DNA from: Actinophytocola xinjiangensis
GTDB taxonomy: Bacteria > Actinomycetota > Actinomycetes > Mycobacteriales > Pseudonocardiaceae
DNA length: 64,000 nucleotides
Reading direction: 5' to 3'
Assembly: GCF_001921215.1 (NCBI RefSeq)
Contig: NZ_MSIF01000013.1
Coordinates: 124,001-188,000 of the forward strand
Positions 1-64,000 of the stretch are shown in pieces. A program made the position numbers and the translations under genes. The stretch's first letter is position 1. Every line of letters begins with the position of its first letter. The notes under the pieces are model-generated. The model was given only the letters and a program-made list of their open reading frames with translations, had not been told where the DNA came from and ran no database searches.

Positions 1-358
1 GCTGGTGCGCTCGCTGATCGCGGACAGGTCCGAGCCGGTCACCGTGGCGCTGGTCGAACAGCTGGTGGTCGCCCCGCAGGGCAGGGCGCTGGTCCCCGGG
101 CTCGCCGACCTGGCCGCCGAGGCGGCCAAGCGGCGGGAACGGTCGGTGGCCTACGTGGTCTCCGCCGGCCCGCTGACCGCCCAGCAGCAGCAGCGGCTGG
201 CCTCGGCGCTGGACCGCATCTACGCGCGTCCGATCGCGCTGCACGTCGAGGTCGACCCGCGGATCCAGGGCGGCCTGGTCATCAAGGTCGGCGACGAGGT
301 CATCGACGGCAGCGCCGTCGCCCGAATCGACGAACTGCGTCGCCGCCTGGCCGGCTGA
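1..358 (+). CDS. atpH: ATP synthase delta subunit, C-terminal part
   Basis: The gene enters from the left edge; about 118 C-terminal residues are visible and it stops with TGA at 356-358. The delta subunit belongs to the peripheral stalk that joins the F1 head to the membrane sector. The visible part has the typical delta C-terminal domain, with [37 protein letters not shown] and a closing helix [12 protein letters not shown]. It lies 53 bases before atpA in the usual actinobacterial order. In many actinobacteria this subunit is fused to a b-like region, which cannot be judged here because the start is outside the window. Identity is secure from both sequence and position. Confidence 0.95.
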
Positions 359-411
359 GCGGTATTGGACCCCCAGACATTGAAGTACAAGACGGTAGGA
401 GCGGGAACGCC

Positions 412-2049
412 ATGGCGGAGCTGACGATCTCGTCGGACGAGATTCGCAGTGCGATCGACAACTACGTGTCCAGTTACTCGCCCGACGTCAGTCGGGAGGA
501 GGTCGGCCTCGTCGTCGACACCGGTGACGGCGTCGCGCACGTCGAGGGCCTGCCCTCGACCATGGCCAACGAGCTGCTGGAGTTCCCCGGTGGCATCCTC
601 GGCGTCGCCCAGAACCTGGAGCCGCGCCGGATCGGTGTCGTGATCCTGGGCAACTACGAGCAGATCGAGGAGGGCCAGGAGGTCAAGCGGACCGGCCGGA
701 TCCTCTCGGTCCCGGTCGGCGAGGGCTTCCTCGGCCGGGTCGTCGACCCGCTCGGCAAGCCGCTGGACGGCCTCGGTGACATCGACTCCTCCGAGCGCCG
801 CGCCCTGGAACTGCAGGCCGCGTCGGTCGTGCAGCGCCAGCCGGTCGGCGAGCCGCTGCAGACCGGGATCACCGCGATCGACGCGATGACCCCGATCGGC
901 CGCGGTCAGCGCCAGCTGATCATCGGCGACCGCAAGACCGGCAAGACCGCCGTCTGCGTCGACACGATCATCAACCAGCGCGCCAACTGGGAGACCGGCG
1001 ACCCGAAGCAGCAGGTCCGCTGCATCTACGTCGCCGTCGGCCAGAAGGGCTCCACGATCGCCTCGGTCCGCGCGGCGCTGGAGGAGCACGGCGCGCTGGA
1101 GTACACGACGATCGTCGCGGCCCCCGCGTCCGACTCCGCCGGCTTCAAGTGGCTGGCCCCCTACACCGGTTCGGCCATCGGCCAGCACTGGATGTACCAG
1201 GGCAAGCACGTGCTGATCGTGTTCGACGACCTCACCAAGCAGGCCGAGGCCTACCGCGCGCTGTCGCTGCTGCTGCGCCGCCCGCCGGGCCGCGAGGCGT
1301 TCCCCGGCGACGTCTTCTACTTGCACTCCCGTCTGCTGGAGCGCTGCGCGAAGCTGTCCGACGAGCTCGGCGCCGGGTCGCTGACCGGTCTGCCGGTCAT
1401 CGAGACGAAGGCCAACGACATCTCGGCCTACATCCCGACGAACGTCATCTCGATCACCGACGGGCAGTGCTTCTTCCAGTCCGACCTGTTCAACTCCGGT
1501 CAGCGCCCGGCGGTCGACGTGACCACCTCGGTGTCCCGGGTCGGTGGCTCCGCCCAGGTCAAGGCCATGCGCAAGGTCTCCGGCTCGCTGCGCATCGACC
1601 TGTCGCAGTACGAGGAGCTGAAGGCGTTCGCCGCCTTCGCCTCCGACCTGGACGCCACCTCCCGCGCCCAGCTGGACCGGGGCGGCCGGCTCTACGAGCT
1701 GCTCAAGCAGCCGCAGTACTCGCCGGTGCCGGTCGAGCAGCAGGTGGTGACCGTGTTCCTCGGCACCAACGGCCACTACGACGAGGTGCCGGTCGAGGAC
1801 GTCGCGCGGTTCAACCGGGAACTGCTGGAGAACCTGCGGCACCGGCACGAGGGCATCCTCGCCGAGATCCGCTCCGGCGCCCCGTGGACCGACGAGATCG
1901 CCGAGCGGATCATCGAGGCCACCGGCGAGTTCAAGAAGGGCTTCACCACCTCCGAGGGCAAGACCCTGGTGGAGGCCGAGGCCGAGGCCATGGACGCCAA
2001 CGAGGTCGGGCAGGAGACCGTGAAGGTCACCCGCCCCGCCACGAGCTGA
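412..2049 (+). CDS. atpA: ATP synthase F1 subunit alpha
   Basis: This is the non-catalytic nucleotide-binding subunit of the F1 hexamer. The 545-residue protein has a beta-barrel N-terminus, the P-loop GDRKTGKT at residues 172-179 and the alpha/beta signature around [14 protein letters not shown]. It is about 30 residues longer than the E. coli protein. The extra residues form an acidic C-terminal tail ([17 protein letters not shown]) resembling the extension known in mycobacterial alpha subunits, where it suppresses ATP hydrolysis; that role is inferred here. The ATG at 412 follows AGGAGCGGG at 397-405. It is followed 16 bases later by atpG, so co-translation in one operon is expected. Confidence 0.99.
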
Positions 2050-2065
2050 CCGGGACGAGAACCGC

Positions 2066-4443
<2,378 letters not shown>

Positions 4444-4458
4444 CGCCTGACCGACACG

Positions 4459-4491
4459 AACGGCGCCCCCGGTCCGACCGGGGGCGCCGTT
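4459..4491. terminator. Strong hairpin terminator after atpD
   Basis: A perfect inverted repeat has arms at 4459-4474 and 4476-4491, very GC-rich in the core and with AA/TT at the outer ends, followed by TTCGTCGTCTC. It sits between the atpD stop and the stop of the opposing gene at 4512. It can therefore end transcription from both sides and would uncouple atpC from the upstream atp genes. Confidence 0.85.
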
Positions 4492-4511
4492 CGTCGTCTC
4501 TCAGTGGCGTC

Positions 4512-5831
4512 TCACTTGGCGTTGGCCAGGTCCAGGAAGTGGTCGCCGGCCTGTACGTGGGTCGCCTCCGGGGGCAGCAGGCCAGCGTCGCGGAAGGGCG
4601 CGGACCAGGCACCGTCCCACCCGGTCCGGTAGGTCAGCTCCTCGCCGAACGCGGCCACCACATAGCCACCGTTGTCCGGCAGCCGCACGGCCACCGGCAG
4701 GGAATGGTCGGTGGTGCCCGCGCGGCGCACGTCGTAGCCGCCGTCGCCCCGGGGCATCGCGACGTAGACGTACGCGGCCTCGTCGAGTTCCTGGTGCTCG
4801 CCGATCATCAGCACGCCGTCCTGGACCCTCGCCATGACCAGCCACGGTGACCGGCGCTCCTGGTAGGACCACGGGTCGAGCTGGCCGCTGTCACGCAGGG
4901 CCTTCGTGAACTCGGCGGAGGCGTCGAACCGGTCGCCGACACTGCTGGCGGCGTCGTTGGCGCCGAGGTCGACCGTGCGGTCCCAGGGCAGGCCGCGGGC
5001 CGTCGGGACGGCGTCCCGGCCGGTCATCACGAGCGGCCGGATCCGGTCGGGGTCCATGTTCTCCGGGGTCGGCTCGGCTCCGGCGACGAGGCGGACGTTG
5101 AGCTTGTTGCTGTTGTCGTAGAGGTCCTGGACGATCACGCCGTCGGTCGCCTCGTACGGCATCCAGTGACGCTGCGATCCCTCGTCGGTGTAGGTGATCT
5201 CACGGGAGAGCCACAGCTCGGTGCCGGGACGGGCGACGGCCACGACGGTCCGGTTGTCGGGCAGGACGAACTGGCCCTGCTCGCCGGGGCCGTCGAGCTG
5301 CAGGCCCAGCAGGCGGGGCGCGGTGGTGTTCGGCGGGGTCGCGACCACGCCGGTGAGGATCCGCTCGTCGTCGGGCGAGAGCCGGACCACTTCCATGACG
5401 ATCGCGGCCTCGCCGTAGCCGTTGATGGTGTCGCCGGCCCAGTACACGTGCGGGTCGCCCGGCCGGTCGTCGAAGGTGCCGTTCTGGTTGGCGGGCCGGC
5501 CGGTCCGCAGCCCGGTGGTCCACGCCTCGATGATCTCGGTGACCCGCAGAGGGTCGTCGACGTGCTCGCCGCCCTGGTAGGACATGCGCCAGTCCCGCGA
5601 CGGCTCGGTCTGCTGGGAGGCGCCGGGCGCCGGCGGCGCGGACAACGGGGTCGGCCCGGTCATGGCGATGGCGGCGACGGCGGCCGTCCCGACGACCGCG
5701 GAGGCCATCGCGACCCGGTTGCGCCGGCGGCGGCGCCGCCCGCCGGCGACGACGTCACCGGCGAACCCGTCCCGTGGGGTGAGGTCCTCGGTGGCGTCCC
5801 GCAGGGCCTGGGTGAGGTCACGGCTGTCCAT
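4512..5831 (-). CDS. Single-pass membrane protein paired with ECF sigma factor, putative anti-sigma/sensor
   Basis: The 439-residue protein overlaps the end of the sigma factor gene by 14 bases, the usual arrangement for a sigma/anti-sigma pair. The N-terminus is a short cytoplasmic region (MDSRDLTQALRDATEDLTPR) followed by an arginine stretch near residues 32-37. One membrane segment lies at about 38-58 (RVAMASAVVGTAAVAAIAMT). The remaining ~380 residues would be extracytoplasmic and begin with a Pro/Ala-rich linker. I see no zinc anti-sigma (ZAS) HxxxCxxC motif and do not recognise the external domain. A membrane-linked regulator or sensor of the adjacent sigma factor is inferred from context only. 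Confidence 0.6.
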   Translation of the reverse strand: MDSRDLTQALRDATEDLTPRDGFAGDVVAGGRRRRRRNRVAMASAVVGTAAVAAIAMTGPTPLSAPPAPGASQQTEPSRDWRMSYQGGEHVDDPLRVTEIIEAWTTGLRTGRPANQNGTFDDRPGDPHVYWAGDTINGYGEAAIVMEVVRLSPDDERILTGVVATPPNTTAPRLLGLQLDGPGEQGQFVLPDNRTVVAVARPGTELWLSREITYTDEGSQRHWMPYEATDGVIVQDLYDNSNKLNVRLVAGAEPTPENMDPDRIRPLVMTGRDAVPTARGLPWDRTVDLGANDAASSVGDRFDASAEFTKALRDSGQLDPWSYQERRSPWLVMARVQDGVLMIGEHQELDEAAYVYVAMPRGDGGYDVRRAGTTDHSLPVAVRLPDNGGYVVAAFGEELTYRTGWDGAWSAPFRDAGLLPPEATHVQAGDHFLDLANAK

Positions 5832-6339
5832 CTGCTGCTCCGGTGGTGGCTGTCGCCGACGGGGTGAGGTGTTCGCGCAGGCGGGCGAGGCCGCGGGAGG
5901 TCTGGCTCTTGACGGTGCCGACCCCGCAGCGTAAGACGGCGGCGGTGTCGGCGGCGGACAGGTCGTCGAAGAAACGCAGGACCAGCACGGCCCGCATCCT
6001 GGTCGGCAGGGTGGCCAGCGCGCGGACCACGAGGTCGTGGGTGAGGATGTGCTGCTCGGGCCCGGCGACCGGCGGGGCGGGGACGTCGATGGCCAGCGGC
6101 GCCTCGGTGACCCGGCGGGAGCGATGTCGCCAGCGGTTGGTGGCGGCGTTGACGAGGGCGGCGCGGACGTAGGCCTCGGGGTTGTCGCGGATGCGCCGCC
6201 AGCGGGGGAAGACCCGTTCGAGGACCTCCTGGAGCAGGTCCTCGGCCGCGGCGTGGTCGCCGCCGCAGAGCAGGTAGGCGGAGCGCAGCAGCGTGGGGGA
6301 GCGGTGTGTCACGAAGTCGGTGAACTCCGCGTCTCTCAT
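5818..6339 (-). CDS. ECF sigma factor, SigE-like (SigE family)
   Basis: This 173-residue protein has sigma region 2 (SAYLLCGGDHAAAEDLLQEV and VNAATNRWRHRSRR) and region 4 (LPTRMRAVLVLRFFDDLSAA, then CGVGTVKSQTSRGLARLREH) and nothing else, the layout of a small ECF sigma factor. It resembles the SigE family common in Streptomyces and Pseudonocardiales. It directs RNA polymerase to a dedicated promoter set, probably including its own. The downstream overlapping membrane protein is its likely partner. Both genes lie, on the opposite strand, between atpD and atpC. Confidence 0.9.
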   Translation of the reverse strand: MRDAEFTDFVTHRSPTLLRSAYLLCGGDHAAAEDLLQEVLERVFPRWRRIRDNPEAYVRAALVNAATNRWRHRSRRVTEAPLAIDVPAPPVAGPEQHILTHDLVVRALATLPTRMRAVLVLRFFDDLSAADTAAVLRCGVGTVKSQTSRGLARLREHLTPSATATTGAADGQP

Positions 6340-6360
6340 GGGGTGCCCCAGTGTTTCGGT

Positions 6361-6380
6361 CGGGTGACTCGTTTCACCCG
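6361..6380. promoter_or_regulatory. Inverted repeat between sigma factor and atpC
   Basis: CGGGTGA at 6361-6367 and TCACCCG at 6374-6380 form a 7-bp inverted repeat with a 6-base gap. It lies 21 bases upstream of the sigma factor start and about 80 bases before atpC. It could be an operator or a short hairpin in the divergent promoter region. No clear -35/-10 pair for atpC was found, although atpC has a strong ribosome site, GAGGGAGG at 6445-6452. Confidence 0.35.
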
Positions 6381-6458
6381 TAATGACACCGGGCTGGTGG
6401 GAGAGGTTGCGAGCAGGTCAATTAGACTTCGGCACAAGCTCATTGAGGGAGGTACCGC

Positions 6459-6821
6459 GTGGCCGAGATGTCCGTCCAGCTGGTCGCCGTGGAACGACGC
6501 CTGTGGTCGGGTACCGCCACGTTTGTCGTAGCCCAGACCACCGAGGGCGAAATCGGTATCATGCCCGGTCACGAGCCTGTGCTCGGCCAGTTGGTCGAGG
6601 GTGGCGTGGTGACCGTCCGCACGACTGACGGTGAGACCGTGACCGCCGCGGTACACGGAGGTTTCCTCTCGGTGACCGCCGACACGGTCAGTGTCCTGGC
6701 CGAGTCCGCCGATCTGGCCGATGAGATCGACATCGCCCAGGCGAGGGCGGACCTCGACGCCGACGAGCACACGCGAGCGAGAGCCCTCGCTCGCCTCCGC
6801 GCAGCGGGACAGACGGACTGA
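6459..6821 (+). CDS. atpC: ATP synthase F1 subunit epsilon
   Basis: This 120-residue protein is the epsilon subunit, a rotor-stalk component that modulates ATP hydrolysis. It has the N-terminal beta-sandwich ([36 protein letters not shown]) and a short C-terminal helical part ([19 protein letters not shown]). The GTG at 6459 is chosen because GAGGGAGG lies six bases upstream; an in-frame ATG at 6468 is the alternative. The gene is cut off from atpD by a terminator and two opposing genes, so it must have its own promoter. DUF2550 follows 19 bases later, the usual actinobacterial neighbour. Confidence 0.97.
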
Positions 6822-6840
6822 CGGCAGGCAGCGGGCCGTC

Positions 6841-7284
6841 GTGGACATCACTGTCGTCGTCGTAGCGGTCCTCTTCCTGGTCACTGTCGTGCTCGCCTGG
6901 CTGGCGGTGCGGCGTCTGAGGGCCCTGCGTTCGGGTGGTGTGCACGCGGCGCTGAGAACGCGTCTGGACGACACCGGCAAGGGCTGGCATCTGGGCGTGG
7001 GCCGCTACCAGGGCGACGAGTTCGTGTGGTTCAGGGTGCTGAGCCTGCGTCCCGGGCCCGACCGGGTGATCCACCGCAGCGGTCTGGAGATAGCTGATCG
7101 CCGCGAGCCCCTGGGGGCGGAGCTGTACAGCATGCCGCCCGCGTCCCGGGTGCTCCGCTTCCGGGCTCCCGCCACCAGCGCACCGGAGCCCGACGTCGAG
7201 ATCGCCATGGGCCCGGACGCCCTCACCGGCTTCCTGTCGTGGCTGGAGTCGGCCCCGCCCGGTCGGCTGCCCTGGGCGTCCTGA
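6841..7284 (+). CDS. DUF2550 family membrane-anchored protein
   Basis: This 147-residue protein starts at GTG 6841 with one N-terminal membrane segment (DITVVVVAVLFLVTVVLAWL), then a basic stretch and a soluble domain containing GKGWHLGVGRYQGDEFVWFR. A DUF2550 protein directly after atpC is conserved across actinobacteria; its function is not known. Longer reading in the same frame would run into atpC and is not supported. It converges with the cobalamin adenosyltransferase, with only 13 bases between the two stops and no hairpin there. Confidence 0.9.
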   Translation: MDITVVVVAVLFLVTVVLAWLAVRRLRALRSGGVHAALRTRLDDTGKGWHLGVGRYQGDEFVWFRVLSLRPGPDRVIHRSGLEIADRREPLGAELYSMPPASRVLRFRAPATSAPEPDVEIAMGPDALTGFLSWLESAPPGRLPWAS

Positions 7285-7297
7285 GGAGCCCGTGTGG

Positions 7298-7870
7298 TCA
7301 GCGCTCGCCGCCCGGCTTCCACAGGATGTCGCCGTCCGGGTTGGCCGCCCGGGACAGGACGAACAACAGGTCGGACAGCCGATTGAGATACCGGGCCGCC
7401 AGCGGGTTGCTCTGCTCGGCCTCGGTCTCCAGCAACTGCCAGGCACTCCGCTCGGCTCGGCGGGTGACGGTTCGAGCCACGTGCAGCAGCGCGGCGCCCG
7501 CTGTTCCCCCAGGCAGAATGAATGAGTTCAACTTCTCCAACCGTTCATTGAACTCGTCACACCACCCCTCAAGCCGCTCAAGATAACTCTCGGTAATCCG
7601 CAACGGCGGATATTTGGGGTCCTCCACAACGGGCGAACACAAATCCGCGCCCACATCGAACAGATCGTTCTGCACCCGCCGCAAAACCCCGACGATCTCG
7701 TCCCCCAGACCGCCCATGGCGACGGCGACACCAATAGCCGCATTGGCCTCATCCACATCCGCATAAGCGGCGAGGCGAGAGTCGGTCTTGGACACCCGCC
7801 GCCCGTCCCCCAGCGCGGTGGTCCCGTTGTCCCCGACCTTCGTGTACACGCGCGTGATATGAACCGCCAT
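7298..7870 (-). CDS. PduO-type ATP:cob(I)alamin adenosyltransferase
   Basis: This enzyme transfers the adenosyl group of ATP to cob(I)alamin to make adenosylcobalamin, the cofactor of acyl-CoA mutases such as the one at 16962. The 190-residue protein begins MAVHITRVYTKVGDNGTTAL and carries the family motifs LGDGRRVSKTDSRLAAYADV, TRRAERSAWQL and LNRLSDLLFVLSRAAN. The ATG at 7870 matches the family start; an ATG 18 bases upstream would only add MGIVRG and lacks a ribosome site. It converges on DUF2550. The intergenic region upstream contains a large tandem repeat. Confidence 0.95.
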   Translation of the reverse strand: MAVHITRVYTKVGDNGTTALGDGRRVSKTDSRLAAYADVDEANAAIGVAVAMGGLGDEIVGVLRRVQNDLFDVGADLCSPVVEDPKYPPLRITESYLERLEGWCDEFNERLEKLNSFILPGGTAGAALLHVARTVTRRAERSAWQLLETEAEQSNPLAARYLNRLSDLLFVLSRAANPDGDILWKPGGER

Positions 7871-7951
7871 ACCCCGAACGATACCCATTCCCCCACGTCA
7901 CCCACACCGCCACCACTTCCCGAAGCCCTGACCCCCTGACCCTCGCCGTCT

Positions 7952-8255
7952 GCGTGGCTTGGTGCTCGGGTCTGCGTGTCGTGCTGTGTGCGTGGCTTGG
8001 TGCTTGGGTCTGCTTGTCGTGCTGTGTGCGTGGCTTGGTGCTTGGGTCTGCTTGTCGTGCTGTGTGCGTGGCTTGGTGCTTGGGTCTGCTTGTCGTGCTG
8101 TGTGCGTGGCTTGGTGCTTGGGTCTGCTTGTCGTGCTGTGTGCGTGGCTTGGTGCTTGGGTCTGCTTGTCGTGCTGTGTGCGTGGCTTGGTGCTTGGGTC
8201 TGCTTGTCGTGCTGTGTGCGTGGCTTGGTGCTCGGGTCTGCTTGTCGTGCTGTGT
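7952..8255 (+). repeat. 38-bp tandem repeat, eight full units
   Basis: Eight head-to-tail units of 38 bases start at 7952, 7990, 8028, 8066, 8104, 8142, 8180 and 8218. Each begins GCGTGGCTTGGTGCT and ends TCGTGCTGTGT. The inner units are identical; the first and last carry single-base changes, and a ninth degenerate copy starts at 8256. Because 38 is not a multiple of three, all plus frames stay open through the array, which explains several spurious open frames. No unique spacers are present, so this is not CRISPR. Confidence 0.97.
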
Positions 8256-8476
8256 GCCTGGCTTGCCGTCCCGGCCTGCTTGTCGTTGCCGCCCGCTTCC
8301 CTCGCTGCCCTGACCCTGAACTCCGCACCTCGCTACCGCTTCCTCACCGCTTCCTCACCGCCTCACCTCTGCCGCTCAGCTGTCTGGCCGCTCCATCTCC
8401 TCACCGCCACCGCCCAGCTCCCTTCTCCTCACCACACCTCTCGCCGTCCTCACCGCCGAACTGCCCCCCACCCTGG

Positions 8477-8506
8477 GCCGAAGCCGAAGCCGAAGCCGAA
8501 GCCGAA
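8477..8506 (+). repeat. GCCGAA hexanucleotide repeat, five units
   Basis: Five perfect GCCGAA units run from 8477 to 8506, followed by GCCGGGA variants. The run lies between the 38-bp repeat and the peptidase pseudogene, in DNA with no supported gene. It looks like a simple slippage repeat. Confidence 0.85.
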
Positions 8507-8592
8507 GCCGGGAGCCGAACCCGGGAGCCCGAACGCCGGAGTCGCAGGCAGTCGAGCCGCAGCCCAGTGCCCAGCTCCAACACGATCTGGCC

Positions 8593-8725
8593 GCACCAGC
8601 GAGCCGTGGCCGCCGTCGTAGCGGTACACCTGGAAGTCGGCGCTGCGGGCGCCGAGCCGGTCGAGGTGGTTGTCGATCTGCCGATCGCCACCGGGTCGTT
8701 CTCGCCGGCCACCACGAGCACCGGC
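8593..8725 (-). pseudogene. Fragment of an S9 (prolyl oligopeptidase-like) peptidase C-terminus, frameshifted
   Basis: Read on the minus strand, one frame gives APVLVVAGENDP. After a shift near 8685-8690 another gives RQIDNHLDRLGARSADFQ followed by VYRYDGGHGSLV. This is the order found at the C-terminus of actinobacterial S9 peptidases, which have GENDP with the catalytic Asp and a GHG motif with the catalytic His. Only about 45 residues are recognisable; neither flank continues the family. I read it as the remnant of a deleted gene. The identification rests on motif memory, not on a search. Confidence 0.6.
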
Positions 8726-8934
8726 GCGCGCTCAACCCACCAACCACTCCGCCGAACAGGCCTCGCCAACCGGCGTGACCTCGGGACCACAGGCACTCAC
8801 GTCGCGACCGTGTCCCTACACCGACAAGCTCCGTGTTCGCCGGTTGTGACCCCGCCTGCCACGGCACGCGAGGTCCCGCCCCGAACTATCTCTGCCCGCC
8901 TTGCCGCCGCCGGCCACCACCAGGAGCGACCCGG

Positions 8935-9891
8935 TCAACTTCCCCGATGACCCACCACGGGCGACGTTTCGAGCAGTGTCTTACCCACCGTCACCCTCGC
9001 CTCGATGGCCGCATGCGCGTCAGCGGCCGCCGACAGCGGAAACCGCTGCCCGATCAGCGGCCGAAGACGGCCAGCCGCACCGTCGGCGAGCGCCGCCTCG
9101 GTGAACCCGCGCAGCTCAGCCGGGGCGGGGGAGGGCCGAACCAGCGTCACACCCCGCGCCGACGCCTCGTCCACGGTCACGTCGTTCCACGTCCCGCTGG
9201 CCAGCCCGTAGACCACCAGCCGCCCGCCGACACGCAGCGCGCCGAACGCCGCGCGGCCGATGTCGCCGCCGACACCGTCGAACACCACGTCGACCTCGCC
9301 GACCTGGTCAGTCCAGCCCGGCCTCAGGTAGTCCACCGCGAGGTCAGCGCCCCGGTCGAGAGCGACGGCGACCTTGCGTGCCCCACCCGCCGCCGCGATG
9401 ACGTACGCCCCGGCGGCCCTGGCCAGCTGGACCAGCAGGCCACCCACCCCACCCGCGGCCGCCTCGACCAGCACCCGGTCGCCGCGTCGCAGCCCGGCGG
9501 CGTCCGTGAGCATCGTGGCCGTCCGGCCGTCGGCGAGCAGCGCCACCGCGTCGTCCAGCGCCAGCCCGCGCGGCACGACGAACAACCCGGCGGCGTCCAC
9601 CGCGACCCGTTCGGCGTACCCGCCGGATCCGCCGGTGCTGGTGACGACCGTGGCCCCAACCAGCTTGGGGTCCTCGGCCGCCCGGACGACACCGCCGACA
9701 CCGTTGCCGAGAATCATCGGCAACTCCGGCCGGTAGGGCCCGTTCCCGGCCCGGACCTGCGTCTCCACGAACGTGATGTTCCCGAACGTCACGTCGACCA
9801 GAGCCTGCCCCGGCCCGACGACCGGCTCGGGAGAATCCCTCGCAACCAGCACTTCGGGGCTTCCGAATTTCGTCAACCACACCGCACGCAT
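8935..9891 (-). CDS. Zinc-independent quinone oxidoreductase / MDR-family alcohol dehydrogenase
   Basis: This 318-residue medium-chain dehydrogenase/reductase starts MRAVWLTKFGSPEVL at ATG 9891, with GGAGG just upstream. An earlier in-frame ATG at 9930 lacks that site. The N-terminal half is the GroES-like domain (GQALVDVTFGNITFVETQVR). The cofactor domain has the NADPH-type motif AAAGGVGGLLVQLARAAG, and VFDGVGGDIGRAAFGALRVG is typical of quinone oxidoreductases. There are no zinc-binding cysteines. It is expected to reduce quinones or enones with NADPH. It is transcribed away from murA, and no partner gene is evident. Confidence 0.88.
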   Translation of the reverse strand: MRAVWLTKFGSPEVLVARDSPEPVVGPGQALVDVTFGNITFVETQVRAGNGPYRPELPMILGNGVGGVVRAAEDPKLVGATVVTSTGGSGGYAERVAVDAAGLFVVPRGLALDDAVALLADGRTATMLTDAAGLRRGDRVLVEAAAGGVGGLLVQLARAAGAYVIAAAGGARKVAVALDRGADLAVDYLRPGWTDQVGEVDVVFDGVGGDIGRAAFGALRVGGRLVVYGLASGTWNDVTVDEASARGVTLVRPSPAPAELRGFTEAALADGAAGRLRPLIGQRFPLSAAADAHAAIEARVTVGKTLLETSPVVGHRGS

Positions 9892-10020
9892 AGGTCCTCC
9901 GCTCGACGCTGTATCGATGACAGCCTGCAATCTCGAGCAAAGTCGAGGTCAACGGGCGCGGCTCGCGGTCGACCGGGGGGTTCGTGGCGCAGCCGGTGGA
10001 CTCGGGCATGATGGGCGCTC

Positions 10021-11295
10021 GTGACAGAGCACTTCCAGGTTCACGGTGGCGCACGACTTTCCGGCGAGGTCCAGGTCGTGGGCGCCAAGAACAGCGTGTT
10101 GAAGCTGATGGCCGCCGCACTGCTCGCGGAGGGCACCACCACGCTGACCAACTGCCCAGAGATTCTGGACGTGCCGCTGATGGCCGAGGTCCTGCGCAGC
10201 CTCGGCTGCTCGGTGACCATCGTCGGTGACACGGTCACCATCACCACGCCCGCGGACCTCAACCACCGCGCCGACTCCGCGTCCATGGGCAAGCTGCGTG
10301 CCTCGGTGTGCGTGCTCGGCCCGCTGGTCGGCCGGTGCAAGCGCGCCGTGGTCGCCATGCCCGGTGGCGACGCGATCGGGTCCCGTCCGCTCGACATGCA
10401 CCAGAACGGTCTCCGCCAGCTCGGCGCCCACAGTGAGATCGAACACGGTTGCGTCGTCGCCGAGGCCGAGGGCCTGCACGGCGCCCAGATCTGGCTCGAC
10501 TTCCCCAGCGTCGGCGCCACCGAGAACATCCTGATGGCCGCCGTGCTCGCCAACGGCACGACCGTGATCGACAACGCCGCCCGCGAACCCGAGATCGTCG
10601 ACCTCTGCACGATGCTCCAGCAGATGGGCGGCAAGATCGAAGGCGCCGGCACGTCGACGTTGACCGTGAACGGGGTGGAGGCACTTCAGCCGACCGAGCA
10701 CCGGGTGATCGGCGACCGGATCGTCGGCGCGACCTGGGCCTTCGCCGCCGCGATGACCCAGGGCGACGTGACTGTCCGTGGCGTCGACCCCCACCACCTC
10801 GACCTGGTGCTGGAGAAGCTGCGCACGGCCGGAGCCGACGTCACGATCATCGACGGTCACGCGTTCCGGGTCGTCCAGACCGAACGCCCCACCGCCGTGG
10901 ATTTCGTGACGCTGCCCTACCCGGGTTTCGCCACCGACCTCCAGCCGTTCGCGATCGCCCTGAGCGCCATCGCCGACGGCACCTCGATGATCACCGAGAA
11001 CCTGTTCGAGGCGCGGTTCCGGTTCATCGAGGAGATGGTCCGCCTCGGCGCCGACGCCCGAACCGACGGACACCACGCCGTGGTCCGAGGCGTGGAGCGG
11101 CTGTCCAGCGCCCCGGTGTGGGCCTCGGACATCCGCGCCGGTGTCGGCCTGGTGCTCGCCGGCCTGCGCGCCGACGGTGTCACCGAGGTGTGGGACGTCT
11201 TCCACATCGACCGTGGCTACCCAGGGCTGGTCGAGAACATGGTGAGCCTCGGTGCGGACGTCCGCCGGGTCAACGCTGCGCCAGACCGCGCCTGA
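10021..11295 (+). CDS. murA: UDP-N-acetylglucosamine 1-carboxyvinyltransferase
   Basis: MurA transfers enolpyruvate from PEP to UDP-GlcNAc, the first committed step of peptidoglycan synthesis, in the cytoplasm. The 424-residue protein has the substrate-binding KNSVLK near residue 24 and the active-site loop [15 protein letters not shown]. Position 117 is aspartate (codon 10369-10371) where E. coli has the cysteine (Cys115) alkylated by fosfomycin. The same replacement is known in mycobacterial MurA and confers intrinsic fosfomycin insensitivity. GTG 10021 is the start; CATGAT lies eight bases before it, suggesting a short or absent leader. Confidence 0.98.
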
Positions 11296-11393
11296 CGCTG
11301 AGCTGATCGTACTCAGTTGACCACGAGGCGTTGTGTCTCGCCGCGCAGACGAGTAAACAGTGCGGGAAGGTCAACTTGGGAGATGAGGTCGGC

Positions 11394-13235
11394 ATGCGCG
11401 GAGGTCGGTTCGGTTCGGCACTGTCGGTTGGACTCCTGCTGGCCACTGCGCTCACGGCCGGCAGCGCGACCGCGGGAGCCGATGAGGCCCTCGATCGAGC
11501 ACCGGACGGGACGACCGGGTCATCTGGCCGATCGGTCGAGCAGCCGGTAGCGGTCGGCTACGGCGGCGCGGTCGCGTCCGACACCCTCGAGTCGACCGAA
11601 GCCGGCATCGAGGTCCTGCGCCGGGGCGGCAAGGCCGCCGACGCCGCTGTCGCCGTCGCGGCCACTCTCGGGGTCACCGATCCGTTCGTCGCCGGCCTGG
11701 GCGGTGGCGGCTTCATCGTCTATTACGACGCCCGCACCCGGAAGGTCTCCACCATCGACGGCCGGGAGACCACGCCGGCCGCTGGCGGCGAGACGATGTT
11801 CATCGACCCCGCCACCGGCGAGCCCTACCCGTTCTCCACCGCCGTGACCAGCGGTCTGTCGGTCGGTGTACCCGGCATGCTGGCCACCTGGGAACGGGCG
11901 CTCCAGCGATGGGGCCGTTTCGACCTCGACGAGATGCTGCAGCCCGCGATCCGGGTCGCCGACAGGGGTTTCCCCCTGGACGCGGCCGTCCGTGGCCAGA
12001 TCGCGTCGAACGCCGACCGCCTGTCGCAGTTCACCTCCAGCGCGGAGCTGTTCCTGCCCGGCGGCGAGGTCCCCGAGGTCGGGACGCTCATGCGCAACCC
12101 CGACCTCGCCGACACCTACCGACAGATCGCCCGGCACGGCACCGACGCCTTCTACGAAGGTTCCGTCGGCCGTGACATGGTCGACGCTGTCCAGGAACCA
12201 CCGCTCGCGCCTGACGCGACCATCGACCCGCCGGCCGGGCTGATGACGATGGACGACGTCGAGGCCTATCGCGCGATCGACCGTCAGCCGACCCACATGC
12301 AGTATCGAGGCTATGACGTCTACGGCATGGCTCCTCCTTCCAGTGGTGGTATCACGGTTGGCGAGGCTCTGAACATCCTCGAGCGGTTCGACATGTCCGA
12401 CATGGACCGGGCACAGGCCCTGCACCACTACCTGGAGGCCAGCAGGCTCGCCTTCGCCGACCGGAACCGCTACATCGGCGACGCTGACTATGTGGACGTT
12501 CCGCAGCGGCAACTCCTTTCTGATCGTTTCGCTACCCAGCGTGCCTGCCAGATCGACCCCGAGGCGGCCGGCACCAGCCCGGTCGCACCTGGCAACCCGT
12601 TCGGCCCCGGCACGTGCCAGGCAGCGGGGAAGGCCACTCCAGGTGGTCTCGAAGGCACGCACACCAACCACTTCGTGGTCAGCGACCGGTGGGGCAACGT
12701 CGTTTCCTACACCAACACCATCGAGCAGCTCGGAGGCAGCGGGATCGTCGTGCCGGGTCGCGGCTTCCTGCTGAACAACGAGCTGACCGACTTCAACTTC
12801 GCGCCGACCCAGGGCGACGCCCCGGATCCGAACCTGCCTGAGCCGGGCAAGCGGCCCCGGTCGAGCATGTCGCCCACGATCGTGCTCCACCACGGCAAGC
12901 CGTTCTTCGCGGTCGGCTCCCCGGGCGGGACGACGATCATCACGACGGTGCTGCAGATCATCGTCAACCGGCTGGACTTCGGAATGTCCCTGCCGGACGC
13001 GATCGCCGCGCCTCGGGCCACTCAACGCAACACGGCACGCACCCTGGCCGAGTCCACGTTCATCAACGCTCCGACGGGCGCGGCGCTCAGGGCACTGGGC
13101 CACGAGTTCGACACCAGTACCGGTATCGGCATCGCCGCAGGCCTCGAGTTCCGCCGGGACGGGGCGGTCATCGCGGCGGGCGAACCGGTCCGTCACGGGG
13201 GGACGTCCGCGGCGGTGGTTCGTCCAGCGCGTTGA
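11394..13235 (+). CDS. ggt: Secreted gamma-glutamyltransferase
   Basis: This 613-residue enzyme cleaves or transfers the gamma-glutamyl group of glutathione-like compounds outside the membrane. ATG 11394 opens a signal peptide (MRGGRFGSALSVGLLLATAL, cleavage near AGA); the frame is open further upstream but without a signal. Gamma-glutamyltransferases self-cleave before a threonine. Here the matching site is the second Thr in GTHTNHFVVSD, residue 424 of this start, giving large and small subunits. Further family motifs are GLGGGGFIVYYDA, PPSSGGITVGEAL and GSPGGTTIITTV. It ends only three bases from the opposing DedA stop. Confidence 0.95.
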   Translation: MRGGRFGSALSVGLLLATALTAGSATAGADEALDRAPDGTTGSSGRSVEQPVAVGYGGAVASDTLESTEAGIEVLRRGGKAADAAVAVAATLGVTDPFVAGLGGGGFIVYYDARTRKVSTIDGRETTPAAGGETMFIDPATGEPYPFSTAVTSGLSVGVPGMLATWERALQRWGRFDLDEMLQPAIRVADRGFPLDAAVRGQIASNADRLSQFTSSAELFLPGGEVPEVGTLMRNPDLADTYRQIARHGTDAFYEGSVGRDMVDAVQEPPLAPDATIDPPAGLMTMDDVEAYRAIDRQPTHMQYRGYDVYGMAPPSSGGITVGEALNILERFDMSDMDRAQALHHYLEASRLAFADRNRYIGDADYVDVPQRQLLSDRFATQRACQIDPEAAGTSPVAPGNPFGPGTCQAAGKATPGGLEGTHTNHFVVSDRWGNVVSYTNTIEQLGGSGIVVPGRGFLLNNELTDFNFAPTQGDAPDPNLPEPGKRPRSSMSPTIVLHHGKPFFAVGSPGGTTIITTVLQIIVNRLDFGMSLPDAIAAPRATQRNTARTLAESTFINAPTGAALRALGHEFDTSTGIGIAAGLEFRRDGAVIAAGEPVRHGGTSAAVVRPAR

Positions 13236-13238
13236 CGG

Positions 13239-13904
13239 TCAGTCGAGGCTGGTCTGTTGGAGCTTGTCCTGGCGGCGTTCGCGGACCCGACGAACGACGA
13301 ACAGGACGATGACCAGCACGACCAGCCCGATGACCACCATCTGGAAGGCGCCCGCGTACCGGTCGACAACCTGCCAGTTGGCGCCGAGAAGGTAGCCGGC
13401 GACGACGAAACCGGTGTTCCAGATCAGACTGCCTGCTGTGGTCAGGGCGAGGAACTTCCAGACCGGCATGCGTTCCACGCCTGCGGGTAAGGAGATCAGG
13501 CTCCGGAACAGCGGCACCATGCGGCCGAAGAACACCGCCTTGGTGCCGTGTCGCTGGAACCATCTCTCCGTTCGGTCGAAGTCGGATGCCTTGAGCAGCG
13601 GGACGCGGATGATCAGGGCTCGGGTTCGGTCACGCCCGAGCAGCGCACCGAGGTAGTAGGTGACCAGGGCGCCGGCGACCGAGCCGACGGTGGTCCAGAT
13701 CAGCGCGCTGAGCAGGGTCAGGGTGCCCTGGCTGGCGGCGAAGCCGGCCAGGGGGAGCACCAGCTCGCTCGGTACCGGCGGAAACACGTTGTCGATGCCG
13801 ACGAGCAGGGCGGCTCCTGGCCCGCCCAACCTGTCCATCAGGTCCACGGCGAGGCCGGCGATGCCGTCCACCGGCTCGGTCGGGGCGGCGAGAGACAGGT
13901 TCAT
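13239..13904 (-). CDS. DedA family membrane protein
   Basis: This 221-residue integral membrane protein belongs to the DedA/SNARE-associated (VTT) family, implicated in undecaprenyl phosphate or lipid flipping. It shows the family pattern: a re-entrant region with ENVFPP-like DNVFPPVPSELVLPLAG, then YYLGALLGRDR, and the motif FFGRMVPLFRSLISLPAGV with conserved arginines. At least four hydrophobic segments are visible, ending in a basic tail. ATG 13904 follows GGAAGG; a TTG codon directly before it is not needed. The exact substrate is not deducible. Confidence 0.9.
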   Translation of the reverse strand: MNLSLAAPTEPVDGIAGLAVDLMDRLGGPGAALLVGIDNVFPPVPSELVLPLAGFAASQGTLTLLSALIWTTVGSVAGALVTYYLGALLGRDRTRALIIRVPLLKASDFDRTERWFQRHGTKAVFFGRMVPLFRSLISLPAGVERMPVWKFLALTTAGSLIWNTGFVVAGYLLGANWQVVDRYAGAFQMVVIGLVVLVIVLFVVRRVRERRQDKLQQTSLD

Positions 13905-14067
13905 CAAGGGCCTTCCGGGTCGATCGGGCTGTTGTCGATCTCCACGCTAGGCATGTGGACGGGTGACGACCACGTGGTTGACCGCACGATTCCGTGGGTA
14001 AAAACCGCAGGTAAAACATGCGGGAAACCGCAATGTGCTCCTCGGCGTGCTCACCTAATGTGGCCCC

Positions 14068-15225
14068 ATGTCCTCATCCAATCGCCGAAACCTCGTCGAG
14101 CGGGCGTGCTGCGCCCTCCTCGGGGTCGGGCTGGGCGGTGTCGGCGCCGTCGTCGAGGTGGTCTACCTCGTCGTCACGCTACCGGCGCTCGCGGTGCCGG
14201 CCGCTCGTCAGCGCGTGTACGCGGTCGGGTGCCGGCTCACGGAGATCCACTGTGCGAGGGTGGCCTGGTGCTACGGCAATCCGGAGGAGACCGGTGATTT
14301 CGGCGGCGGACGGGTCCTGAGGTTCCTGGTGGTGCGCGCCGCGCTCGGCCTGTTCGGCGTGATCAACATGCTCGGCCTCGGTCTCGGGTTGATCCTCGCG
14401 ACGTACGTGGTCCGGCAACTGGTCACGGGTTCGCCCATCAGCGGTGACGACGAGGTTCCACCGACCGTGCTGACCACGCTCGGCGTCCTCGGGGTCGGCG
14501 CCCTGGTGATGGTCATCCTCGCCTGTGGCGTAGCGGGTGCCGTCAACCTGGAACGCATGGCCATCAAGTACTTCCTCGGTCCGCGCGAGGAGGAGTTGCT
14601 GCGTCGTCGGGTGGCCGAGCTGGCGACCACCCGCGCGGGCGTGGTCGAGGCGGTCAACGAGGAGCGTCGACGCATCGAGCGTGACCTGCACGACGGGGTG
14701 CAGCAGCGGCTGGTCGCGCTGGGCATGCTGCTCGGCAGGGCCAGGCGAGCCACGGGTCAGGGCAGCGTCGACGAGTTGATGGAGCTGGCACATCTCGAGG
14801 CGCAACAGACGTTGAAGGACCTGAGGGAGGTCACATGGCGGATTTATCCGATCGCACTTGACCAGGGTGGACTGGTACCCGCATTGGAATCGGTCGCGGA
14901 ACGGTCCAGCGTGCCGGTTCGGCTGGACTTCGACCTGGCCGAGCGGCCTGACGCGGCCACCGAGACCGTGGCGTACTTCGTCGTGTCGGAGGCGGTGACC
15001 AACGCGGTCAAGCATGCGCAGCCCGACGGCATCGATATTTCAGTGCGAAAGGAGGACCTCTGGCTCACGGTGAGCGTACGTGACGACGGAGGCGGGGGAG
15101 CGCAACAGAGCGGGACAGGTCTGTCGGGATTGGCCAGGCGAGTGGCCGCGGCGGATGGTGAGTTCGATGTGGACAGTCCGCCTGGTGGGCCGACCGTGGT
15201 ATCCGCGAGGCTGCCGTGCGCCTGA
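14068..15225 (+). CDS. NarL-type sensor histidine kinase
   Basis: This 385-residue membrane kinase has an N-terminal sensor of about four hydrophobic segments (two near residues 15-45, one near 88-115, one near 133-158). A HisKA_3 dimerisation domain follows, with the phospho-accepting His208 in RRRIERDLHDGVQQRL. The HATPase domain contains SEAVTNAVKHA and GTGLSGLARRV. It phosphorylates the response regulator encoded next, which overlaps its last 10 bases. TAATGT at 14056-14061 lies six bases before the ATG, so the transcript may be leaderless. The signal sensed is unknown. Confidence 0.93.
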   Translation: MSSSNRRNLVERACCALLGVGLGGVGAVVEVVYLVVTLPALAVPAARQRVYAVGCRLTEIHCARVAWCYGNPEETGDFGGGRVLRFLVVRAALGLFGVINMLGLGLGLILATYVVRQLVTGSPISGDDEVPPTVLTTLGVLGVGALVMVILACGVAGAVNLERMAIKYFLGPREEELLRRRVAELATTRAGVVEAVNEERRRIERDLHDGVQQRLVALGMLLGRARRATGQGSVDELMELAHLEAQQTLKDLREVTWRIYPIALDQGGLVPALESVAERSSVPVRLDFDLAERPDAATETVAYFVVSEAVTNAVKHAQPDGIDISVRKEDLWLTVSVRDDGGGGAQQSGTGLSGLARRVAAADGEFDVDSPPGGPTVVSARLPCA

Positions 15226-15860
15226 TCCTGGCCGAGGACCACGTCCTGCTTCTCGAGTCTCTTCGGCGAATGCTCGTCGCCGAGGGGCATGAGGTGATCG
15301 CGTCGGTCAGGGACGCCGACGCGTTGCTCGAGGCGGTTGATCGGGACCAACCCGACGTGGTGGTCACCGACGTCCGCATGCCGCCCAGCCATTCCGACGA
15401 GGGGATTCGCGCCGCGCTGGAGGTGCGTTCCCGATGGCCGGAGGTGGGGCTGCTGGTGCTGTCCCAGTACGTCGAGAAACGGTACACGGCCGAGCTGATC
15501 AGTAGCGACGCTGGACGAGTCGGCTACCTCCTCAAGGACCGGGTGGCTCAGGTAGGCGACTTCCTGGAGGCATTGGAACGAGTGGGCGCGGGTGGAACCG
15601 CGTTCGATCCGGAGGTGGTGCGGGGGTTGGTGGCGAGAACGACGCACACCGATCCGTTGGCGAAACTCACCGCGCGAGAGCGTGCGGTGCTGGAGAAGAT
15701 GGCGGAAGGCCGGACCAACGCGAACGTCGCTCAGGTCCTGTGTATCTCGCTGAGTTCCGTTGAGAAACACGTGAACTCGATCTTTGAAAAATTAATGCTG
15801 GTCCCACAGATGGGATACAGCCGGCGCGTCCTGGCCATCCTGCGCTACCTGGGTTCCTGA
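15216..15860 (+). CDS. LuxR/NarL-family response regulator
   Basis: This 214-residue DNA-binding regulator is the partner of the overlapping histidine kinase. The receiver domain carries the acidic pair EDH at residues 7-9, the phospho-accepting Asp52 in VVVTDVRMPP and the conserved Lys in YLLKDRV. The C-terminal helix-turn-helix (LTARERAVLEKMAEGRTNAN, then SLSSVEKHVNSIFEKL) is the LuxR type. GTG 15216 is used; overlap with the kinase implies coupled translation. Targets are not known, although the region before the kinase has repeated AAACCGCA blocks near 13998-14033 that could be sites. Confidence 0.94.
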   Translation: MRLILAEDHVLLLESLRRMLVAEGHEVIASVRDADALLEAVDRDQPDVVVTDVRMPPSHSDEGIRAALEVRSRWPEVGLLVLSQYVEKRYTAELISSDAGRVGYLLKDRVAQVGDFLEALERVGAGGTAFDPEVVRGLVARTTHTDPLAKLTARERAVLEKMAEGRTNANVAQVLCISLSSVEKHVNSIFEKLMLVPQMGYSRRVLAILRYLGS

Positions 15861-15881
15861 CCATGACCCAGAGGTGAGGTG

Positions 15882-16412
15882 TCAGCGGGCTCCGGGCCAT
15901 GGTCCGGGGGAGGTGGCCGCCACCTCCTCGTCGGTGGTTTCCGTGCGGTAGAGAGTCATGCCGCGTGACTGGTAGTTCTTCAACGCGGCTGGGCCGTCCA
16001 GTGAGCAGGTGTGCACCCACACCCGTTCGCTGGTCAGTTCCCAGGCGCGGCGTAGGGCCACGGTCAGCAGGTGGCCGCCGATGCCCTTGCCGACATAGGA
16101 CGGCAGCAGGCCGAAGTAGGCGATCTCGACGCCATCGCCAGTGGCGCCGTCCAACTCGGTGTACCCGACGGGGGTGCCGCGCAGGTAGGCCACCCAGGTC
16201 TCCACACCTGGTCGGTCCAGCCACTTCTGCCACTGCCGCCAGGACCAGCCGAGTCGGTCCGTCCAGTGCCACTCGCCGCCGACGGCGGTGTACAGGAAGC
16301 GGTTGAACTCGGGGCTGACCAGTTCGGACCGGATGCAGGTCACGGAGGCGGGAGTGGCTGACCGCAGTTGGTCGGCTGCGGTCTGTTGCAGGTACCAGGT
16401 GGTGATCTCCAT
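15882..16412 (-). CDS. GNAT-family N-acetyltransferase
   Basis: This 176-residue protein has the acetyl-CoA binding pattern of the GNAT fold: GVEIAYFGLLPSYVGKGIGG (a Q/RxxGxG-type loop) and a late RVWVHTCSLDGPAALKNYQS segment. ATG 16412 (MEITTWYLQQTAADQLRSAT) is preferred; a longer reading starts inside the tandem repeat upstream and adds an Arg-rich tail unlike the family. The substrate cannot be read from sequence. It converges with the response regulator gene and is followed upstream by a 14-15 base tandem repeat. Confidence 0.88.
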   Translation of the reverse strand: MEITTWYLQQTAADQLRSATPASVTCIRSELVSPEFNRFLYTAVGGEWHWTDRLGWSWRQWQKWLDRPGVETWVAYLRGTPVGYTELDGATGDGVEIAYFGLLPSYVGKGIGGHLLTVALRRAWELTSERVWVHTCSLDGPAALKNYQSRGMTLYRTETTDEEVAATSPGPWPGAR

Positions 16413-16459
16413 GGCCCGATGATGCCGCCGGGTGGTTGCCGCCCGTCCACGGGCCTGGG

Positions 16460-16546
16460 CGATCCACTGCCAGCCGATCACTGCCAGCCGATCACTGCCA
16501 GCCGATCCTCTGCCGGCCGATCACTGCCAGCCGATCCACCGCCAGC
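16460..16546 (+). repeat. 14/15-bp tandem repeat, six units
   Basis: Six units of the form CGATC(C)ACTGCCAGC start at 16460, 16475, 16489, 16503, 16518 and 16532. Three are the 14-base form and three carry one extra base. It occupies the gap between the GNAT start and the stop of the small membrane protein. Both neighbours are on the minus strand, so the repeat would lie in the GNAT leader or promoter. Confidence 0.9.
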
Positions 16547-16580
16547 CTGTCCACCGCGGGCCGGTCCACTGTGGACTGGG

Positions 16581-16865
16581 TCAGTCCTTCAGCAGGGTTC
16601 GTACGGCTGTTTCCTGGTCGGCCGGGAACACCAGGACGCGCAAACGTTCGCCGTCCTCGGTGGGGACTGTCGTGGCCGCTACTCCAACGTCGTGGAGTCG
16701 CTGTTCGACGAAGCGGGCGGCGGTCGTCGACGGGACCGTGGCCACCTCGCGCAGCAGGCCGTAGTCCTTCTGGTGGGCCTTGTCCGTGTCGAGGTTCGAG
16801 GCCCACCACAACACCAGTGCCAGCAGGCCCATCACGGCCAGCGGGATCAACAGGGTGTACACCAC
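16581..16865 (-). CDS. Small membrane protein with DUF2007-like soluble tail
   Basis: This is a 94-residue protein starting at GTG 16865, nine bases after GGAGGAG. It has one N-terminal membrane segment (VYTLLIPLAVMGLLALVLWW) and a soluble tail that ends ADQETAVRTLLKD. The tail (VPSTTAARFVEQRLHDVGVA, then VPTEDGERLRVLVFPAD) resembles the compact ferredoxin-like fold of putative signal-transducing DUF2007 proteins, in which residues are placed for binding small ligands. No function is assigned. It is divergent from the ethylmalonyl-CoA mutase gene, with 96 bases between the starts, so both promoters share this gap. Confidence 0.75.
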   Translation of the reverse strand: MVYTLLIPLAVMGLLALVLWWASNLDTDKAHQKDYGLLREVATVPSTTAARFVEQRLHDVGVAATTVPTEDGERLRVLVFPADQETAVRTLLKD

Positions 16866-16912
16866 ACACCCATTCTCCTCCGTGCGGCGTTCACCACAAC
16901 ATCTGCTGACAG

Positions 16913-16931
16913 GGTTACTGGCCAGTACCCT
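16913..16931 (+). promoter_or_regulatory. Palindromic promoter motif before ecm
   Basis: GTTACTGGCCAGTACCCT (16914-16931) contains the perfect 12-bp palindrome TACTGGCCAGTA and ends in TACCCT, a -10-like box. Closely related sequences lie before ccr (35889-35906), the hydroxyacyl-CoA dehydrogenase (25803-25820) and the thiolase (38207-38224). It is probably an operator overlapping the -10 region. Confidence 0.65.
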
Positions 16932-16961
16932 CGGGTGATCCGGGTCGACGGGAGGTGTCCG

Positions 16962-18974
16962 ATGCCGTATCCGACCGATGACGAGCGGGATCGTCCGTGG
17001 GTGATGCGCACCTACGCCGGTCATTCCTCCGCCGCGGCGTCGAACCAGCTCTACCGGCGCAACCTGGCCAAGGGACAGACCGGGCTGTCGGTCGCGTTCG
17101 ACCTGCCGACCCAGACCGGCTACGACCCGGACCACGTCCTGGCCCGGGGTGAGGTCGGCAAGGTCGGGGTGCCGGTCAGTCACCTCGGTGACATGCGTCA
17201 GCTCTTCGAGGGCATCCCGCTGGCCGAGGCCAACACCTCGATGACGATCAACGCCACTGCCATGTGGCTGTTCGCCCTCTACGTGTCGCTGGCCAAGGAG
17301 CAGGCCGACGAGCAGGGCGAGGACTGGCACGAGGTCGTCGGCAAGCTCACCGGCACCACGCAGAACGACATCATCAAGGAGTACCTGTCCCGGGGGACCT
17401 ACGTCTTCCCGCCCGGTCCGAGCCTGCGGCTGATCACCGACATGGTCGCCTGGACCGTCGCGAACGTCCCGAGGTGGAACCCGACCAACATCTGCAGCTA
17501 CCACCTGCAGGAGGCCGGTGCCACGCCGGTCCAGGAGGTCGCCTACGCCCTGTGCACGGCGATCGCGGTCCTCGACGCGGTCCGCGACTCCGGGCAGGTG
17601 CCGCAGGACAAGATGGGGGACGTCGTCGCGCGGATCTCCTTCTTCGTCAACGCCGGGGTGCGGTTCGTCGAGGAGATGTGCAAGCTGCGGGCCTTCGCCG
17701 CGCTGTGGGACGAGATCACCCGGGAACGCTACGGCGTCCGCAACCCCAAGCACCGCCGCTTCCGGTACGGCGTCCAGGTGAACTCGCTCGGGCTGACCGA
17801 GGCCCAGCCCGAGAACAACGTCCAGCGCATCGTGCTCGAGATGCTCGCTGTCACGCTGTCCCGGGGTGCGCGGGCCAGGGCCATCCAGCTCCCGGCCTGG
17901 AACGAGGCACTGGGCCTGCCTCGCCCGTGGGACCAGCAGTGGGCGCTGCGCATGCAGCAGGTCCTCGCCTATGAGACCGACCTGCTCGAGTACGAGGACA
18001 TCTTCGACGGCTCACCGGTGATCCAGGCCAAGGTGGACGAGATCGTCGCCGGTGCGAAGGCGGAGATCGACCGGGTGCTCGACCTCGGCGGGGCGGTGGC
18101 CGCGGTGGAGAGCGGCTACATGAAGACCCAGCTCGTCGCCTCGCTCGCCGAGCGGCGCCGGCGGATCGAGACGGGCGAGGAGGTCGTCGTCGGCGTCAAC
18201 CGGTTCGACACCACCGAACCCAGCCCGCTGGGCGGGGACGGGGCCATCGAGACGATCAAGCCGGAGGCGGAGAGCGAGGCCGTCGCGGCGATCACGGCTT
18301 GGCGGGCGCAGCGCAACGGGTCCGAAGTGGACAAGGCGTTGGAACTGCTGACCGCCGCTGCCCGCACCGATGCCAACCTCATGGAGTCCACTCTCGAATG
18401 CGCGCGGGCCGGCGTGACGACGGGGGAGTGGGCCGGTGCCCTGCGGGAGGTCTTCGGTGAGTACCGGGCGCCGACCGGGGTCGCCGGGGCGTCGTCCGGG
18501 CATGACGGCGGCGGTGGGCTCGCGGCCGTACGGGAGCGGGTGCTGGCCACCGGGGAAGCGCTCGGCGGGCGGCTGCGCATGCTCGTCGGCAAGCCGGGGC
18601 TCGACGGGCACTCCAACGGGGCCGAGCAGATCGCTGTTCGTGCCCGGGATGTCGGGTTCGAGGTCGTCTACCAGGGCATCCGGCTCACCCCCGAACAGAT
18701 CGTGGCGGCGGCCGTGCAGGAGGGCGTGCACGTGGTCGGCCTGTCGATCCTCTCCGGGTCGCACCTCGCCGTGGTGCCCGAGGTCGTGGACGGGCTGCGC
18801 GCGGCCGGCGCGACCGACGTACCGGTCGTCGTGGGTGGCATCGTGCCGCCCGATGACGCACAGGTCTTGCGGGAGCGTGGGGTCGCCCGGGTGTTCACCC
18901 CGAAGGATTACGAGCTCACCGAGATCATGAGCGAGATCGTGGACGTCGTCCGGCAGGCGCACGGGCTGGCCTGA
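16962..18974 (+). CDS. ecm: Ethylmalonyl-CoA mutase (MeaA-type, B12-dependent)
   Basis: This enzyme uses adenosylcobalamin to rearrange ethylmalonyl-CoA to methylsuccinyl-CoA. The 670-residue single chain joins a TIM-barrel mutase domain (RTYAGHSSAAASNQLYRRNL, FDLPTQTGYDPDH, TTQNDIIKEYLSRGTYVFPP) to a C-terminal B12 domain. The latter has the cobalt-ligand motif DxHxxG as D548-G-H550-S-N-G. The start MPYPTDDERDRPWVMRTYAG and the length fit MeaA/Ecm of streptomycetes rather than two-subunit methylmalonyl-CoA mutase. ATG 16962 has GGAGG six bases upstream; the frame is open further back but that is not coding. It works with Ccr, epimerase and MeaB at 34.5-40.4 kb. Confidence 0.9.
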   Translation: MPYPTDDERDRPWVMRTYAGHSSAAASNQLYRRNLAKGQTGLSVAFDLPTQTGYDPDHVLARGEVGKVGVPVSHLGDMRQLFEGIPLAEANTSMTINATAMWLFALYVSLAKEQADEQGEDWHEVVGKLTGTTQNDIIKEYLSRGTYVFPPGPSLRLITDMVAWTVANVPRWNPTNICSYHLQEAGATPVQEVAYALCTAIAVLDAVRDSGQVPQDKMGDVVARISFFVNAGVRFVEEMCKLRAFAALWDEITRERYGVRNPKHRRFRYGVQVNSLGLTEAQPENNVQRIVLEMLAVTLSRGARARAIQLPAWNEALGLPRPWDQQWALRMQQVLAYETDLLEYEDIFDGSPVIQAKVDEIVAGAKAEIDRVLDLGGAVAAVESGYMKTQLVASLAERRRRIETGEEVVVGVNRFDTTEPSPLGGDGAIETIKPEAESEAVAAITAWRAQRNGSEVDKALELLTAAARTDANLMESTLECARAGVTTGEWAGALREVFGEYRAPTGVAGASSGHDGGGGLAAVRERVLATGEALGGRLRMLVGKPGLDGHSNGAEQIAVRARDVGFEVVYQGIRLTPEQIVAAAVQEGVHVVGLSILSGSHLAVVPEVVDGLRAAGATDVPVVVGGIVPPDDAQVLRERGVARVFTPKDYELTEIMSEIVDVVRQAHGLA

Positions 18975-19446
18975 CCCAGAAGGGTGTGGAGGGCTCCCCG
19001 AGGACCGGAACACCCCGGAAATCACGTCGGATTTCTCACGTTTCTGGCCTGCGAGGGAAGGCGTCGCTGATCTGGCACGGCGCGCTGAAACCGTCAGGAA
19101 ACCGTCAGGAACAGCGGAAATACGCCTGCAACGAGTCCTGCCGAGGGGACGTCCGCCCCGGCGGCGCCGTGGCGACACCGTACGTCGCTGCCGGCCGGCA
19201 GTTCCCTCGTCCAGGCGTCACGGCCCGGGATCCCGTGCGAACTCCTGGTGACGACGATTACTCTGACCTGCGGCTACCAGTGCCGCTGCGCGGCATACCC
19301 ACCGACACGGGATGTGATCACTACATCTCTTTTTGCTAACAGCATTCCTTGATCCTTCGCCTGCCTTTGACCCGTTCGGACGATGCCCCTACGTTTCTTT
19401 TTCATTCGGTGTGGCGAACGTGAACGTGTGTACGAAAAGGACTGAC
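18975..19446. other. Intergenic region before the ehu operon
   Basis: These 472 bases contain no convincing gene; an open frame at 18986-19339 has no family features. The second half becomes AT-richer than its surroundings. A direct repeat of AAACCGTCAGG occurs twice in tandem (19088-19098 and 19099-19109). The ehu promoter lies at 19367-19395. No hairpin terminator was found after ecm. Confidence 0.7.
19367..19395 (+). promoter_or_regulatory. Sigma-70 type promoter of ehuBCDA
   Basis: TTGACC (19367-19372) and TACGTT (19390-19395) are separated by exactly 17 bases, matching a housekeeping promoter with TTGACN and TANNNT. Transcription would begin near 19402, about 45 bases before the ehuB ATG, which has AGGA at 19438-19441. 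Confidence 0.7.
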
Positions 19447-20343
19447 ATGGCTAATTGGACACGGCGGGACTTCTTCAGGGTTGGCGGACTCACCGGGGCG
19501 GTCGCCCTGGGCGGACCCGCGCTGCTCGCGGGTTGCTCGGAGGTGCCGCAGGCCGGTGAGGGCGGCACACTGCAGCGAATCAGGGACGCGGGGACCATCA
19601 AGGTCGGCATCGCGGGCGAGGTGCCCTACGGCTACACCCAGGACGACGAGGTCACCGGCGAGGCTCCGGAGGTCGCCAAGGCCGTGTTCAAGGCCATGGG
19701 CATCGACAAGATCGAGGCCACCCAGGTCGAGTTCGACCAGCTGATCCAGGCACTCATCGCCGGCCAGTACGACATGGTCGCCGCCGGGATGGCGATCCTG
19801 CCGAAGCGCTGCGAGAACGCCCAGTTCTCCGCCGTGGACTACGTCACGCCCACCGCGTTCCTGGTGCCGAAGGGCAACCCCGAGCAGATCAACAACTTCG
19901 ACGACCTGAAGGCCAAGGGCGCCGCCGTCGCCGTGCTCTCCGGCACCGTCGAGGAGCAGGTCGCCGAGGCGCTCGGGATCGGGGCCGACAAGATCCAGCC
20001 CTACGAGGGTCAGCCCGAGATGCTCCAGGCGCTGCTCGACAAGCGGGCCTACTGCGGCGCGCTGACCGACATCTCGCTGCGCCGGATGGTCGAGGACAAC
20101 CCGGAGGCCCCGCTCGAGGTCACCGAGGGCTTCACCCCGGTCGTCGACGGCAAGGAGCAGATCCAGGCCGGCGGCTTCGTCTTCCGTCCCGATGACAACG
20201 ACCTCGTCACGGAGTTCAACACCGAGTTGAAGAAGCTCCAGGACAGCGGCGAGTGGCTGCGCATCGTCACGCCGTTCGGGTTCACCGAGGACAACCAGGT
20301 GCCCGACGACGTCACCACCGAGAAGCTCTGCGAGGCCGCCTGA
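19447..20343 (+). CDS. ehuB: Ectoine/hydroxyectoine-type ABC importer, substrate-binding lipoprotein
   Basis: This 298-residue extracellular binding protein captures the solute for the following permeases. The signal region has a twin-arginine-like TRRDFFRVGG and a lipobox LLAGC, so it is probably exported folded and lipid-anchored. The mature part is a family 3 amino-acid-type binding protein (IKVGIAGEVPYGYTQDDEV, QALIAGQYDMVAAGMAILPKRC, GTVEEQVAEALG) close to EhuB. ATG 19447 is preferred over longer readings because it starts the signal peptide and is preceded by AAAGGA. Ectoine as ligand is inferred from the family and gene order; another cationic or cyclic amino acid is possible. Confidence 0.82.
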   Translation: MANWTRRDFFRVGGLTGAVALGGPALLAGCSEVPQAGEGGTLQRIRDAGTIKVGIAGEVPYGYTQDDEVTGEAPEVAKAVFKAMGIDKIEATQVEFDQLIQALIAGQYDMVAAGMAILPKRCENAQFSAVDYVTPTAFLVPKGNPEQINNFDDLKAKGAAVAVLSGTVEEQVAEALGIGADKIQPYEGQPEMLQALLDKRAYCGALTDISLRRMVEDNPEAPLEVTEGFTPVVDGKEQIQAGGFVFRPDDNDLVTEFNTELKKLQDSGEWLRIVTPFGFTEDNQVPDDVTTEKLCEAA

Positions 20344-20355
20344 GAGTAGGCGGTC

Positions 20356-21138
20356 ATGTTCGACAACATCGGGTTGTTCGTCGAGACCATCTCCAAGGGC
20401 CTGCTGCTGACCGTCGAGGCGACCCTCGGTGGCATCGTGATCGCCACCATCCTGTCGTTCGTCTTCGGTCTGGCGATGCTCTCGCGCCTGCGGCTGGTCC
20501 GGGCGATCGCCAGGATCTACGTGGAGTTCTGGCGCGGCACGTCCGAGGTGGTCCAGCTCCTCTGGATCTACTTCGCGCTGCCGGTGCTGATCGGCTACCA
20601 GATCATGCCGCTGGTCGCCGGCATCGTGGTCCTCGGGCTGAACTTCGGCGCCTACGGCGCGGAGATCGTCCGGGGCGCCGTCCAGTCCGTGCCGAAGGCC
20701 CAGTACGAGGGCTGCATCGCGCTGAATCTCACGCCGGCGCAGCGGATGCGCCGGGTGATCCTGCCGCAGTCACTGGTGGAGATGGTCCCGCCGTTCAACA
20801 ACCTGTTCATCCAACTGCTCAAGGGCAGCGCCCTGCTGACCATGATCACCGTTCACGAGATGACGTACCAGGCCCGCGAGGTCCTGATCACCAGACACGT
20901 CTCGCAGGCGGCCACGATCTGGACCATCGTCCTGCTGTTCTACTTGGTACTGGCGATCCTGATCACCTTCGGTATGCGGTTGCTCGAACTCTGGGCCGGC
21001 CGGCTCGTCGGCCGGAAACCACCGCAACGGGGACTGCTCTCGGCCCTCAGGTCCCGGCGCGGCAGAGCGGCCGCGATCACCGACGCCGCCGTCGCCGGGA
21101 TCGGTCACACCAGCGACCGGTCAGGAGGTGACCGATGA
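20356..21138 (+). CDS. ehuC: Ectoine-type ABC importer permease EhuC
   Basis: This 260-residue inner-membrane permease belongs to the His/Glu/Gln/Arg amino-acid transporter class. It has about five hydrophobic segments and the cytoplasmic EAA loop (GCIALNLTPAQRMRRVILPQ), which docks onto the ATPase. The last ~35 residues form an Arg-rich cytoplasmic tail (ALRSRRGRAAAITDAAVAGI) that is long for the family. It begins 12 bases after ehuB and overlaps ehuD by four bases (ATGA). It should pair with EhuD to form the channel. Confidence 0.85.
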   Translation: MFDNIGLFVETISKGLLLTVEATLGGIVIATILSFVFGLAMLSRLRLVRAIARIYVEFWRGTSEVVQLLWIYFALPVLIGYQIMPLVAGIVVLGLNFGAYGAEIVRGAVQSVPKAQYEGCIALNLTPAQRMRRVILPQSLVEMVPPFNNLFIQLLKGSALLTMITVHEMTYQAREVLITRHVSQAATIWTIVLLFYLVLAILITFGMRLLELWAGRLVGRKPPQRGLLSALRSRRGRAAAITDAAVAGIGHTSDRSGGDR

Positions 21139-21794
21139 TCTGGGACTGGGACTACGCCTGGGAGGTCTTCCCCAAGATCGTCGGGGACGGGCTGCGGACC
21201 GCCGTCGTGGCCACCGTGCTCGGCTCACTGGTCGCCTACACCCTCGGGCTGGTACTCGCGCTGCTGCGCCGGTCACCGATCCGGGTCGTCAGCGGGATCA
21301 CCTGGGCGTTCATCGAGTTCATCCGCAGCACGCCGCTGCTGGTGCAGATCTTCTTCCTCTTCTTCGTGCTGCCGGACATCGGGCTGACCCTCGACCCGAT
21401 GACCACCGGCGTCATCGCGCTCGGGTTGCACTACGCCACCTACACCGCCGAGGTGTACCGGGCGGGTATCGAGGCCGTGCCGCCAGGGCAGTGGGAGGCG
21501 GCGACCGCGCTGAACCTGCCCCGGCGCCGCACGTGGACCGCGGTGATCCTGCCGCAGGCCGTTCCGCGTGTGCTGCCCGCGCTGGGCAACTACACGATCT
21601 CGATGCTCAAGGAGACACCGCTGCTGCTCATGATCGGCGTGCTGGAAATCGCCGGAGTGGCTCGTCAGGTCGGCTCGCGGGCGTTCCGGTACGTCGAGCC
21701 GGTCACGATCGCCGGCGTGCTGTTCCTGGTCCTGAGTCTCGCAGCGTCCCTACTGGTTCGATGGTTGGAGCGGCGTGTCCGATACCGCAACTGA
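21135..21794 (+). CDS. ehuD: Ectoine-type ABC importer permease EhuD
   Basis: This 219-residue second permease has five hydrophobic segments and its own EAA loop (EAATALNLPRRRTWTAVILPQA). The FIRSTPLLVQIFFLFFVLPDI segment is typical of polar amino-acid permeases. It overlaps ehuC by four bases and its 3' end overlaps ehuA by 20 bases, so the four genes form a tightly coupled operon. Confidence 0.85.
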   Translation: MIWDWDYAWEVFPKIVGDGLRTAVVATVLGSLVAYTLGLVLALLRRSPIRVVSGITWAFIEFIRSTPLLVQIFFLFFVLPDIGLTLDPMTTGVIALGLHYATYTAEVYRAGIEAVPPGQWEAATALNLPRRRTWTAVILPQAVPRVLPALGNYTISMLKETPLLLMIGVLEIAGVARQVGSRAFRYVEPVTIAGVLFLVLSLAASLLVRWLERRVRYRN

Positions 21795-22560
21795 CATGAT
21801 CCGATTCGACGACGTCGTCAAGAGGTTCGGCGACGTCGTGGTGCTCGACGAGCTGAACTTCTCGGTGGCGCCGGGCGAGTTCGTCACGCTCATCGGCCCC
21901 AGCGGCTCGGGCAAGACGACGATCCTGCGCTTGCTGATGACTCTCGAGAAGGTCACCAGCGGCCAGATCTTCGTCGACGGCGAGTGCCTGAGCCACATGC
22001 AGCGCGGCTCCCGCCTGGTCCCCGCCGACGAGAAGTACCAGCGCAAGGTCCGCCAGCGGATCGGGATGGTGTTCCAGCAGTTCAACCTGTTCCCGAACAT
22101 GAAGGTGCTGCAGAACCTCACCGAGGCGCCGATCCGTTCGCTTGGCCTGTCCCGGGCCGAGGCGGAGGAACGGGCGCTGGAGCTGCTGGAGCTGGTCGGG
22201 CTCACCGAGAAGGTCAACGCCCACCCGTCCCAGCTCTCCGGTGGCCAGCAGCAGCGGGTCGCGATCGCCAGGGCGCTGGCGATGCGCCCGGACATGCTGC
22301 TGCTCGACGAGGTGACCTCGGCGCTGGACCCGGAGCTGGTGGCGGGCGTGCTGGCGCTGCTCAAGGACATCGCGAGCAGCACCGACATCACGTTCCTGTG
22401 CGTGACCCACGAGATGAACTTCGCTCGTGACGTCTCCGACCGGGTGCTGATGTTCGACCACGGCCAGATCGTCGAGGACGCGGTGCCGGACAAGCTGTTC
22501 AGCGAACCGGACCACGAACGGACCCGCACGTTCCTGCGCGCGGTGCTGGAGCGCGGCTGA
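21775..22560 (+). CDS. ehuA: Ectoine-type ABC importer ATP-binding protein EhuA
   Basis: This 261-residue ATPase powers the EhuBCD importer. It has Walker A GPSGSGKT, the Q-loop in MVFQQFNLF, the ABC signature LSGGQQQRVAIARAL, Walker B LLLDEV and the switch histidine in CVTHEM. Walker B ends in EVTSALDPE, the usual form for this subfamily. GTG 21775 with GGAG four bases upstream is chosen; an ATG at 21796, just after the ehuD stop, is an alternative that removes seven residues. Confidence 0.88.
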   Translation: MSDTATDMIRFDDVVKRFGDVVVLDELNFSVAPGEFVTLIGPSGSGKTTILRLLMTLEKVTSGQIFVDGECLSHMQRGSRLVPADEKYQRKVRQRIGMVFQQFNLFPNMKVLQNLTEAPIRSLGLSRAEAEERALELLELVGLTEKVNAHPSQLSGGQQQRVAIARALAMRPDMLLLDEVTSALDPELVAGVLALLKDIASSTDITFLCVTHEMNFARDVSDRVLMFDHGQIVEDAVPDKLFSEPDHERTRTFLRAVLERG

Positions 22561-22578
22561 CCGGCCTAGGCTCGGGGT

Positions 22579-23346
22579 ATGTACGAGCACCTGCTGGTGA
22601 CCAGGGACGGCGACACGGTCCGGATCACGATGAACCGGCCCGCGCGACGCAACTCGCTGTCCTTCGACCACCTGACCGAGCTGCTGGCCGCCTTCCGGGA
22701 GGCGGCCAGCGGCGACGCCACCGGGATCGTGCTCGCCGGGGAGGGCCCGGTCTTCTCCGCCGGCCACGACTTCGGTGACGTCGCCGAACGTGACCTCACC
22801 GGCGTCCGCGAGCTGTTGGCGCGCTGCACGGACGTGATGCGCGCGATCCAGTCCGCGCCGCAGGTGGTCGTCGCCAGGGTGCACGGCCTGGCCACGGCCG
22901 CCGGCTGCCAGCTGGTCGCCTCCTGCGATCTCGCGGTGGCCGGCGAGTCGGCCGGGTTCGCGCTGCCCGGCGGCAAGGGTGGCTGGTTCTGCCACACGCC
23001 GGCCGTGCCGGTCGCCCGCTCGGTGGGCCGCAAGCGGCTGATGGAACTCGTACTCACCGGTGACACCGTCGACGCCGCGACCGCGCTGGACTGGGGCCTG
23101 GTCAACCGGGTGGTGCCCGACGGCGACCTCGACGACGCCGTGAACGCCCTGCTCGTCAGGGCCACCCGGGGCAGTCGCGCCAGCAAGGCCATCGGCAAGC
23201 AGACCGTCTACGCCCAGCTGGACCGGCCGGAGGTCGACGCCTACGCGATCGCGCTGGAGGTGATGGCCTCGGCCTCCCAGCTGCCCGGCGCACGCGAGGG
23301 AATGGCCGCATTCCTGGAGAAGCGCAGGCCACAATGGCCTGACTGA
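22579..23346 (+). CDS. Enoyl-CoA hydratase/isomerase family protein, ECHDC3-like
   Basis: This 255-residue crotonase-fold protein contains the acyl-CoA oxyanion segments ([19 protein letters not shown] and [20 protein letters not shown]). The segment that normally holds the catalytic glutamates reads [20 protein letters not shown], with no acid at the standard position. This resembles ECHDC3-like members, so simple hydratase activity is doubtful. It starts at ATG 22579. TAGGCT at 22567-22572 is six bases upstream, so besides read-through from ehuA it may have its own leaderless promoter. Confidence 0.85.
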
Positions 23347-23377
23347 GCCGGGGGAGTGGTCGGCTAGCCTGCCTTGC

Positions 23378-24037
23378 GTGCGTCTTGTGATCGCTCGTTG
23401 CCAGGTCGACTACGCCGGCCGGTTGACCGCCCACCTCCCGATGGCCACCAGGTTGCTGCTGGTGAAGGCGGACGGCTCGGTGTCGGTGCACTCCGACGAC
23501 CGTGCCTACAAGCCGTTGAACTGGATGAGCCCGCCGTGCTGGCTGACCGAGGAGCCGGGGACGTGGACGGTCCAGAACAAGGCCGGTGAGAAGTTGATCA
23601 TTAGCCTGGAGGAGATCCTGCACGACTCGAAGCACGAGTTGGGCGCGGAACCGGGCCTGGTCAAGGACGGTGTCGAGGCGCACCTGCAGGCGCTGCTGGC
23701 CGAGCACATCACCACCCTGGGCGACGGGTACGTGCTGATCCGCCGCGAGTACCCGACGGCGATCGGCCCGGTGGACATCCTGTGCCGGGACTCCGACGGC
23801 GACACGGTGGCCGTGGAGATCAAGCGGCGTGGCGAGATGGACGGCGTCGAGCAGCTCACCCGCTACCTCGAGCTGCTCAACCGGGACACGCTGCTGGCGC
23901 CGGTGCACGGCGTGTTCGCCGCCCAGCAGATCAAGCCGCAGGCCCGCACGCTGGCCGAGGACCGGGGGATCCGCTGCGTCACGCTGGACTACGAGGCGCT
24001 GCGCGGCATGGACTCCGACGAGTTCCGGCTGTTCTGA
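23378..24037 (+). CDS. nucS: Mismatch-specific endonuclease NucS (EndoMS)
   Basis: This 219-residue nuclease cuts both strands at mismatches and replaces MutSL repair in most actinobacteria. The N-terminal DNA-binding domain starts [20 protein letters not shown]. The C-terminal nuclease domain has the RecB-like catalytic set in [12 protein letters not shown] and [20 protein letters not shown]. The last residues DEFRLF are a short motif expected to bind the replication clamp. GTG 23378 is the start, with TAGCCT seven bases upstream, indicating a leaderless mRNA. Its stop codon lies in a palindrome shared with the opposing gene. Confidence 0.96.
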
Positions 24038-24048
24038 GCGTTCAGAAC
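24031..24048. terminator. Palindrome spanning two convergent stop codons
   Basis: GTTCTGA (24031-24037) and TCAGAAC (24042-24048) form a 7-bp stem around a 4-base loop. The left arm holds the nucS stop and the right arm the stop of the opposing lipoprotein gene. It may act as a weak two-way terminator; the stem is short and no T-run follows. Confidence 0.45.
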
Positions 24049-24668
24049 GTCCACTCCCAGCCGGCGGGGTCGCCGGGCATGCGCAGCACGATCCGGCCCG
24101 CGGTGTAGCGGGTGTCGAGCACGACCACGCCGACGTAGCGCGACTCCGCCGCCAGGCCGTCCAGCGGGACGAAGTCCGACCCGGCGAGGCACCCGTACAC
24201 GCCATAGCCGGGGTCGCCCACCTCTGTCACCCCATCGGGTCCGATGACCTCGAACGAGAACGGCGAGAAGTCGACGACGTAGGACATGTCCTCGGTGAAG
24301 GCCTCGGTCGTGGTGATGGTCATCGACAGGGCGATGTAGTGGCCGTTGTCCGGTGGCGGTGCGTAGGGCTCGGTGCAGGTCGGATCCACCTGGATCCGGT
24401 CGACGGTGAACTCCAGTGCGGTGACCGTGCAGGGGTCGTCGGCGCACAGCGCGGCCATCTCACCGACCTTCTTCGGCAGGTTGTCCCGGGGCCGGTCCCG
24501 CTGCCTGGTCGGTGGGTCGACCGACGGCGGCTCGATCGTGGGCCGCGACGGCGCCACCGCCTCGGCCCGGTTGACGGCGACCGGCTGGCCGCTGGTCGTG
24601 GTCGCGCACCCCGCCAACGCCACCAGTGCCGTGGTGACGATCGTGAGCGTCGGGAGGAGCTTCGCCAT
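24042..24668 (-). CDS. Predicted lipoprotein of unknown function
   Basis: This 208-residue protein has a lipoprotein signal ending in VALAGC, so the mature protein is anchored outside the membrane. After a Pro/Arg-rich linker (about residues 35-65) comes a folded domain with paired cysteines (ALCADDPCTV, PTCTEPY, GVYGCLAG). Alternating beta segments (YIALSMTITTTEAFTEDM) suggest an immunoglobulin-like DUF4352-type fold. ATG 24668 is chosen because it starts the signal and follows GGAAAGG; upstream codons give no signal. It is divergent from the DUF3558 gene, 110 bases away. Confidence 0.75.
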   Translation of the reverse strand: MAKLLPTLTIVTTALVALAGCATTTSGQPVAVNRAEAVAPSRPTIEPPSVDPPTRQRDRPRDNLPKKVGEMAALCADDPCTVTALEFTVDRIQVDPTCTEPYAPPPDNGHYIALSMTITTTEAFTEDMSYVVDFSPFSFEVIGPDGVTEVGDPGYGVYGCLAGSDFVPLDGLAAESRYVGVVVLDTRYTAGRIVLRMPGDPAGWEWTF

Positions 24669-24778
24669 GGTCGGACCTTTCCGCGACTTTCCGAGGTAGT
24701 CGTACTCTCGGCCATCGATGTGACAGCTAACCCGAGGTTCCTCGCACGCGGCGCGAGTCCACTGGCTACGGTGCACGT

Positions 24779-25759
24779 GTGAAGGGGATCCTGTCAGTCG
24801 TCGCCGCGCTGTTACTGGTCGCTGGCTGCGGTACGCAGGTCGACACGTCCAAGGTCACCTACCCGCGGACGACGGTGCCCGCCGGTCAGGCGCCCACCGT
24901 GACCTCCAGCGGCACCGAGCAGCCGGTCGCCAAGGCCAACGATCCCGCGTTCACCCCGGAGAAGCTGCGCGCCACCGACCCGTGCGAGCTGCTGGACGAG
25001 GACGTCCTGGAGGAGCTCGGTCAACCGGCCGAGGTCAACCGGGGCGGGTTCGACGAATGCTCGAACTACATGCGCGACAAGAAGGGCCAGGAGCTCAACC
25101 TCACGGTGACCCTGGGCGACTCGATCGGCAACGCGGTCGACGCCGACGAGAACATCGGTGGCCTGCCGGCGATGGAGAACACGCTCGACACGGGCGACGC
25201 GTGTTTCGTCACCGTCATCACCTCGACCTCGCCGAACCTGGGCATCGTGGTCCAGGTCGGCGGCAAGTCCGAGGAGCTGTGCGAGGCCGGCCGCACCCTG
25301 ATGGGTTCGGTCGTCGACCGGATCCGGACCGACCCGCCGGTCTACGACCAGGTCAAGGGCACGCTGGCCGAGGTCGACCCGTGCACCCTGTATCCGCCGG
25401 AGACGCTGACCGCGCCGCTGGGTGGCAAGGCCGACCCCAAGCCCTTCGACCTGCACCAGTGCAGCTGGTCGAGCCAGGCGGGCAAGCTGGACGTGCGGAT
25501 GCGCATCGGGTTCGACCCCGACAAGGGCAGCAGCGGCAGCCCGGTCGACCTGGGCGGCGGGCTCAAGGGGTACCAGGAGAAGACGGTCTCCTCGACCGCG
25601 ACCTGCGACGTGGAGTGGAAGCACCGGGTCTACGCCGGCGACGAGGCGGAGATCGTCTCGCTCAGGTTCGAGAAGCGGTCCCCGGCGGCCGACGAGGACC
25701 CGTGCGTGCCGGCGATGGAGCTCGCGAAGTCGCTCGTCTCGGCGTTGCCGAAGGCCTGA
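24779..25759 (+). CDS. DUF3558-family lipoprotein
   Basis: This 326-residue secreted lipoprotein starts at GTG 24779 with the lipobox LVAGC near residue 17. Two similar modules follow, each opening with an aspartate-proline-cysteine signature (ATDPCELLDEDVLEELGQPA and EVDPCTLYPPETLTAPLGG), characteristic of the DUF3558 family found only in actinobacteria. The function is unknown. TACGGT at 24767-24772, six bases before the start, suggests a leaderless transcript. Confidence 0.85.
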   Translation: MKGILSVVAALLLVAGCGTQVDTSKVTYPRTTVPAGQAPTVTSSGTEQPVAKANDPAFTPEKLRATDPCELLDEDVLEELGQPAEVNRGGFDECSNYMRDKKGQELNLTVTLGDSIGNAVDADENIGGLPAMENTLDTGDACFVTVITSTSPNLGIVVQVGGKSEELCEAGRTLMGSVVDRIRTDPPVYDQVKGTLAEVDPCTLYPPETLTAPLGGKADPKPFDLHQCSWSSQAGKLDVRMRIGFDPDKGSSGSPVDLGGGLKGYQEKTVSSTATCDVEWKHRVYAGDEAEIVSLRFEKRSPAADEDPCVPAMELAKSLVSALPKA

Positions 25760-25802
25760 GCGCCGTGTCCGTGAGCTGAGCCACGACCGTCCGGCCAATC
25801 TT

Positions 25803-25820
25803 GTTACCGGCAGGTAGTGT
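25803..25820 (+). promoter_or_regulatory. Promoter motif before hydroxyacyl-CoA dehydrogenase
   Basis: GTTACCGGCAGGTAGTGT matches the motif found before ecm, ccr and thiolase and ends in TAGTGT, a -10-like box. It lies 37 bases upstream of the gene, which has its own GGAGG ribosome site. Confidence 0.6.
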
Positions 25821-25857
25821 CCGGCGTACCGGTCGTCGGGGTCTGGCGGAGGTGGCG

Positions 25858-27636
25858 ATGGCACGCGAGTTCGGATGTGTCGGTGTGGTCGGGCTGGGCA
25901 CGATGGGCGCGGGCATCGCGGAGGTCCTCGCCCGGTCCGGGATCCGGGTGATCGGCGTGGAGCGCGACGCCGAGGGCGTCGCCCGCGCCCGTGGGCACCT
26001 GGCGCACTCGACCGAACGCGCGCTGGCCGGCGGCAAGCTCGACGAGCCGGCCCGAGCGGCGCTGCTGGACCGGATCACCCTCACCACCTCGCTGGCCGAC
26101 CTCGCCGACGCCGACCTGGTCGTCGAGGCGATCCCGGAGAGCCTGGAGCTCAAGACCCGGGTGTTCGCCGAGCTGGACCGGGTGTGCCGGCCGGACGTGG
26201 TGCTCGCGTCCAACACCTCGTCGCTGTCGGTCACCGAGATCAGCGTGCACACCGGACGCCCCGGCAAGGTCGTCGGCCTGCACTTCTTCAACCCGGCGCC
26301 GGTGTTGAAGTTCGTGGAGATCGTGCGCACGGTGGTGACCGAACCGGACGTGGTCGCCGACGTCGCGGAGTTCGCGCGCGGGCTGGGCAAGGAGCCGGTG
26401 GTGATCGGCGACCGCGCCGGGTTCATCGCCAACGCGCTGCTGTTCGGCTACCTGAACCACGCGGTGTCGATGTACGAGTCGCGCTACGCCACCCGCGAGG
26501 ACCTGGACGCGGCGATGCGGTTCGGCTGCGGCTACCCGATGGGGCCGCTGGCGCTGCTGGACCTGATCGGCCTGGACACCGCCTACGAGATCCTCGAGAC
26601 GATGTACCGCCAGTCGCGCAACCGGTTGCACGCGCCGGCGCCGATCCTGCGGCAGATGATCACTGCCGGGCTGCTCGGCCGCAAGAGCGGGCGCGGTTTC
26701 TACACCTACGACGGCCTCGACTCGCCGGTGGTCGTGCCGGACGTGCTCACGCCCCGGCCGGCGGCGACCGGCGAGGTGGCCGTCCGCGAGGTGACCCGGG
26801 TCGGCGTGGTGGGCACCGGGACGATGGCCACCGGCATCGCGGAGGTCTTCGCCCGCAACGGTTTCGACGTGGTGTTGCGGGCCAGGGCGCAGGACAAGGC
26901 GTTGGCCGCGCTGGCGGCGATGCGCCGGTCGCTGGACCGTCAGGTGGTGAAGGGTCGGCTGTCCGAGCAGGACCGTGAGGCGGTGCTCGGCCGGGTGCGC
27001 GGGGTCGTCGAGTTCGACGAGTTGGCCGACTGCGACCTGGTGATCGAGGCGGTGGCCGAGGACCTGTCGGTCAAGCGGGCGGTGTTCGGCGCGCTGGACG
27101 AGGTGGTGAAGCCGGGCGCGGTGCTGGCGACCACGACCTCGTCGCTGCCGGTGATCGAGTGCGCGGCGGCGACCACCCGTCCGGGTGACGTCATCGGGTT
27201 GCACTTCTTCAACCCGGCGCCGGTGATGAAGCTGGTCGAGGTCGTGTCGACGATCGCGACGTCTGACGAGGTCGTGGCGACCGTGCGTGCGGTGTGCCAG
27301 CGGGTCGGCAAGCATCCGGTGGACTGCGCCGACCGGGCCGGGTTCATCGTGAACGCGCTGCTGTTCCCGTACCTGAACGACGCGGTGAAGATGCTGGAGG
27401 CGCACTACGCGGAGGCCGACGACATCGACACGGCGATGAAGGTCGGCTGTGGTCTGCCGATGGGCCCGTTCGAGCTGCTCGACGTGGTCGGGTTGGACGT
27501 GTCGCTGGCGATCGAGCGGACGCTGTACTACGAGTTCCGCGACGCCGGGTTCGCCCCGGCGCCGTTGCTCGAGCACCTGGTGACGGCGGGGCGGCTCGGC
27601 CGCAAGACCGGCAAGGGCTTCCGCGACTACAGCTGA
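25858..27636 (+). CDS. Tandem-duplicated 3-hydroxyacyl-CoA (3-hydroxybutyryl-CoA) dehydrogenase
   Basis: This enzyme oxidises (S)-3-hydroxyacyl-CoA with NAD, or works in reverse on acetoacetyl-CoA. The 592-residue chain is two complete dehydrogenases in a row. Each has a Rossmann motif (GLGTMGAGIAEVLARSG and GTGTMATGIAEVFARNG), the catalytic Ser in NTSSL or TTSSL, the catalytic His in GLHFFNPAPV, and the Asn in DRAGFIANALLF or DRAGFIVNALLF. Each also has a C-terminal MGP domain. Both halves look active. ATG 25858 follows GGAGG by five bases. A shared promoter motif links it to the ethylmalonyl-CoA genes. Confidence 0.9.
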   Translation: MAREFGCVGVVGLGTMGAGIAEVLARSGIRVIGVERDAEGVARARGHLAHSTERALAGGKLDEPARAALLDRITLTTSLADLADADLVVEAIPESLELKTRVFAELDRVCRPDVVLASNTSSLSVTEISVHTGRPGKVVGLHFFNPAPVLKFVEIVRTVVTEPDVVADVAEFARGLGKEPVVIGDRAGFIANALLFGYLNHAVSMYESRYATREDLDAAMRFGCGYPMGPLALLDLIGLDTAYEILETMYRQSRNRLHAPAPILRQMITAGLLGRKSGRGFYTYDGLDSPVVVPDVLTPRPAATGEVAVREVTRVGVVGTGTMATGIAEVFARNGFDVVLRARAQDKALAALAAMRRSLDRQVVKGRLSEQDREAVLGRVRGVVEFDELADCDLVIEAVAEDLSVKRAVFGALDEVVKPGAVLATTTSSLPVIECAAATTRPGDVIGLHFFNPAPVMKLVEVVSTIATSDEVVATVRAVCQRVGKHPVDCADRAGFIVNALLFPYLNDAVKMLEAHYAEADDIDTAMKVGCGLPMGPFELLDVVGLDVSLAIERTLYYEFRDAGFAPAPLLEHLVTAGRLGRKTGKGFRDYS

Positions 27637-27671
27637 CGGCTCACGGCCCGGTCGACGCGCCGCCTGACCGC

Positions 27672-27893
27672 TCAGCCGCAGCCGCACCCTCCGCCGCAGC
27701 AGCCCCCGCCGCCACCGCCGCCACCGCCGCCGGCGGGTGCGCTGGCGCCGCCGGTCAGGGCGACCGTGGACAGCAGCTTGACGGTGTCGGCGTGGCCGTG
27801 CGGGCAGGGCGCGGGGTCGCCGGAGGCGCTCATCGGCCGCTGGACGTCGAAGGTCGTCGCGCATTCGTGGCAGCGGTACTCGTAGGTCGGCAC
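27672..27893 (-). CDS. FmdB-type zinc ribbon protein with Gly/Cys-rich tail
   Basis: This 73-residue protein begins VPTYEYRCHECATTFDV, the FmdB family start, with a four-cysteine/histidine zinc ribbon (CHEC and CPHGH). The family is widespread and loosely tied to gene regulation. The tail is ten glycines followed by a CCGGGCGCG ending, giving five extra cysteines that could bind metal. GTG 27893 is chosen from the family start; ATG 27914 would add seven residues. It is divergent from the next gene by 35 bases. Confidence 0.85.
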   Translation of the reverse strand: MPTYEYRCHECATTFDVQRPMSASGDPAPCPHGHADTVKLLSTVALTGGASAPAGGGGGGGGGGCCGGGCGCG

Positions 27894-27928
27894 GTACGTA
27901 TTGTGCCCTGCCACTACGGTGACCTGTC

Positions 27929-28237
27929 GTGCCTCGCCGCAACCGCGACCGGCGCCGCGCCGCGGTGCCGCCCACCCCGCAGCCCAAGCCGCTGACCGGT
28001 GGCTGGCAGCAGCTGGAGACGGCCACCGACGGCGACTGGCTGGTACGCCGGGTGACCGGCACCCAGACGACCAAGGTCTACCGCTGTCCCGGCTGCGACC
28101 ACGAGATCCAGCCGGGGACGGCGCACGTGGTGGTGTGGCCGGCGGACGAGACCGGCGGGGTGGCCGACCGGCGCCACTGGCACGAGTCGTGCTGGCGGGC
28201 GCGCCACCGCCGGGGACCGACGTCCCGGCGCTGGTGA
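27929..28237 (+). CDS. Conserved actinobacterial small basic protein, putative zinc-binding
   Basis: This 102-residue basic protein starts at GTG 27929 (MPRRNRDRRRAAVPPTPQPK). The core has CPGCDHEIQPGTAH followed by DRRHWHESCW, a Cys/His set suited to one zinc ion. Similar proteins are often labelled ATP/GTP-binding, but I see no P-loop. TACGGT lies eight bases before the start. Function unknown. Confidence 0.75.
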   Translation: MPRRNRDRRRAAVPPTPQPKPLTGGWQQLETATDGDWLVRRVTGTQTTKVYRCPGCDHEIQPGTAHVVVWPADETGGVADRRHWHESCWRARHRRGPTSRRW

Positions 28238-28379
28238 GAGCCTCCTGTACTCCGATCGGGTGACGTTCGGAGAAAGGTGGCGAAAATCATGGGCAGAACG
28301 GTCGACCGGATCGTCTTCGTTTCGACGTGTCAGTGAGGACACGGAAACCGAGGACAGAAACACAGCACCGGAGGACGTC

Positions 28380-28673
28380 ATGTCGCACCCGCTCGGCCCC
28401 CTCGCCCACAACCTGACCGCCTACGCCATCTACGCGACTGCCCAGTCGGAGATGCGCCGGGCGTACTCGCTGCTCGACGCCGGCCAGTACTCGGCGGCCG
28501 CCGTCGAGATCGACTCCGCGGCGCGGGCCGCGGAGGTGCTCGTCAGCGTGTCCGAGCCGGTGGACCTCACGCGTGCCGAGCACTGGCGCCGGGTCGTCGT
28601 CGCACGGCGCCGCTTCGCCGAACGGGTCCGCGCGGCCGACGGTGAGCAGCCGGCCTACGCGGTGGCGGCATGA
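28380..28673 (+). CDS. Hypothetical small helical protein
   Basis: This 97-residue protein starts at ATG 28380, five bases after GGAGG. It is predicted to be largely helical (HNLTAYAIYATAQSEMRRAY, SAAAVEIDSAARAAEVLV), with the spacing of a tetratricopeptide-like helical pair. I do not recognise the family. The frame is open upstream to 28260 but the strong ribosome site favours this start. It converges with the aminotransferase gene. Confidence 0.6.
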   Translation: MSHPLGPLAHNLTAYAIYATAQSEMRRAYSLLDAGQYSAAAVEIDSAARAAEVLVSVSEPVDLTRAEHWRRVVVARRRFAERVRAADGEQPAYAVAA

Positions 28674-28689
28674 GGCGCCGAAGACCGTT

Positions 28690-28706
28690 CTGAGGGGACG
28701 CCTCAG
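28690..28706. terminator. Short hairpin between convergent genes
   Basis: CTGAGG (28690-28695) and CCTCAG (28701-28706) form a 6-bp stem with a 5-base loop. It overlaps the stop codon of the aminotransferase and follows the small hypothetical gene by 16 bases. It is possibly a weak two-way terminator. Confidence 0.35.
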
Positions 28707-29755
28707 CGTTCGAACGTGCGGGCGGCGGCGAGGAACGCGTCGTTCTCCTCCGGCTGTGCGACGGTCACCCTGGCCCCTTCGCCGACGAACGCGCGGACGA
28801 CGATCTTCTGCCCGAGCAGGTGCTCGTTGAACGCGGCGGTTCGCTCACCCAGTGGCAGCCAGACGAAGTTCGCCTGTGTCTCGGGCACCTCGTAGCCCAT
28901 CGCCAGCAGCTCGGCGCGCACCCGCTGACGTTCGACGGCGATCAGCTCGCAGCGGGCCAGCAACTCGTCTGCGGCGTCCATCGCGGCGATCGCCGCGGCC
29001 TGCGCAACGCGGCTGACCGAGAACGGGATACCGACCTTGCGTACCGCCCCCGCCACCTCGGGGGAGGCCACCGCGTAGCCGACCCGTAGCCCCGCCAGGC
29101 CGTAGGCCTTGGACAGGGTCCGCACGACGGCGAGGTTGTCCCGGTTCGCGGTGAGCGTGAGTCCGTCGGGCAGGTCGGGGTCGGTGACGAACTCGCGGTA
29201 GGCCTCGTCCAGCACGACCAGCACGTGGTCGGGCACGGCGTCGAGGAACCTGGTGAGCTCCTCGGTGTGCAGCGCGGAGCCGGTGGGGTTGTTGGGGTTG
29301 GCGACGAACATGACGCGGGTGTTGTCGTTGACCGCGGCGAGCATCGCGTCGAGGTCGTGGCGGTAGTCGCTGGTCAGCGGTACCCGCACGCCCCGCGCGC
29401 CGGCGATGTGGGTGACGATCGGGTACGCCTCGAACGACCGCCAGGCGAACACGACCTCCTGGCCCTCGGTGCACATGGCCTGGATCAGCTGCTGGCACAG
29501 GCTGACCGACCCGCACCCGATCGCGATCCGCTCCTCGGGCACGCCGAGGTAGGCGCTCGTCCGGGCCATGAGGTCGTCGTTGGCCATCTGCGGGTAGCGG
29601 TTGACCTCGGTGGCGGCGTCCGCGATCGCGGCGAGCACGGAGGGCGGTGCTGGGGTCGAGACTTCGTTGCTCGACAGGATGACCGCGCCGGGGATCTTGC
29701 GTCCCGGGACGTAGTCCGGGAGGTTGGCGAGGTCAGCTCGGACGGTGAGGGCCAT
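28703..29755 (-). CDS. Aromatic / histidinol-phosphate aminotransferase (HisC2/Pat type)
   Basis: This 350-residue class I/II PLP aminotransferase moves an amino group between aromatic amino acids or histidinol phosphate and 2-oxo acids. The PLP lysine is K216 in RTLSKAYGLAGLRVGYA. Other family features are SSNEVSTPAPPSVL, VNRYPQMANDDL, NPNNPTGSAL and DEAYREF. It resembles Pat/HisC2 of actinobacteria, a stand-alone copy separate from the his operon. No his genes are nearby, so phenylalanine/tyrosine synthesis is more likely. ATG 29755 starts it, and it is divergent from the hydrolase gene. Confidence 0.9.
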   Translation of the reverse strand: MALTVRADLANLPDYVPGRKIPGAVILSSNEVSTPAPPSVLAAIADAATEVNRYPQMANDDLMARTSAYLGVPEERIAIGCGSVSLCQQLIQAMCTEGQEVVFAWRSFEAYPIVTHIAGARGVRVPLTSDYRHDLDAMLAAVNDNTRVMFVANPNNPTGSALHTEELTRFLDAVPDHVLVVLDEAYREFVTDPDLPDGLTLTANRDNLAVVRTLSKAYGLAGLRVGYAVASPEVAGAVRKVGIPFSVSRVAQAAAIAAMDAADELLARCELIAVERQRVRAELLAMGYEVPETQANFVWLPLGERTAAFNEHLLGQKIVVRAFVGEGARVTVAQPEENDAFLAAARTFER

Positions 29756-29798
29756 GCCCGCATCATGTCATTCGGCGGTGGTGGATGGTGACGTGCAC

Positions 29799-30548
29799 AT
29801 GAGTGACCCGATCGTGTTGTTGCACGCCTTTCCCCTTGACTCCCGCCTGTGGGACGGCCTACGGCCCGTGCTGGGATCGCGACTGGTCACGCCGGATCTC
29901 CCCGGCTTCGGCTCGGCGGCGCCGGTGTCCGAGCCGTCACTGGACGCGGCTGCCTCAGCCGTTCTGGCGACCCTCGACGAGCAAGGGGTGTCACGGGCGG
30001 TGTTCGGCGGCTGTTCGATGGGCGGCTACGTCACGCTGGCCGTGCTGCGCGCGGCACCCGAGCGCGTCAGCGGCCTGGTCCTGATCAACACCAAGGCCTC
30101 CGCCGACACCGGCCCGGCCCGCGACCACCGTCACGCGATGGCCGCCCGGGCCGAGAGCGAGGGCATCGGCTGGCTCGCCGACACCATGCTGGCCGGCCTG
30201 CTCGGCGCGACCACCCTGGCGCGGCGCCCGCACGTCGAGCAGGAGCTGCGGGCGTTGATCGCCGGGCAGTCACCGGCGGCGGTGGCCTGGGCCCAGCGCG
30301 CGATGGCCGCCCGTCCCGACTCGGTGGGTCTGCTGGCCGCCTCGGGTCTGCCCGCCCTGGTCGTGCGCGGCGAGGAGGACACGATGATCCCGGCCGAGGA
30401 GGCGGACGCGATGGCCGGCGCGCTGCCCGGTGCCGAGCGGGTGGACCTTCCCGGCCTCGGTCACCTCGCCCCGCTGGAGGATCCGGCGGCCGTCGCCGCG
30501 ACCGTGTCCCGATGGCTCGACAAGCACGGTAGGTTTACCCGCGAGTAG
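29799..30548 (+). CDS. Alpha/beta hydrolase
   Basis: This 249-residue hydrolase has HAFPLDSRLWDGL (oxyanion region), the nucleophile Ser in GGCSMGGYV, the acid in GEEDTMIP and the histidine in GLGHLAPLEDP. That is the full catalytic triad of small esterase/lactonase-type enzymes. The substrate is unknown. ATG 29799 (MSDPIVLLHAFPL) fits the fold; earlier codons add a segment overlapping the divergent aminotransferase. The universal stress protein gene follows 26 bases later, so the genes may be co-transcribed. Confidence 0.85.
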   Translation: MSDPIVLLHAFPLDSRLWDGLRPVLGSRLVTPDLPGFGSAAPVSEPSLDAAASAVLATLDEQGVSRAVFGGCSMGGYVTLAVLRAAPERVSGLVLINTKASADTGPARDHRHAMAARAESEGIGWLADTMLAGLLGATTLARRPHVEQELRALIAGQSPAAVAWAQRAMAARPDSVGLLAASGLPALVVRGEEDTMIPAEEADAMAGALPGAERVDLPGLGHLAPLEDPAAVAATVSRWLDKHGRFTRE

Positions 30549-30574
30549 GTAACGGCCCCTCTCCGGGAGGACAG

Positions 30575-31027
30575 ATGGCGGCATACCAGACCGTGGTCGT
30601 CGGCACGGACGGCTCGGACTCCTCGTACCTCGCGGTGGACCGCGCGGCCCGCATCGCCGTGGACAGCGGCGCGACGCTGGTGATCGTGTGCGCGTACCAC
30701 CCCGCCCGGCCGCAGGACGTGGCCCGCGCCCAGGACGAACTCGGCGACGACGTCGCCTACAAGGTCGTCGGCTCGACCCCCGCCGAGGACTCGGTGCGCG
30801 CCGCCGCCGAGCGGGCCCGCGCGGCCGGCGCCACCAACGTCGACACCGTCGTCGTCGACGGCGAACCGGTGTCCACGTTGGCCACCGTGGTCCGGGACCG
30901 CGACGCGGACCTGCTGGTCGTCGGCAACCGAGGGCTGAACACGCTCGCCGGCCGGCTGCTCGGCTCGGTGCCCTCCGAGGTCGCGCGCAAGTCCGACGTC
31001 GACGTGCTCATCGTGCACACCACGTGA
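30575..31027 (+). CDS. Universal stress protein (UspA family)
   Basis: This 150-residue single-domain UspA protein has the ATP-binding pattern GNRGLNTLAGRLLGSVPSEV (G-2x-G-9x-GS) near the C-terminus and the acidic start VVVGTDGSDSSYLAVDRA. Such proteins bind ATP and respond to starvation or dormancy. GGAGG is close upstream (CCGGGAGGACAGATG). Its TGA overlaps the GTG of the cyclase gene, so the two are translationally coupled. This suggests a joint role in an energy or stress signal with cAMP. Confidence 0.93.
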   Translation: MAAYQTVVVGTDGSDSSYLAVDRAARIAVDSGATLVIVCAYHPARPQDVARAQDELGDDVAYKVVGSTPAEDSVRAAAERARAAGATNVDTVVVDGEPVSTLATVVRDRDADLLVVGNRGLNTLAGRLLGSVPSEVARKSDVDVLIVHTT

Positions 31028-32133
31028 CCGAGCCCGACCTCGAGGCGACCCAGCAGCACCTCGAACGCATCCTGCTCGGCGGCCCGCGTCGGTACACCCG
31101 CGCCGAGGTCGCGGACCGTACCGGCGTGCCACCCGATCGTGCGACGGCGATGTGGCGGGCCCTGGGTTTCGCCACCGTCAGCGACGACGCGGAGGTGTTC
31201 ACCGACGGTGACGTCGAGGCGCTGCGGATCGTCACCGAGCTGATCCAGGCCGGTCTGGTCGAGCCCGGTGTCGCGCTCGCCAGTACCCGCATGATCGGCC
31301 AGCACCTGTCGCGGCTGGCCGAGTCACAGGTCCTGCAGCTGCGTGACCTGGTGTCGGCCAACCCGGAACTGGCCGGGGAACGCCAGCTGGCGCAGCTCGT
31401 GGAGCAGATGACACCCCGGCTCGAGCAGCTGCTGAACTACGTGTGGCGCCGGCATCTTGCCGCGTACTCGGTCCGCATGCTCGTCACCCAGGAGGAGGAC
31501 CTTGAGGAGCGGCGCCAGGTCGTCGGGTTCGCCGACATGGTCGGTTTCACCAGCCTGACCCGCCGCTCCACCGAGACCGAGCTGGAGGCGGTGGTCGACG
31601 AGTTCGAGGCCATCGCCGCCGAGGTCGTCGCCGACAACCACGGTCGCATCGTCAAGATGCTCGGCGACGAGGTCCTGTTCGTCGCCGAGTCCCCGGCCGA
31701 CGGCGCCGAGATCGCACTGACCCTGCTGGAACGGGCCGAGGCGACCGCCGGGGTTCCGTCGCTGCGGGCCGGGCTGGCGTTGGGCCGGGTGCTGAACCGC
31801 TACGGCGACGTCTTCGGCTCGGTGGTGAACATCGCCGCGAGGCTGACCTCGATCGCCCGCCCCGGCACGGTCCTGATCGACCGCGAACTGGCCGAGTCCC
31901 TGGCCGACGAGCCGGTGTTCGCGGTGCGTCACCGCCGGCCCACGTCGGTGCGCGGCTACGCCCGCCTCCGGTCAGCGAACCTGCGCCGCGCCGGCGACGA
32001 GCCACCGACCGTCGCCGAGTCGGCCCAGCGCATCGCCGCCGAGTTCCTCGGCATGCTCGGCGAGGAGGACCCACACATCCCCCTGCACCCCGACGACGAC
32101 CCGCCGCCCAGACCACGCCGTCGACGCCGCTGA
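31024..32133 (+). CDS. Class III adenylate cyclase with Rv1264-like regulatory domain
   Basis: This 369-residue soluble cyclase makes cAMP from ATP. The N-terminal ~200 residues are helical (RYTRAEVADRTGVPPDRATA, LVEPGVALASTRMIGQHLSR) and resemble the autoinhibitory pH-sensing domain of Rv1264. The catalytic domain has the first metal Asp in FADMVGFTSL, the Lys and second Asp in RIVKMLGDEVLF, and the transition-state pair in VNIAARLTSI. The C-terminus is an Arg/Pro tail. GTG 31024 overlaps the usp stop (GTGA). The frame is open upstream through usp, but that is not coding. Confidence 0.93.
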   Translation: MTEPDLEATQQHLERILLGGPRRYTRAEVADRTGVPPDRATAMWRALGFATVSDDAEVFTDGDVEALRIVTELIQAGLVEPGVALASTRMIGQHLSRLAESQVLQLRDLVSANPELAGERQLAQLVEQMTPRLEQLLNYVWRRHLAAYSVRMLVTQEEDLEERRQVVGFADMVGFTSLTRRSTETELEAVVDEFEAIAAEVVADNHGRIVKMLGDEVLFVAESPADGAEIALTLLERAEATAGVPSLRAGLALGRVLNRYGDVFGSVVNIAARLTSIARPGTVLIDRELAESLADEPVFAVRHRRPTSVRGYARLRSANLRRAGDEPPTVAESAQRIAAEFLGMLGEEDPHIPLHPDDDPPPRPRRRRR

Positions 32134-32151
32134 CATGGTTGGCTCGACCCC

Positions 32152-32595
32152 ATGACCGACGCGGCGACCATGCTCGACATCGCGGTGGACGAGGCACGTC
32201 AGGGCCTCGCCGAGGGCGGCATTCCCATCGGCGCCGCCCTCTTCGGCCCGGACGGCACCGTCCTCGGCCGGGGCCACAACCGCCGGGTCCAGGACGACGA
32301 CCCGTCAACCCACGCCGAAACCGCGGCCTTCCGCAACGCCGGCCGCCGCCGCCACTACCGCGACACGACGATGGTCACGACCCTGTCCCCGTGCTGGTAC
32401 TGCAGCGGGCTGGTCCGCCAGTTCGCCATCGGCCACGTGATCATCGGCGAATCCACCACCTTCCACGGCGGCCACGACTGGCTCACAGCCCACGGCGTCC
32501 AGATCACCATTCTCGACGACCAACGCTGCATCGCCCTCATGCGCGACTTCATCGCCACTCGTCCTGACCTGTGGTTCGAGGACATCGGCGAGTAG
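32152..32595 (+). CDS. Cytosine deaminase-like nucleoside deaminase (yeast Fcy1 type)
   Basis: This 147-residue zinc deaminase has the metal and catalytic motifs THAETAAF (His and proton-shuttle Glu) and SPCWYCSGLV (two zinc cysteines). The C-terminal LWFEDIGE resembles yeast cytosine deaminase, so deamination of cytosine or a related pyrimidine is likely rather than tRNA editing. It begins at ATG 32152, 18 bases after the cyclase, and is probably the third gene of the usp-cyclase operon. Confidence 0.88.
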   Translation: MTDAATMLDIAVDEARQGLAEGGIPIGAALFGPDGTVLGRGHNRRVQDDDPSTHAETAAFRNAGRRRHYRDTTMVTTLSPCWYCSGLVRQFAIGHVIIGESTTFHGGHDWLTAHGVQITILDDQRCIALMRDFIATRPDLWFEDIGE

Positions 32596-33427
32596 CCCGC
32601 CGGCGTGGAACGGGCCTGAGCCCAGGACGACCCGGTCCGGAAGTCAAGCCCGAAGCGGCGATACCAAGGACAAATGTCGGACCGGCCGGACTTCCCCGGC
32701 AAGCCCTGAAAGGGTCACCCTCAGACCCGCGAATCGACCACGGCTGTCAGCCGTTGCGGATTCCCACGTTTTTCCTCCCATATGCCTGACTGTCGTGATC
32801 ACGGCAGCCGAAGATCCACTCGATCACGGACCAAACGGGAGAAACCTCGATGCTCCAGGAGATACCCGCCCGACGGATGCGAATGCAAATCCCGCGCCCG
32901 ACTTCGCTCACTCATCGCCAGGGGGACCCCTCTTTCAAGGATAGCGATCGACACCGACAAAACCGGTGCGCCGGAGGTGGCCCTGCCGGCTCGGGCTGGT
33001 CCGCAATCGTTGCGCCAGGAGTGACTCTGCGGATCGGTTGGTAGCCGGCGCGTTGGGAACGGTTCCGCTGTCCTGGGCTTGTGGGGAGCGGCCGGGCTGG
33101 TGTGCCGAGAGTGGCTTTGCCGTCGATTGGCACAGTGGTGTGTTGAGATCGGCGGCTGTCCTGGGTTGGCAACTGGTGCGTTGGGCGCGGCTCTCTGTGC
33201 CGGGCTGGCAAACCGGTACGCCAGGAACGTACTACTGCTGCCGCCCGGGCTGATCCGCGTGATTGTCGCGAACCCGCCGAGCCGGTGGACATTCCAGCGC
33301 TGTTGTCGCCCCGGCCCGGCGCCAATCCGGAGCCGGGCCCAGGTGGTGAAAGCCGCGAAGGTGCGGCTTCAGGTTCGCGACGGTGGCGCCGCCGCGTTAC
33401 CCGCGGATCCACCCTCGGACGACCTGG
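32596..33427. other. 0.83-kb intergenic region with repeat element E
   Basis: The region lies between two convergent genes and contains no credible gene. It holds repeat element E (32875-32969, minus orientation). The part right of it (33000-33270) is G/T-rich on the plus strand, with loosely repeated phrases such as CTGTCCTGGG and GCGTTGGG. The part left of it (32596-32874) is noncoding; a 38-codon frame starting inside the element has no support. Confidence 0.75.
32875..32969 (-). repeat. Dispersed intergenic element E (type II)
   Basis: On the minus strand this ~95-base element is nearly collinear with 54044-54138. The two share 27 identical bases (32917-32943 here), running TATCCTTGAAAG, AGGGGTCCCC, CTGGC, plus GTCGGTGTCG upstream and GCGGGATTTGC downstream. 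The plan (TAnnCT box, GAAA, G-run then C-run) matches the type I copies at 37.3, 40.4 and 41.3 kb. Confidence 0.85.
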
Positions 33428-34492
33428 TCAGGGCTGCTTGGCGATCCGCCTCGTCTTGGCGTGTGCGACGTCCTCCGGGATGCGGTCGAATCCCGACTCC
33501 CACGGCTCCTTGGCCGGTCCAGGTCCCGGGCGCGGCCCGGGCGTGGGCTTGTCGGCCTGTTCCTCGGGGAGTGGTTCGAACGCCGGGGCCGCCAACTCCA
33601 GGCTCTCGTGGGCGTCGGTGACCAGGTCGCGGGCGGTTTTGAGCTGGTGGGAGACCTTGGCGCGCAGCTGACGCAGCGCGTTGACGCGCTGCGCGGCGTG
33701 GGCGATGCGCCGGTTGGCCTCCTCGGTCGCCTCGCGGACGCGTCGGTGGGCCTCGTCGGTGGCTTCCTGGAGGCGGGCGGTGGCTTCGGTCCTGGCCTCG
33801 TGGCGGCGGCGGTTCGCCTCCTCCGTGGCTTCGCGGACGCGGCGTTCGGCCTCGGACTTGCTGGTGGCCTCCTGGGTCGCGAGGGCGCGCATCGACTCGG
33901 TGCGGCGCGAGGCCATCGCGATCTCGAAGTCCTCCTCGACGGCGGTGCGGCGTTGCTCGGCCTCGGTGTCGAGCCGGGTGCGTTCCGCCTCGGCGGCGGA
34001 CTTCAGCTCGGCGGCCTCGGCGCGGGCCTTCTCCAGGACGCTCTTGTGCTCGGCCTCCATCGCCTGGCGGCGTTCCTCGAGCTCGGCCAACCGCTTGTCG
34101 TACTGCTTGCGCCGCTGGTCGGCGTCGGCCTCGGCCTTGGCCTTGATGTGTTCGGCCTCGACATCGGCCTTCGCCTTGGTCTCGTCGCGTTCTTCCTGGG
34201 CGAGGCGCAGCATGCGCTGCAGCCGCTCGCTCAGGCCGGCCATCGTCGTCGGCGGCAGCGACAGGCGCTCGACCTGACCGCGCAGGTCGTCGATGGTCGA
34301 GCGGGCCACCTCGAGCTGCGCGGTGAGCTCGGCCGCCTGCCCTGCGGCCGCGTTGCGGTCGGCGGCCAGCAGCTTCAGTTGTCCGTCCAGCTGTTCGAGG
34401 TGCTCCTCCACCTGTGCGCGGCTGTAGCCCCGCTTGGTGATGTCGAAGCCGGCTCCCAGCGGTACGAGATCGCGCTCCTCACCTAACGCCAT
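33428..34492 (-). CDS. DivIVA-like coiled-coil protein
   Basis: This is a 354-residue, almost wholly helical protein. The N-terminus (FDITKRGYSRAQVEEHLEQL) resembles the DivIVA/Wag31 membrane-curvature motif. Residues ~40-300 form long coiled coil rich in Ala/Glu/Arg with repeated phrases such as RRVREATEEANRR and EARTEATARLQEATDEAHRR. The tail is Pro-rich (PTPGPRPGPGPAKEP). It is probably a polar-growth or cytoskeletal scaffold; the exact role is unknown. TAGCGT at 34499-34504 lies six bases before the ATG, suggesting leaderless expression. It lies downstream of ccr on the same strand. Confidence 0.8.
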   Translation of the reverse strand: MALGEERDLVPLGAGFDITKRGYSRAQVEEHLEQLDGQLKLLAADRNAAAGQAAELTAQLEVARSTIDDLRGQVERLSLPPTTMAGLSERLQRMLRLAQEERDETKAKADVEAEHIKAKAEADADQRRKQYDKRLAELEERRQAMEAEHKSVLEKARAEAAELKSAAEAERTRLDTEAEQRRTAVEEDFEIAMASRRTESMRALATQEATSKSEAERRVREATEEANRRRHEARTEATARLQEATDEAHRRVREATEEANRRIAHAAQRVNALRQLRAKVSHQLKTARDLVTDAHESLELAAPAFEPLPEEQADKPTPGPRPGPGPAKEPWESGFDRIPEDVAHAKTRRIAKQP

Positions 34493-34548
34493 GCGCCCAC
34501 GCTACCTTGCGCCGCTCGTCCACGTCGGGTGACAGGCGCGTTCGTGGG

Positions 34549-35880
34549 TCAGACACCACGAAAGCGGTTGATCTGGGGCAGGTACCGCTCACGCATCTGG
34601 TGGTCGGTGACCCCGAGACCCTCCTCCGGCGCCAGGCACAGCACGCCGACCTTTCCCTGGTGTGCGTTGCGATGCACGTCGTAGGCGGCCTGTCCGGTCT
34701 GCTCCAACGGGTACACACTGGACAGTGTCGGGTGAATCCGTCCGCGCGCGATCAGGCGGTTGGCCTCCCACGCCTCGCGGTAGTTCGCGAAATGTGAGCC
34801 GACAATGCGCTTCAGATTCATCCACAGGTACCGGTTGTCATACTGATGGGTGAACCCGCTCGTTGACGCGCAGGTGACGATCGTGCCGCCGCGCCGGGCG
34901 ACGAACACGCTGGCGCCGAAGGTCTCCCGCCCGGGGTGTTCGAACACGATGTCCGGATCGTCCCCGCCGGTCAGTTCGCGGATCCGCGCGCCGAGGCGTT
35001 TCCACTCCTGCGGGTCCTGGGTGTGCTCGTCACTCCAGAACCGGTAGTCCTCGGCGTTGCGGTCGATGATCAGCTCGGCGCCCATCCGCCGGCAGATCTC
35101 GGCCTTGCGTTCGCTGGAGACCACGCACACCGGTGTCGCACCGCCGTTGAGCGCGAACTGGGTGGCGTAGGAGCCGAGGCCGCCGGAGGCGCCCCAGATG
35201 AGCACGGTGTCGCCCTGTTTCATGTCGGCGCCGTTGGTCGAGACCAGCTGCCGGTAGGCCGTCGAGTTGACCAGGCCGGGGCTGGCGGCCTCCTCCCAGG
35301 TCAGGTGGGCCGGCTTGGGCATCAGCTGGTTGGACTTCACCAGCGCCAGCTCGGCCAGGCCGCCGAAGTTCGTCTCGAAACCCCAGATCCGCTGCTCGGG
35401 GTCGAGCATGGTGTCGTTGTGCCCGTCGGGGTGTTCCAGCTCCACGTTCAGGCAGTGCGCGACGACCTGGTCGCCGGGTTTCCAGGCGTTCACGCCGGGG
35501 CCGGTGCGCAGCACGACGCCGGCGAGGTCGGAGCCGACGACGTGGTAGGGCTGGTCGTGCCGCTTGGCCAGCGGCGATGTCCTGCCGTAGCGGCGCAGGA
35601 AGCCGAAGGTGTCCATGGGCTCGAAGATCGAGGTCCACACGGTGTTGTAGTTGATGGCGCTGGCCATGACCGCGACGAGCGCCTCGCCGGCGGCCAGCTC
35701 GGGCGTGGGGACCTCGTCGACGTGCAGGGACCTTCGGGGGTCCTTGTCGGCGGTCGGCAGGTCGGTGAACATGTCGACCTCGTCGGCGTGGACGGTCACG
35801 CCCCGGTAGGTCGTGGGGACCGGAAGTGAACCGAGCGCCGCGAGGTCGCCAGCGATGATGGCGTCGATGATCTTCCGCAT
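34549..35880 (-). CDS. ccr: Crotonyl-CoA carboxylase/reductase
   Basis: This enzyme reductively carboxylates crotonyl-CoA to ethylmalonyl-CoA with NADPH and CO2. The 443-residue protein has the MDR nucleotide motif WGASGGLGSYATQF and the full CO2 pocket. Asn79 (INYNTVW), Phe168-Glu169 (WGFETNFGG) and His363 (GSHFANYREAW) match N81, F170, E171 and H365 of the Kitasatospora enzyme with a constant offset of two. ATG 35880 is chosen: TAGCGT ends eight bases upstream inside the shared promoter motif. The product is the substrate of the mutase at 16962 and can also feed polyketide synthesis. Confidence 0.96.
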   Translation of the reverse strand: MRKIIDAIIAGDLAALGSLPVPTTYRGVTVHADEVDMFTDLPTADKDPRRSLHVDEVPTPELAAGEALVAVMASAINYNTVWTSIFEPMDTFGFLRRYGRTSPLAKRHDQPYHVVGSDLAGVVLRTGPGVNAWKPGDQVVAHCLNVELEHPDGHNDTMLDPEQRIWGFETNFGGLAELALVKSNQLMPKPAHLTWEEAASPGLVNSTAYRQLVSTNGADMKQGDTVLIWGASGGLGSYATQFALNGGATPVCVVSSERKAEICRRMGAELIIDRNAEDYRFWSDEHTQDPQEWKRLGARIRELTGGDDPDIVFEHPGRETFGASVFVARRGGTIVTCASTSGFTHQYDNRYLWMNLKRIVGSHFANYREAWEANRLIARGRIHPTLSSVYPLEQTGQAAYDVHRNAHQGKVGVLCLAPEEGLGVTDHQMRERYLPQINRFRGV

Positions 35881-35888
35881 GCCCACCG

Positions 35889-35906
35889 ACGCTACCGGCC
35901 AGTAAC
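35889..35906 (-). promoter_or_regulatory. Promoter motif before ccr
   Basis: On the minus strand this reads GTTACTGGCCGGTAGCGT. It differs from the ecm motif in only a few bases and ends in TAGCGT, eight bases before the ATG, which would give a leaderless transcript. An operator overlapping the -10 box is inferred. Confidence 0.65.
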
Positions 35907-36019
35907 GGTACAGAAGAAGCAAGGTGAGCGGCGTGTCACAGCGTTTGACCGGCCGGCCAACCAAGCGCATGATGGAGACGAGGCTTTCTCAACGGCTCCT
36001 GAACACGGAGGTGGTCTCG

Positions 36020-36406
36020 ATGACGAATGAATCAGCAACGGTCCGGCCGTGGACCCGGCCCTACGACTGGGCTGAAGTGGTACTGGGCGTCGTGGCGGTG
36101 CTGTCGTTCCTGTGGATGGACACCAACAACGCCGCGATGTGGACGATGATCATCCTGGGTGCGCTGGTCGCCCTGGATGGCCTCGCGTCGCTCGCCGCGC
36201 CCGGCCAGGTCTACGGCGAGGGGATCCAGATCGTGCTCGGCGTGCTCATGTTCATCTCCCCCTGGGTGATGGGCTACACCGAGTTCACCGGGATCTCCTG
36301 GTCCTCGTGGATCATCGGCGCGCTGACGGTGATCGCCGGCGCGGCCGCGCTCCCGGCCGCCCAGGCCGCGCAGCGGGCGAGCGGCCGAATGGCCGGCCAG
36401 CACTGA
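36020..36406 (+). CDS. SPW repeat membrane protein
   Basis: This 128-residue integral membrane protein has two copies of the SPW repeat: one around SFLWMDTNNAAMWTMIILGA and one around SPWVMGYTEFTGISWSSWII. Four hydrophobic segments are visible. The family is widespread in actinobacteria with no known function. ATG 36020 has GGAGGTGG eight bases upstream. It is divergent from ccr across a 139-base gap and is followed by the TetR gene after 114 bases. Confidence 0.85.
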   Translation: MTNESATVRPWTRPYDWAEVVLGVVAVLSFLWMDTNNAAMWTMIILGALVALDGLASLAAPGQVYGEGIQIVLGVLMFISPWVMGYTEFTGISWSSWIIGALTVIAGAAALPAAQAAQRASGRMAGQH

Positions 36407-36479
36407 CCGAGCACTGAGGGCTGACCGCCCCTTCGATCGATCCAACGACAGAACGTGGTCCGCGACGTGCCCCCAACGG

Positions 36480-36489
36480 GTTACGTTGT
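36480..36489 (+). promoter_or_regulatory. Decamer GTTACGTTGT before tetR
   Basis: GTTACGTTGT includes TACGTT (36482-36487), a plausible -10 box 33 bases before the TetR start. The identical decamer occurs on the minus strand at 38122-38131 in the epimerase promoter. It may be a binding site of this TetR protein. Confidence 0.5.
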
Positions 36490-36520
36490 GGGCCGCGTGC
36501 TGTCGAGAAGGGGACACGAC

Positions 36521-37132
36521 ATGCGTCTGACCAAGAGGAAGAGCGCCGACCCGTCGGCCCGTGAACGGATCCTGGCCGCCGCGGAGGAACTGTTCGCCGA
36601 ATCAGGCTTCGACGCCACCCCGACGTCCCGGATCGCCGAGCGCGCCGGGGTGCCCAAGGGGCTGGTGCACTACTACTTCCGGCGCAAGGAGGACCTGCTG
36701 ACGGCGCTGGTCCAGAGCCTGCCGGACGAGCACGTCGAGCCGTCGGGGGTGGTGGTGCCGGGCGACGTCGCCGCCAGCCTGCGCCGGCTGGTCGCCGAGT
36801 TGGACGCGCGGCTGCGGGCGTCGTACCTGCTGTCCCACCTGCTGTGGCGGGAGGCCGACACCCACACCGCCGTTCGTGACGCCCTGCAACAGCGGTTCAC
36901 CCACATGGTTGACCAGGTCCGGGCGGTGATCCTTGCCGCGTCGACCGGCACCCTCCCGCTGGCGATGGTCGACACCGCCGCCGGGCTGCTCGCGCTCGCC
37001 GTGAGCTACCGGCACTCCGTGGCCCGCCACGGTGTGGCCGACGGCGTCGCCAGCGCCGAGTCGATCGACCGCGAGGTGGACTTCATCGCCGGCGCGTTGA
37101 CCGGCGTGGCGGCCCCAGCCGGTCCGGTCTGA
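36521..37132 (+). CDS. TetR-family transcriptional regulator
   Basis: This 203-residue repressor-type protein has an N-terminal helix-turn-helix (RERILAAAEELFAESGFDAT, SRIAERAGVPKGLVHYYFRR) and a helical ligand-binding domain. The ligand is unknown. Its position among ccr, epimerase and thiolase suggests an acyl-CoA effector. ATG 36521 follows GAAGGGGAC closely; upstream frame extension lacks a ribosome site. Its promoter shares GTTACGTTGT with the epimerase promoter, which supports autoregulation together with control of mce. Confidence 0.88.
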   Translation: MRLTKRKSADPSARERILAAAEELFAESGFDATPTSRIAERAGVPKGLVHYYFRRKEDLLTALVQSLPDEHVEPSGVVVPGDVAASLRRLVAELDARLRASYLLSHLLWREADTHTAVRDALQQRFTHMVDQVRAVILAASTGTLPLAMVDTAAGLLALAVSYRHSVARHGVADGVASAESIDREVDFIAGALTGVAAPAGPV

Positions 37133-37672
37133 CCTGGTGCGGTGGCACCGGGGAGGCGTTCGTCTCGCGAGCCGGGTTGGCCAGGCCTCGCGCTCGACGG
37201 TCCTTGGCCGCCGCCTCGACGGCGATGCGGTTCGACCAGGCACGGACGCGGTGTGGCAGGCTCGCCGACCGGACGTTCCGGCGCCCCACCGACCGGCTCG
37301 ACCAGGCAGACTCCACAGGTCTTCCACTCGCGGCCGAAGTTGTCCACAGCCGCCCCGGGACAGGCCGAATTCCCCGCCCAACGCGACTAAGCTGGAAATC
37401 GGGGGGACCCCCCGCGCGAGGGTGCGATGCGATGGTGCCGGGCCAGGGTCCTCGATGAGGCCGTGTTCTGCGCCGTGCTCGAATGGGGAATGAGGCGAGC
37501 GGCCCCTGGGTGACGTGGCGGTGTGGGGATCCTGGCGGCGGGGAAGCGCGCGGGGAGATCCTGGCGTTGCTGCTGCGGGCACGGCTGGGGCTGGCTGCGC
37601 TGTCGACCGTGGGTGATTCACCAGGTCGCAGGTCCGGCCGGCCCAGTTTGCTCCCGCCGGTTCAGGGCCTGG
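37133..37672. other. 0.54-kb intergenic region with repeat element A
   Basis: The gap lies between the convergent TetR and epimerase genes. No reading frame in it has family features. Element A occupies 37326-37422. The 250 bases after it (37423-37672) are G-rich on the plus strand and lack a supported gene; a 28-codon frame beginning GCGATGCGATGG just after the hairpin is not convincing. Confidence 0.75.
37326..37422 (+). repeat. Dispersed intergenic element A (type I)
   Basis: The order is CTCGCGG, TTGTCCACA (37340-37348), 39 bases, TAAGCT (37388-37393), GGAAATC, then a GGGGGGACCCCCC hairpin (37401-37413) and GCGCGAGGG. The same order with the same 39-base gap recurs at 40414, 41349 and 60017. 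Confidence 0.9.
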
Positions 37673-38116
37673 TCAGTGCCCCGTGTCGGCGGCCTCGACC
37701 AGTTCGACCAGGACGCCGCCCGCGTCCTTGGGGTGGATGAAGTTCACCCGGCTGTTGGCGGTGCCGGCGATGGCCTCGTCGTAGATCAGGCGCAAACCCT
37801 TGGCGCGCAACGTCTCCGACACGGCGTCCAGGTCGCTGACCCGGTAGGCGAGCTGCTGCATCCCCGGCCCGCCTCGGGAGAGGAACTTGGCGATCGTCGA
37901 CTCCGGCGTCAGCGGTGCGAGCAACTGGATGGCGGCCCCGCCGGTGTTGCCGGGCGGGCGCATCATCGCCTCGCGCACGCCCTGGCGGTCGTTGATCTCC
38001 TGGTGGTAGAGCTCCAGGCCCATGACGTCGCGGTAGAAGGCGATCGCCTCGTCCAGGTCCGCCACGGCGATACCGACGTGGTCGATGGCGGTGATGTACG
38101 ACGTGAGCTCGTCCAT
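37673..38116 (-). CDS. mce: Methylmalonyl-CoA (ethylmalonyl-CoA) epimerase
   Basis: This 147-residue VOC-fold metal enzyme flips the 2R/2S forms of methylmalonyl-CoA, and in this pathway also ethylmalonyl-CoA, to supply the B12 mutases. It has the metal-binding pattern of the family: AIDHVGIAVADLDEAIAFY, MQQLAYRVSDLDA and GVLVELVEA. ATG 38116 is preferred because TACGTT ends seven bases upstream, giving a leaderless start; a TTG nine bases earlier would overlap that box. It is divergent from the thiolase gene. Confidence 0.94.
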   Translation of the reverse strand: MDELTSYITAIDHVGIAVADLDEAIAFYRDVMGLELYHQEINDRQGVREAMMRPPGNTGGAAIQLLAPLTPESTIAKFLSRGGPGMQQLAYRVSDLDAVSETLRAKGLRLIYDEAIAGTANSRVNFIHPKDAGGVLVELVEAADTGH

Positions 38117-38121
38117 GCCTG

Positions 38122-38131
38122 ACAACGTAAC
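38122..38131 (-). promoter_or_regulatory. Decamer GTTACGTTGT in the mce promoter
   Basis: On the minus strand the decamer GTTACGTTGT carries TACGTT as -10 box, seven bases before the ATG of mce. The same ten bases occur before tetR at 36480-36489. Confidence 0.5.
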
Positions 38132-38206
38132 TCGGCCGGGTGGCCGGTGGCTGTGCGGCTACTCACATCGTGCCCGGACGGGCAGGCCTGGGCCGAGTAT
38201 GGTCAT

Positions 38207-38224
38207 GTTAACGGCCGCTAGCAT
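38207..38224 (+). promoter_or_regulatory. Promoter motif before thiolase
   Basis: GTTAACGGCCGCTAGCAT is a variant of the ecm/ccr motif, with GTTA, GGCC and a TAGCAT -10-like end at the same spacing. It lies 17 bases before the GTG, whose ribosome site GGGAGG is at 38230-38235. Confidence 0.55.
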
Positions 38225-38241
38225 CTTCTGGGAGGCACCAA

Positions 38242-39414
38242 GTGTCGGGTTCCGTCATCGTCGCCGGGGCGCGTACGCCGATCGGGCGACTGCTGGGTTC
38301 GCTCAAGGACTTCACCGGGGCGCAACTCGGTGGGATCGCGATCAGGGCGGCGCTCGAACGCGCCGGGGTCGCGCCCGAGCAGGTGCAATACACGATCATG
38401 GGCCAGGTGCTGACGGCGGGCGCCGGGCAGATCCCCGCCCGGCAGGCGGCGGTCGCCGCCGGCATCCCGATGAGCGTGCCGGCGTTGACGATCAACAAGG
38501 TGTGCCTGTCGGGGCTGGACGCGATCGCGCTCGCCGACCAGCTCATCCGCGCCGGCGAGTTCGACATCGTCGTCGCCGGTGGGCAGGAGTCGATGACCCA
38601 GGCGCCGCACCTGCTGCCCAAGTCCCGCTCCGGTTTCAAGTACGGCGACGTGACGATGATCGACCACATGGCCCACGACGGGCTGTTCTGCGCGTTCGAC
38701 CAGGTCGCGATGGGGGCGTCGACGGAGAAGTACAACTCCCGCTACGGCGTGACCCGCGAGGAGCAGGACGCGTTCTCCGCGCGGTCCCACCAGCTCGCGG
38801 CCGCCGCGCGGGAGCGGTTCGCCGAGGAGATCGCGCCGGTGAGCATCCCGCAGCGCAAGGGCGACCCGGTCGTGTTCGACACCGACGAGGGCGTGCGCGC
38901 GGACACCACCGCCGAAGGGCTCGCCAAACTGCGCCCGGCGTTCGCCTCCGACGGGACGATCACCGCGGGGTCGGCCTCGCAGATCTCCGACGGCGCCGCC
39001 GCGGTCGTGGTGATGAGTCAGGCCAAGGCGCGGGAGCTGGGGTTGACGTGGCTGGCCGAGATCGGCGCGCACGGCGTCGTCGCCGGCCCGGACGCCAGCC
39101 TGCACGAGCAGCCGGCGAACGCGATCAGCGCGGCGCTGGCCAAGGCGGGCCGCACGGTCGAGGACCTGACCCTGGTGGAGATCAACGAGGCGTTCGCCGC
39201 CGTCGGCATCGTGTCGACCAGGTCGCTGGGCATCAGCGAGGACATCGTGAACGTCAACGGTGGCGCGATCGCCCTCGGTCACCCGATCGGCGCATCCGGC
39301 GCGCGTCTGGTCGTCCACCTCGCCTACGAGCTGAAGCGGCGGGGCGGCGGCCTCGGCGCGGCAGCCCTCTGCGGCGGCGGCGGACAGGGCGACGCGCTGC
39401 TGCTGAGTGTCTAG
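38242..39414 (+). CDS. Acetyl-CoA C-acetyltransferase (biosynthetic-type thiolase)
   Basis: This enzyme condenses two acetyl-CoA to acetoacetyl-CoA, or the reverse. The 390-residue thiolase has the acyl-enzyme Cys88 ([11 protein letters not shown]), His347 ([12 protein letters not shown]) and Cys377 ([10 protein letters not shown]). The start is GTG 38242, six bases after GGGAGG. It ends inside meaB with an 8-base overlap, so the two are one operon. It can feed the pathway through hydroxybutyryl-CoA to crotonyl-CoA and Ccr. Confidence 0.94.
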
Positions 39415-40360
39415 TGTGCACATTCCGGGGCTCGTCGCGGACGCACGGGCCGGCCGGCAGCGCGCGATCGCGCGACTGATCTCCCTCGTCGAGGACGAGA
39501 GCCCGCACCTGCGCGCGGTCGCCGCGGCGTTGACGCCGCACACCGGCCGCGCGCGGGTGCTCGGCCTGACCGGCCCGCCCGGCGTCGGCAAGTCCACCTC
39601 GACGTCGATGCTGATCACGGCGTTGCGCGAACGGGGCCAGCGGGTCGGTGTCCTGGCGATCGACCCGTCCTCGCCGTTCTCCGGCGGGGCGCTGCTCGGC
39701 GACCGGATCCGGCTGCACGACCACACGACCGACCCCGGGGTGTTCATCCGCTCGATGGCGACCCGAGGTCACCTCGGTGGTCTGGCGACCGCGACCCCGC
39801 AGGCGCTGCGCGTGCTCGACGCCGCCGGCTTCGACGTGGTCCTGGTGGAGACCGTCGGAGTTGGACAGTCCGAAGTAGACATCGTGGCGCTGGCTGACAC
39901 CACCGTGGTCCTGCTGGCTCCCGGCATGGGCGACGGAATCCAGGCGGTGAAGGCGGGAATCCTCGAGATCGCCGACGTCCTGGTGGTCAACAAGGCCGAC
40001 CGCGACGGCACCGACCAGACCGTGCGGGACCTGCGCACCATGATCGCCCTGGGCCGGCGCGGAACCGGCCCGTCCTGGCGCCAACCGATCGTCCGCACCG
40101 TGGCGACAACCGGGGCGGGCTCCGACGACCTGATGTCCGCCCTCGACTCCCACCACGACTGGCTGACCACCCACGGCGAACTGGAGACCGGACGACGCCG
40201 CCGCGCCCGCCGCGAGGTGGAGGAGATCGCGGTGCGGGAACTGCGCGCCCGCCTCACCAACATCAGTGGCGGTGACACCCTGGACCGGTTGGCCACACAG
40301 GTCGCCGCCGGCGAACTCGACCCCTACGCGGCCGCCGACGACCTCATCGGTCCTGGCTGA
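39407..40360 (+). CDS. meaB: Methylmalonyl-CoA mutase-associated GTPase MeaB
   Basis: This 317-residue G3E-family GTPase is a chaperone that loads and protects the adenosylcobalamin cofactor of acyl-CoA mutases. It has the P-loop GPPGVGKST near residues 55-63, the switch segment [17 protein letters not shown], and NKAD for guanine. The start is GTG 39407, overlapping the thiolase; GTG 39416 is an alternative. Its likely client in this window is the ethylmalonyl-CoA mutase; a methylmalonyl-CoA mutase elsewhere is also probable. Confidence 0.93.
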
Positions 40361-40746
40361 CGTCGTCGCCCTGACGTTCGCCGTGGATCCCGCCGGGTGT
40401 CTGCTCGTTGTCCACTCGCGACCCGAGTTGTCCACAGGCGGCCGCCGACCAGCCATTGTCGTCGCCGCACACGACTAGACTGGAAATCGGGGGGACCCCC
40501 GCGCGAGGGAGATCGGTGGTTGGGCGGGAGCGGTCTTCGGGCTTCTTGTGTGGCAACGAACTGGGTGTCGGCCTGGCTGGCGGGTTGTGGGATCGGGGAG
40601 TTGGCGGAGGAGGCTCGGCCTCCGCGCGGTGGGGTAAGGACGCGAGTGCGTTCGGCGTCCCGCTCGCGGGCGAGGTTGTCCACCGGTGCGGTGGTCGGAC
40701 ATCTCTTCAGTGGTGGGGAGGTTTTCGGACTGGAGCGTCTGGGGAC
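40361..40746. other. Intergenic region with repeat element B
   Basis: The 386 bases between meaB and grpB contain element B (40414-40509). The 237 bases after it are G-rich on the plus strand. A frame runs open from here into grpB, but its composition (GLWDRGVGGGGSASARWG) is low-complexity and it has no family match, so I treat it as noncoding or as leader. Confidence 0.7.
40414..40509 (+). repeat. Dispersed intergenic element B (type I)
   Basis: CTCGCGACCCGAG is followed by TTGTCCACA (40428-40436), 39 bases, TAGACT (40476-40481), GGAAATC, GGGGGGACCCCC (40489-40500) and GCGCGAGGG. A second box, TTGTCCACT, lies exactly 20 bases upstream at 40408-40416. Confidence 0.92.
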
Positions 40747-41325
40747 GTGCCGTTTTCCGATGAGCGCGGTCAGGTTGTCCTGGTTGAGTACCGGTCCCAG
40801 TGGCCGGAGGAGTTCGAGCACCTGGCCGGGGTGTTACATGCGGCGTTGGGCGACCTGGCGTTGCGGATCGACCATGTGGGCTCCACGTCGGTACCGGGTC
40901 TGCCGTCCAAGGACTGCCTCGACGTCCAGGTGCGGATGAGTTCGCTCGACGAGGCGCGGGACGTCCCGTTGCTCGCGGCGATCGGGTTCCGGTGCCGACC
41001 CGAGCCGTGGAACCGCGTCGAGGTCTCCAGCGGTCAGCGGTGCCACAAACTCGTTGTCGCGCCGCCGGTCGGTGCGCGCACGTGCAACGTCCACCTGCGG
41101 GAGAGCACCGGACCCAACGCCCGCTTCGCACTGTTGTTCCGGGACTACCTGCGCGCGGACGACACCGCCCGCCGGGCGTGGGGGGACTTCAAGCAACGGC
41201 TGGCCGTGAACGTGCCGGACCTGGTGGACTTCGGCCAGATCAAGGTCCCCGCCACGCAGGTACTGATGAGGGCGGCGCAACGATGGGCCACCCAGACCGG
41301 TTGGAGCGTTGAGCGAACGGCGTGA
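40747..41325 (+). CDS. GrpB/UPF0157 family protein
   Basis: This 192-residue nucleotidyltransferase-fold protein of the GrpB family has YRSQWPEEFEHLAGVL, then RIDHVGSTSVPGLPSKDCLD, NVHLRESTG and LFRDYLRADDTARRAW. The conserved Asp pair lies in KDCLDVQV. Activity is unknown. GTG 40747 is the closest start to the conserved domain; the open frame continues upstream into repeat B without similarity. The gene is bracketed by two same-direction copies of the repeat (B and C). Confidence 0.82.
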   Translation: MPFSDERGQVVLVEYRSQWPEEFEHLAGVLHAALGDLALRIDHVGSTSVPGLPSKDCLDVQVRMSSLDEARDVPLLAAIGFRCRPEPWNRVEVSSGQRCHKLVVAPPVGARTCNVHLRESTGPNARFALLFRDYLRADDTARRAWGDFKQRLAVNVPDLVDFGQIKVPATQVLMRAAQRWATQTGWSVERTA

Positions 41326-41348
41326 CCGCACCTCGGCACAGCTCGACC

Positions 41349-41443
41349 ATTCGCGACCGCGGTTGTCCACAGCCGCGTTTCGACAGGTCCACATCCCCGG
41401 CCGACGCGACTAAACTGGAAATCGGGGGGATCCCCGCGCGGGG
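41349..41443 (+). repeat. Dispersed intergenic element C (type I)
   Basis: TTCGCGACC is followed by TTGTCCACA (41363-41371), 39 bases, TAAACT (41411-41416), GGAAATC, GGGGGGATCCCC and GCGCGGGG. It lies between the convergent grpB and manA genes. The hairpin has one A-T change relative to element B but keeps the pairing. Confidence 0.9.
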
Positions 41444-41516
41444 CGGCTCACTGTGTGGGTGGCGGTGGCCGAGGACGCCGCGCCGGTCCGGGGTGGGTTC
41501 TTGTCGGGGCCCAGGG

Positions 41517-42539
41517 TCAGGTGGTTGGCGGGAGGCAGCGGATCGCCGACAGGTCGCCTTCGATGGTGGTGGTGCCGGCGGCGTGGGGGAGAACGTAGGT
41601 CTCGCCCTTGGTGATCTCCACCGGTCCGGCGTGTTCGGTGTGTACGACACCTTTGCCGGCCAGGGCGACCAGGACGGCGAACGACGGCGCCAGCTCCGCG
41701 CCCGCCCGTACCCGTTCCGCGCGGAAGAAGGACTGCGCGGGCTGGCCGAACAGGTCACGTGCCGGGGCGCCGGTGTCGTCCTGGTGGCGGACCAGTTCGC
41801 CCAGGCGTTCGCCGCCCCAGGACTGGCGGTCCACGCAGTTCAGGGCGGTGTCGAAGCCGATGCCGAGGTGGCCGCCGGCTTCGTCGTCGAGGAAGTTCTT
41901 CCATTCGAGGGTGACGGAGAGGTCCGTTGGCTGTTGCAGCTCGACGATGAACACGCCGGCGCCGATCGCATGTGGCACGCCCGCCGGCACGAACACCGTG
42001 TCGCCGGGGCGGACGGTGACCTCGTTGAGCGCGCCGAGCATCGCGGTCGAGTCCTGGCGGGCCACCCAGTCGGCGACCGTGGCGGGGGACTGGTCCTGCG
42101 CGAATCCCAGGTAGACACTCGGGTTCTCGGTCGCGGTGCCGACCACGATCCACGCCTCGGTCTTGCCGAAGCGGGAGCCGAAATGCGTGGCGGCGAACTC
42201 GTCGGAGGGATGACAGTGCACCGGCAGGCGCTGGCCCGCGTCGAGGAGCTTCACCAGCAGCGCGGAATCCGCACCGTAGTTGGCCAGGTGCGCGGCACCG
42301 AGCCAGTTGTCGGCGTGCTCGGCGATCGCCTCCCGCAGCAGCGTTCCGGACGGCAGGCGCGACAGCCCGACATCGCGCTGGCCGTGCAGCGTCGTGCACG
42401 ACCCCACCCAGTCCTCCGGGCCGAACGCCAGCGGCGCACCGTCCCCACGCAGCTCGGCGATCGCCGCGCCGCCCCGGTAGAACCGCTCCGGCTGGTTCGC
42501 CGGGAGCAGGACAGGGCGGCGTCCCTCGGTATCGGTCAC
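41517..42539 (-). CDS. manA: Class I mannose-6-phosphate isomerase-like protein
   Basis: This 340-residue cupin-fold sugar isomerase interconverts mannose-6-phosphate and fructose-6-phosphate or a related pair. The zinc site is visible in RLPVHCHPSDEFAA and KTEAWIVVG, and the later histidine in FVPAGVPHAIGAG. It overlaps the LacI gene by four bases (ATGA), so the regulator and enzyme form one operon. Sugar entry into glycolysis or mannosylation precursors is the likely role; the exact sugar depends on what the LacI protein senses. Confidence 0.88.
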   Translation of the reverse strand: MTDTEGRRPVLLPANQPERFYRGGAAIAELRGDGAPLAFGPEDWVGSCTTLHGQRDVGLSRLPSGTLLREAIAEHADNWLGAAHLANYGADSALLVKLLDAGQRLPVHCHPSDEFAATHFGSRFGKTEAWIVVGTATENPSVYLGFAQDQSPATVADWVARQDSTAMLGALNEVTVRPGDTVFVPAGVPHAIGAGVFIVELQQPTDLSVTLEWKNFLDDEAGGHLGIGFDTALNCVDRQSWGGERLGELVRHQDDTGAPARDLFGQPAQSFFRAERVRAGAELAPSFAVLVALAGKGVVHTEHAGPVEITKGETYVLPHAAGTTTIEGDLSAIRCLPPTT

Positions 42540-43561
42540 GGTCCAACCTCTCCGGATCCTCGTGGTACGAGCCGAACCGGCAGCACGATACGGCGCGGCG
42601 GCGCACTGTCACCGGCCATGCGTGCGAACAGCAGTTCGGCGGCGGTCTGCCCGAGCAGACCAGGGTCGACGGCGACCACGCTCACCGGCGGGTCGAGCAG
42701 GTCGGCGAGTTCGAAGTCGTCGAAACCGACCAGGGCGGGGCGGTGCGCCGCGCCGGCGAGCGCCCGCAGCGCCAGCACCGTGATCCGGTTGTTGCCGGTC
42801 ACCACCGCGGTGGCCCCCGACGCGCCGCCCAGGAGCTCGCCGAGCACCTCAGGCAGGTCGCCCGGGGTGTGCGGGCCCATCGCGACGAGCCGCTCGTCGA
42901 ACGGCAACCCGGCCCGCGCGTACCCCTCACGGAACCCGCGCAGCCGTTCGCCGGCGGTGAAGATCTCGGGCGAGTCACCGAGGAACGCGATCCGCCGGTG
43001 CCCGTGCCGAGCGAGATGGGTGACGGCGGTCGAGGTGCCGTCCAGGTTGTCCACCAGCACCGTGTCGGCCACCACGTCCCCCGGCGGCCGGTCGACGAAC
43101 ACCACCGGTAGCCCCGAGGTGATCTCCGGCACCAGGTAGGCGTGCCGCCGCCCCGCCGGCACGACGATCAGCCCGTCGACCCGGCGCGCACAGAACTCCA
43201 GCGACAGTTCGCGCTCCCGGACCGCGTCCTCGTCCGAGGACCCCGTGAGGACCTGCCGGCCGTGCCGGCGCGCGACCTCCTCGGCGGCCCTGGCCAGACC
43301 CGAGTAGAACGGGTTCGCGACGTCCTCCAGGACGATGCCGATCGTTCCCGTCGACGAGCCGCGGCGCAGGTTGAGCGCGCCGATGTTGCGGCGGAAGCCG
43401 AGTCGTTCGATGGCGGCCAGGACGCGCTCGGCGGTTTCGTTGTGGACGCCGGGTTCGTCGTTGACCACGCGGGAGACGGTCTTGATGCTCACGCCGGCCA
43501 GGCGGGCCACGTCGTTCATGGTGGCCCTGCGGGGTTTGCGCGGGGTGGACAACGTTGTCAT
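42536..43561 (-). CDS. LacI-family transcriptional regulator
   Basis: This 341-residue repressor has the LacI headpiece (MNDVARLAGVSIKTVSRVVN) and hinge region, then a periplasmic-binding-like sensor domain (GTIGIVLEDVANPFYSGLAR, DGLIVVPAG, GFDDFELADLLDPPVSVVAV). It probably controls the overlapping manA and itself. Two palindromes of LacI-operator type lie at 43548-43559 and 43647-43662. ATG 43561 is used; the ATG at 43519 directly before the headpiece is possible, and in that case the first palindrome would lie in the leader. Confidence 0.9.
   Translation of the reverse strand: MTTLSTPRKPRRATMNDVARLAGVSIKTVSRVVNDEPGVHNETAERVLAAIERLGFRRNIGALNLRRGSSTGTIGIVLEDVANPFYSGLARAAEEVARRHGRQVLTGSSDEDAVRERELSLEFCARRVDGLIVVPAGRRHAYLVPEITSGLPVVFVDRPPGDVVADTVLVDNLDGTSTAVTHLARHGHRRIAFLGDSPEIFTAGERLRGFREGYARAGLPFDERLVAMGPHTPGDLPEVLGELLGGASGATAVVTGNNRITVLALRALAGAAHRPALVGFDDFELADLLDPPVSVVAVDPGLLGQTAAELLFARMAGDSAPPRRIVLPVRLVPRGSGEVGP
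43548..43559. promoter_or_regulatory. Perfect palindrome GACAACGTTGTC at the lacI start
   Basis: This 12-bp perfect palindrome overlaps the presumed start codon of the LacI-type regulator. It shares the TGACAA/TTGTCA half-sites with the palindrome 90 bases upstream, as expected for an autoregulatory operator pair. Confidence 0.6.
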
Positions 43562-43646
43562 GGTGATGGTGGGGGAGGGGTCGCGGTCAGGGGACTTGAA
43601 CATCCTGACGTGGTGAGGGTGTTTCCGCAAGGGGGTCGCTGCGGGG

Positions 43647-43662
43647 TTGACAAGGTTGTCAA
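43647..43662. promoter_or_regulatory. LacI-type operator TTGACAAGGTTGTCAA
   Basis: Inverted half-sites TTGACAA and TTGTCAA flank a GG centre in the lacI-manA upstream region. On the minus strand the box TTGACA also fits a -35 element, so repressor binding could block the polymerase. Confidence 0.6.
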
Positions 43663-43724
43663 CGTTGGGGTGACCGGACGCTGGTTGACGTGTCGTTCGT
43701 GGTTGTGGGTGCCCCGGGTCGGGG

Positions 43725-44708
43725 TCATTGGCCGTGGGGGCTTCGCGGCCGGGCCGGCGGTCCGGGCGGGGTTCGGATCTCGCTGGCGAATCTGTCCACA
43801 GTGGACAAGAGGGTCGTTGTCATGCCTGGGGTCGAGGTCTCGTGGGCGCCTTCGTCCACGACGATGAGGTCACAGTGGGGCCAGGCGTTGGCCAGTTCCC
43901 AGGGGGTGCCGGCGAGGTTTCCGAAGTCCAGGCGGCCCTGGACGATCACGCCGGGGACCTCGGCCAGGCGGCCTGCCTCGCGGATCAGGATGTCGTCCTC
44001 GGGAAGGAAGTGGCCGTTGCTCCAGTAGTGCGTCACGATCCGGGCGAAACCCAGGCGGAAGCGGGCGTCCTGGAAACGGACACTGGGGCCGGTGGTCGGG
44101 GAGATCGCGTCCTCCCAGCGGCACCATTCGGCCGCCGCGTCGGCGCGTTCCTCGGGGGAGGGGGAGTTGAGTCGCCTGGCATAGCCGGCTGCCAGGTCGT
44201 CGTCGCCGGCGGCCTGGCGGAAGCGGGTCCATTGCTGGGGGAACAGGGGGGCCAGGCCGCGCAGCAGCAGGTCTACTTCGGACTGGCGGCCGGTGGCCAC
44301 GCCGAACAGCACCAGCGCCGACACCCGCTCCGGGAAGCGTTCGGCGTAGGCCAGGGCCAGGACCGAGCCGAACGAGCCGCCGAACACCAGCCAGCGGTCG
44401 ATGGACAAGGTGGCGCGCAACAGTTCCAGGTCGGCCACCAGGTTCGTGGTGGTGTTCTCGGACAGGTCGGTGTCGTGGTCGGCGGCGTGCGGGGTCGACC
44501 GACCACAGTTGCGTTGGTCCAGGAGCACGATCCGGTAGCGCCGGGGGTCGAACCAGCGGCGGTGTCCCGGTGTGCAGCCCGAACCGGGGCCACCGTGGAG
44601 CACCACGGCCGGCAGGCCATCGGGATTGCCGCATTGCTCCCAGTACACGGCATTCCCGCCACCGACATCCACCATGCCGTGTTCGTAGGGCTCGATCTCG
44701 GGATACAT
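43725..44708 (-). CDS. pip: Proline iminopeptidase
   Basis: This 327-residue alpha/beta hydrolase of peptidase family S33 removes N-terminal proline. It has the oxyanion motif HGGPGSGC, DQRNCGRS, the nucleophile Ser112 in GGSFGSVLALAYAE, the acid in GRLDFGNLAGTP and the His in DEGAHETS. ATG 44708 is preferred because GGAGAGG lies just before it; a second ATG four codons upstream overlaps that site. It is divergent from the ABC exporter genes with 25 bases between the starts. Confidence 0.93.
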   Translation of the reverse strand: MYPEIEPYEHGMVDVGGGNAVYWEQCGNPDGLPAVVLHGGPGSGCTPGHRRWFDPRRYRIVLLDQRNCGRSTPHAADHDTDLSENTTTNLVADLELLRATLSIDRWLVFGGSFGSVLALAYAERFPERVSALVLFGVATGRQSEVDLLLRGLAPLFPQQWTRFRQAAGDDDLAAGYARRLNSPSPEERADAAAEWCRWEDAISPTTGPSVRFQDARFRLGFARIVTHYWSNGHFLPEDDILIREAGRLAEVPGVIVQGRLDFGNLAGTPWELANAWPHCDLIVVDEGAHETSTPGMTTTLLSTVDRFASEIRTPPGPPARPRSPHGQ

Positions 44709-44733
44709 TCGCCTCTCCATTTCGTGCTCGGCT

Positions 44734-45660
44734 ATGTTCACGCAGGTGAACGGCACAGGGAACGCCGCGGTTGTGGTCGAGGACATCCGCAAGGCGTATG
44801 GGGATCTCAAAGCGGTGGACGGCGTGTCGCTGTCAGTCACCGAAGGGGAGTTCTTCGGCATCCTCGGCCCCAACGGGGCGGGCAAGACCACGACGTTGGA
44901 GATCATCGAAGGCTTACGGCAACCCGACTCCGGATCGGTGCGTCTGCTCGGCGAGTCACCGTGGCCACGCAGGGTATCGCTGCTGCCACGGATCGGTGTC
45001 CAACTGCAGTCGTCGTCGTTCTTCGAGAAGCTCACTGCTCGTGAGCAACTGGAGACGTTCGCGTCACTGTACGGTGTGAACGCGGTGCGGGCCAACGAAA
45101 TGCTGGAGCTGGTCGGGTTGGCCGACAAGGCCGACACCCGCGAGGACAAGCTCTCCGGCGGCCAGCGCCAACGCCTGTCGATCGCCTGCGCGCTGGTGCA
45201 CGACCCGGACGTGGTCTTCCTCGACGAACCGACCGCCGCGCTCGACCCGCAGGCGCGGCGCAACCTGTGGGACGTGCTGCGCGCCATCCAGGCCCGCGGC
45301 AAGACGATCGTCTACACCACCCACTACCTCGACGAGGCCGAGATCCTCTGCGACCGCGTCGCCATCATGGACAAGGGCCGCATCCTCGCCATGGATCGGC
45401 CGGCGGCGCTCGTGCGCGGCCTGGACGCGCCCACCCACGTCATCCTCGAACTCGGCTCACTGTCCGTTTCGGACGCGACGGCGCTGCCCGCGGCCGAGGA
45501 CGTCACCGAGGACGAGCTGTCGCTGACCATCACCACCCGGCGACCCGCCGACACGCTGTCCGCCCTCGCCGACCGGGGGGCCCTGTCCGGCCTGCAGGTC
45601 CGCACCGCCACCCTCGAGGACGTCTTCCTCGACCTGACCGGACGGGAGTACCGGGCGTGA
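44734..45660 (+). CDS. ABC exporter ATP-binding protein (DrrA-like)
   Basis: This 308-residue ATPase has Walker A GPNGAGKT, signature LSGGQRQRLSIACAL, Walker B VVFLDEP and switch His in YTTHYLDEA. The C-terminal ~80 residues form the extra domain typical of DrrA-type drug/lipid exporters. It overlaps the permease gene by four bases (GTGA), and together they make an export pump. The substrate is unknown. Confidence 0.92.
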   Translation: MFTQVNGTGNAAVVVEDIRKAYGDLKAVDGVSLSVTEGEFFGILGPNGAGKTTTLEIIEGLRQPDSGSVRLLGESPWPRRVSLLPRIGVQLQSSSFFEKLTAREQLETFASLYGVNAVRANEMLELVGLADKADTREDKLSGGQRQRLSIACALVHDPDVVFLDEPTAALDPQARRNLWDVLRAIQARGKTIVYTTHYLDEAEILCDRVAIMDKGRILAMDRPAALVRGLDAPTHVILELGSLSVSDATALPAAEDVTEDELSLTITTRRPADTLSALADRGALSGLQVRTATLEDVFLDLTGREYRA

Positions 45661-46703
45661 CCGCGTTCAGGAGCCTCTCACTCGCCATGCTCAAGGGGTT
45701 CTACCGCGACAAGGCGACCCTGTTCTTCACCTTCGTGTTCCCGTTGATGTTCCTGATCGTGTTCGGATTGTTGTTCCGCGACGCCGGAACCGACAAGATC
45801 ACCATCGGCGCGGTCGGCGAGGGTCCGGTGGTCACCGCCCTCGGCGAGACCGGCATCCTGGACCTGGAGCACTTCGACACCCTCGACGAGGCCGTCGCCA
45901 AGGTCAGCGACGGTGATCTGCCGGCCGTGGTCGCCCAGAACGGCAACGAGGTCGTGCTGCGGTTCGCCGCCAGCGACCAGACCCAGGCCGGGACGGTGCG
46001 CGGCATCGTCGTCGGCGTGGTCGACAAGCTCAACCTGATCGTGACGAACCAGCCGCTGCGATACCAGCTCGACGTGTCCAACGTGGAGGACGCGTCACTC
46101 AAACCGATCCAGTACATCACTCCCGGCATCATGTCCTGGGGTGTGGCGACGACCGCGGTGTTCGGTGCGGCGCTGACCCTGGTGAGCTGGCGCAAGAAGC
46201 AGGTCCTGCGCCGGATCCGGCTGGCCCCGATCCACGCGTCCACGGTCCTGAGCTCCCGGGTCGTGGTGACCATCGGCGTGGCGATCGTCCAGGCGGTGAT
46301 CTTCCTCGGCATCGGCGCGCTGCCCGTGTTCGGCTTACAGCTGGTGGGCACCTGGGCACTGGCCATACCGGTGTTCTTCCTCGGCGTGCTGGCGTTCTTC
46401 GCGATCGGCATGCTCGTCGGCGCGTTCTGCAAGACCGAGGAGGCCGCGACCGGCGCCGCGAACATCGTGGTGCTGCCGATGGCCTTCCTGTCCGGCACGT
46501 TCTTCCCGATCGACCAGGCCCCACCGTGGATGCAGTCGATCTCGAACGCGTTCCCCCTGCGCCACATGAACGACGGCATCATGGACTTCCTGGTGCGTGA
46601 CCAGGGCGCGAGTGCGCTGGTCGTCCCCTGCCTGGTCCTCGCCGGGTTCACCATCGTGGTCGGCGGCATCGCCGCGAAGGTCTTCCAGTGGGAGGACAGC
46701 TGA
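45657..46703 (+). CDS. ABC-2 type exporter permease
   Basis: This 348-residue permease has one N-terminal membrane helix (ATLFFTFVFPLMFLIVFGLL), a large external domain of about 130 residues, and five further membrane segments near the C-terminus. This is the ABC-2/YhgE-like layout. The conserved segment VLPMAFLSGTFFPIDQAPPW is present. GTG 45657 overlaps the ATPase stop. A strong hairpin follows nine bases after its stop, so the pump is a two-gene unit. Confidence 0.9.
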   Translation: MTAFRSLSLAMLKGFYRDKATLFFTFVFPLMFLIVFGLLFRDAGTDKITIGAVGEGPVVTALGETGILDLEHFDTLDEAVAKVSDGDLPAVVAQNGNEVVLRFAASDQTQAGTVRGIVVGVVDKLNLIVTNQPLRYQLDVSNVEDASLKPIQYITPGIMSWGVATTAVFGAALTLVSWRKKQVLRRIRLAPIHASTVLSSRVVVTIGVAIVQAVIFLGIGALPVFGLQLVGTWALAIPVFFLGVLAFFAIGMLVGAFCKTEEAATGAANIVVLPMAFLSGTFFPIDQAPPWMQSISNAFPLRHMNDGIMDFLVRDQGASALVVPCLVLAGFTIVVGGIAAKVFQWEDS

Positions 46704-46711
46704 CCGATCGA

Positions 46712-46738
46712 CGACGCCCCGGCCCGGCCGGGGCGTCG
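46712..46738. terminator. Hairpin terminator after ABC exporter
   Basis: CGACGCCCCGGCC (46712-46724) pairs perfectly with GGCCGGGGCGTCG (46726-46738). It lies between the stops of the exporter permease and the opposing MarR gene and can serve both. Confidence 0.8.
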
Positions 46739-46749
46739 CCGGTGGACCC

Positions 46750-47253
46750 TCAGTCCTCGAAGTCGCCGACAGCCTTGCGTACCTTGGCCAGAAGCTCGGT
46801 CAGCTGCGCGGTCTGCCGCTCGGTCAACCCACGAAGCCCGAAGTCGATGTCGGTGACCGCCGCCGTGGCCTCCGCACGCCGCCGCAGACCGGCCTCGGTG
46901 ATCTCGGCGAGCGTGGTGCGCCGGTCGGTCGGATGCGGCAGCCGACGGACCAGCCCGTCACCCTCGAGACGGTCGACGATGTTGGTCACGCTGGTCGGAT
47001 GCAGCTGTAGACGTTCACCCATGACCCGCATCGGCAGACTGCCGCGTTTGGCGAACGTCAACAGGACCAGGGCCTCGTAGCGGGCGAACGTCAGACCGTG
47101 GGGCTTGAGCGCGGCGTCCACAGCCGACTGCAGCACCTGCTGGACGCGCATGACGCTGGTCACCGCGGCCATCGTCCCGGACGGGCCGACCCGCTCCTCC
47201 CACAGCTCCGCGGCGCGGGCGATCGGGTCGAACGGGAGCACACGCGGGTTCAT
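46750..47253 (-). CDS. MarR-family transcriptional regulator
   Basis: This 167-residue winged-helix protein has the MarR core: [40 protein letters not shown] and the wing [23 protein letters not shown] 47253 has TAACTT at 47262-47267, eight bases upstream, so the message is likely leaderless. The same promoter contains GGTACC and GGTAAC half-sites (GGTACCGACTGGTAAC) that could be its own operator. It lies beside the ABC exporter, a possible target, and is divergent from the thiamine-binding gene. Confidence 0.9.
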
Positions 47254-47331
47254 GGCGGTTGAAGTTACCAGTCGGTACCAGCCAGGGTGCCTTCGCACAG
47301 TTCAGCGGGTTGCGACGGAGAGGAGATCGGT

Positions 47332-47628
47332 GTGCTTGTCGCGTTCAGCGTCGCCCCGGCGGGTGGCGGGTCGGACAGTGTGAGCGAGGCCGTTGCCGAG
47401 GCGGTGCGGGTGGTGCGGGAGTCAGGGCTGCCGTCGGAGACCACCAGCATGTTCACCACCGTCGAGGGCGAGTGGGACGAGGTGATGGCCGTCGTCAAGC
47501 GGGCGGTGGAGGTCGTGGGGGCGCGGGCGCCGAGGGTGAGTCTGGTGCTCAAGGCCGACATCCGGCCCGGTCACACCAACCAGCTCGTGGCCAAGGTGGA
47601 GCGCGTGGAGCAGCACCTGGCGGACTAG
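47332..47628 (+). CDS. MTH1187/YkoF-type thiamine-binding protein
   Basis: This 98-residue ferredoxin-like protein of the thiamine-binding UPF0045 family begins [20 protein letters not shown] and has [20 protein letters not shown] and [19 protein letters not shown] 47332 has GAGGAG five bases upstream. It may bind thiamine or a precursor in the cytoplasm. It is followed 26 bases later by the thioredoxin-like gene. Confidence 0.85.
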
Positions 47629-47654
47629 TCCGGCGGGCGTGCCAGGATAGAAGT

Positions 47655-48632
47655 GTGACGAGGCCAGATCCACGCCAGACCGCAGCCATGTCCGCCGCCC
47701 TCTCCGGGGCGGTGGACCTTTCCGCACTCAAGGCACGGGCGGAGGCTGCCGGCAAGGCCCCCGCCGCGCCCGGCGCCGGGCCCGCACCGCAGGGCGCGCC
47801 CAGTACCAACGGCTCCTTCGTGATCGAGGTGACGGAGGAAACGTTCCAGTCCGACGTCGTCGAACGGTCCCTGCAGGTCCCGGTCATCGTGGACCTGTGG
47901 GCCGAATGGTGCGGCCCGTGCAAGCAACTGTCACCGTTGCTCGAACGCCTGGCCCAGGCCGCCAACGGCGCCTGGATCCTCGCGAAGGTCGACGTCGACA
48001 CCAACCCGCGGATCGCACAACTGTTCGGCGTCCAGTCGATCCCGACCGTCGTGGCGATCGCCGGCGGGCAGCCGGTGGAGGCGTTCCAGGGGGCGCAGCC
48101 CGAACCGCAGGTCAAGGAGTGGCTGGCCAGCCTGCTCGACGCGCTGCGCGACCGGCTGCCCGGCATCCGGGCCGCCGAGGAAGGCGCGCCGGCCGCCGAC
48201 GTCGAGCCGGAGCCCGAGCCGGAGGACCCCCGGTTCACCGCCGCCGAGGAGGCCTTCGAACAGGGCGACTACGCGGCCGCCGAGGCCGCCTACCAGAAGA
48301 TCCTCGACGCCGAGCCGGCCAACGAGCTGGCCAAGGAGGCGCTGGCCCAGGTCCGGTTCAACGCGCGCGCCGAGGCGGCCGACCCGTCGGCCGTGGAACG
48401 CGCCGACGCCGCACCGGACGACGTCGACGCGCAGCTGGCGGCGGCCGACGTCGAGGTGGCCGGGCAGCGTCCCGAGGCGGCGTTCGCGCGGCTGATCGAG
48501 CTGATTCGGCGGACGTCGGGCGGGGACCGGGACCGGGCCCGCACTCATCTGGTGGAGCTGTTCGGGTTGTTCCCGGCCGAGGACGCGGGTGTCGCCAAGG
48601 CGCGGCGTGATCTCGCGAGTGCCTTGTTCTAG
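47655..48632 (+). CDS. Thioredoxin-domain TPR co-chaperone (YbbN/CnoX-like)
   Basis: This 325-residue protein has an N-terminal extension ([20 protein letters not shown]), a thioredoxin domain with active-site WCGPC (residues ~91-95), and a C-terminal tetratricopeptide region ([20 protein letters not shown]). This is the YbbN/CnoX plan, proteins that protect folding clients from oxidation. GTG 47655 follows AGGA and matches the actinobacterial family start; ATG 47688 is the alternative. It converges with a metallopeptidase gene. Confidence 0.9.
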
Positions 48633-48656
48633 TTCTGGGCCCAGCACCCAGGACGA

Positions 48657-50111
48657 TCAGGAGAAATCCTTGGAGCAGGGAGTCCAACCCTCAAGGAACC
48701 CTCGCCGGAAGGCCTCGACCCTGGCGAAACCGGAAGGGATCTGCCGCCCGTTGACGTCAGCCGCGATCAACGACTCCTCCTGGAGGAGTTCGGCGACAGC
48801 CTCGTCCAGGTCCCCGATGGCCAGCCGCAGTATCCGGTCGTCCTGGTTCGTGTATCCGGCCCACGCCCCGGTCAGGCAGGCCGTCCGCAGCCCGGCCTTC
48901 TCGTCGTCCAACGACACGCCCATCGACTTCTGGATCGACAGCGCGTAGCGGGACGCGACCTCGGCGAACGCCGCGAAGTCTCCCAGCCCGCCGCTGCCGG
49001 TCTCGCCGGGTGACGCGTTGGCGTCGGGCTTCGCGGCCAGTTCACGCAGGGCGTCGGCGTCGTAGCCGACGATGTTCTCGTCCGGGCAGTACGTCACCGG
49101 AGTCGTCGCGTTGCCGTTCTCGCACGTCGAGCCGTTGTCGACGATCTGGGGCTGTTCGGAGCCGTTCTCGGCGAACGCGCCGTCGAGGCTTTCCTGCAGC
49201 TTGTCGATGTTCTCCGTTGGGTCGATGTCGCCCTCGACCTGGTTGTCCTGTTCGCTGCGTTCCTTCTCGGTGATGCGTTCGGAGATCTCGTCGGTGTCCA
49301 TTTCCGCGCAGCGGGTGGGCGGGTTCGTGAAGCCCTGCTGGAAGGCGAACACGCGGTCGAACGCCAGACCGTGGGCACCCTGCGTGCGGTGGTCGAGGCC
49401 GGCCGGGTCGCGGATGAAGAACAGGGTCGCGAGGATCTGGTTGAGACCCTGACCAGTGTTGATCTGGAAATGCGGTGCCTGGTCCTCCGCCACGTGCCGG
49501 AAGAAGTTGCCCATGTAACAGTCGGCCTGTTGTTCACGCAGGATCGTGGGGGTGGCCTGGTTGATGTTGCTCTTCTCACCCAGGCGGAACTGCACGGCGT
49601 GACCCATCTCGTGGGCGAGCACGCCGACCACCGACATCGAGCCGAACATCTCGTCCAGGCCGGGCAGCAGCTGGCCCCGGTCCCAGGCGATGGCGTCCTC
49701 GCCGCCACCGCCGCAGTAGAACGCGTTGACCAGGCCGGCGGTGCTCTCGCCGCAGATCTCGGCACCCTCGCCGTCGGCGTCGTAGGACACCAGCCGGTCC
49801 AGGGGCTCGAACTCCTGGTCGAAGTGTTTCGGTAACTGGTCGCCCCAGTACTCGTACAGGTCGGCGATCGCGTTGGTGGCCAGGCGGTCCATCTCGCCCC
49901 TGTCCGTGCCCTCGACGTCCAGTTTCGCGTCCTGGGCGCCCTCCCGGGGGCCGCTGGGGCCGTCGGTGATCGGCAGCCCACCGACGCTGGCGGTGTCGAT
50001 GCCACCGGTCGGCGCGGGCGACCCGGTGACCGTCTGGGTGCAGGACACCAGCGACGCCACCGTCGCCCCCACCACGGTGAGTGCCAGGCCCACCCGCAGC
50101 ACACCTCGCAT
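48657..50111 (-). CDS. Lipoprotein neutral zinc metallopeptidase, paralogue 1
   Basis: This 484-residue secreted protein has a lipobox (VASLVSC) and the zinc-site motif HEMGH in VVGVLAHEMGHAVQFRLGEK. A downstream acidic residue in LREQQADCYMGNFFRH is the likely third ligand, as in YpfJ-type neutral metallopeptidases. A long acidic insertion (KERSEQDNQVEGDIDPTENI) separates the catalytic and C-terminal parts. Start ATG 50111 follows GGAGGGGAAC. The next gene upstream is a paralogue, separated by 87 bases, so this is a local duplication. Confidence 0.85.
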   Translation of the reverse strand: MRGVLRVGLALTVVGATVASLVSCTQTVTGSPAPTGGIDTASVGGLPITDGPSGPREGAQDAKLDVEGTDRGEMDRLATNAIADLYEYWGDQLPKHFDQEFEPLDRLVSYDADGEGAEICGESTAGLVNAFYCGGGGEDAIAWDRGQLLPGLDEMFGSMSVVGVLAHEMGHAVQFRLGEKSNINQATPTILREQQADCYMGNFFRHVAEDQAPHFQINTGQGLNQILATLFFIRDPAGLDHRTQGAHGLAFDRVFAFQQGFTNPPTRCAEMDTDEISERITEKERSEQDNQVEGDIDPTENIDKLQESLDGAFAENGSEQPQIVDNGSTCENGNATTPVTYCPDENIVGYDADALRELAAKPDANASPGETGSGGLGDFAAFAEVASRYALSIQKSMGVSLDDEKAGLRTACLTGAWAGYTNQDDRILRLAIGDLDEAVAELLQEESLIAADVNGRQIPSGFARVEAFRRGFLEGWTPCSKDFS

Positions 50112-50198
50112 CGCTGTTCCCCTCCGTGCGACTGTCACGCTGCTGGGCACAGTACTGGCCTGCTCAGACCGCCGTGCGGGGAACCGACAATCGGGCAT

Positions 50199-51602
50199 TC
50201 AGGACAGCTCGCAGGCCGTCACACCCTCCAGCGTGCCCGCCCGGAACACCGACACCCGCTCGTAGCCGGTGTCGATCGCGCCACCGGCGCCGTCGCGGCC
50301 AGGGTAGTCGTAGCGCAGCAGCACCTGGATCGCCTCGTCGAGGTCGCCGGGGGACAGGGTGAAGCCGTTGGTGCGGTCCAGCAGCATCCCCGTGTACGAG
50401 CCGGACAGGCACAGCAGCTGACGCTGCGTCTGCTCACCCTCCAGCGGTTTGTCCAGCGCGTCCAGCGCCGCCATGCCGTAGCGGCCGGCCAGGATGATGC
50501 CGGTGGCGTAGTCGCCGACCTGCTGGTGCAGCTGCGGCAGCTCACCCTCGGTGGAGATCTCGATCTCGTCGTCGTCGGGGCAGAACGCGATCGGGCCCTG
50601 GTCCCGGTCACATTCCGGGTCGTTCTCGACCGGCGCCAGCGACGGCGCCGTCCAGGTCGCGCCGGCGTCGGTGACCACCGTGTCGAAGTACTCGCCGAGG
50701 TCGTCGGTCATGTTCTGCACCAGGTCGTCGAAACGTAGGTTGCCGCCGCGTTCGGCGTCGGCGGCCTGGCGGAAGCCGCGCTGGGTGAAGCGGCGGTTGT
50801 CCACGCTGATGTCGGCGCACAGCCCCGCGCCGGAGTCGTAGCCGTCCTGGAAGGCCGACACCCGGTCGAACGCGTCGCCGTGAGCCCCGGCGTCGGTTTG
50901 CTCCGTACCGATCGGATCACGAAAGGTGATCAAGGATTCCAGGGCGGAGTCCAGCCGGTCCTCGGCGATGCTCAGATGCTCGGCGTTGCCCTCGGCGACC
51001 CAGCGGACGAACGAGCCGGCGTAGCAGTCGGCCTGCGCCTCGACCAGGATCGTCGGGTAGCGCTCGGGGTCGGTGCGCTGCTCCTCGACCGAGATCCCGG
51101 CCCTGCGCTGCACCGCGTGGCCCATCTCGTGCGCCAGCACCAGCATCACCGCCGCCTCGCCGAACCGCTCCCGGAGCACCGGCAGCAGCGCGGCCCGGTC
51201 CCAGGCGATGACGTCCTCCGACGGGCAGTAGAATGCGTTGCCCTCCACGTCGGCGGCCTTGTCCACACACGGCGGGGCCGGCGCGTCGGCCGAGGCGGTG
51301 TCCACCGAGAAGTAGCCGCCGGACAACTCCTCCCAGTCCCGACCGTCGAACGTCGCGGGAAAAGTCTCGGTCCAGTAACCGCGGACGTCGGTGAGCACCG
51401 CCGCGGCCAACTGATCGATCTCGCCGCCGTCGCTGTTCTTGATGAACGACGGGTCGACGCCGCCGGTGCCCGGATCGGGGTTGGTGACCACCGCGCCGGT
51501 GCCGACCGGTTCACCGGCCACCGCCGTCGTGCAGGCGGACACCACCACCAGCAACAACAGCGGAATGGTCAGGCGAACGGCGGACGCGGAGGAGGTACGC
51601 AC
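50199..51602 (-). CDS. Lipoprotein neutral zinc metallopeptidase, paralogue 2
   Basis: This 467-residue protein of the same family and layout as its neighbour has signal and lipobox VVVSAC and the zinc site HEMGH in MLVLAHEMGHAVQRRAGISV, with LVEAQADCYAGSFVRW later. Shared blocks include VIAWDRAALLP versus AIAWDRGQLLP and GAHGDAFDRVSAFQDGY versus GAHGLAFDRVFAFQQGF. GTG 51602 begins the signal peptide; further upstream codons give a non-signal extension. Both paralogues keep the metal site, so both may be active outside the cell. Confidence 0.83.
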   Translation of the reverse strand: MRTSSASAVRLTIPLLLLVVVSACTTAVAGEPVGTGAVVTNPDPGTGGVDPSFIKNSDGGEIDQLAAAVLTDVRGYWTETFPATFDGRDWEELSGGYFSVDTASADAPAPPCVDKAADVEGNAFYCPSEDVIAWDRAALLPVLRERFGEAAVMLVLAHEMGHAVQRRAGISVEEQRTDPERYPTILVEAQADCYAGSFVRWVAEGNAEHLSIAEDRLDSALESLITFRDPIGTEQTDAGAHGDAFDRVSAFQDGYDSGAGLCADISVDNRRFTQRGFRQAADAERGGNLRFDDLVQNMTDDLGEYFDTVVTDAGATWTAPSLAPVENDPECDRDQGPIAFCPDDDEIEISTEGELPQLHQQVGDYATGIILAGRYGMAALDALDKPLEGEQTQRQLLCLSGSYTGMLLDRTNGFTLSPGDLDEAIQVLLRYDYPGRDGAGGAIDTGYERVSVFRAGTLEGVTACELS

Positions 51603-51662
51603 CCGTCCAGTGTGCCGAATCCGGTGTGTCCGGTGGGTGAGTCCGGCCCGATCGTTCACAGC

Positions 51663-53855
51663 TCAGGACTCGGGGACCAGCCAGGTCACGCCCTGCGGCG
51701 GGAGCTGGAGCACCGCCGACGCCGGCTGGCCGTGCCACGGTTCGTCGGTCGCCTCGACGCCGCCCAGGTTGCCCCAGCCGGAACCGCCGTAGTCGTGGGC
51801 GTCGGTGTTGAGCAGCTCGTGCCAGTGCCCTGGCAACGGCAGGCCGACGCGGTAGTCTCGGTGCGGGTGACCGGCGAAGTTCGCGACACAGGCCAGCACG
51901 GCGCGCTCGTCAGCGGGGTCGCGGCGCAGGAAGCTCGCGACGTTGTTGGCCGAGTCGTTGGCGTCGATCCACGCGAAGCCCTCCTGGCGCACGTCCGCCG
52001 CGTACAGGGCCGGGTGGTCGCGGTAGTGCCGGTTCAGGTCGCGGACCAGCGACTGCAGGCCGCTGTGGCGCGGGTACTCCAGCAGGTGCCAGTCCAGCGA
52101 ACGGTTCTCCGACCACTCCTCGGTCTGGCCGAACTCGCCGCCCATGAACAGCAGCTGCTTGCCGGGATGGGCCCACATGTAGGCCAGCAGCGAGCGCAGC
52201 GCGGCGGCCTTGTTCCACTCGTCGCCCGGCATCCGCGCCCACAGCGAGCCCTTGCCGTGCACCACCTCGTCGTGGGACAGCGGCAACACGAAGTTCTCAC
52301 TCCACGCATACATCAGCGAGAACGTCAGCTCGTTGTGGTGATAGGAGCGGTGCACCGGATCGTGGGCGACGTAACTGAGCGTGTCGTGCATCCAGCCCAT
52401 GTTCCACTTGAAACCGAACCCGAGACCACCCAGGTGCGTCGGCCGGGTCACCCCCGGCCACGCCGTCGACTCCTCCGCCGCCATGATCGCGCCCGGATGA
52501 TGCTTGTAGACGGTGGCGTTGAGCTCCTGCAGGAACCGCACCGCGTCCAGGTTCTCCCGGCCGCCGTGCTCGTTGGGCGCCCACTGGCCCTCCTCGCGGG
52601 AGTAGTCCAGGTAGAGCATCGAGGCCACCGCGTCGACCCGCAGGCCGTCGATGTGGAACTCCTCGATCCAGTAGAGCGCGTTGGCGACCAGGAAGTTGCG
52701 GACCTCCGTGCGGCCGAAGTCGAACACCAGCGTCCCCCAGTCGGGGTGCTCGCCCCGGCGCGGATCCGCGTGCTCGTAGAGCGGGGTGCCGTCGAACCGC
52801 GCCAGCGCCCACGAGTCACGCGGGAAGTGCGCCGGCACCCAGTCCATGATCACGCCGACGTCTCGGGCGTGCAGCGCGTCGACCAGGTGCCGGAACTCGT
52901 CCGGCGACCCGAACCGGGCGGTCGGCGCGTAGTAGGAGGTGACCTGGTAGCCCCACGAACCGCCGAACGGGTGCTCGGCCACCGGCAGCAGCTCCACATG
53001 CGTGAACCCCTGCGCGGCAACGTAGTCCGCCAGCTCGGTCGCCAGCTCGCGGTAACCCAGACCGGGACGCCACGAGCCCAGATGCACCTCGTAGACACTC
53101 ATCGGCGCGTCGTGCCAGGCAGTGGAGTCGCGGCGGGCGAGCCAGACGTCGTCGGCCCACTCGTAGGTCGAGACCGTGACCTTCGACGCCGTCGCCGGCG
53201 GCACCTCCGTGGCGAACGCCATCGGGTCGGCCTTCTCGTGCCAGGTGCCGTCCGGACCCAGGACGCGGAACTTGTAGTGGGTGCCGGCCGGCAGACCAGG
53301 GACGAACAGCTCCCAGACCCCCGACGCGCCCAACGAACGCAGCGGATTGGCCCGCCCGTCCCAGCCGTCGAAGTCGCCGGCCACCCGCACACCGCTCGCG
53401 TTCGGCGCCCACACCGCGAACGACGTGCCCTCGACGACGCCGGTGGGGGTGTCGTAGGAGCGCACGTGCGCGCCAAGGACCTGCCAGAGGCGCTCGTGGC
53501 GGCCCTCCCGGATCAGGTGCTGGTCCAGCTCGCCCAGGGTCGGCAGCCACCGGAACGGGTCGTCGACCAGGACCGGATCGCCGTCGTAGTCCACTTCGTA
53601 CAGGTAGTTGCCCGGCGGCTCGGGCAACACGGCGGTGAACATGCCCTCGGCCGACTCCGCGAGCGGATGCCGCTGCTCGCCGGCCAACAGGGTCACCGAC
53701 TTCGCGCCGGGCCGGTAGGCCCGCACGACGGTGGTCCCGGCGTGGTCGGAATGCACGCCGAGGACCGAATGGGGGTCGTGATGGGCGCCGGTGACCAGCC
53801 GCCGCAGGTCGTCGGGCGGCATGACGCTCGGGTCGGCCGGTGGGTTGAGGTTCAT
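51663..53855 (-). CDS. glgB: 1,4-alpha-glucan branching enzyme
   Basis: GlgB adds alpha-1,6 branches to glucans made by GlgE. The 730-residue protein has an N-terminal carbohydrate-binding region (DPHSVLGVH), a CBM48 module and the GH13 domain. The nucleophile Asp is in [19 protein letters not shown], the acid/base Glu in [13 protein letters not shown] and the third Asp in [20 protein letters not shown]. Length is normal. It ends 60 bases before a metallopeptidase gene. The DNA upstream of its start contains repeats and element F instead of the usual neighbour genes. Confidence 0.97.
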
Positions 53856-53956
53856 CGGTCTTCATTGTGCCGCCGCGCGGTGCGGGATGCCCAACGTCCC
53901 TCGTTACATGGTGGTTTCGGTGTGGGCAGGTCCGGCGTCCCTGGGGTGTGCCGTCC

Positions 53957-53995
53957 TGGGGTGCTTTCGTGGGGTGCTTTCGTGGGGTGCCGTCG
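53957..53995 (+). repeat. 13-bp tandem repeat, three units
   Basis: The unit TGGGGTGCTTTCG occurs at 53957 and 53970, then as TGGGGTGCCGTCG at 53983. Degenerate copies flank it at 53942 and 53996. It lies just upstream of element F. Confidence 0.8.
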
Positions 53996-54043
53996 TGAGG
54001 TGCCACTGGCTGGTCGACCAGGGCCGGTACCTGTGGATGGAGC

Positions 54044-54138
54044 GCACGGTTCTGTCGGTGTCGGCTCGTATCCTTGAAAGAGGGGTCCCCCTGGCCGGGT
54101 GCGATGGGGTGTGGCGGCGGGATTTGCGTTCGCACCGG
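54044..54138 (+). repeat. Dispersed intergenic element F (type II)
   Basis: This is the plus-strand partner of element E. The 27 identical bases lie at 54069-54095 (TATCCTTGAAAG, AGGGGTCCCC, CTGGC), flanked by GTCGGTGTCG and GCGGGATTTGC as in E. TGTGGATGG at 54032-54040, the reverse of a DnaA-box-like CCATCCACA, lies about 29 bases upstream of the TATCCT box. Confidence 0.85.
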
Positions 54139-54204
54139 CACCGGCACCGGCACCGGCACCGGCACCGGCACCGGCACCGGCACCGGCACCGGCACCGGCA
54201 CCGG
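54133..54204 (+). repeat. CACCGG hexanucleotide repeat, twelve units
   Basis: Twelve perfect CACCGG units start inside the last bases of element F and run to 54204. The array is likely to vary in length by slippage. It is followed by GCGTGGGC-type imperfect repeats. Confidence 0.95.
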
Positions 54205-54358
54205 CGCGAGCGTGGGCGTGGGCGTGGGGACGAGGTGTCGGGGGGCACGTGGCGTGGGCGTGGGCACCAGGCACGGGCGTCGACGTGGGGAGCGGGGCCG
54301 GATGGGGGGTGCTGGGTGGGGGCCGGGGGCTGCCCGTCGCGCGCCGGGCGGGCCCTGG

Positions 54359-54745
54359 TCAGGACTGGTGGGCCAGCTGGATCAGGTTGCCGCAGGTGTC
54401 GTCGAGGACGGCGGTGGTGGTCTGGCCCATGGTGGTGGGTTCCTGGGTGAAGCGCACGCCCAGGTCGCGCAGGCGGTCGTACTCCTTGCGCACGTCGTCG
54501 ACGGCGAACTGGGTGAACGGGATGCCGTCGGCGACCAGGGCGTCCTTGAAGGGTTTGGCGGCGGGGTGGCCGCTGGGTTCCAGCAGCAGTTCGACGCCGT
54601 CGGGGTCGTCGGGGGACACGACGGTCAGCCAGCGGTCCTCGCCGAGTGGCACGTCGTGTTTCTTCTCGAAGCCCAGGATCTCCGTGTAGAAGCGCAGCGC
54701 CCTGTCCTGGTCGTCGACCAGGACGCTGGTCAGTCTGATCCGCAC
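54359..54745 (-). CDS. VOC-family (glyoxalase-like) protein
   Basis: This 128-residue single VOC domain has RIRLTSVLVDDQDRALRFYT, HDVPLGEDRWLTVV, GVELLLEPSGHPAAKPFKDA and a final GNLIQLAHQS. Such proteins are metal-dependent lyases, dioxygenases or binding proteins; the substrate is unknown. GTG 54745 is chosen because the coding DNA just before it supplies a very strong ribosome site (GAGGAGGAGGA). The ATG at 54766 would place that site inside the gene. It overlaps the ArsR gene end by 16 bases, so it is controlled and translated with it. Confidence 0.82.
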   Translation of the reverse strand: MRIRLTSVLVDDQDRALRFYTEILGFEKKHDVPLGEDRWLTVVSPDDPDGVELLLEPSGHPAAKPFKDALVADGIPFTQFAVDDVRKEYDRLRDLGVRFTQEPTTMGQTTTAVLDDTCGNLIQLAHQS

Positions 54746-55020
54746 GTCGTCCTCCTCCTCAGCCATCGCTCGATGATGGGTTCGAGCGGGTCGGTGTTGA
54801 TGTGGTGGAACTTGTACCGGCCCTCGCGCCTGGTCTCGACCAGGCCGGCCCGCTCCAGCACGTCCAGGTGCTGGGAGACGGCCTGGCGCGACGAGGTCAA
54901 CCCGTGGTTGGTCGTCAGGCGACCACAGATCTCGAAGAGCGTCTGGCCGTCGCGGGCGGTCAGCTCGTCGAGGATCGTCCGGCGCGTGGGGTCGGCGAGC
55001 GCTTTGAAGACGTCACCCAC
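54730..55020 (-). CDS. ArsR-family winged-helix repressor
   Basis: This 96-residue regulator has the ArsR core VFKALADPTRRTILDELTAR, SRQAVSQHLDVLERAGLVET and the wing RREGRYKFHHI. The metal-type CxC motif of arsenic sensors is absent, so it belongs to the SdpR/non-metal group often paired with VOC or SRPBCC proteins. GTG 55020 lies eight bases after TAACGT, so the message is probably leaderless. An inverted repeat sits within its promoter spacer, a likely self-operator. Confidence 0.88.
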   Translation of the reverse strand: MGDVFKALADPTRRTILDELTARDGQTLFEICGRLTTNHGLTSSRQAVSQHLDVLERAGLVETRREGRYKFHHINTDPLEPIIERWLRRRTTCGSD

Positions 55021-55028
55021 GGGACGCC

Positions 55029-55058
55029 ACGTTAGGCAAGTGAACGCTTGCCTGTCAA
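55029..55058 (-). promoter_or_regulatory. arsR promoter with embedded operator
   Basis: On the minus strand TTGACA (55053-55058) and TAACGT (55029-55034) are 18 bases apart. The perfect inverted repeat AGGCAAG (55034-55040) / CTTGCCT (55047-55053) fills the spacer. Repressor bound there would exclude polymerase. The -35 box lies two bases beyond the stop of the CBS gene. Confidence 0.75.
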
Positions 55059-55059
55059 G

Positions 55060-55497
55060 TCAGCTCGAACCCCGGACGATGTAGCGCTCCAGCTGCTCGC
55101 TCTGCGACTCCAACTGCTCGATCCGGCCACGCACCACGTCACCGATGCTCACCAGCCCGACCAGCGACCCGTCCGCCACCACCGGCATGTGCCGGACCCG
55201 GCGCTCGGTCATGATCTTCGCGATCGCCGTGACGTCGTCACCCCGCTCGCAGGTCACCACCCGCGTCGTCATGATCTCGGCGACCGGGGCGTGCAGCAGC
55301 TGCGCCCCACGGTCGTTGAGCCGGCGCACGACGTCGCGCTCGGTCACGATGCCGACCAGCGCGCCGGCATCGTCCACCACGACCACCGCGCCGATGTTGT
55401 GCCGGGCGAGGTCATCCAACAGGCCGGTCACCGACAGCCCGGGAGTCGCCGTGACCACCTCAGAACCCTTGTGCCGCAACAGATCCGAAATCCGCAC
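55060..55497 (-). CDS. Tandem CBS-domain protein
   Basis: This 145-residue protein made of two CBS domains has VRISDLLRHKGSEVVTATPG, IGAVVVVDDAGALVGIVTER, DVVRRLNDRG, VAEIMTTRVVTCERGDDVTA and RHMPVVADGSLVGLVSIGDV. Such modules bind adenine nucleotides and sense energy state. A C-terminal helix (RIEQLESQSEQLERYIVRG) may mediate dimers. GTG 55497 matches the family start. Located between the ArsR and maltokinase genes, it is not part of the canonical GlgE cluster. Confidence 0.88.
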   Translation of the reverse strand: MRISDLLRHKGSEVVTATPGLSVTGLLDDLARHNIGAVVVVDDAGALVGIVTERDVVRRLNDRGAQLLHAPVAEIMTTRVVTCERGDDVTAIAKIMTERRVRHMPVVADGSLVGLVSIGDVVRGRIEQLESQSEQLERYIVRGSS

Positions 55498-55564
55498 GTG
55501 GACACCCCGATTCCATCGTCGACGCACTCCGTGTTACCAGGCTAACTTCGGGGCCCGCGCCCCG

Positions 55565-56874
55565 CTAGAGGAAGCTCCAGCGGCGGATCGCCGCGAGCGG
55601 GATCGGCCGCCACTCCGGGCGGTTGTGGTGCTCGTAGCGCACCTCGTACACCGCCTTGTCCAGCTCCAGCGCGCGCAGCAGCACCTCCTGGTCCCGCGGA
55701 TCCCCCGCCACCTCGGCATACCCGTCGCAGAACGCGCCCCGGTTGCGGTCGGACCACTCCTGGGCCCGCGCGGTCAACTGCCGGTCCGCCTCCTCGCCGG
55801 CCAGTAAGTGGAACGCCGCATAGTCGAACGACCGCAGCATCCCCGCCACGTCGACCAGCGGCGAGCGCGGCGTGCGGCGCTGCTGGGGGGTGGCCGCCGG
55901 CTCACCCTCGAAGTCGATGAGCACCCAACCGTTGGTGGTGCGCAGGGTCTGGCCCAGATGCAGGTCACCGTGGACCTGTTGGACGGTCAGCCCACCGCCG
56001 AGCGCGCGAACCCGGTCGAACGCCTCCCGGATCGTGCGTTCCTCGCCACGCAGGTCGGGGACCTCGGCCAGGGCGGTGTCCAGTCTGGCGTGCATGGCGT
56101 CCACTTCGGTCTCGACGGCGCCCGCGCCGGCCCGCGCGGTGCCCAGCGCGTCGGCCAGCGACGCGTGCACCTGCGCCACCGCCGCGCCCAACCGCCTGGC
56201 CTCGCCGGCGAAGTCGCCGCCGACCTCGTTGGCGTACAGGTCGGCCTCGGCCAGCAGGTCACGCACACTGGCCGTGGCCGTCGCCCACCCCTCGACCGCG
56301 TCGGGCAGGAACCGTTGCAGGAAGCCGAGGACCAGACCCTCCTCGGCGATCACCCCCAACGGCGCGGCGATGTGCCGGCTGCCCACCGAACGCAACGCCC
56401 GGTGCAGTCGCACGTCCCGGTTCGGCCCGGGATCGGGCTGGCGGTACAGCTTGAGGATGTACTCCGTGCCGTACACGATCGAGGTGTTGCTCTGCTCCAC
56501 GCCGATCGGCCTGGCCCGCAGGCCGGTACGCAGCGTGACGCCCGGCTCGGTGCTGAACGTCAACCCGCCGATCACCGCGCCGCGCGCGATCAGCGTCAGC
56601 AGGTGGCCCATCAGCTCGGGGTCCAGCGTCGCGTCGTAGACCTGGGTGCCGCCGTCGACCGCGATGACCGCGCCCGGGTCGGCGAACGCGTCGCGGGTGC
56701 CCAGCGGCAGCTGGTACAGCTCGGAGTCGACCTCGACCATCGTGTGCTGCAGGCCGTCGGCCAGCGGGGTCGCCGACACGGTGCGCAGCGTCCGCGCGCC
56801 GCGTGCCTTGGCCCGGTACCACCGCTGGTCGACCAGCCAGGGGAGCAGCAGCTCGCCGAGATCCTCCGCTCGGA

Positions 56875-56878
<4 letters not shown>
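55565..56878 (-). CDS. mak: Maltokinase
   Basis: Mak phosphorylates maltose to maltose-1-phosphate, the donor for GlgE. The 437-residue protein has the N-terminal cap ([20 protein letters not shown]) and a kinase-like C-terminal domain. The catalytic Asp is in [15 protein letters not shown] and the metal Asp in [13 protein letters not shown] 56878 overlaps the treS stop by four bases (GTGA). Coupled expression with TreS fits the known TreS-Mak complex that channels trehalose-derived maltose. Confidence 0.96.
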
Positions 56879-58758
<1,880 letters not shown>

Positions 58759-58873
58759 TCCCGCACCCTCACCTACAGGATCGGCATCCGGCGCCGTTGC
58801 CGGATGGTGGTGATCATGGTGCCAGGTTGGCCCCGGCACCCGTGTCCATGGTTACCGGCGCGGGGCGTTCCCG

Positions 58874-58908
58874 CACAGGGGACGGCGCGACGAGCACCGT
58901 CCCCTGTG
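58874..58908 (-). terminator. Hairpin terminator after M43 protease
   Basis: CACAGGGGACGG (58874-58885) pairs with CCGTCCCCTGTG (58897-58908), a perfect 12-bp stem with an 11-base loop. It begins nine bases after the protease stop on the minus strand and isolates that gene from treS. Confidence 0.8.
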
Positions 58909-58917
58909 GAGCGAACG

Positions 58918-59856
58918 TCAGGCCCGGTACGCCGCCCAGGAATCCTGCATCCTGTCGGCCTGTCCCGGGGTGAACTGGTTGTAACAACTGTCGACGGAGT
59001 AGTCCATGTAGTTGTGGATCGGGTCCAGGCCCGCCGACGAACAGGTGTCCTTGCCCGCGGGGCAGCCCGACGTCGGCGAGTTCATCGCCGGGGTGTCGGC
59101 CACCTCGTCGTTCGTCGAGGAACACCCGCCCTGGAAGGTGTGGTAGAGCCCCAACCAGTGCCCGGTCTCGTGCGAGGCCGTCTTGCCCAGGTTGTAGTCG
59201 GCGATCGGGCCGCCGGGCAGCGAACCCCACTGGATGACGATGCCGTCGAGCTCCGGGTCGCCCGCGTACCACCAGGGGAAGGTCGCGTAGCCGAGGTAGC
59301 CGGTGTTGGTCGACCAGATGTTGAGGGTGCGCGAGTCACCCTCGTGGGTCGCGGTCTTCAACGCGGCCTCGCCGGCGGCCGAGTCCGGGTCGTTGAACCA
59401 GGAGTTGTTCTGATGTCGGCGCACCGCCTGGAGAGTGAAGGTGAACTCGGTGTCGGCCGCAGCCGAGGACTCGCCGCCCGCGAAGTTCTGGTTCATCTCG
59501 GCGATCTGGGCGTTGATCGCCGCGTTGGAGACGTTGCCCGTGCCGTTGGTGGCGTACACGACGTGGAACACCACCGGAACGGTGACCTGGGCCGGGCGGA
59601 CCTTGCCGGCCAGCCGGGAGGCCAACTGCCGCTCGACGGCATCGGCCTCGGCCTTGGTGACGTCATTGCGGTCGAGTTCATGCTGGTGACCGGCCTGGGG
59701 ACGGGTGTTGGACTCGGCGCACTCGGTGCCGTGACTCGGCGTGGGAACCGGCGAGGCGGCGACCGTCGAGGCCGGCAGGACGGCGAACGCGGAGGCCGAC
59801 AGCGCGAACACGAACGCGGCGGCGACACGACGGCCGCCGGGGGATAACCGGGACAT
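58918..59856 (-). CDS. Secreted M43 (pappalysin-type) zinc metalloprotease
   Basis: This 312-residue secreted protease has a signal peptide (MSRLSPGGRRVAAAFVFALS, cleavage near VAA). The mature enzyme has the extended zinc motif HETGHWLGLYH (HExxHxxGxxH) and the Met-turn in HNYMDYSVDSC. The C-terminus has paired cysteines typical of cytophagalysin-like M43B enzymes. GGAAGG lies about nine bases before the ATG. It sits within the GlgE-pathway cluster but has no metabolic link to it, and its own terminator marks it as a separate insertion. Confidence 0.9.
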   Translation of the reverse strand: MSRLSPGGRRVAAAFVFALSASAFAVLPASTVAASPVPTPSHGTECAESNTRPQAGHQHELDRNDVTKAEADAVERQLASRLAGKVRPAQVTVPVVFHVVYATNGTGNVSNAAINAQIAEMNQNFAGGESSAAADTEFTFTLQAVRRHQNNSWFNDPDSAAGEAALKTATHEGDSRTLNIWSTNTGYLGYATFPWWYAGDPELDGIVIQWGSLPGGPIADYNLGKTASHETGHWLGLYHTFQGGCSSTNDEVADTPAMNSPTSGCPAGKDTCSSAGLDPIHNYMDYSVDSCYNQFTPGQADRMQDSWAAYRA

Positions 59857-60437
59857 GTGCGGGTACCTTCCGTGCAGGGCGGGTCACGGTCCGTGCCGTG
59901 CCCGTCCTTGGAAGGTACTTCGCCGGCTCACCGCAGCGGAAGTCCTTGTGTCCCACCAAGATCCTCAGCGGCGACGGGCTGCGGGGCGAAACCGGGACCG
60001 GCTCGCCACCCCACCAACCACGCCCCGAGTTGTCCACATCCCCGCCCGGAAGATGAATCCCCCACCGCACCACCGAATAGAATGGCCCTGAGGGGTGCCC
60101 CCGGGAGGGTGGGTGTTTACCCAGGGGTTGTCGCTCTCGGCGAACAGTGGTCGACGGGGGTTGTTGGTGGGTGGGTTGGCTGGGCGGGATGGCGGTTGGT
60201 GGGTAGTGGTGCGCGAGTGGCGGTTGGCCGGTGAGTCGTGGTCGGCGGGCAGCGGGGGAATGGGTGAGCGGTGGTTGACAGCGCGGCCGGTGTCTGAGGG
60301 TTGGCGCGCGGCTGCGGAAAGCGGTCGGCTGGTAGCTGTTGGCGTCGCAGTCCGGTGAGCGGTGGTCGGTGGGGTGGTTGGCGCGGCGGTGTGCGGCCGA
60401 TCGCCGAGGAACGACCGGCGAGAGCGGGCGAGCCGCC
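59857..60437. other. 0.58-kb intergenic region with repeat element D
   Basis: The gap lies between the M43 start and the glgE stop. It contains element D (60017-60109) and then about 330 bases that are strongly G/T-rich on the plus strand. An 87-codon open frame (60095-60358) is Trp/Gly-rich low-complexity sequence and is not accepted as a gene. Confidence 0.75.
60017..60109 (+). repeat. Dispersed intergenic element D (type I, divergent)
   Basis: CCCCGAG is followed by TTGTCCACA (60030-60038), exactly 39 bases, TAGAAT (60078-60083), then GGCCCTG, AGGGGTGCCCCC and GGGAGGG. The hairpin sequence differs from copies A-C but keeps the G-run/C-run plan and the spacing. Confidence 0.75.
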
Positions 60438-62405
60438 TCAGCGGATGACCGCGAGGATGTGGCAGACGGCGTCGGTGGGTTCCAGGCGGACGTAGTTGGC
60501 CTGGCCCCAGTCCCAGGTCTGGCCGCTGACCTCGTCGCGGACGGCGAAGCGGTCGTGCCAGTCGAGGCCGAGTTCGGGCAGGTTGAGGCGCACGGTCGAC
60601 TCCTGGGCGTGGTGGGAGTCGAGGTTCACCACGACGATCACCGCGTCGCGGCCGGTGGGGTCGGTCTTGGAGTAGACGAGGACGGCGTCGTTGTCGGCGT
60701 GGTGGAAGCGCAGGGTGCGGAGTTGGTGCAGGGCCGGGTGGGCCTGGCGGATGGCGTTGAGCCTCGTCAGCCACGGTTCCAGGGACCGGCCGTCGGCGAG
60801 GGCCTTGGTGAAGTCGCGGGGGCGTAGTTCGTACTTCTCCGAGTTCAGGTACTCCTCGCTGCCCTCGCGCACCGGCTCGTGCTCGAACAGCTCGTACCCC
60901 GAGTACACCCCCCAGGTGGGTGACATCGTCGCGGCCAGCGCCGCGCGCAGCGCGAACATCGCCGGGCCGCCGGTCTGGAGGGACGCGTGCAGGATGTCGG
61001 GGGTGTTGACGAACAGGTTCGGCCGGGCCTCGTCGCAGTGGGCGACGATCTCCTGGCCGAACTCCACCAGTTCGTGTTTGTAGGTCCGCCAGGTGAAGTA
61101 CGTGTACGACTGGGTGAAGCCCAGGCGCGCCAGACCGTAGAGCCGCGCGCGGCGGGTGAACGCCTCGGCCAGGAACAGCACGTCCGGCTCGACGTTCTTC
61201 ACCTGGTTGATCAGCCAGTGCCAGAAGTTCGGCGGCTTGGTGTGCGGGTTGTCCACCCGGAAGATCCGCACCCCGTGGCTCACCCAGTAGAGGACGACCC
61301 GCAGTACCTCGGCGTAGATCCCCTCCGGATCGTTGTCGAAGTTCACCGGATAGATGTCCTGGTACTTCTTCGGAGGGTTCTCCGCGTACGCGATGGAGCC
61401 GTCCGGCTTGGTGGTGAACCATTCGGGGTGGTCAGCCACCCACGGGTGGTCCGGGGCGCACTGCAACGCGAGATCCAGCGCCACCTCCAGCCCCAGCTCG
61501 GCCGCCCGGGCGACGAACGCGTCGAAGTCCTCGATCGTGCCCAGCTCGGGGTGGATCGCGTCGTGGCCGCCGGCCGCCGAGCCGATCGCCCACGTCGAGC
61601 CGACGTCGCCCGGCGCGGACAGCACGCTGTTGTTCGGACCCTTGCGGTTCACTTCCCCGATCGGGTGCACTGGTGGCAGGTACACGACGTCGAACCCCAT
61701 CGCGGCGACCCGGTCCAGGGCGGCGGCGGCCGTGCCGAACGTGCCGTGCACCGGCCGGCCGGCGGCGTCGACGCCACCGGTCGACCTCGGGAACAGCTCG
61801 TACCACGACCCGAACAGCGCCCGGGGCCGGTCGACCCACAGCTGGTACTTGCGGCCCCTGGTGACCAGGTCGCGCAGCGGGTTGGCCCACATGTACCGCT
61901 GGATCGGCTCGTCGAGCGCCTCGGCGATGCGCGCCGGCAGCGGGCTGGTCACGTCCCGCAGCGCCGCCGCGGCCGACACCAGCATCGTCTTCTCGCCGTT
62001 GTGCGGGAAGCGCCGCGCGGCCCGGTCCAGCAGCCGCGCGCCGGTCTCCAGGTCGTTGGCCAACTCGTCGGCGCCCTGGGCGGCACCGACCTTGACCTCG
62101 ACGGCGTGCCGCCAGGTCGCCCACGGGTCGCTCCACGCGTCGACCCGGTAGGTCCACATCCCGGTGGTGTCCGGCGAGAACGTGGCGCTCCACCGGTCGT
62201 CGTTCGGGTCGTCGAGGACCATCCGCGTCTGGCGCTCCACGTCGTCGTGTGGGCCACGCCACACGACGGTGGCGCCGGCGGCGTCGTGACCTTCCCGCCA
62301 GACCGTCACCCGAACGGGCACGAGTTCGCCGACGACGGCCTTCGCCGGATAGCGGCCGCAGCTCACCATCGGGGTCACGTCGTCGATGCCCAGTCGACCG
62401 CTCAC
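60438..62405 (-). CDS. glgE: Alpha-1,4-glucan:maltose-1-phosphate maltosyltransferase
   Basis: GlgE extends alpha-glucans with maltose units from maltose-1-phosphate. The 655-residue GH13_3 enzyme has an N-terminal beta domain ([20 protein letters not shown]) and a helical insert. The catalytic domain has [20 protein letters not shown], the nucleophile Asp in [17 protein letters not shown] and the Glu in [12 protein letters not shown] 62405 has GGAGG nine bases upstream. It is divergent from glgP with 141 bases between the starts. A mycobacterial homologue is essential because maltose-1-phosphate is toxic. Confidence 0.97.
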
Positions 62406-62546
62406 CGGTCCCGTCCTCCCGCGCGCGTGCCTCAGCGATACCTGAAGATCGTCCCCCCGTCCACCGCAGTCTGCCCGGTCAGCCTGACCGGTACACCGCC
62501 TGCCGGCTTGATTTTGCCGAACGTGAGACCGATAAAGTCGGTCGAC

Positions 62547-64000
62547 GTGAAAGCTGTGCGTCGCTTTACCGTCCGCGCCGGGCTCCCCGAGCCTCTCGCC
62601 GAACTGAGCACCCTGGCCACCAACCTGCGGTGGACCTGGCATCCGCCAACGCAGGAGCTGTTCGCGGCCATCGACCCGGGCACCTGGACCAGGGTGGGCG
62701 ACCCGCTGCGCCTGCTGGCCGAGGTGCCGGCCAACCGGCTCGAGCACCTCGCGACCGACGAGGAGTTCCTCGCCAGGACCAACGCGCTGTCGGCCGACCT
62801 GCGCGACTACCTGACCGGGCAGCGCTGGTACCAGCGCCGCCGCGCCGAACTGGGCGCCGGCGACCCGGGCGGCAACGGCCGGGGCGACCACCTGCCGACC
62901 TCGATCGCGTACTTCTCGATGGAGTTCGGCGTCACCGAGGCGCTGCCGAACTACTCCGGTGGTCTGGGGGTGCTGGCCGGTGACCACCTCAAGGCCGCGT
63001 CGGACCTGGGGGTGCCGCTGATCGGCGTCGGGCTGCTCTACCGGTCGGGCTACTTCCGCCAGTCGCTGTCGCTGGACGGCTGGCAGGTGGAGCACTACCC
63101 GGTGATCGACCCGAACGGGCTGCCGCTGGAGCCGCTGGTCGAGCCGTCCGGGGCGCCGATCCTGGTGCACGTGGCGATGCCCGGTGGGCGGGTGCTGCGC
63201 GCGCGGGTGTGGCAGGCGCGGGTCGGGCGGGTTCCGCTGCTGCTGCTCGACTCCGACGTGGACGGCAACGACGAGGACCTGCGCGGGGTCACCGACCGTC
63301 TCTACGGCGGCGACCAGAACCACCGCATCCGGCAGGAGATCCTAGCGGGGGTCGGCGGTGTGCGGGCCGTGCGTACGTACTGTGAGCTGACCGGTCACCC
63401 GCAGCCCGAGGTTTTCCACACGAACGAGGGACACGCGGGTTTCCTGGGTCTGGAGCGGCTGCGGGAGCTGATGTCCGGCCAGCACCTGTCGTTCGACGAG
63501 GCGCTGTCGGCGGTGCGTGCCGGCACGGTGTTCACCACCCACACGCCGGTGCCGGCCGGCATCGACCGGTTCCCGGTGGACCTGGTGCAGCACTACTTCG
63601 GTGACGGGGCGCTGCTGCCGGACGTGGACATCCGGCGGGTGCTGGCGTTGGGGGCCGAGGACAACCCCGGCATGTTCAACATGGCGCACATGGGCCTGCG
63701 GCTGGCGCAGCGGGCGAACGGGGTGTCGAAGCTGCACGGCGAGGTCAGCCGGCACATGTTCGGTGGGCTGTGGGCCGGGTTCGACACCGAGGAGGTGCCG
63801 ATCACGTCGGTGACCAACGGTGTGCACGGCCCGACCTGGACCGCCCGCGAGGTGACCGAGTCGATCGGCGAGCCGTCCGCGCCCCGGCTCGACCAGGTCA
63901 GCGACGCCCAGCTGTGGGACCTGCGTGCCACCCTGCGCCGCCGGCTGGTGACCGAGGTCCGGCGGCGGGTGCGGGACGCGTGGCTCCAGCGCGGCGCGTC
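62547..64000 (+). CDS. glgP: Alpha-glucan phosphorylase, N-terminal part
   Basis: The gene starts at GTG 62547 and runs off the right edge; 484 residues are visible without a stop. It encodes the short GT35 phosphorylase type that releases glucose-1-phosphate from alpha-glucans. The domain begins with [20 protein letters not shown] and includes [55 protein letters not shown] and [15 protein letters not shown]. The PLP-binding lysine region would lie beyond the window. It shares the upstream region with glgE, so synthesis and breakdown can be regulated together. Confidence 0.95.

What the first reader, a model, noticed from the sequence alone, without database searches (positions are those of the whole stretch)
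37326..60109. A dispersed intergenic element with TTGTCCACA fixed 39 bases before a promoter-like hairpin
Four intergenic sites (37326, 40414, 41349, 60017; all plus strand) share one architecture: TTGTCCACA, exactly 39 bases, a TA(A/G)(A/G)(C/A)T box, then a G-run/C-run hairpin. In three copies the segment after the box is GGAAATC plus GGGGGG(A)nCCCC and GCGCGAGGG or a close variant. The intervening 39 bases vary, so the spacing rather than the sequence is conserved, which argues for function. TTGTCCACA equals the actinobacterial DnaA box, and the -10-like box would start an RNA at the hairpin. Each copy is followed by 70-330 bases of noncoding DNA. I know no named family with this plan. Promoter of a small RNA family, a DnaA-responsive promoter, or a tiny mobile repeat are all inferences.
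Basis: partly seen in the sequence, partly recalled or inferred. Interest (0 to 1): 0.8.

Follow-up and report, generated by a model that had tools for sequence, protein, structure and literature searches.

The report
Dispersed DnaA-box promoter-hairpin elements
One family of soil bacteria carries dozens of copies of a tiny non-coding DNA element that looks like a promoter wired to the replication-initiator binding site and pointing into a hairpin; its function is untested, but in several genomes the copies gather around the replication origin.

Summary
The four window copies (boxes at 37340, 40428, 41363, 60030) belong to a multi-copy family: 61 copies in the own genome, all with 38-40 bases between TTGTCCACA and TANNNTGG although 25-55 were allowed, and 0 for the reversed pattern. 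Of 100 genomes searched (own included), 15 hold 5-84 copies, all in one family, Pseudonocardiaceae.
Plan: in about half of copies a distal DnaA-type box; 18-20 bp on, TTGTCCACA; 37-40 bp; TANNNTGG; G-run/C-run inverted repeat.
The element sits at gene 3' ends: the next gene faces it in 209 of 272 copies. Noncoding DNA beyond it is G- and T-rich on the element strand in the three gene contexts tested.
In three single-contig genomes matches crowd around dnaA (KS p = 1e-9, 6e-9, 6e-5); the fragmented own genome does not show this.
Copy 1 lies in a 540-bp spacer; none of 15 orthologous gene pairs compared has the element.
Best reading: REP-like dispersed promoter modules bound by DnaA that start short non-coding RNAs and/or titrate DnaA. 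Binding and transcription are inferred. My searches found no named family.

The parts
37320..37328 (+). copy 1: degenerate distal box TCTTCCACT, 20 bp upstream of the proximal box
   Evidence: sequence; rule
37340..37348 (+). copy 1: proximal DnaA-type box TTGTCCACA
37388..37393 (+). copy 1: -10-like box TAAGCT, 39 bases after the box
37401..37413 (+). copy 1: G-run/C-run inverted repeat GGGGGGACCCCCC
40408..40416 (+). copy 2: distal box TTGTCCACT, 20 bp upstream
40428..40436 (+). copy 2: proximal box TTGTCCACA
40476..40481 (+). copy 2: -10-like box TAGACT
40489..40500 (+). copy 2: inverted repeat GGGGGGACCCCC
41363..41371 (+). copy 3: proximal box TTGTCCACA (no distal box by the rule)
41411..41416 (+). 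copy 3: -10-like box TAAACT
41424..41435 (+). copy 3: inverted repeat GGGGGGATCCCC
60030..60038 (+). copy 4: proximal box TTGTCCACA (no distal box by the rule)
60078..60083 (+). copy 4: -10-like box TAGAAT
60092..60113 (+). copy 4: class I-like downstream core GGGGTGCCCCCGGGAGGGTGGG
   Evidence: class I consensus

Best explanation
The sites are copies of a dispersed intergenic element of Pseudonocardiaceae, about 100 bp long, that works as a promoter module. One or two DnaA-type boxes (mostly 18-20 bp apart) lie upstream of a -10 box (TANNNTGG) at a fixed 37-40 bp. DnaA, or a protein with the same site preference, is proposed to bind the boxes and recruit RNA polymerase. The transcript would start just after TANNNTGG, at a G-run/C-run hairpin, and run as a short non-coding RNA toward the 3' end of the neighbouring, usually convergent, gene. 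Many class II copies carry a PafBC-type promoter (TGTCRGTG-N8-TANNNT) and would be damage-inducible; class I copies carry a longer GGGGnCGCCCCCCGGGnnGGGTGGGGG core. Because copies crowd around oriC in the three single-contig genomes tested, they may also titrate DnaA near the origin. New copies arise in lineages and are kept at gene 3' ends. SHOWN: architecture, spacing, copy number, taxonomic range in the samples searched, gene context, oriC clustering in three genomes, absence of copy 1 at the compared orthologous sites, strand asymmetry. INFERRED: DnaA binding, transcription, RNA function, titration, route of spread.
For: 61 copies with 38-40 spacing and 0 reversed-pattern controls. In 100 genomes, 15 hold 5-84 copies; in the 40 genomes outside the family the matches (8 in all) equal the reversed-pattern control (8). 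Class I pattern: 17 matches in the own genome and none in the 395 others of a phylum sample. Hairpin-only pattern: 29 sites, all 29 preceded by TANNNT; counted by eye, 18 with exact TTGTCCACA at 38-40, 7 with a near match, 4 without. Distal box at -17..-20 in 153 of 297 copies, commonest forms TTGTCCACA 85, TTATCCACA 28, TTTTCCACA 17, against 1-5 copies in five control windows. TTGTCCACA is listed as the high-affinity DnaA box of Mycobacterium tuberculosis and Streptomyces coelicolor (PMC4285127) and lies downstream of dnaA in 11 of 11 loci. PafBC rule tTGTCRgtg-8 nt-TannnT (PMC5656591) met in relaxed form (NGTCGG or TGTCRGTG at N8) by 15 of 17 class IIa, 25 of 58 IIb, 5 of 198 class I, 4 of 24 unclassed. 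Seven matches of Kibdelosporangium banguiense have spacing 50-51, about one helical turn more; the five that were read have class II-like hairpins. Clustering at dnaA: 26, 16 and 27 matches, KS p = 1.2e-9, 5.5e-9, 5.8e-5. Downstream GC skew +0.125 and TA skew +0.105, intervals above 0 in all three contexts tested, tail-to-tail included. In seven loci with the copy between the cytochrome bd genes, a box-like 9-mer at -19, the spacing, the -10 and the core persist while the spacer changes.
Against: No transcript or DnaA binding was measured. Folding is only modestly below mononucleotide shuffles (mean z -0.82, -1.09, -0.91 for classes I, IIa, IIb) and the stems are nearly all G-C, so covariation says nothing. 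Nothing beyond the core is conserved. 4 of 29 hairpin sites have no recognisable box. 144 of 297 copies lack a distal box, and copies 3 and 4 of the window lack one too. The own genome shows no oriC enrichment: 1 of 61 copies on the dnaA contig, 1.0 expected by length; Streptoalloteichus tenebrarius has none listed on its 37-kb dnaA contig, 0.4 expected. In the family 0-4 matches per genome are common, so the element is dispensable. The clustering could in part reflect the core-gene region around oriC reported for Kutzneria albida (PMC4210621); that paper also states that the K. albida oriC lacks classic DnaA boxes.
Confidence: 0.5

Rival explanations
1. REP- or MITE-like selfish repeat. The element spreads by a transposase supplied elsewhere; boxes, -10 and hairpin are what the transposition machinery or its host factor needs, with no benefit to the cell.
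For: 0-84 matches per genome within one family; copy 1 absent from 15 of 15 orthologous gene pairs compared; 3'-end placement: in the 118 named loci 38 of 101 elements but 29 of 289 element-free spacers are tail-to-tail; head-to-tail arrays; 11 pairs of own copies with spacers at least 80% identical and identical box-to-TANNNTGG strings in S. tenebrarius, so some copying is recent; orthologous spacers with opposite orientation or different class.
Against: The long variable spacer with fixed length, TANNNT and PafBC spacing are promoter features; most copies differ everywhere except the motifs; no terminal repeats or target duplication seen by eye at the one insertion compared; the cytochrome bd copy keeps its motifs in seven loci. 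A linked transposase was not searched for.
Confidence: 0.24
2. DnaA titration sites. The boxes are a reservoir that soaks up DnaA near oriC; the -10 and hairpin only keep the DNA open or mark the site, and the RNA is unimportant.
For: Clustering round dnaA in three single-contig genomes; 4 of 5 consensus boxes of the window are in elements; the own dnaA-dnaN stretch has one perfect box. A DnaA-box cluster involved in regulating Streptomyces replication is cited in PMC4210621 (only the reference title was seen; the paper itself is not held).
Against: Titration alone does not need a -10 at fixed distance or a hairpin; many class II copies keep a promoter motif; the own genome shows no clustering.
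Confidence: 0.15
3. Transcription insulator at gene ends. The outward promoter and hairpin stop or collide with read-through from the convergent gene.
For: Downstream gene faces the element in 209 of 272 copies.
Against: The cytochrome bd copies sit between two co-directional genes of one enzyme; 55 of 272 copies lie between two genes in their own sense; no T-run follows the class I core; many genera of the family have few or no copies.
Confidence: 0.06

Closest known systems
REP/BIME-type dispersed extragenic palindromes (features recalled)
   Same: many short copies, gene 3' ends, hairpin; possible insertion target of mobile elements
   Different: carries DnaA-type boxes and a -10 at fixed spacing; a link to a RAYT transposase was not tested
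Correia repeat elements of Neisseria (recalled; only a search listing seen)
   Same: dispersed intergenic element said to carry promoters and a host-protein site
   Different: different phylum; no DnaA box pair that I know of; sequences were not compared here
datA / DARS of E. coli and Streptomyces DnaA-box clusters (abstract beginning and reference title seen)
   Same: non-coding DnaA-box sites outside oriC
   Different: those are single loci (recalled); this is a 5-84 copy family with one or two boxes, a -10 and a hairpin
PafBC-dependent (P1) promoters of mycobacteria
   Same: many class II copies match TGTCRGTG-N8-TANNNT in relaxed form
   Different: the known ones drive protein genes such as recA; these mostly face gene ends and have a DnaA-type box 37-42 (or 50-51) bp upstream of the -10
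6C RNA and other actinobacterial small RNAs in Rfam (6C recalled)
   Same: C-run/G-run hairpin
   Different: no Rfam match in the window at gathering score and none to the element in five sampled loci

Membership tests
DnaA-controlled promoter | consensus DnaA box upstream at fixed position | tested here: met
   296 pairs at 37-40 with 10-110 allowed; box sequence per PMC4285127
DnaA-controlled promoter | DnaA binds and changes transcription | not testable with these tools
   needs ChIP-seq, gel shift, reporter
PafBC-dependent promoter | TGTCRGTG-N8-TANNNT | tested here: inconclusive
   relaxed motif in 15 of 17 class IIa and 25 of 58 IIb, absent in 193 of 198 class I and in all four window copies; so met by part of the family only
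Bacterial small RNA gene | transcript with conserved, covarying structure | tested here: inconclusive
   stems nearly all G-C; mean fold z -0.8 to -1.1; no conservation past the core; no formal covariation test run
Rfam families | score above gathering threshold | tested here: not met
   0 hits in the window; five element loci give only a tRNA outside the element
REP element | many dispersed extragenic palindromes at gene ends | tested here: met
REP element | link to a RAYT (Y1) transposase | not tested
   no search was run for it
MITE or IS-derived repeat | terminal inverted repeats and target duplication | tested here: inconclusive
   none visible by eye at the one insertion compared with five congeners
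13E12/DUF222-associated repeat | DUF222 genes in the genome | tested here: not met
   0 PF02720 matches in the own genome
Phage-borne element | copies in phage or viral contigs | tested here: not met
   class I pattern in viral contigs: 3 stretches, two of them the same sequence, all chance-like; class II and the phage record collection were not searched

The most novel reading that the evidence does not exclude
A chromosome-wide set of 20-80 non-coding promoters driven by the replication initiator and concentrated around oriC, so that DnaA activity or titration is read out as a burst of origin-proximal, G-rich, possibly R-loop-forming RNAs that feed back on replication initiation or nucleoid organisation; class II copies add a DNA-damage input through PafBC.
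Probability: 0.25. Interest if true: 0.88.

Novelty: new variant of a known kind. Interest (0 to 1): 0.68.

Why it matters
If DnaA really drives these promoters, one protein couples replication initiation to dozens of non-coding transcripts, many of them near oriC in some genomes, which would give a sequence-defined system for asking how initiator titration and transcription interact. It would also be a dispersed repeat family tied to the replication initiator. Even as a selfish repeat it is a large element family, apparently undescribed, in a family of antibiotic-producing actinomycetes, and it reshapes spacers between genes.

Tried and rejected
DUF222/13E12 association: no DUF222 in the own genome. 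Promoter of the next protein gene: the next gene is co-oriented in only 6 of 57 own copies with a called downstream gene, 55 + 8 of 272 over all genomes. tRNA, tmRNA or Rfam RNA: none in the window. Phage origin: three chance-like viral hits for the class I pattern. Small ORF from the conserved NTG after the G-run: stop-free lengths no longer than in the other two frames. Tail-to-tail preference as a gene-caller artefact: checked against element-free spacers of the same loci, but the gene caller is home-made and was trained on the window. G-quadruplex: ViennaRNA with G-quadruplexes allowed kept the hairpin in 4 of 5 typed examples; the class IIa example switched. Second test of copy gain at copy 3 (mannose-6-phosphate isomerase-like gene): no element in the 13 other loci scanned, but the neighbouring genes differ there, so it is weak.

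Paper searches (open-licence library only; 9 of 10 used): TTGTCCACA + actinobacteria 0 papers; PafBC set 97, 15 listed; DnaA box + TTGTCCACA 3; REP + actinobacteria + DnaA 1, irrelevant; DnaA boxes + Streptomyces + titration + oriC 12; Pseudonocardiaceae / intergenic repeats / noncoding RNA / DnaA box, at least two of four, 33, of which the 12 listed show nothing on this element; DnaA box + promoter + small RNA + actinomycetes 1, irrelevant by its title and abstract start; IS and REP 68, 6 listed; Correia repeat 1. Papers seen: passages of PMC5656591, PMC4285127, PMC8203912, PMC13270200, PMC4210621; of the others only listings and the beginnings of abstracts.

Rows dropped or included: the 297-copy set allows 34-44 spacing only and includes five chance-like hits from other families (L032-L036); 25 of 297 lack a called gene on one side and are left out of the 272. 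The oriC tests use every match of the 25-55 pattern, chance ones included. Listings were cut by the tool.
Full report
Check of the observation. TTGTCCACA occurs five times in the window, 0.30 expected from shuffles. Each is followed by exactly 39 bases and a TA..T box, then GG and a G-run/C-run inverted repeat. The fifth, at 51259, is inside a called gene and is not a copy. The window is part of contig 5 of a 9.5-Mb draft genome.

Genome-wide test. The pattern TTGTCCACAN{25,55}TANNNTGG has 61 matches in the own genome (33 forward, 28 reverse) and 0 for the reversed control. Spacings are 38 (10), 39 (33) and 40 (18). Searching the other way, the hairpin pattern GGAAANCGGGGGGNNCCCC finds 29 sites, all 29 preceded by TANNNT; by eye 18 have exact TTGTCCACA at 38-40, 7 a near match, 4 none. 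So the association does not come from how the copies were searched, at least for this hairpin type.

Distribution. Of 100 genomes (own plus 99 relatives) 42 have at least one match, but only 15 have five or more (5-84), all in the window's family; in the 40 genomes of other families the 8 matches equal the 8 of the reversed control. The class I form with its downstream core has 17 matches in the own genome and none in the 395 others of a phylum sample.

Anatomy. In 297 distinct copies (spacing 34-44 allowed; five chance-like hits from other families included) spacings are 36:2, 37:32, 38:96, 39:116, 40:47, 41:3, 42:1. With 10-110 allowed and a G-run required, 296 pairs fall at 37-40, 98 at 56-59 and the rest are scattered; the reversed box gives 0 and TTGTGCACA 3 (controls counted without the G-run). 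A second box...[TC]CCAC[AT], starts 17-20 bp upstream of the first in 153 of 297 copies (97 at -19, 40 at -18, 14 at -20, 2 at -17), against 1-5 copies in five control windows; its commonest forms are TTGTCCACA 85, TTATCCACA 28, TTTTCCACA 17. That box accounts for the 56-59 peak. Downstream types: class I (198 copies), TANNNTGGnnnnGGGGnCGCCCCCCGGGnnGGGTGGGGGCTG and then no conservation (part of the C- and G-runs is imposed by the class definition); class IIa (17), GGGGGCCGGAGGCC and close variants; class IIb (58), GGGG..CCCC directly; 24 unclassed. The PafBC motif in relaxed form (NGTCGG or TGTCRGTG exactly 8 bases before TANNNT) is in 15 of 17 IIa, 25 of 58 IIb, 5 of 198 class I and 4 of 24 unclassed (motif from PMC5656591); none of the four window copies has it. 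In Kibdelosporangium banguiense seven matches have 50-51 bases between box and -10, about one helical turn more than usual; the five read have class II-like hairpins. The fixed distance and the one-turn jump suggest a protein at the box that touches RNA polymerase; this is inference.

Gene context (home-made gene caller). In the own genome the downstream gene faces the element in 51 of the 57 copies with a called downstream gene; 40 lie in tail-to-tail spacers, none head-to-head. For the 272 of 297 copies with genes called on both sides: 129 tail-to-tail, 80 with both neighbours antisense to the element, 55 with both in its sense, 8 head-to-head. Within the 118 named loci, elements are 38 tail-to-tail, 61 co-directional, 2 head-to-head, and element-free spacers of at least 80 bp are 29, 164 and 96. 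So most are not promoters of protein genes. Noncoding DNA from +45 to the next gene (at most 250 bases) is G-rich and T-rich on the element's strand: GC skew 0.125 (0.100-0.146), TA skew 0.105 (0.066-0.144), and 0.111 and 0.104 in tail-to-tail spacers alone; upstream noncoding DNA has -0.032 and 0.052. Transcription from the element would give such an asymmetry, but skew is not a transcript.

Position on the chromosome. In three single-contig genomes I measured distance to dnaA for every match. G032 has 15 of 26 within 10% of the half-chromosome (KS p = 1.2e-9), Kutzneria sp. CA-103260 12 of 16 (p = 5.5e-9), K. banguiense 4 of 27 within 10% and 13 within 25% (p = 5.8e-5). In drafts the dnaA contig holds 43 of 76 matches in Labedaea rhizosphaerae (2.0 of 8.3 Mb), 13 of 47 in G024 (0.8 of 10.2 Mb), 7 of 77 in Goodfellowiella (0.23 of 8.8 Mb), 3 of 23 in A. 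gossypii (0.23 of 7.4 Mb) and 3 of 23 in A. oryzae (0.47 of 10.7 Mb). Against: 1 of 61 in the own genome, 1.0 expected by length, and none listed for S. tenebrarius on a 37-kb contig, 0.4 expected. G003 and G051 could not be counted because listings were cut or not made. Uniformity is the only null tested; a core-gene region around oriC, reported for Kutzneria albida (PMC4210621), may explain part of the clustering.

Gain and conservation. Copy 1 lies in a 540-bp spacer between a TetR-type gene and a glyoxalase-fold gene (probable methylmalonyl-CoA epimerase, recalled). In the five congeners the two genes overlap or abut (gaps -13 to 14), and none of the 15 orthologous pairs compared has the element. 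The whole spacer, not just 100 bp, is extra, and no duplicated target was visible by eye. Other own copies: L010 and L012 have an orthologous pair without the element in Kutzneria; L099 has one with the element in opposite orientation; L114 is matched in G003 but not in an Actinophytocola bin; three tandem copies (L089) face one in A. gossypii; L012, class IIb, faces a class I copy in A. gossypii. Opposite orientations also occur in L197 against L218, L301 and L308, L200 against L219, L159 against L303, L305 against L307. One copy looks old: between the genes of cytochrome bd subunits I and II, antisense to them, in seven loci, the named ones from Amycolatopsis and Prauserella. There a box-like 9-mer at -19 (TTATCCACA in five, TTGTGCACA and CTGTGCACA in one each), the 38-base spacing and the core persist while the spacer letters change; it is missing from the same pair in L246, L319 and L346. 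In these loci the proximal box and TANNNTGG were imposed by the search, and the G-run in some; the distal box was not.

Mechanism. Shown: architecture, spacing, family restriction in the samples searched, placement, clustering in three genomes, absence of copy 1 elsewhere. Inferred: DnaA binds, RNA polymerase starts at the hairpin, and the RNA or the bound DnaA does something useful. For DnaA: TTGTCCACA is given as the high-affinity box of Streptomyces and Mycobacterium (PMC4285127) and lies downstream of dnaA in 11 of 11 loci that extend past it (the twelfth, L148, ends there). Against: K. albida oriC is reported to lack classic boxes, no binding was measured, and another protein could share the site. 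For an RNA: the skew and the -10. Against: modest folding scores, no sequence conserved past the core, no Rfam match to the element.

Verdict. A real, large, apparently undescribed dispersed promoter-like element family. On present evidence it works like a REP or Correia-type repeat that carries a DnaA-type activated promoter; it is not filed as a member of any named family.

Noticed in passing
L092, L100, L104 (ends of contigs C20, C33, C40); L107 (C46): Three GAGGGGTGCCCCCGG-type copies of the own genome run into CAGGGGGTCGGCAAAGTCG just after the hairpin, and all three contigs end 103 bases after TANNNTGG; C20 and C33 are identical from there to the end, C40 shares only the first bases. A fourth copy (C46) is cut at almost the same place by another sequence. 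Possibly insertion sequences that target the hairpin, as reported for REP sequences (PMC1525189, listing and start of abstract only; strings).
   Followed up: partly
L046, L047, L059, L264, L274, L297, L315: A single old copy sits between the cytochrome bd subunit I and II genes, antisense to them; in L264, L297 and L315, with 96-99% identical flanking proteins, the spacer is 291, 450 and 612 bases long.
   Followed up: partly
copies in G001, G002, G024, G049, G100: Many copies in these genomes carry CAAGATC or its complement GATCTTG in the spacer, in G024 often both as an inverted repeat: a possible third protein site.
   Followed up: no
G000 contigs C9, C14, C16, C71: Head-to-tail arrays of two or three copies 114-236 bp apart within one stretch.
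   Followed up: no
window 51259-51267: Fifth TTGTCCACA in the window, inside a called gene, not part of an element.
   Followed up: yes
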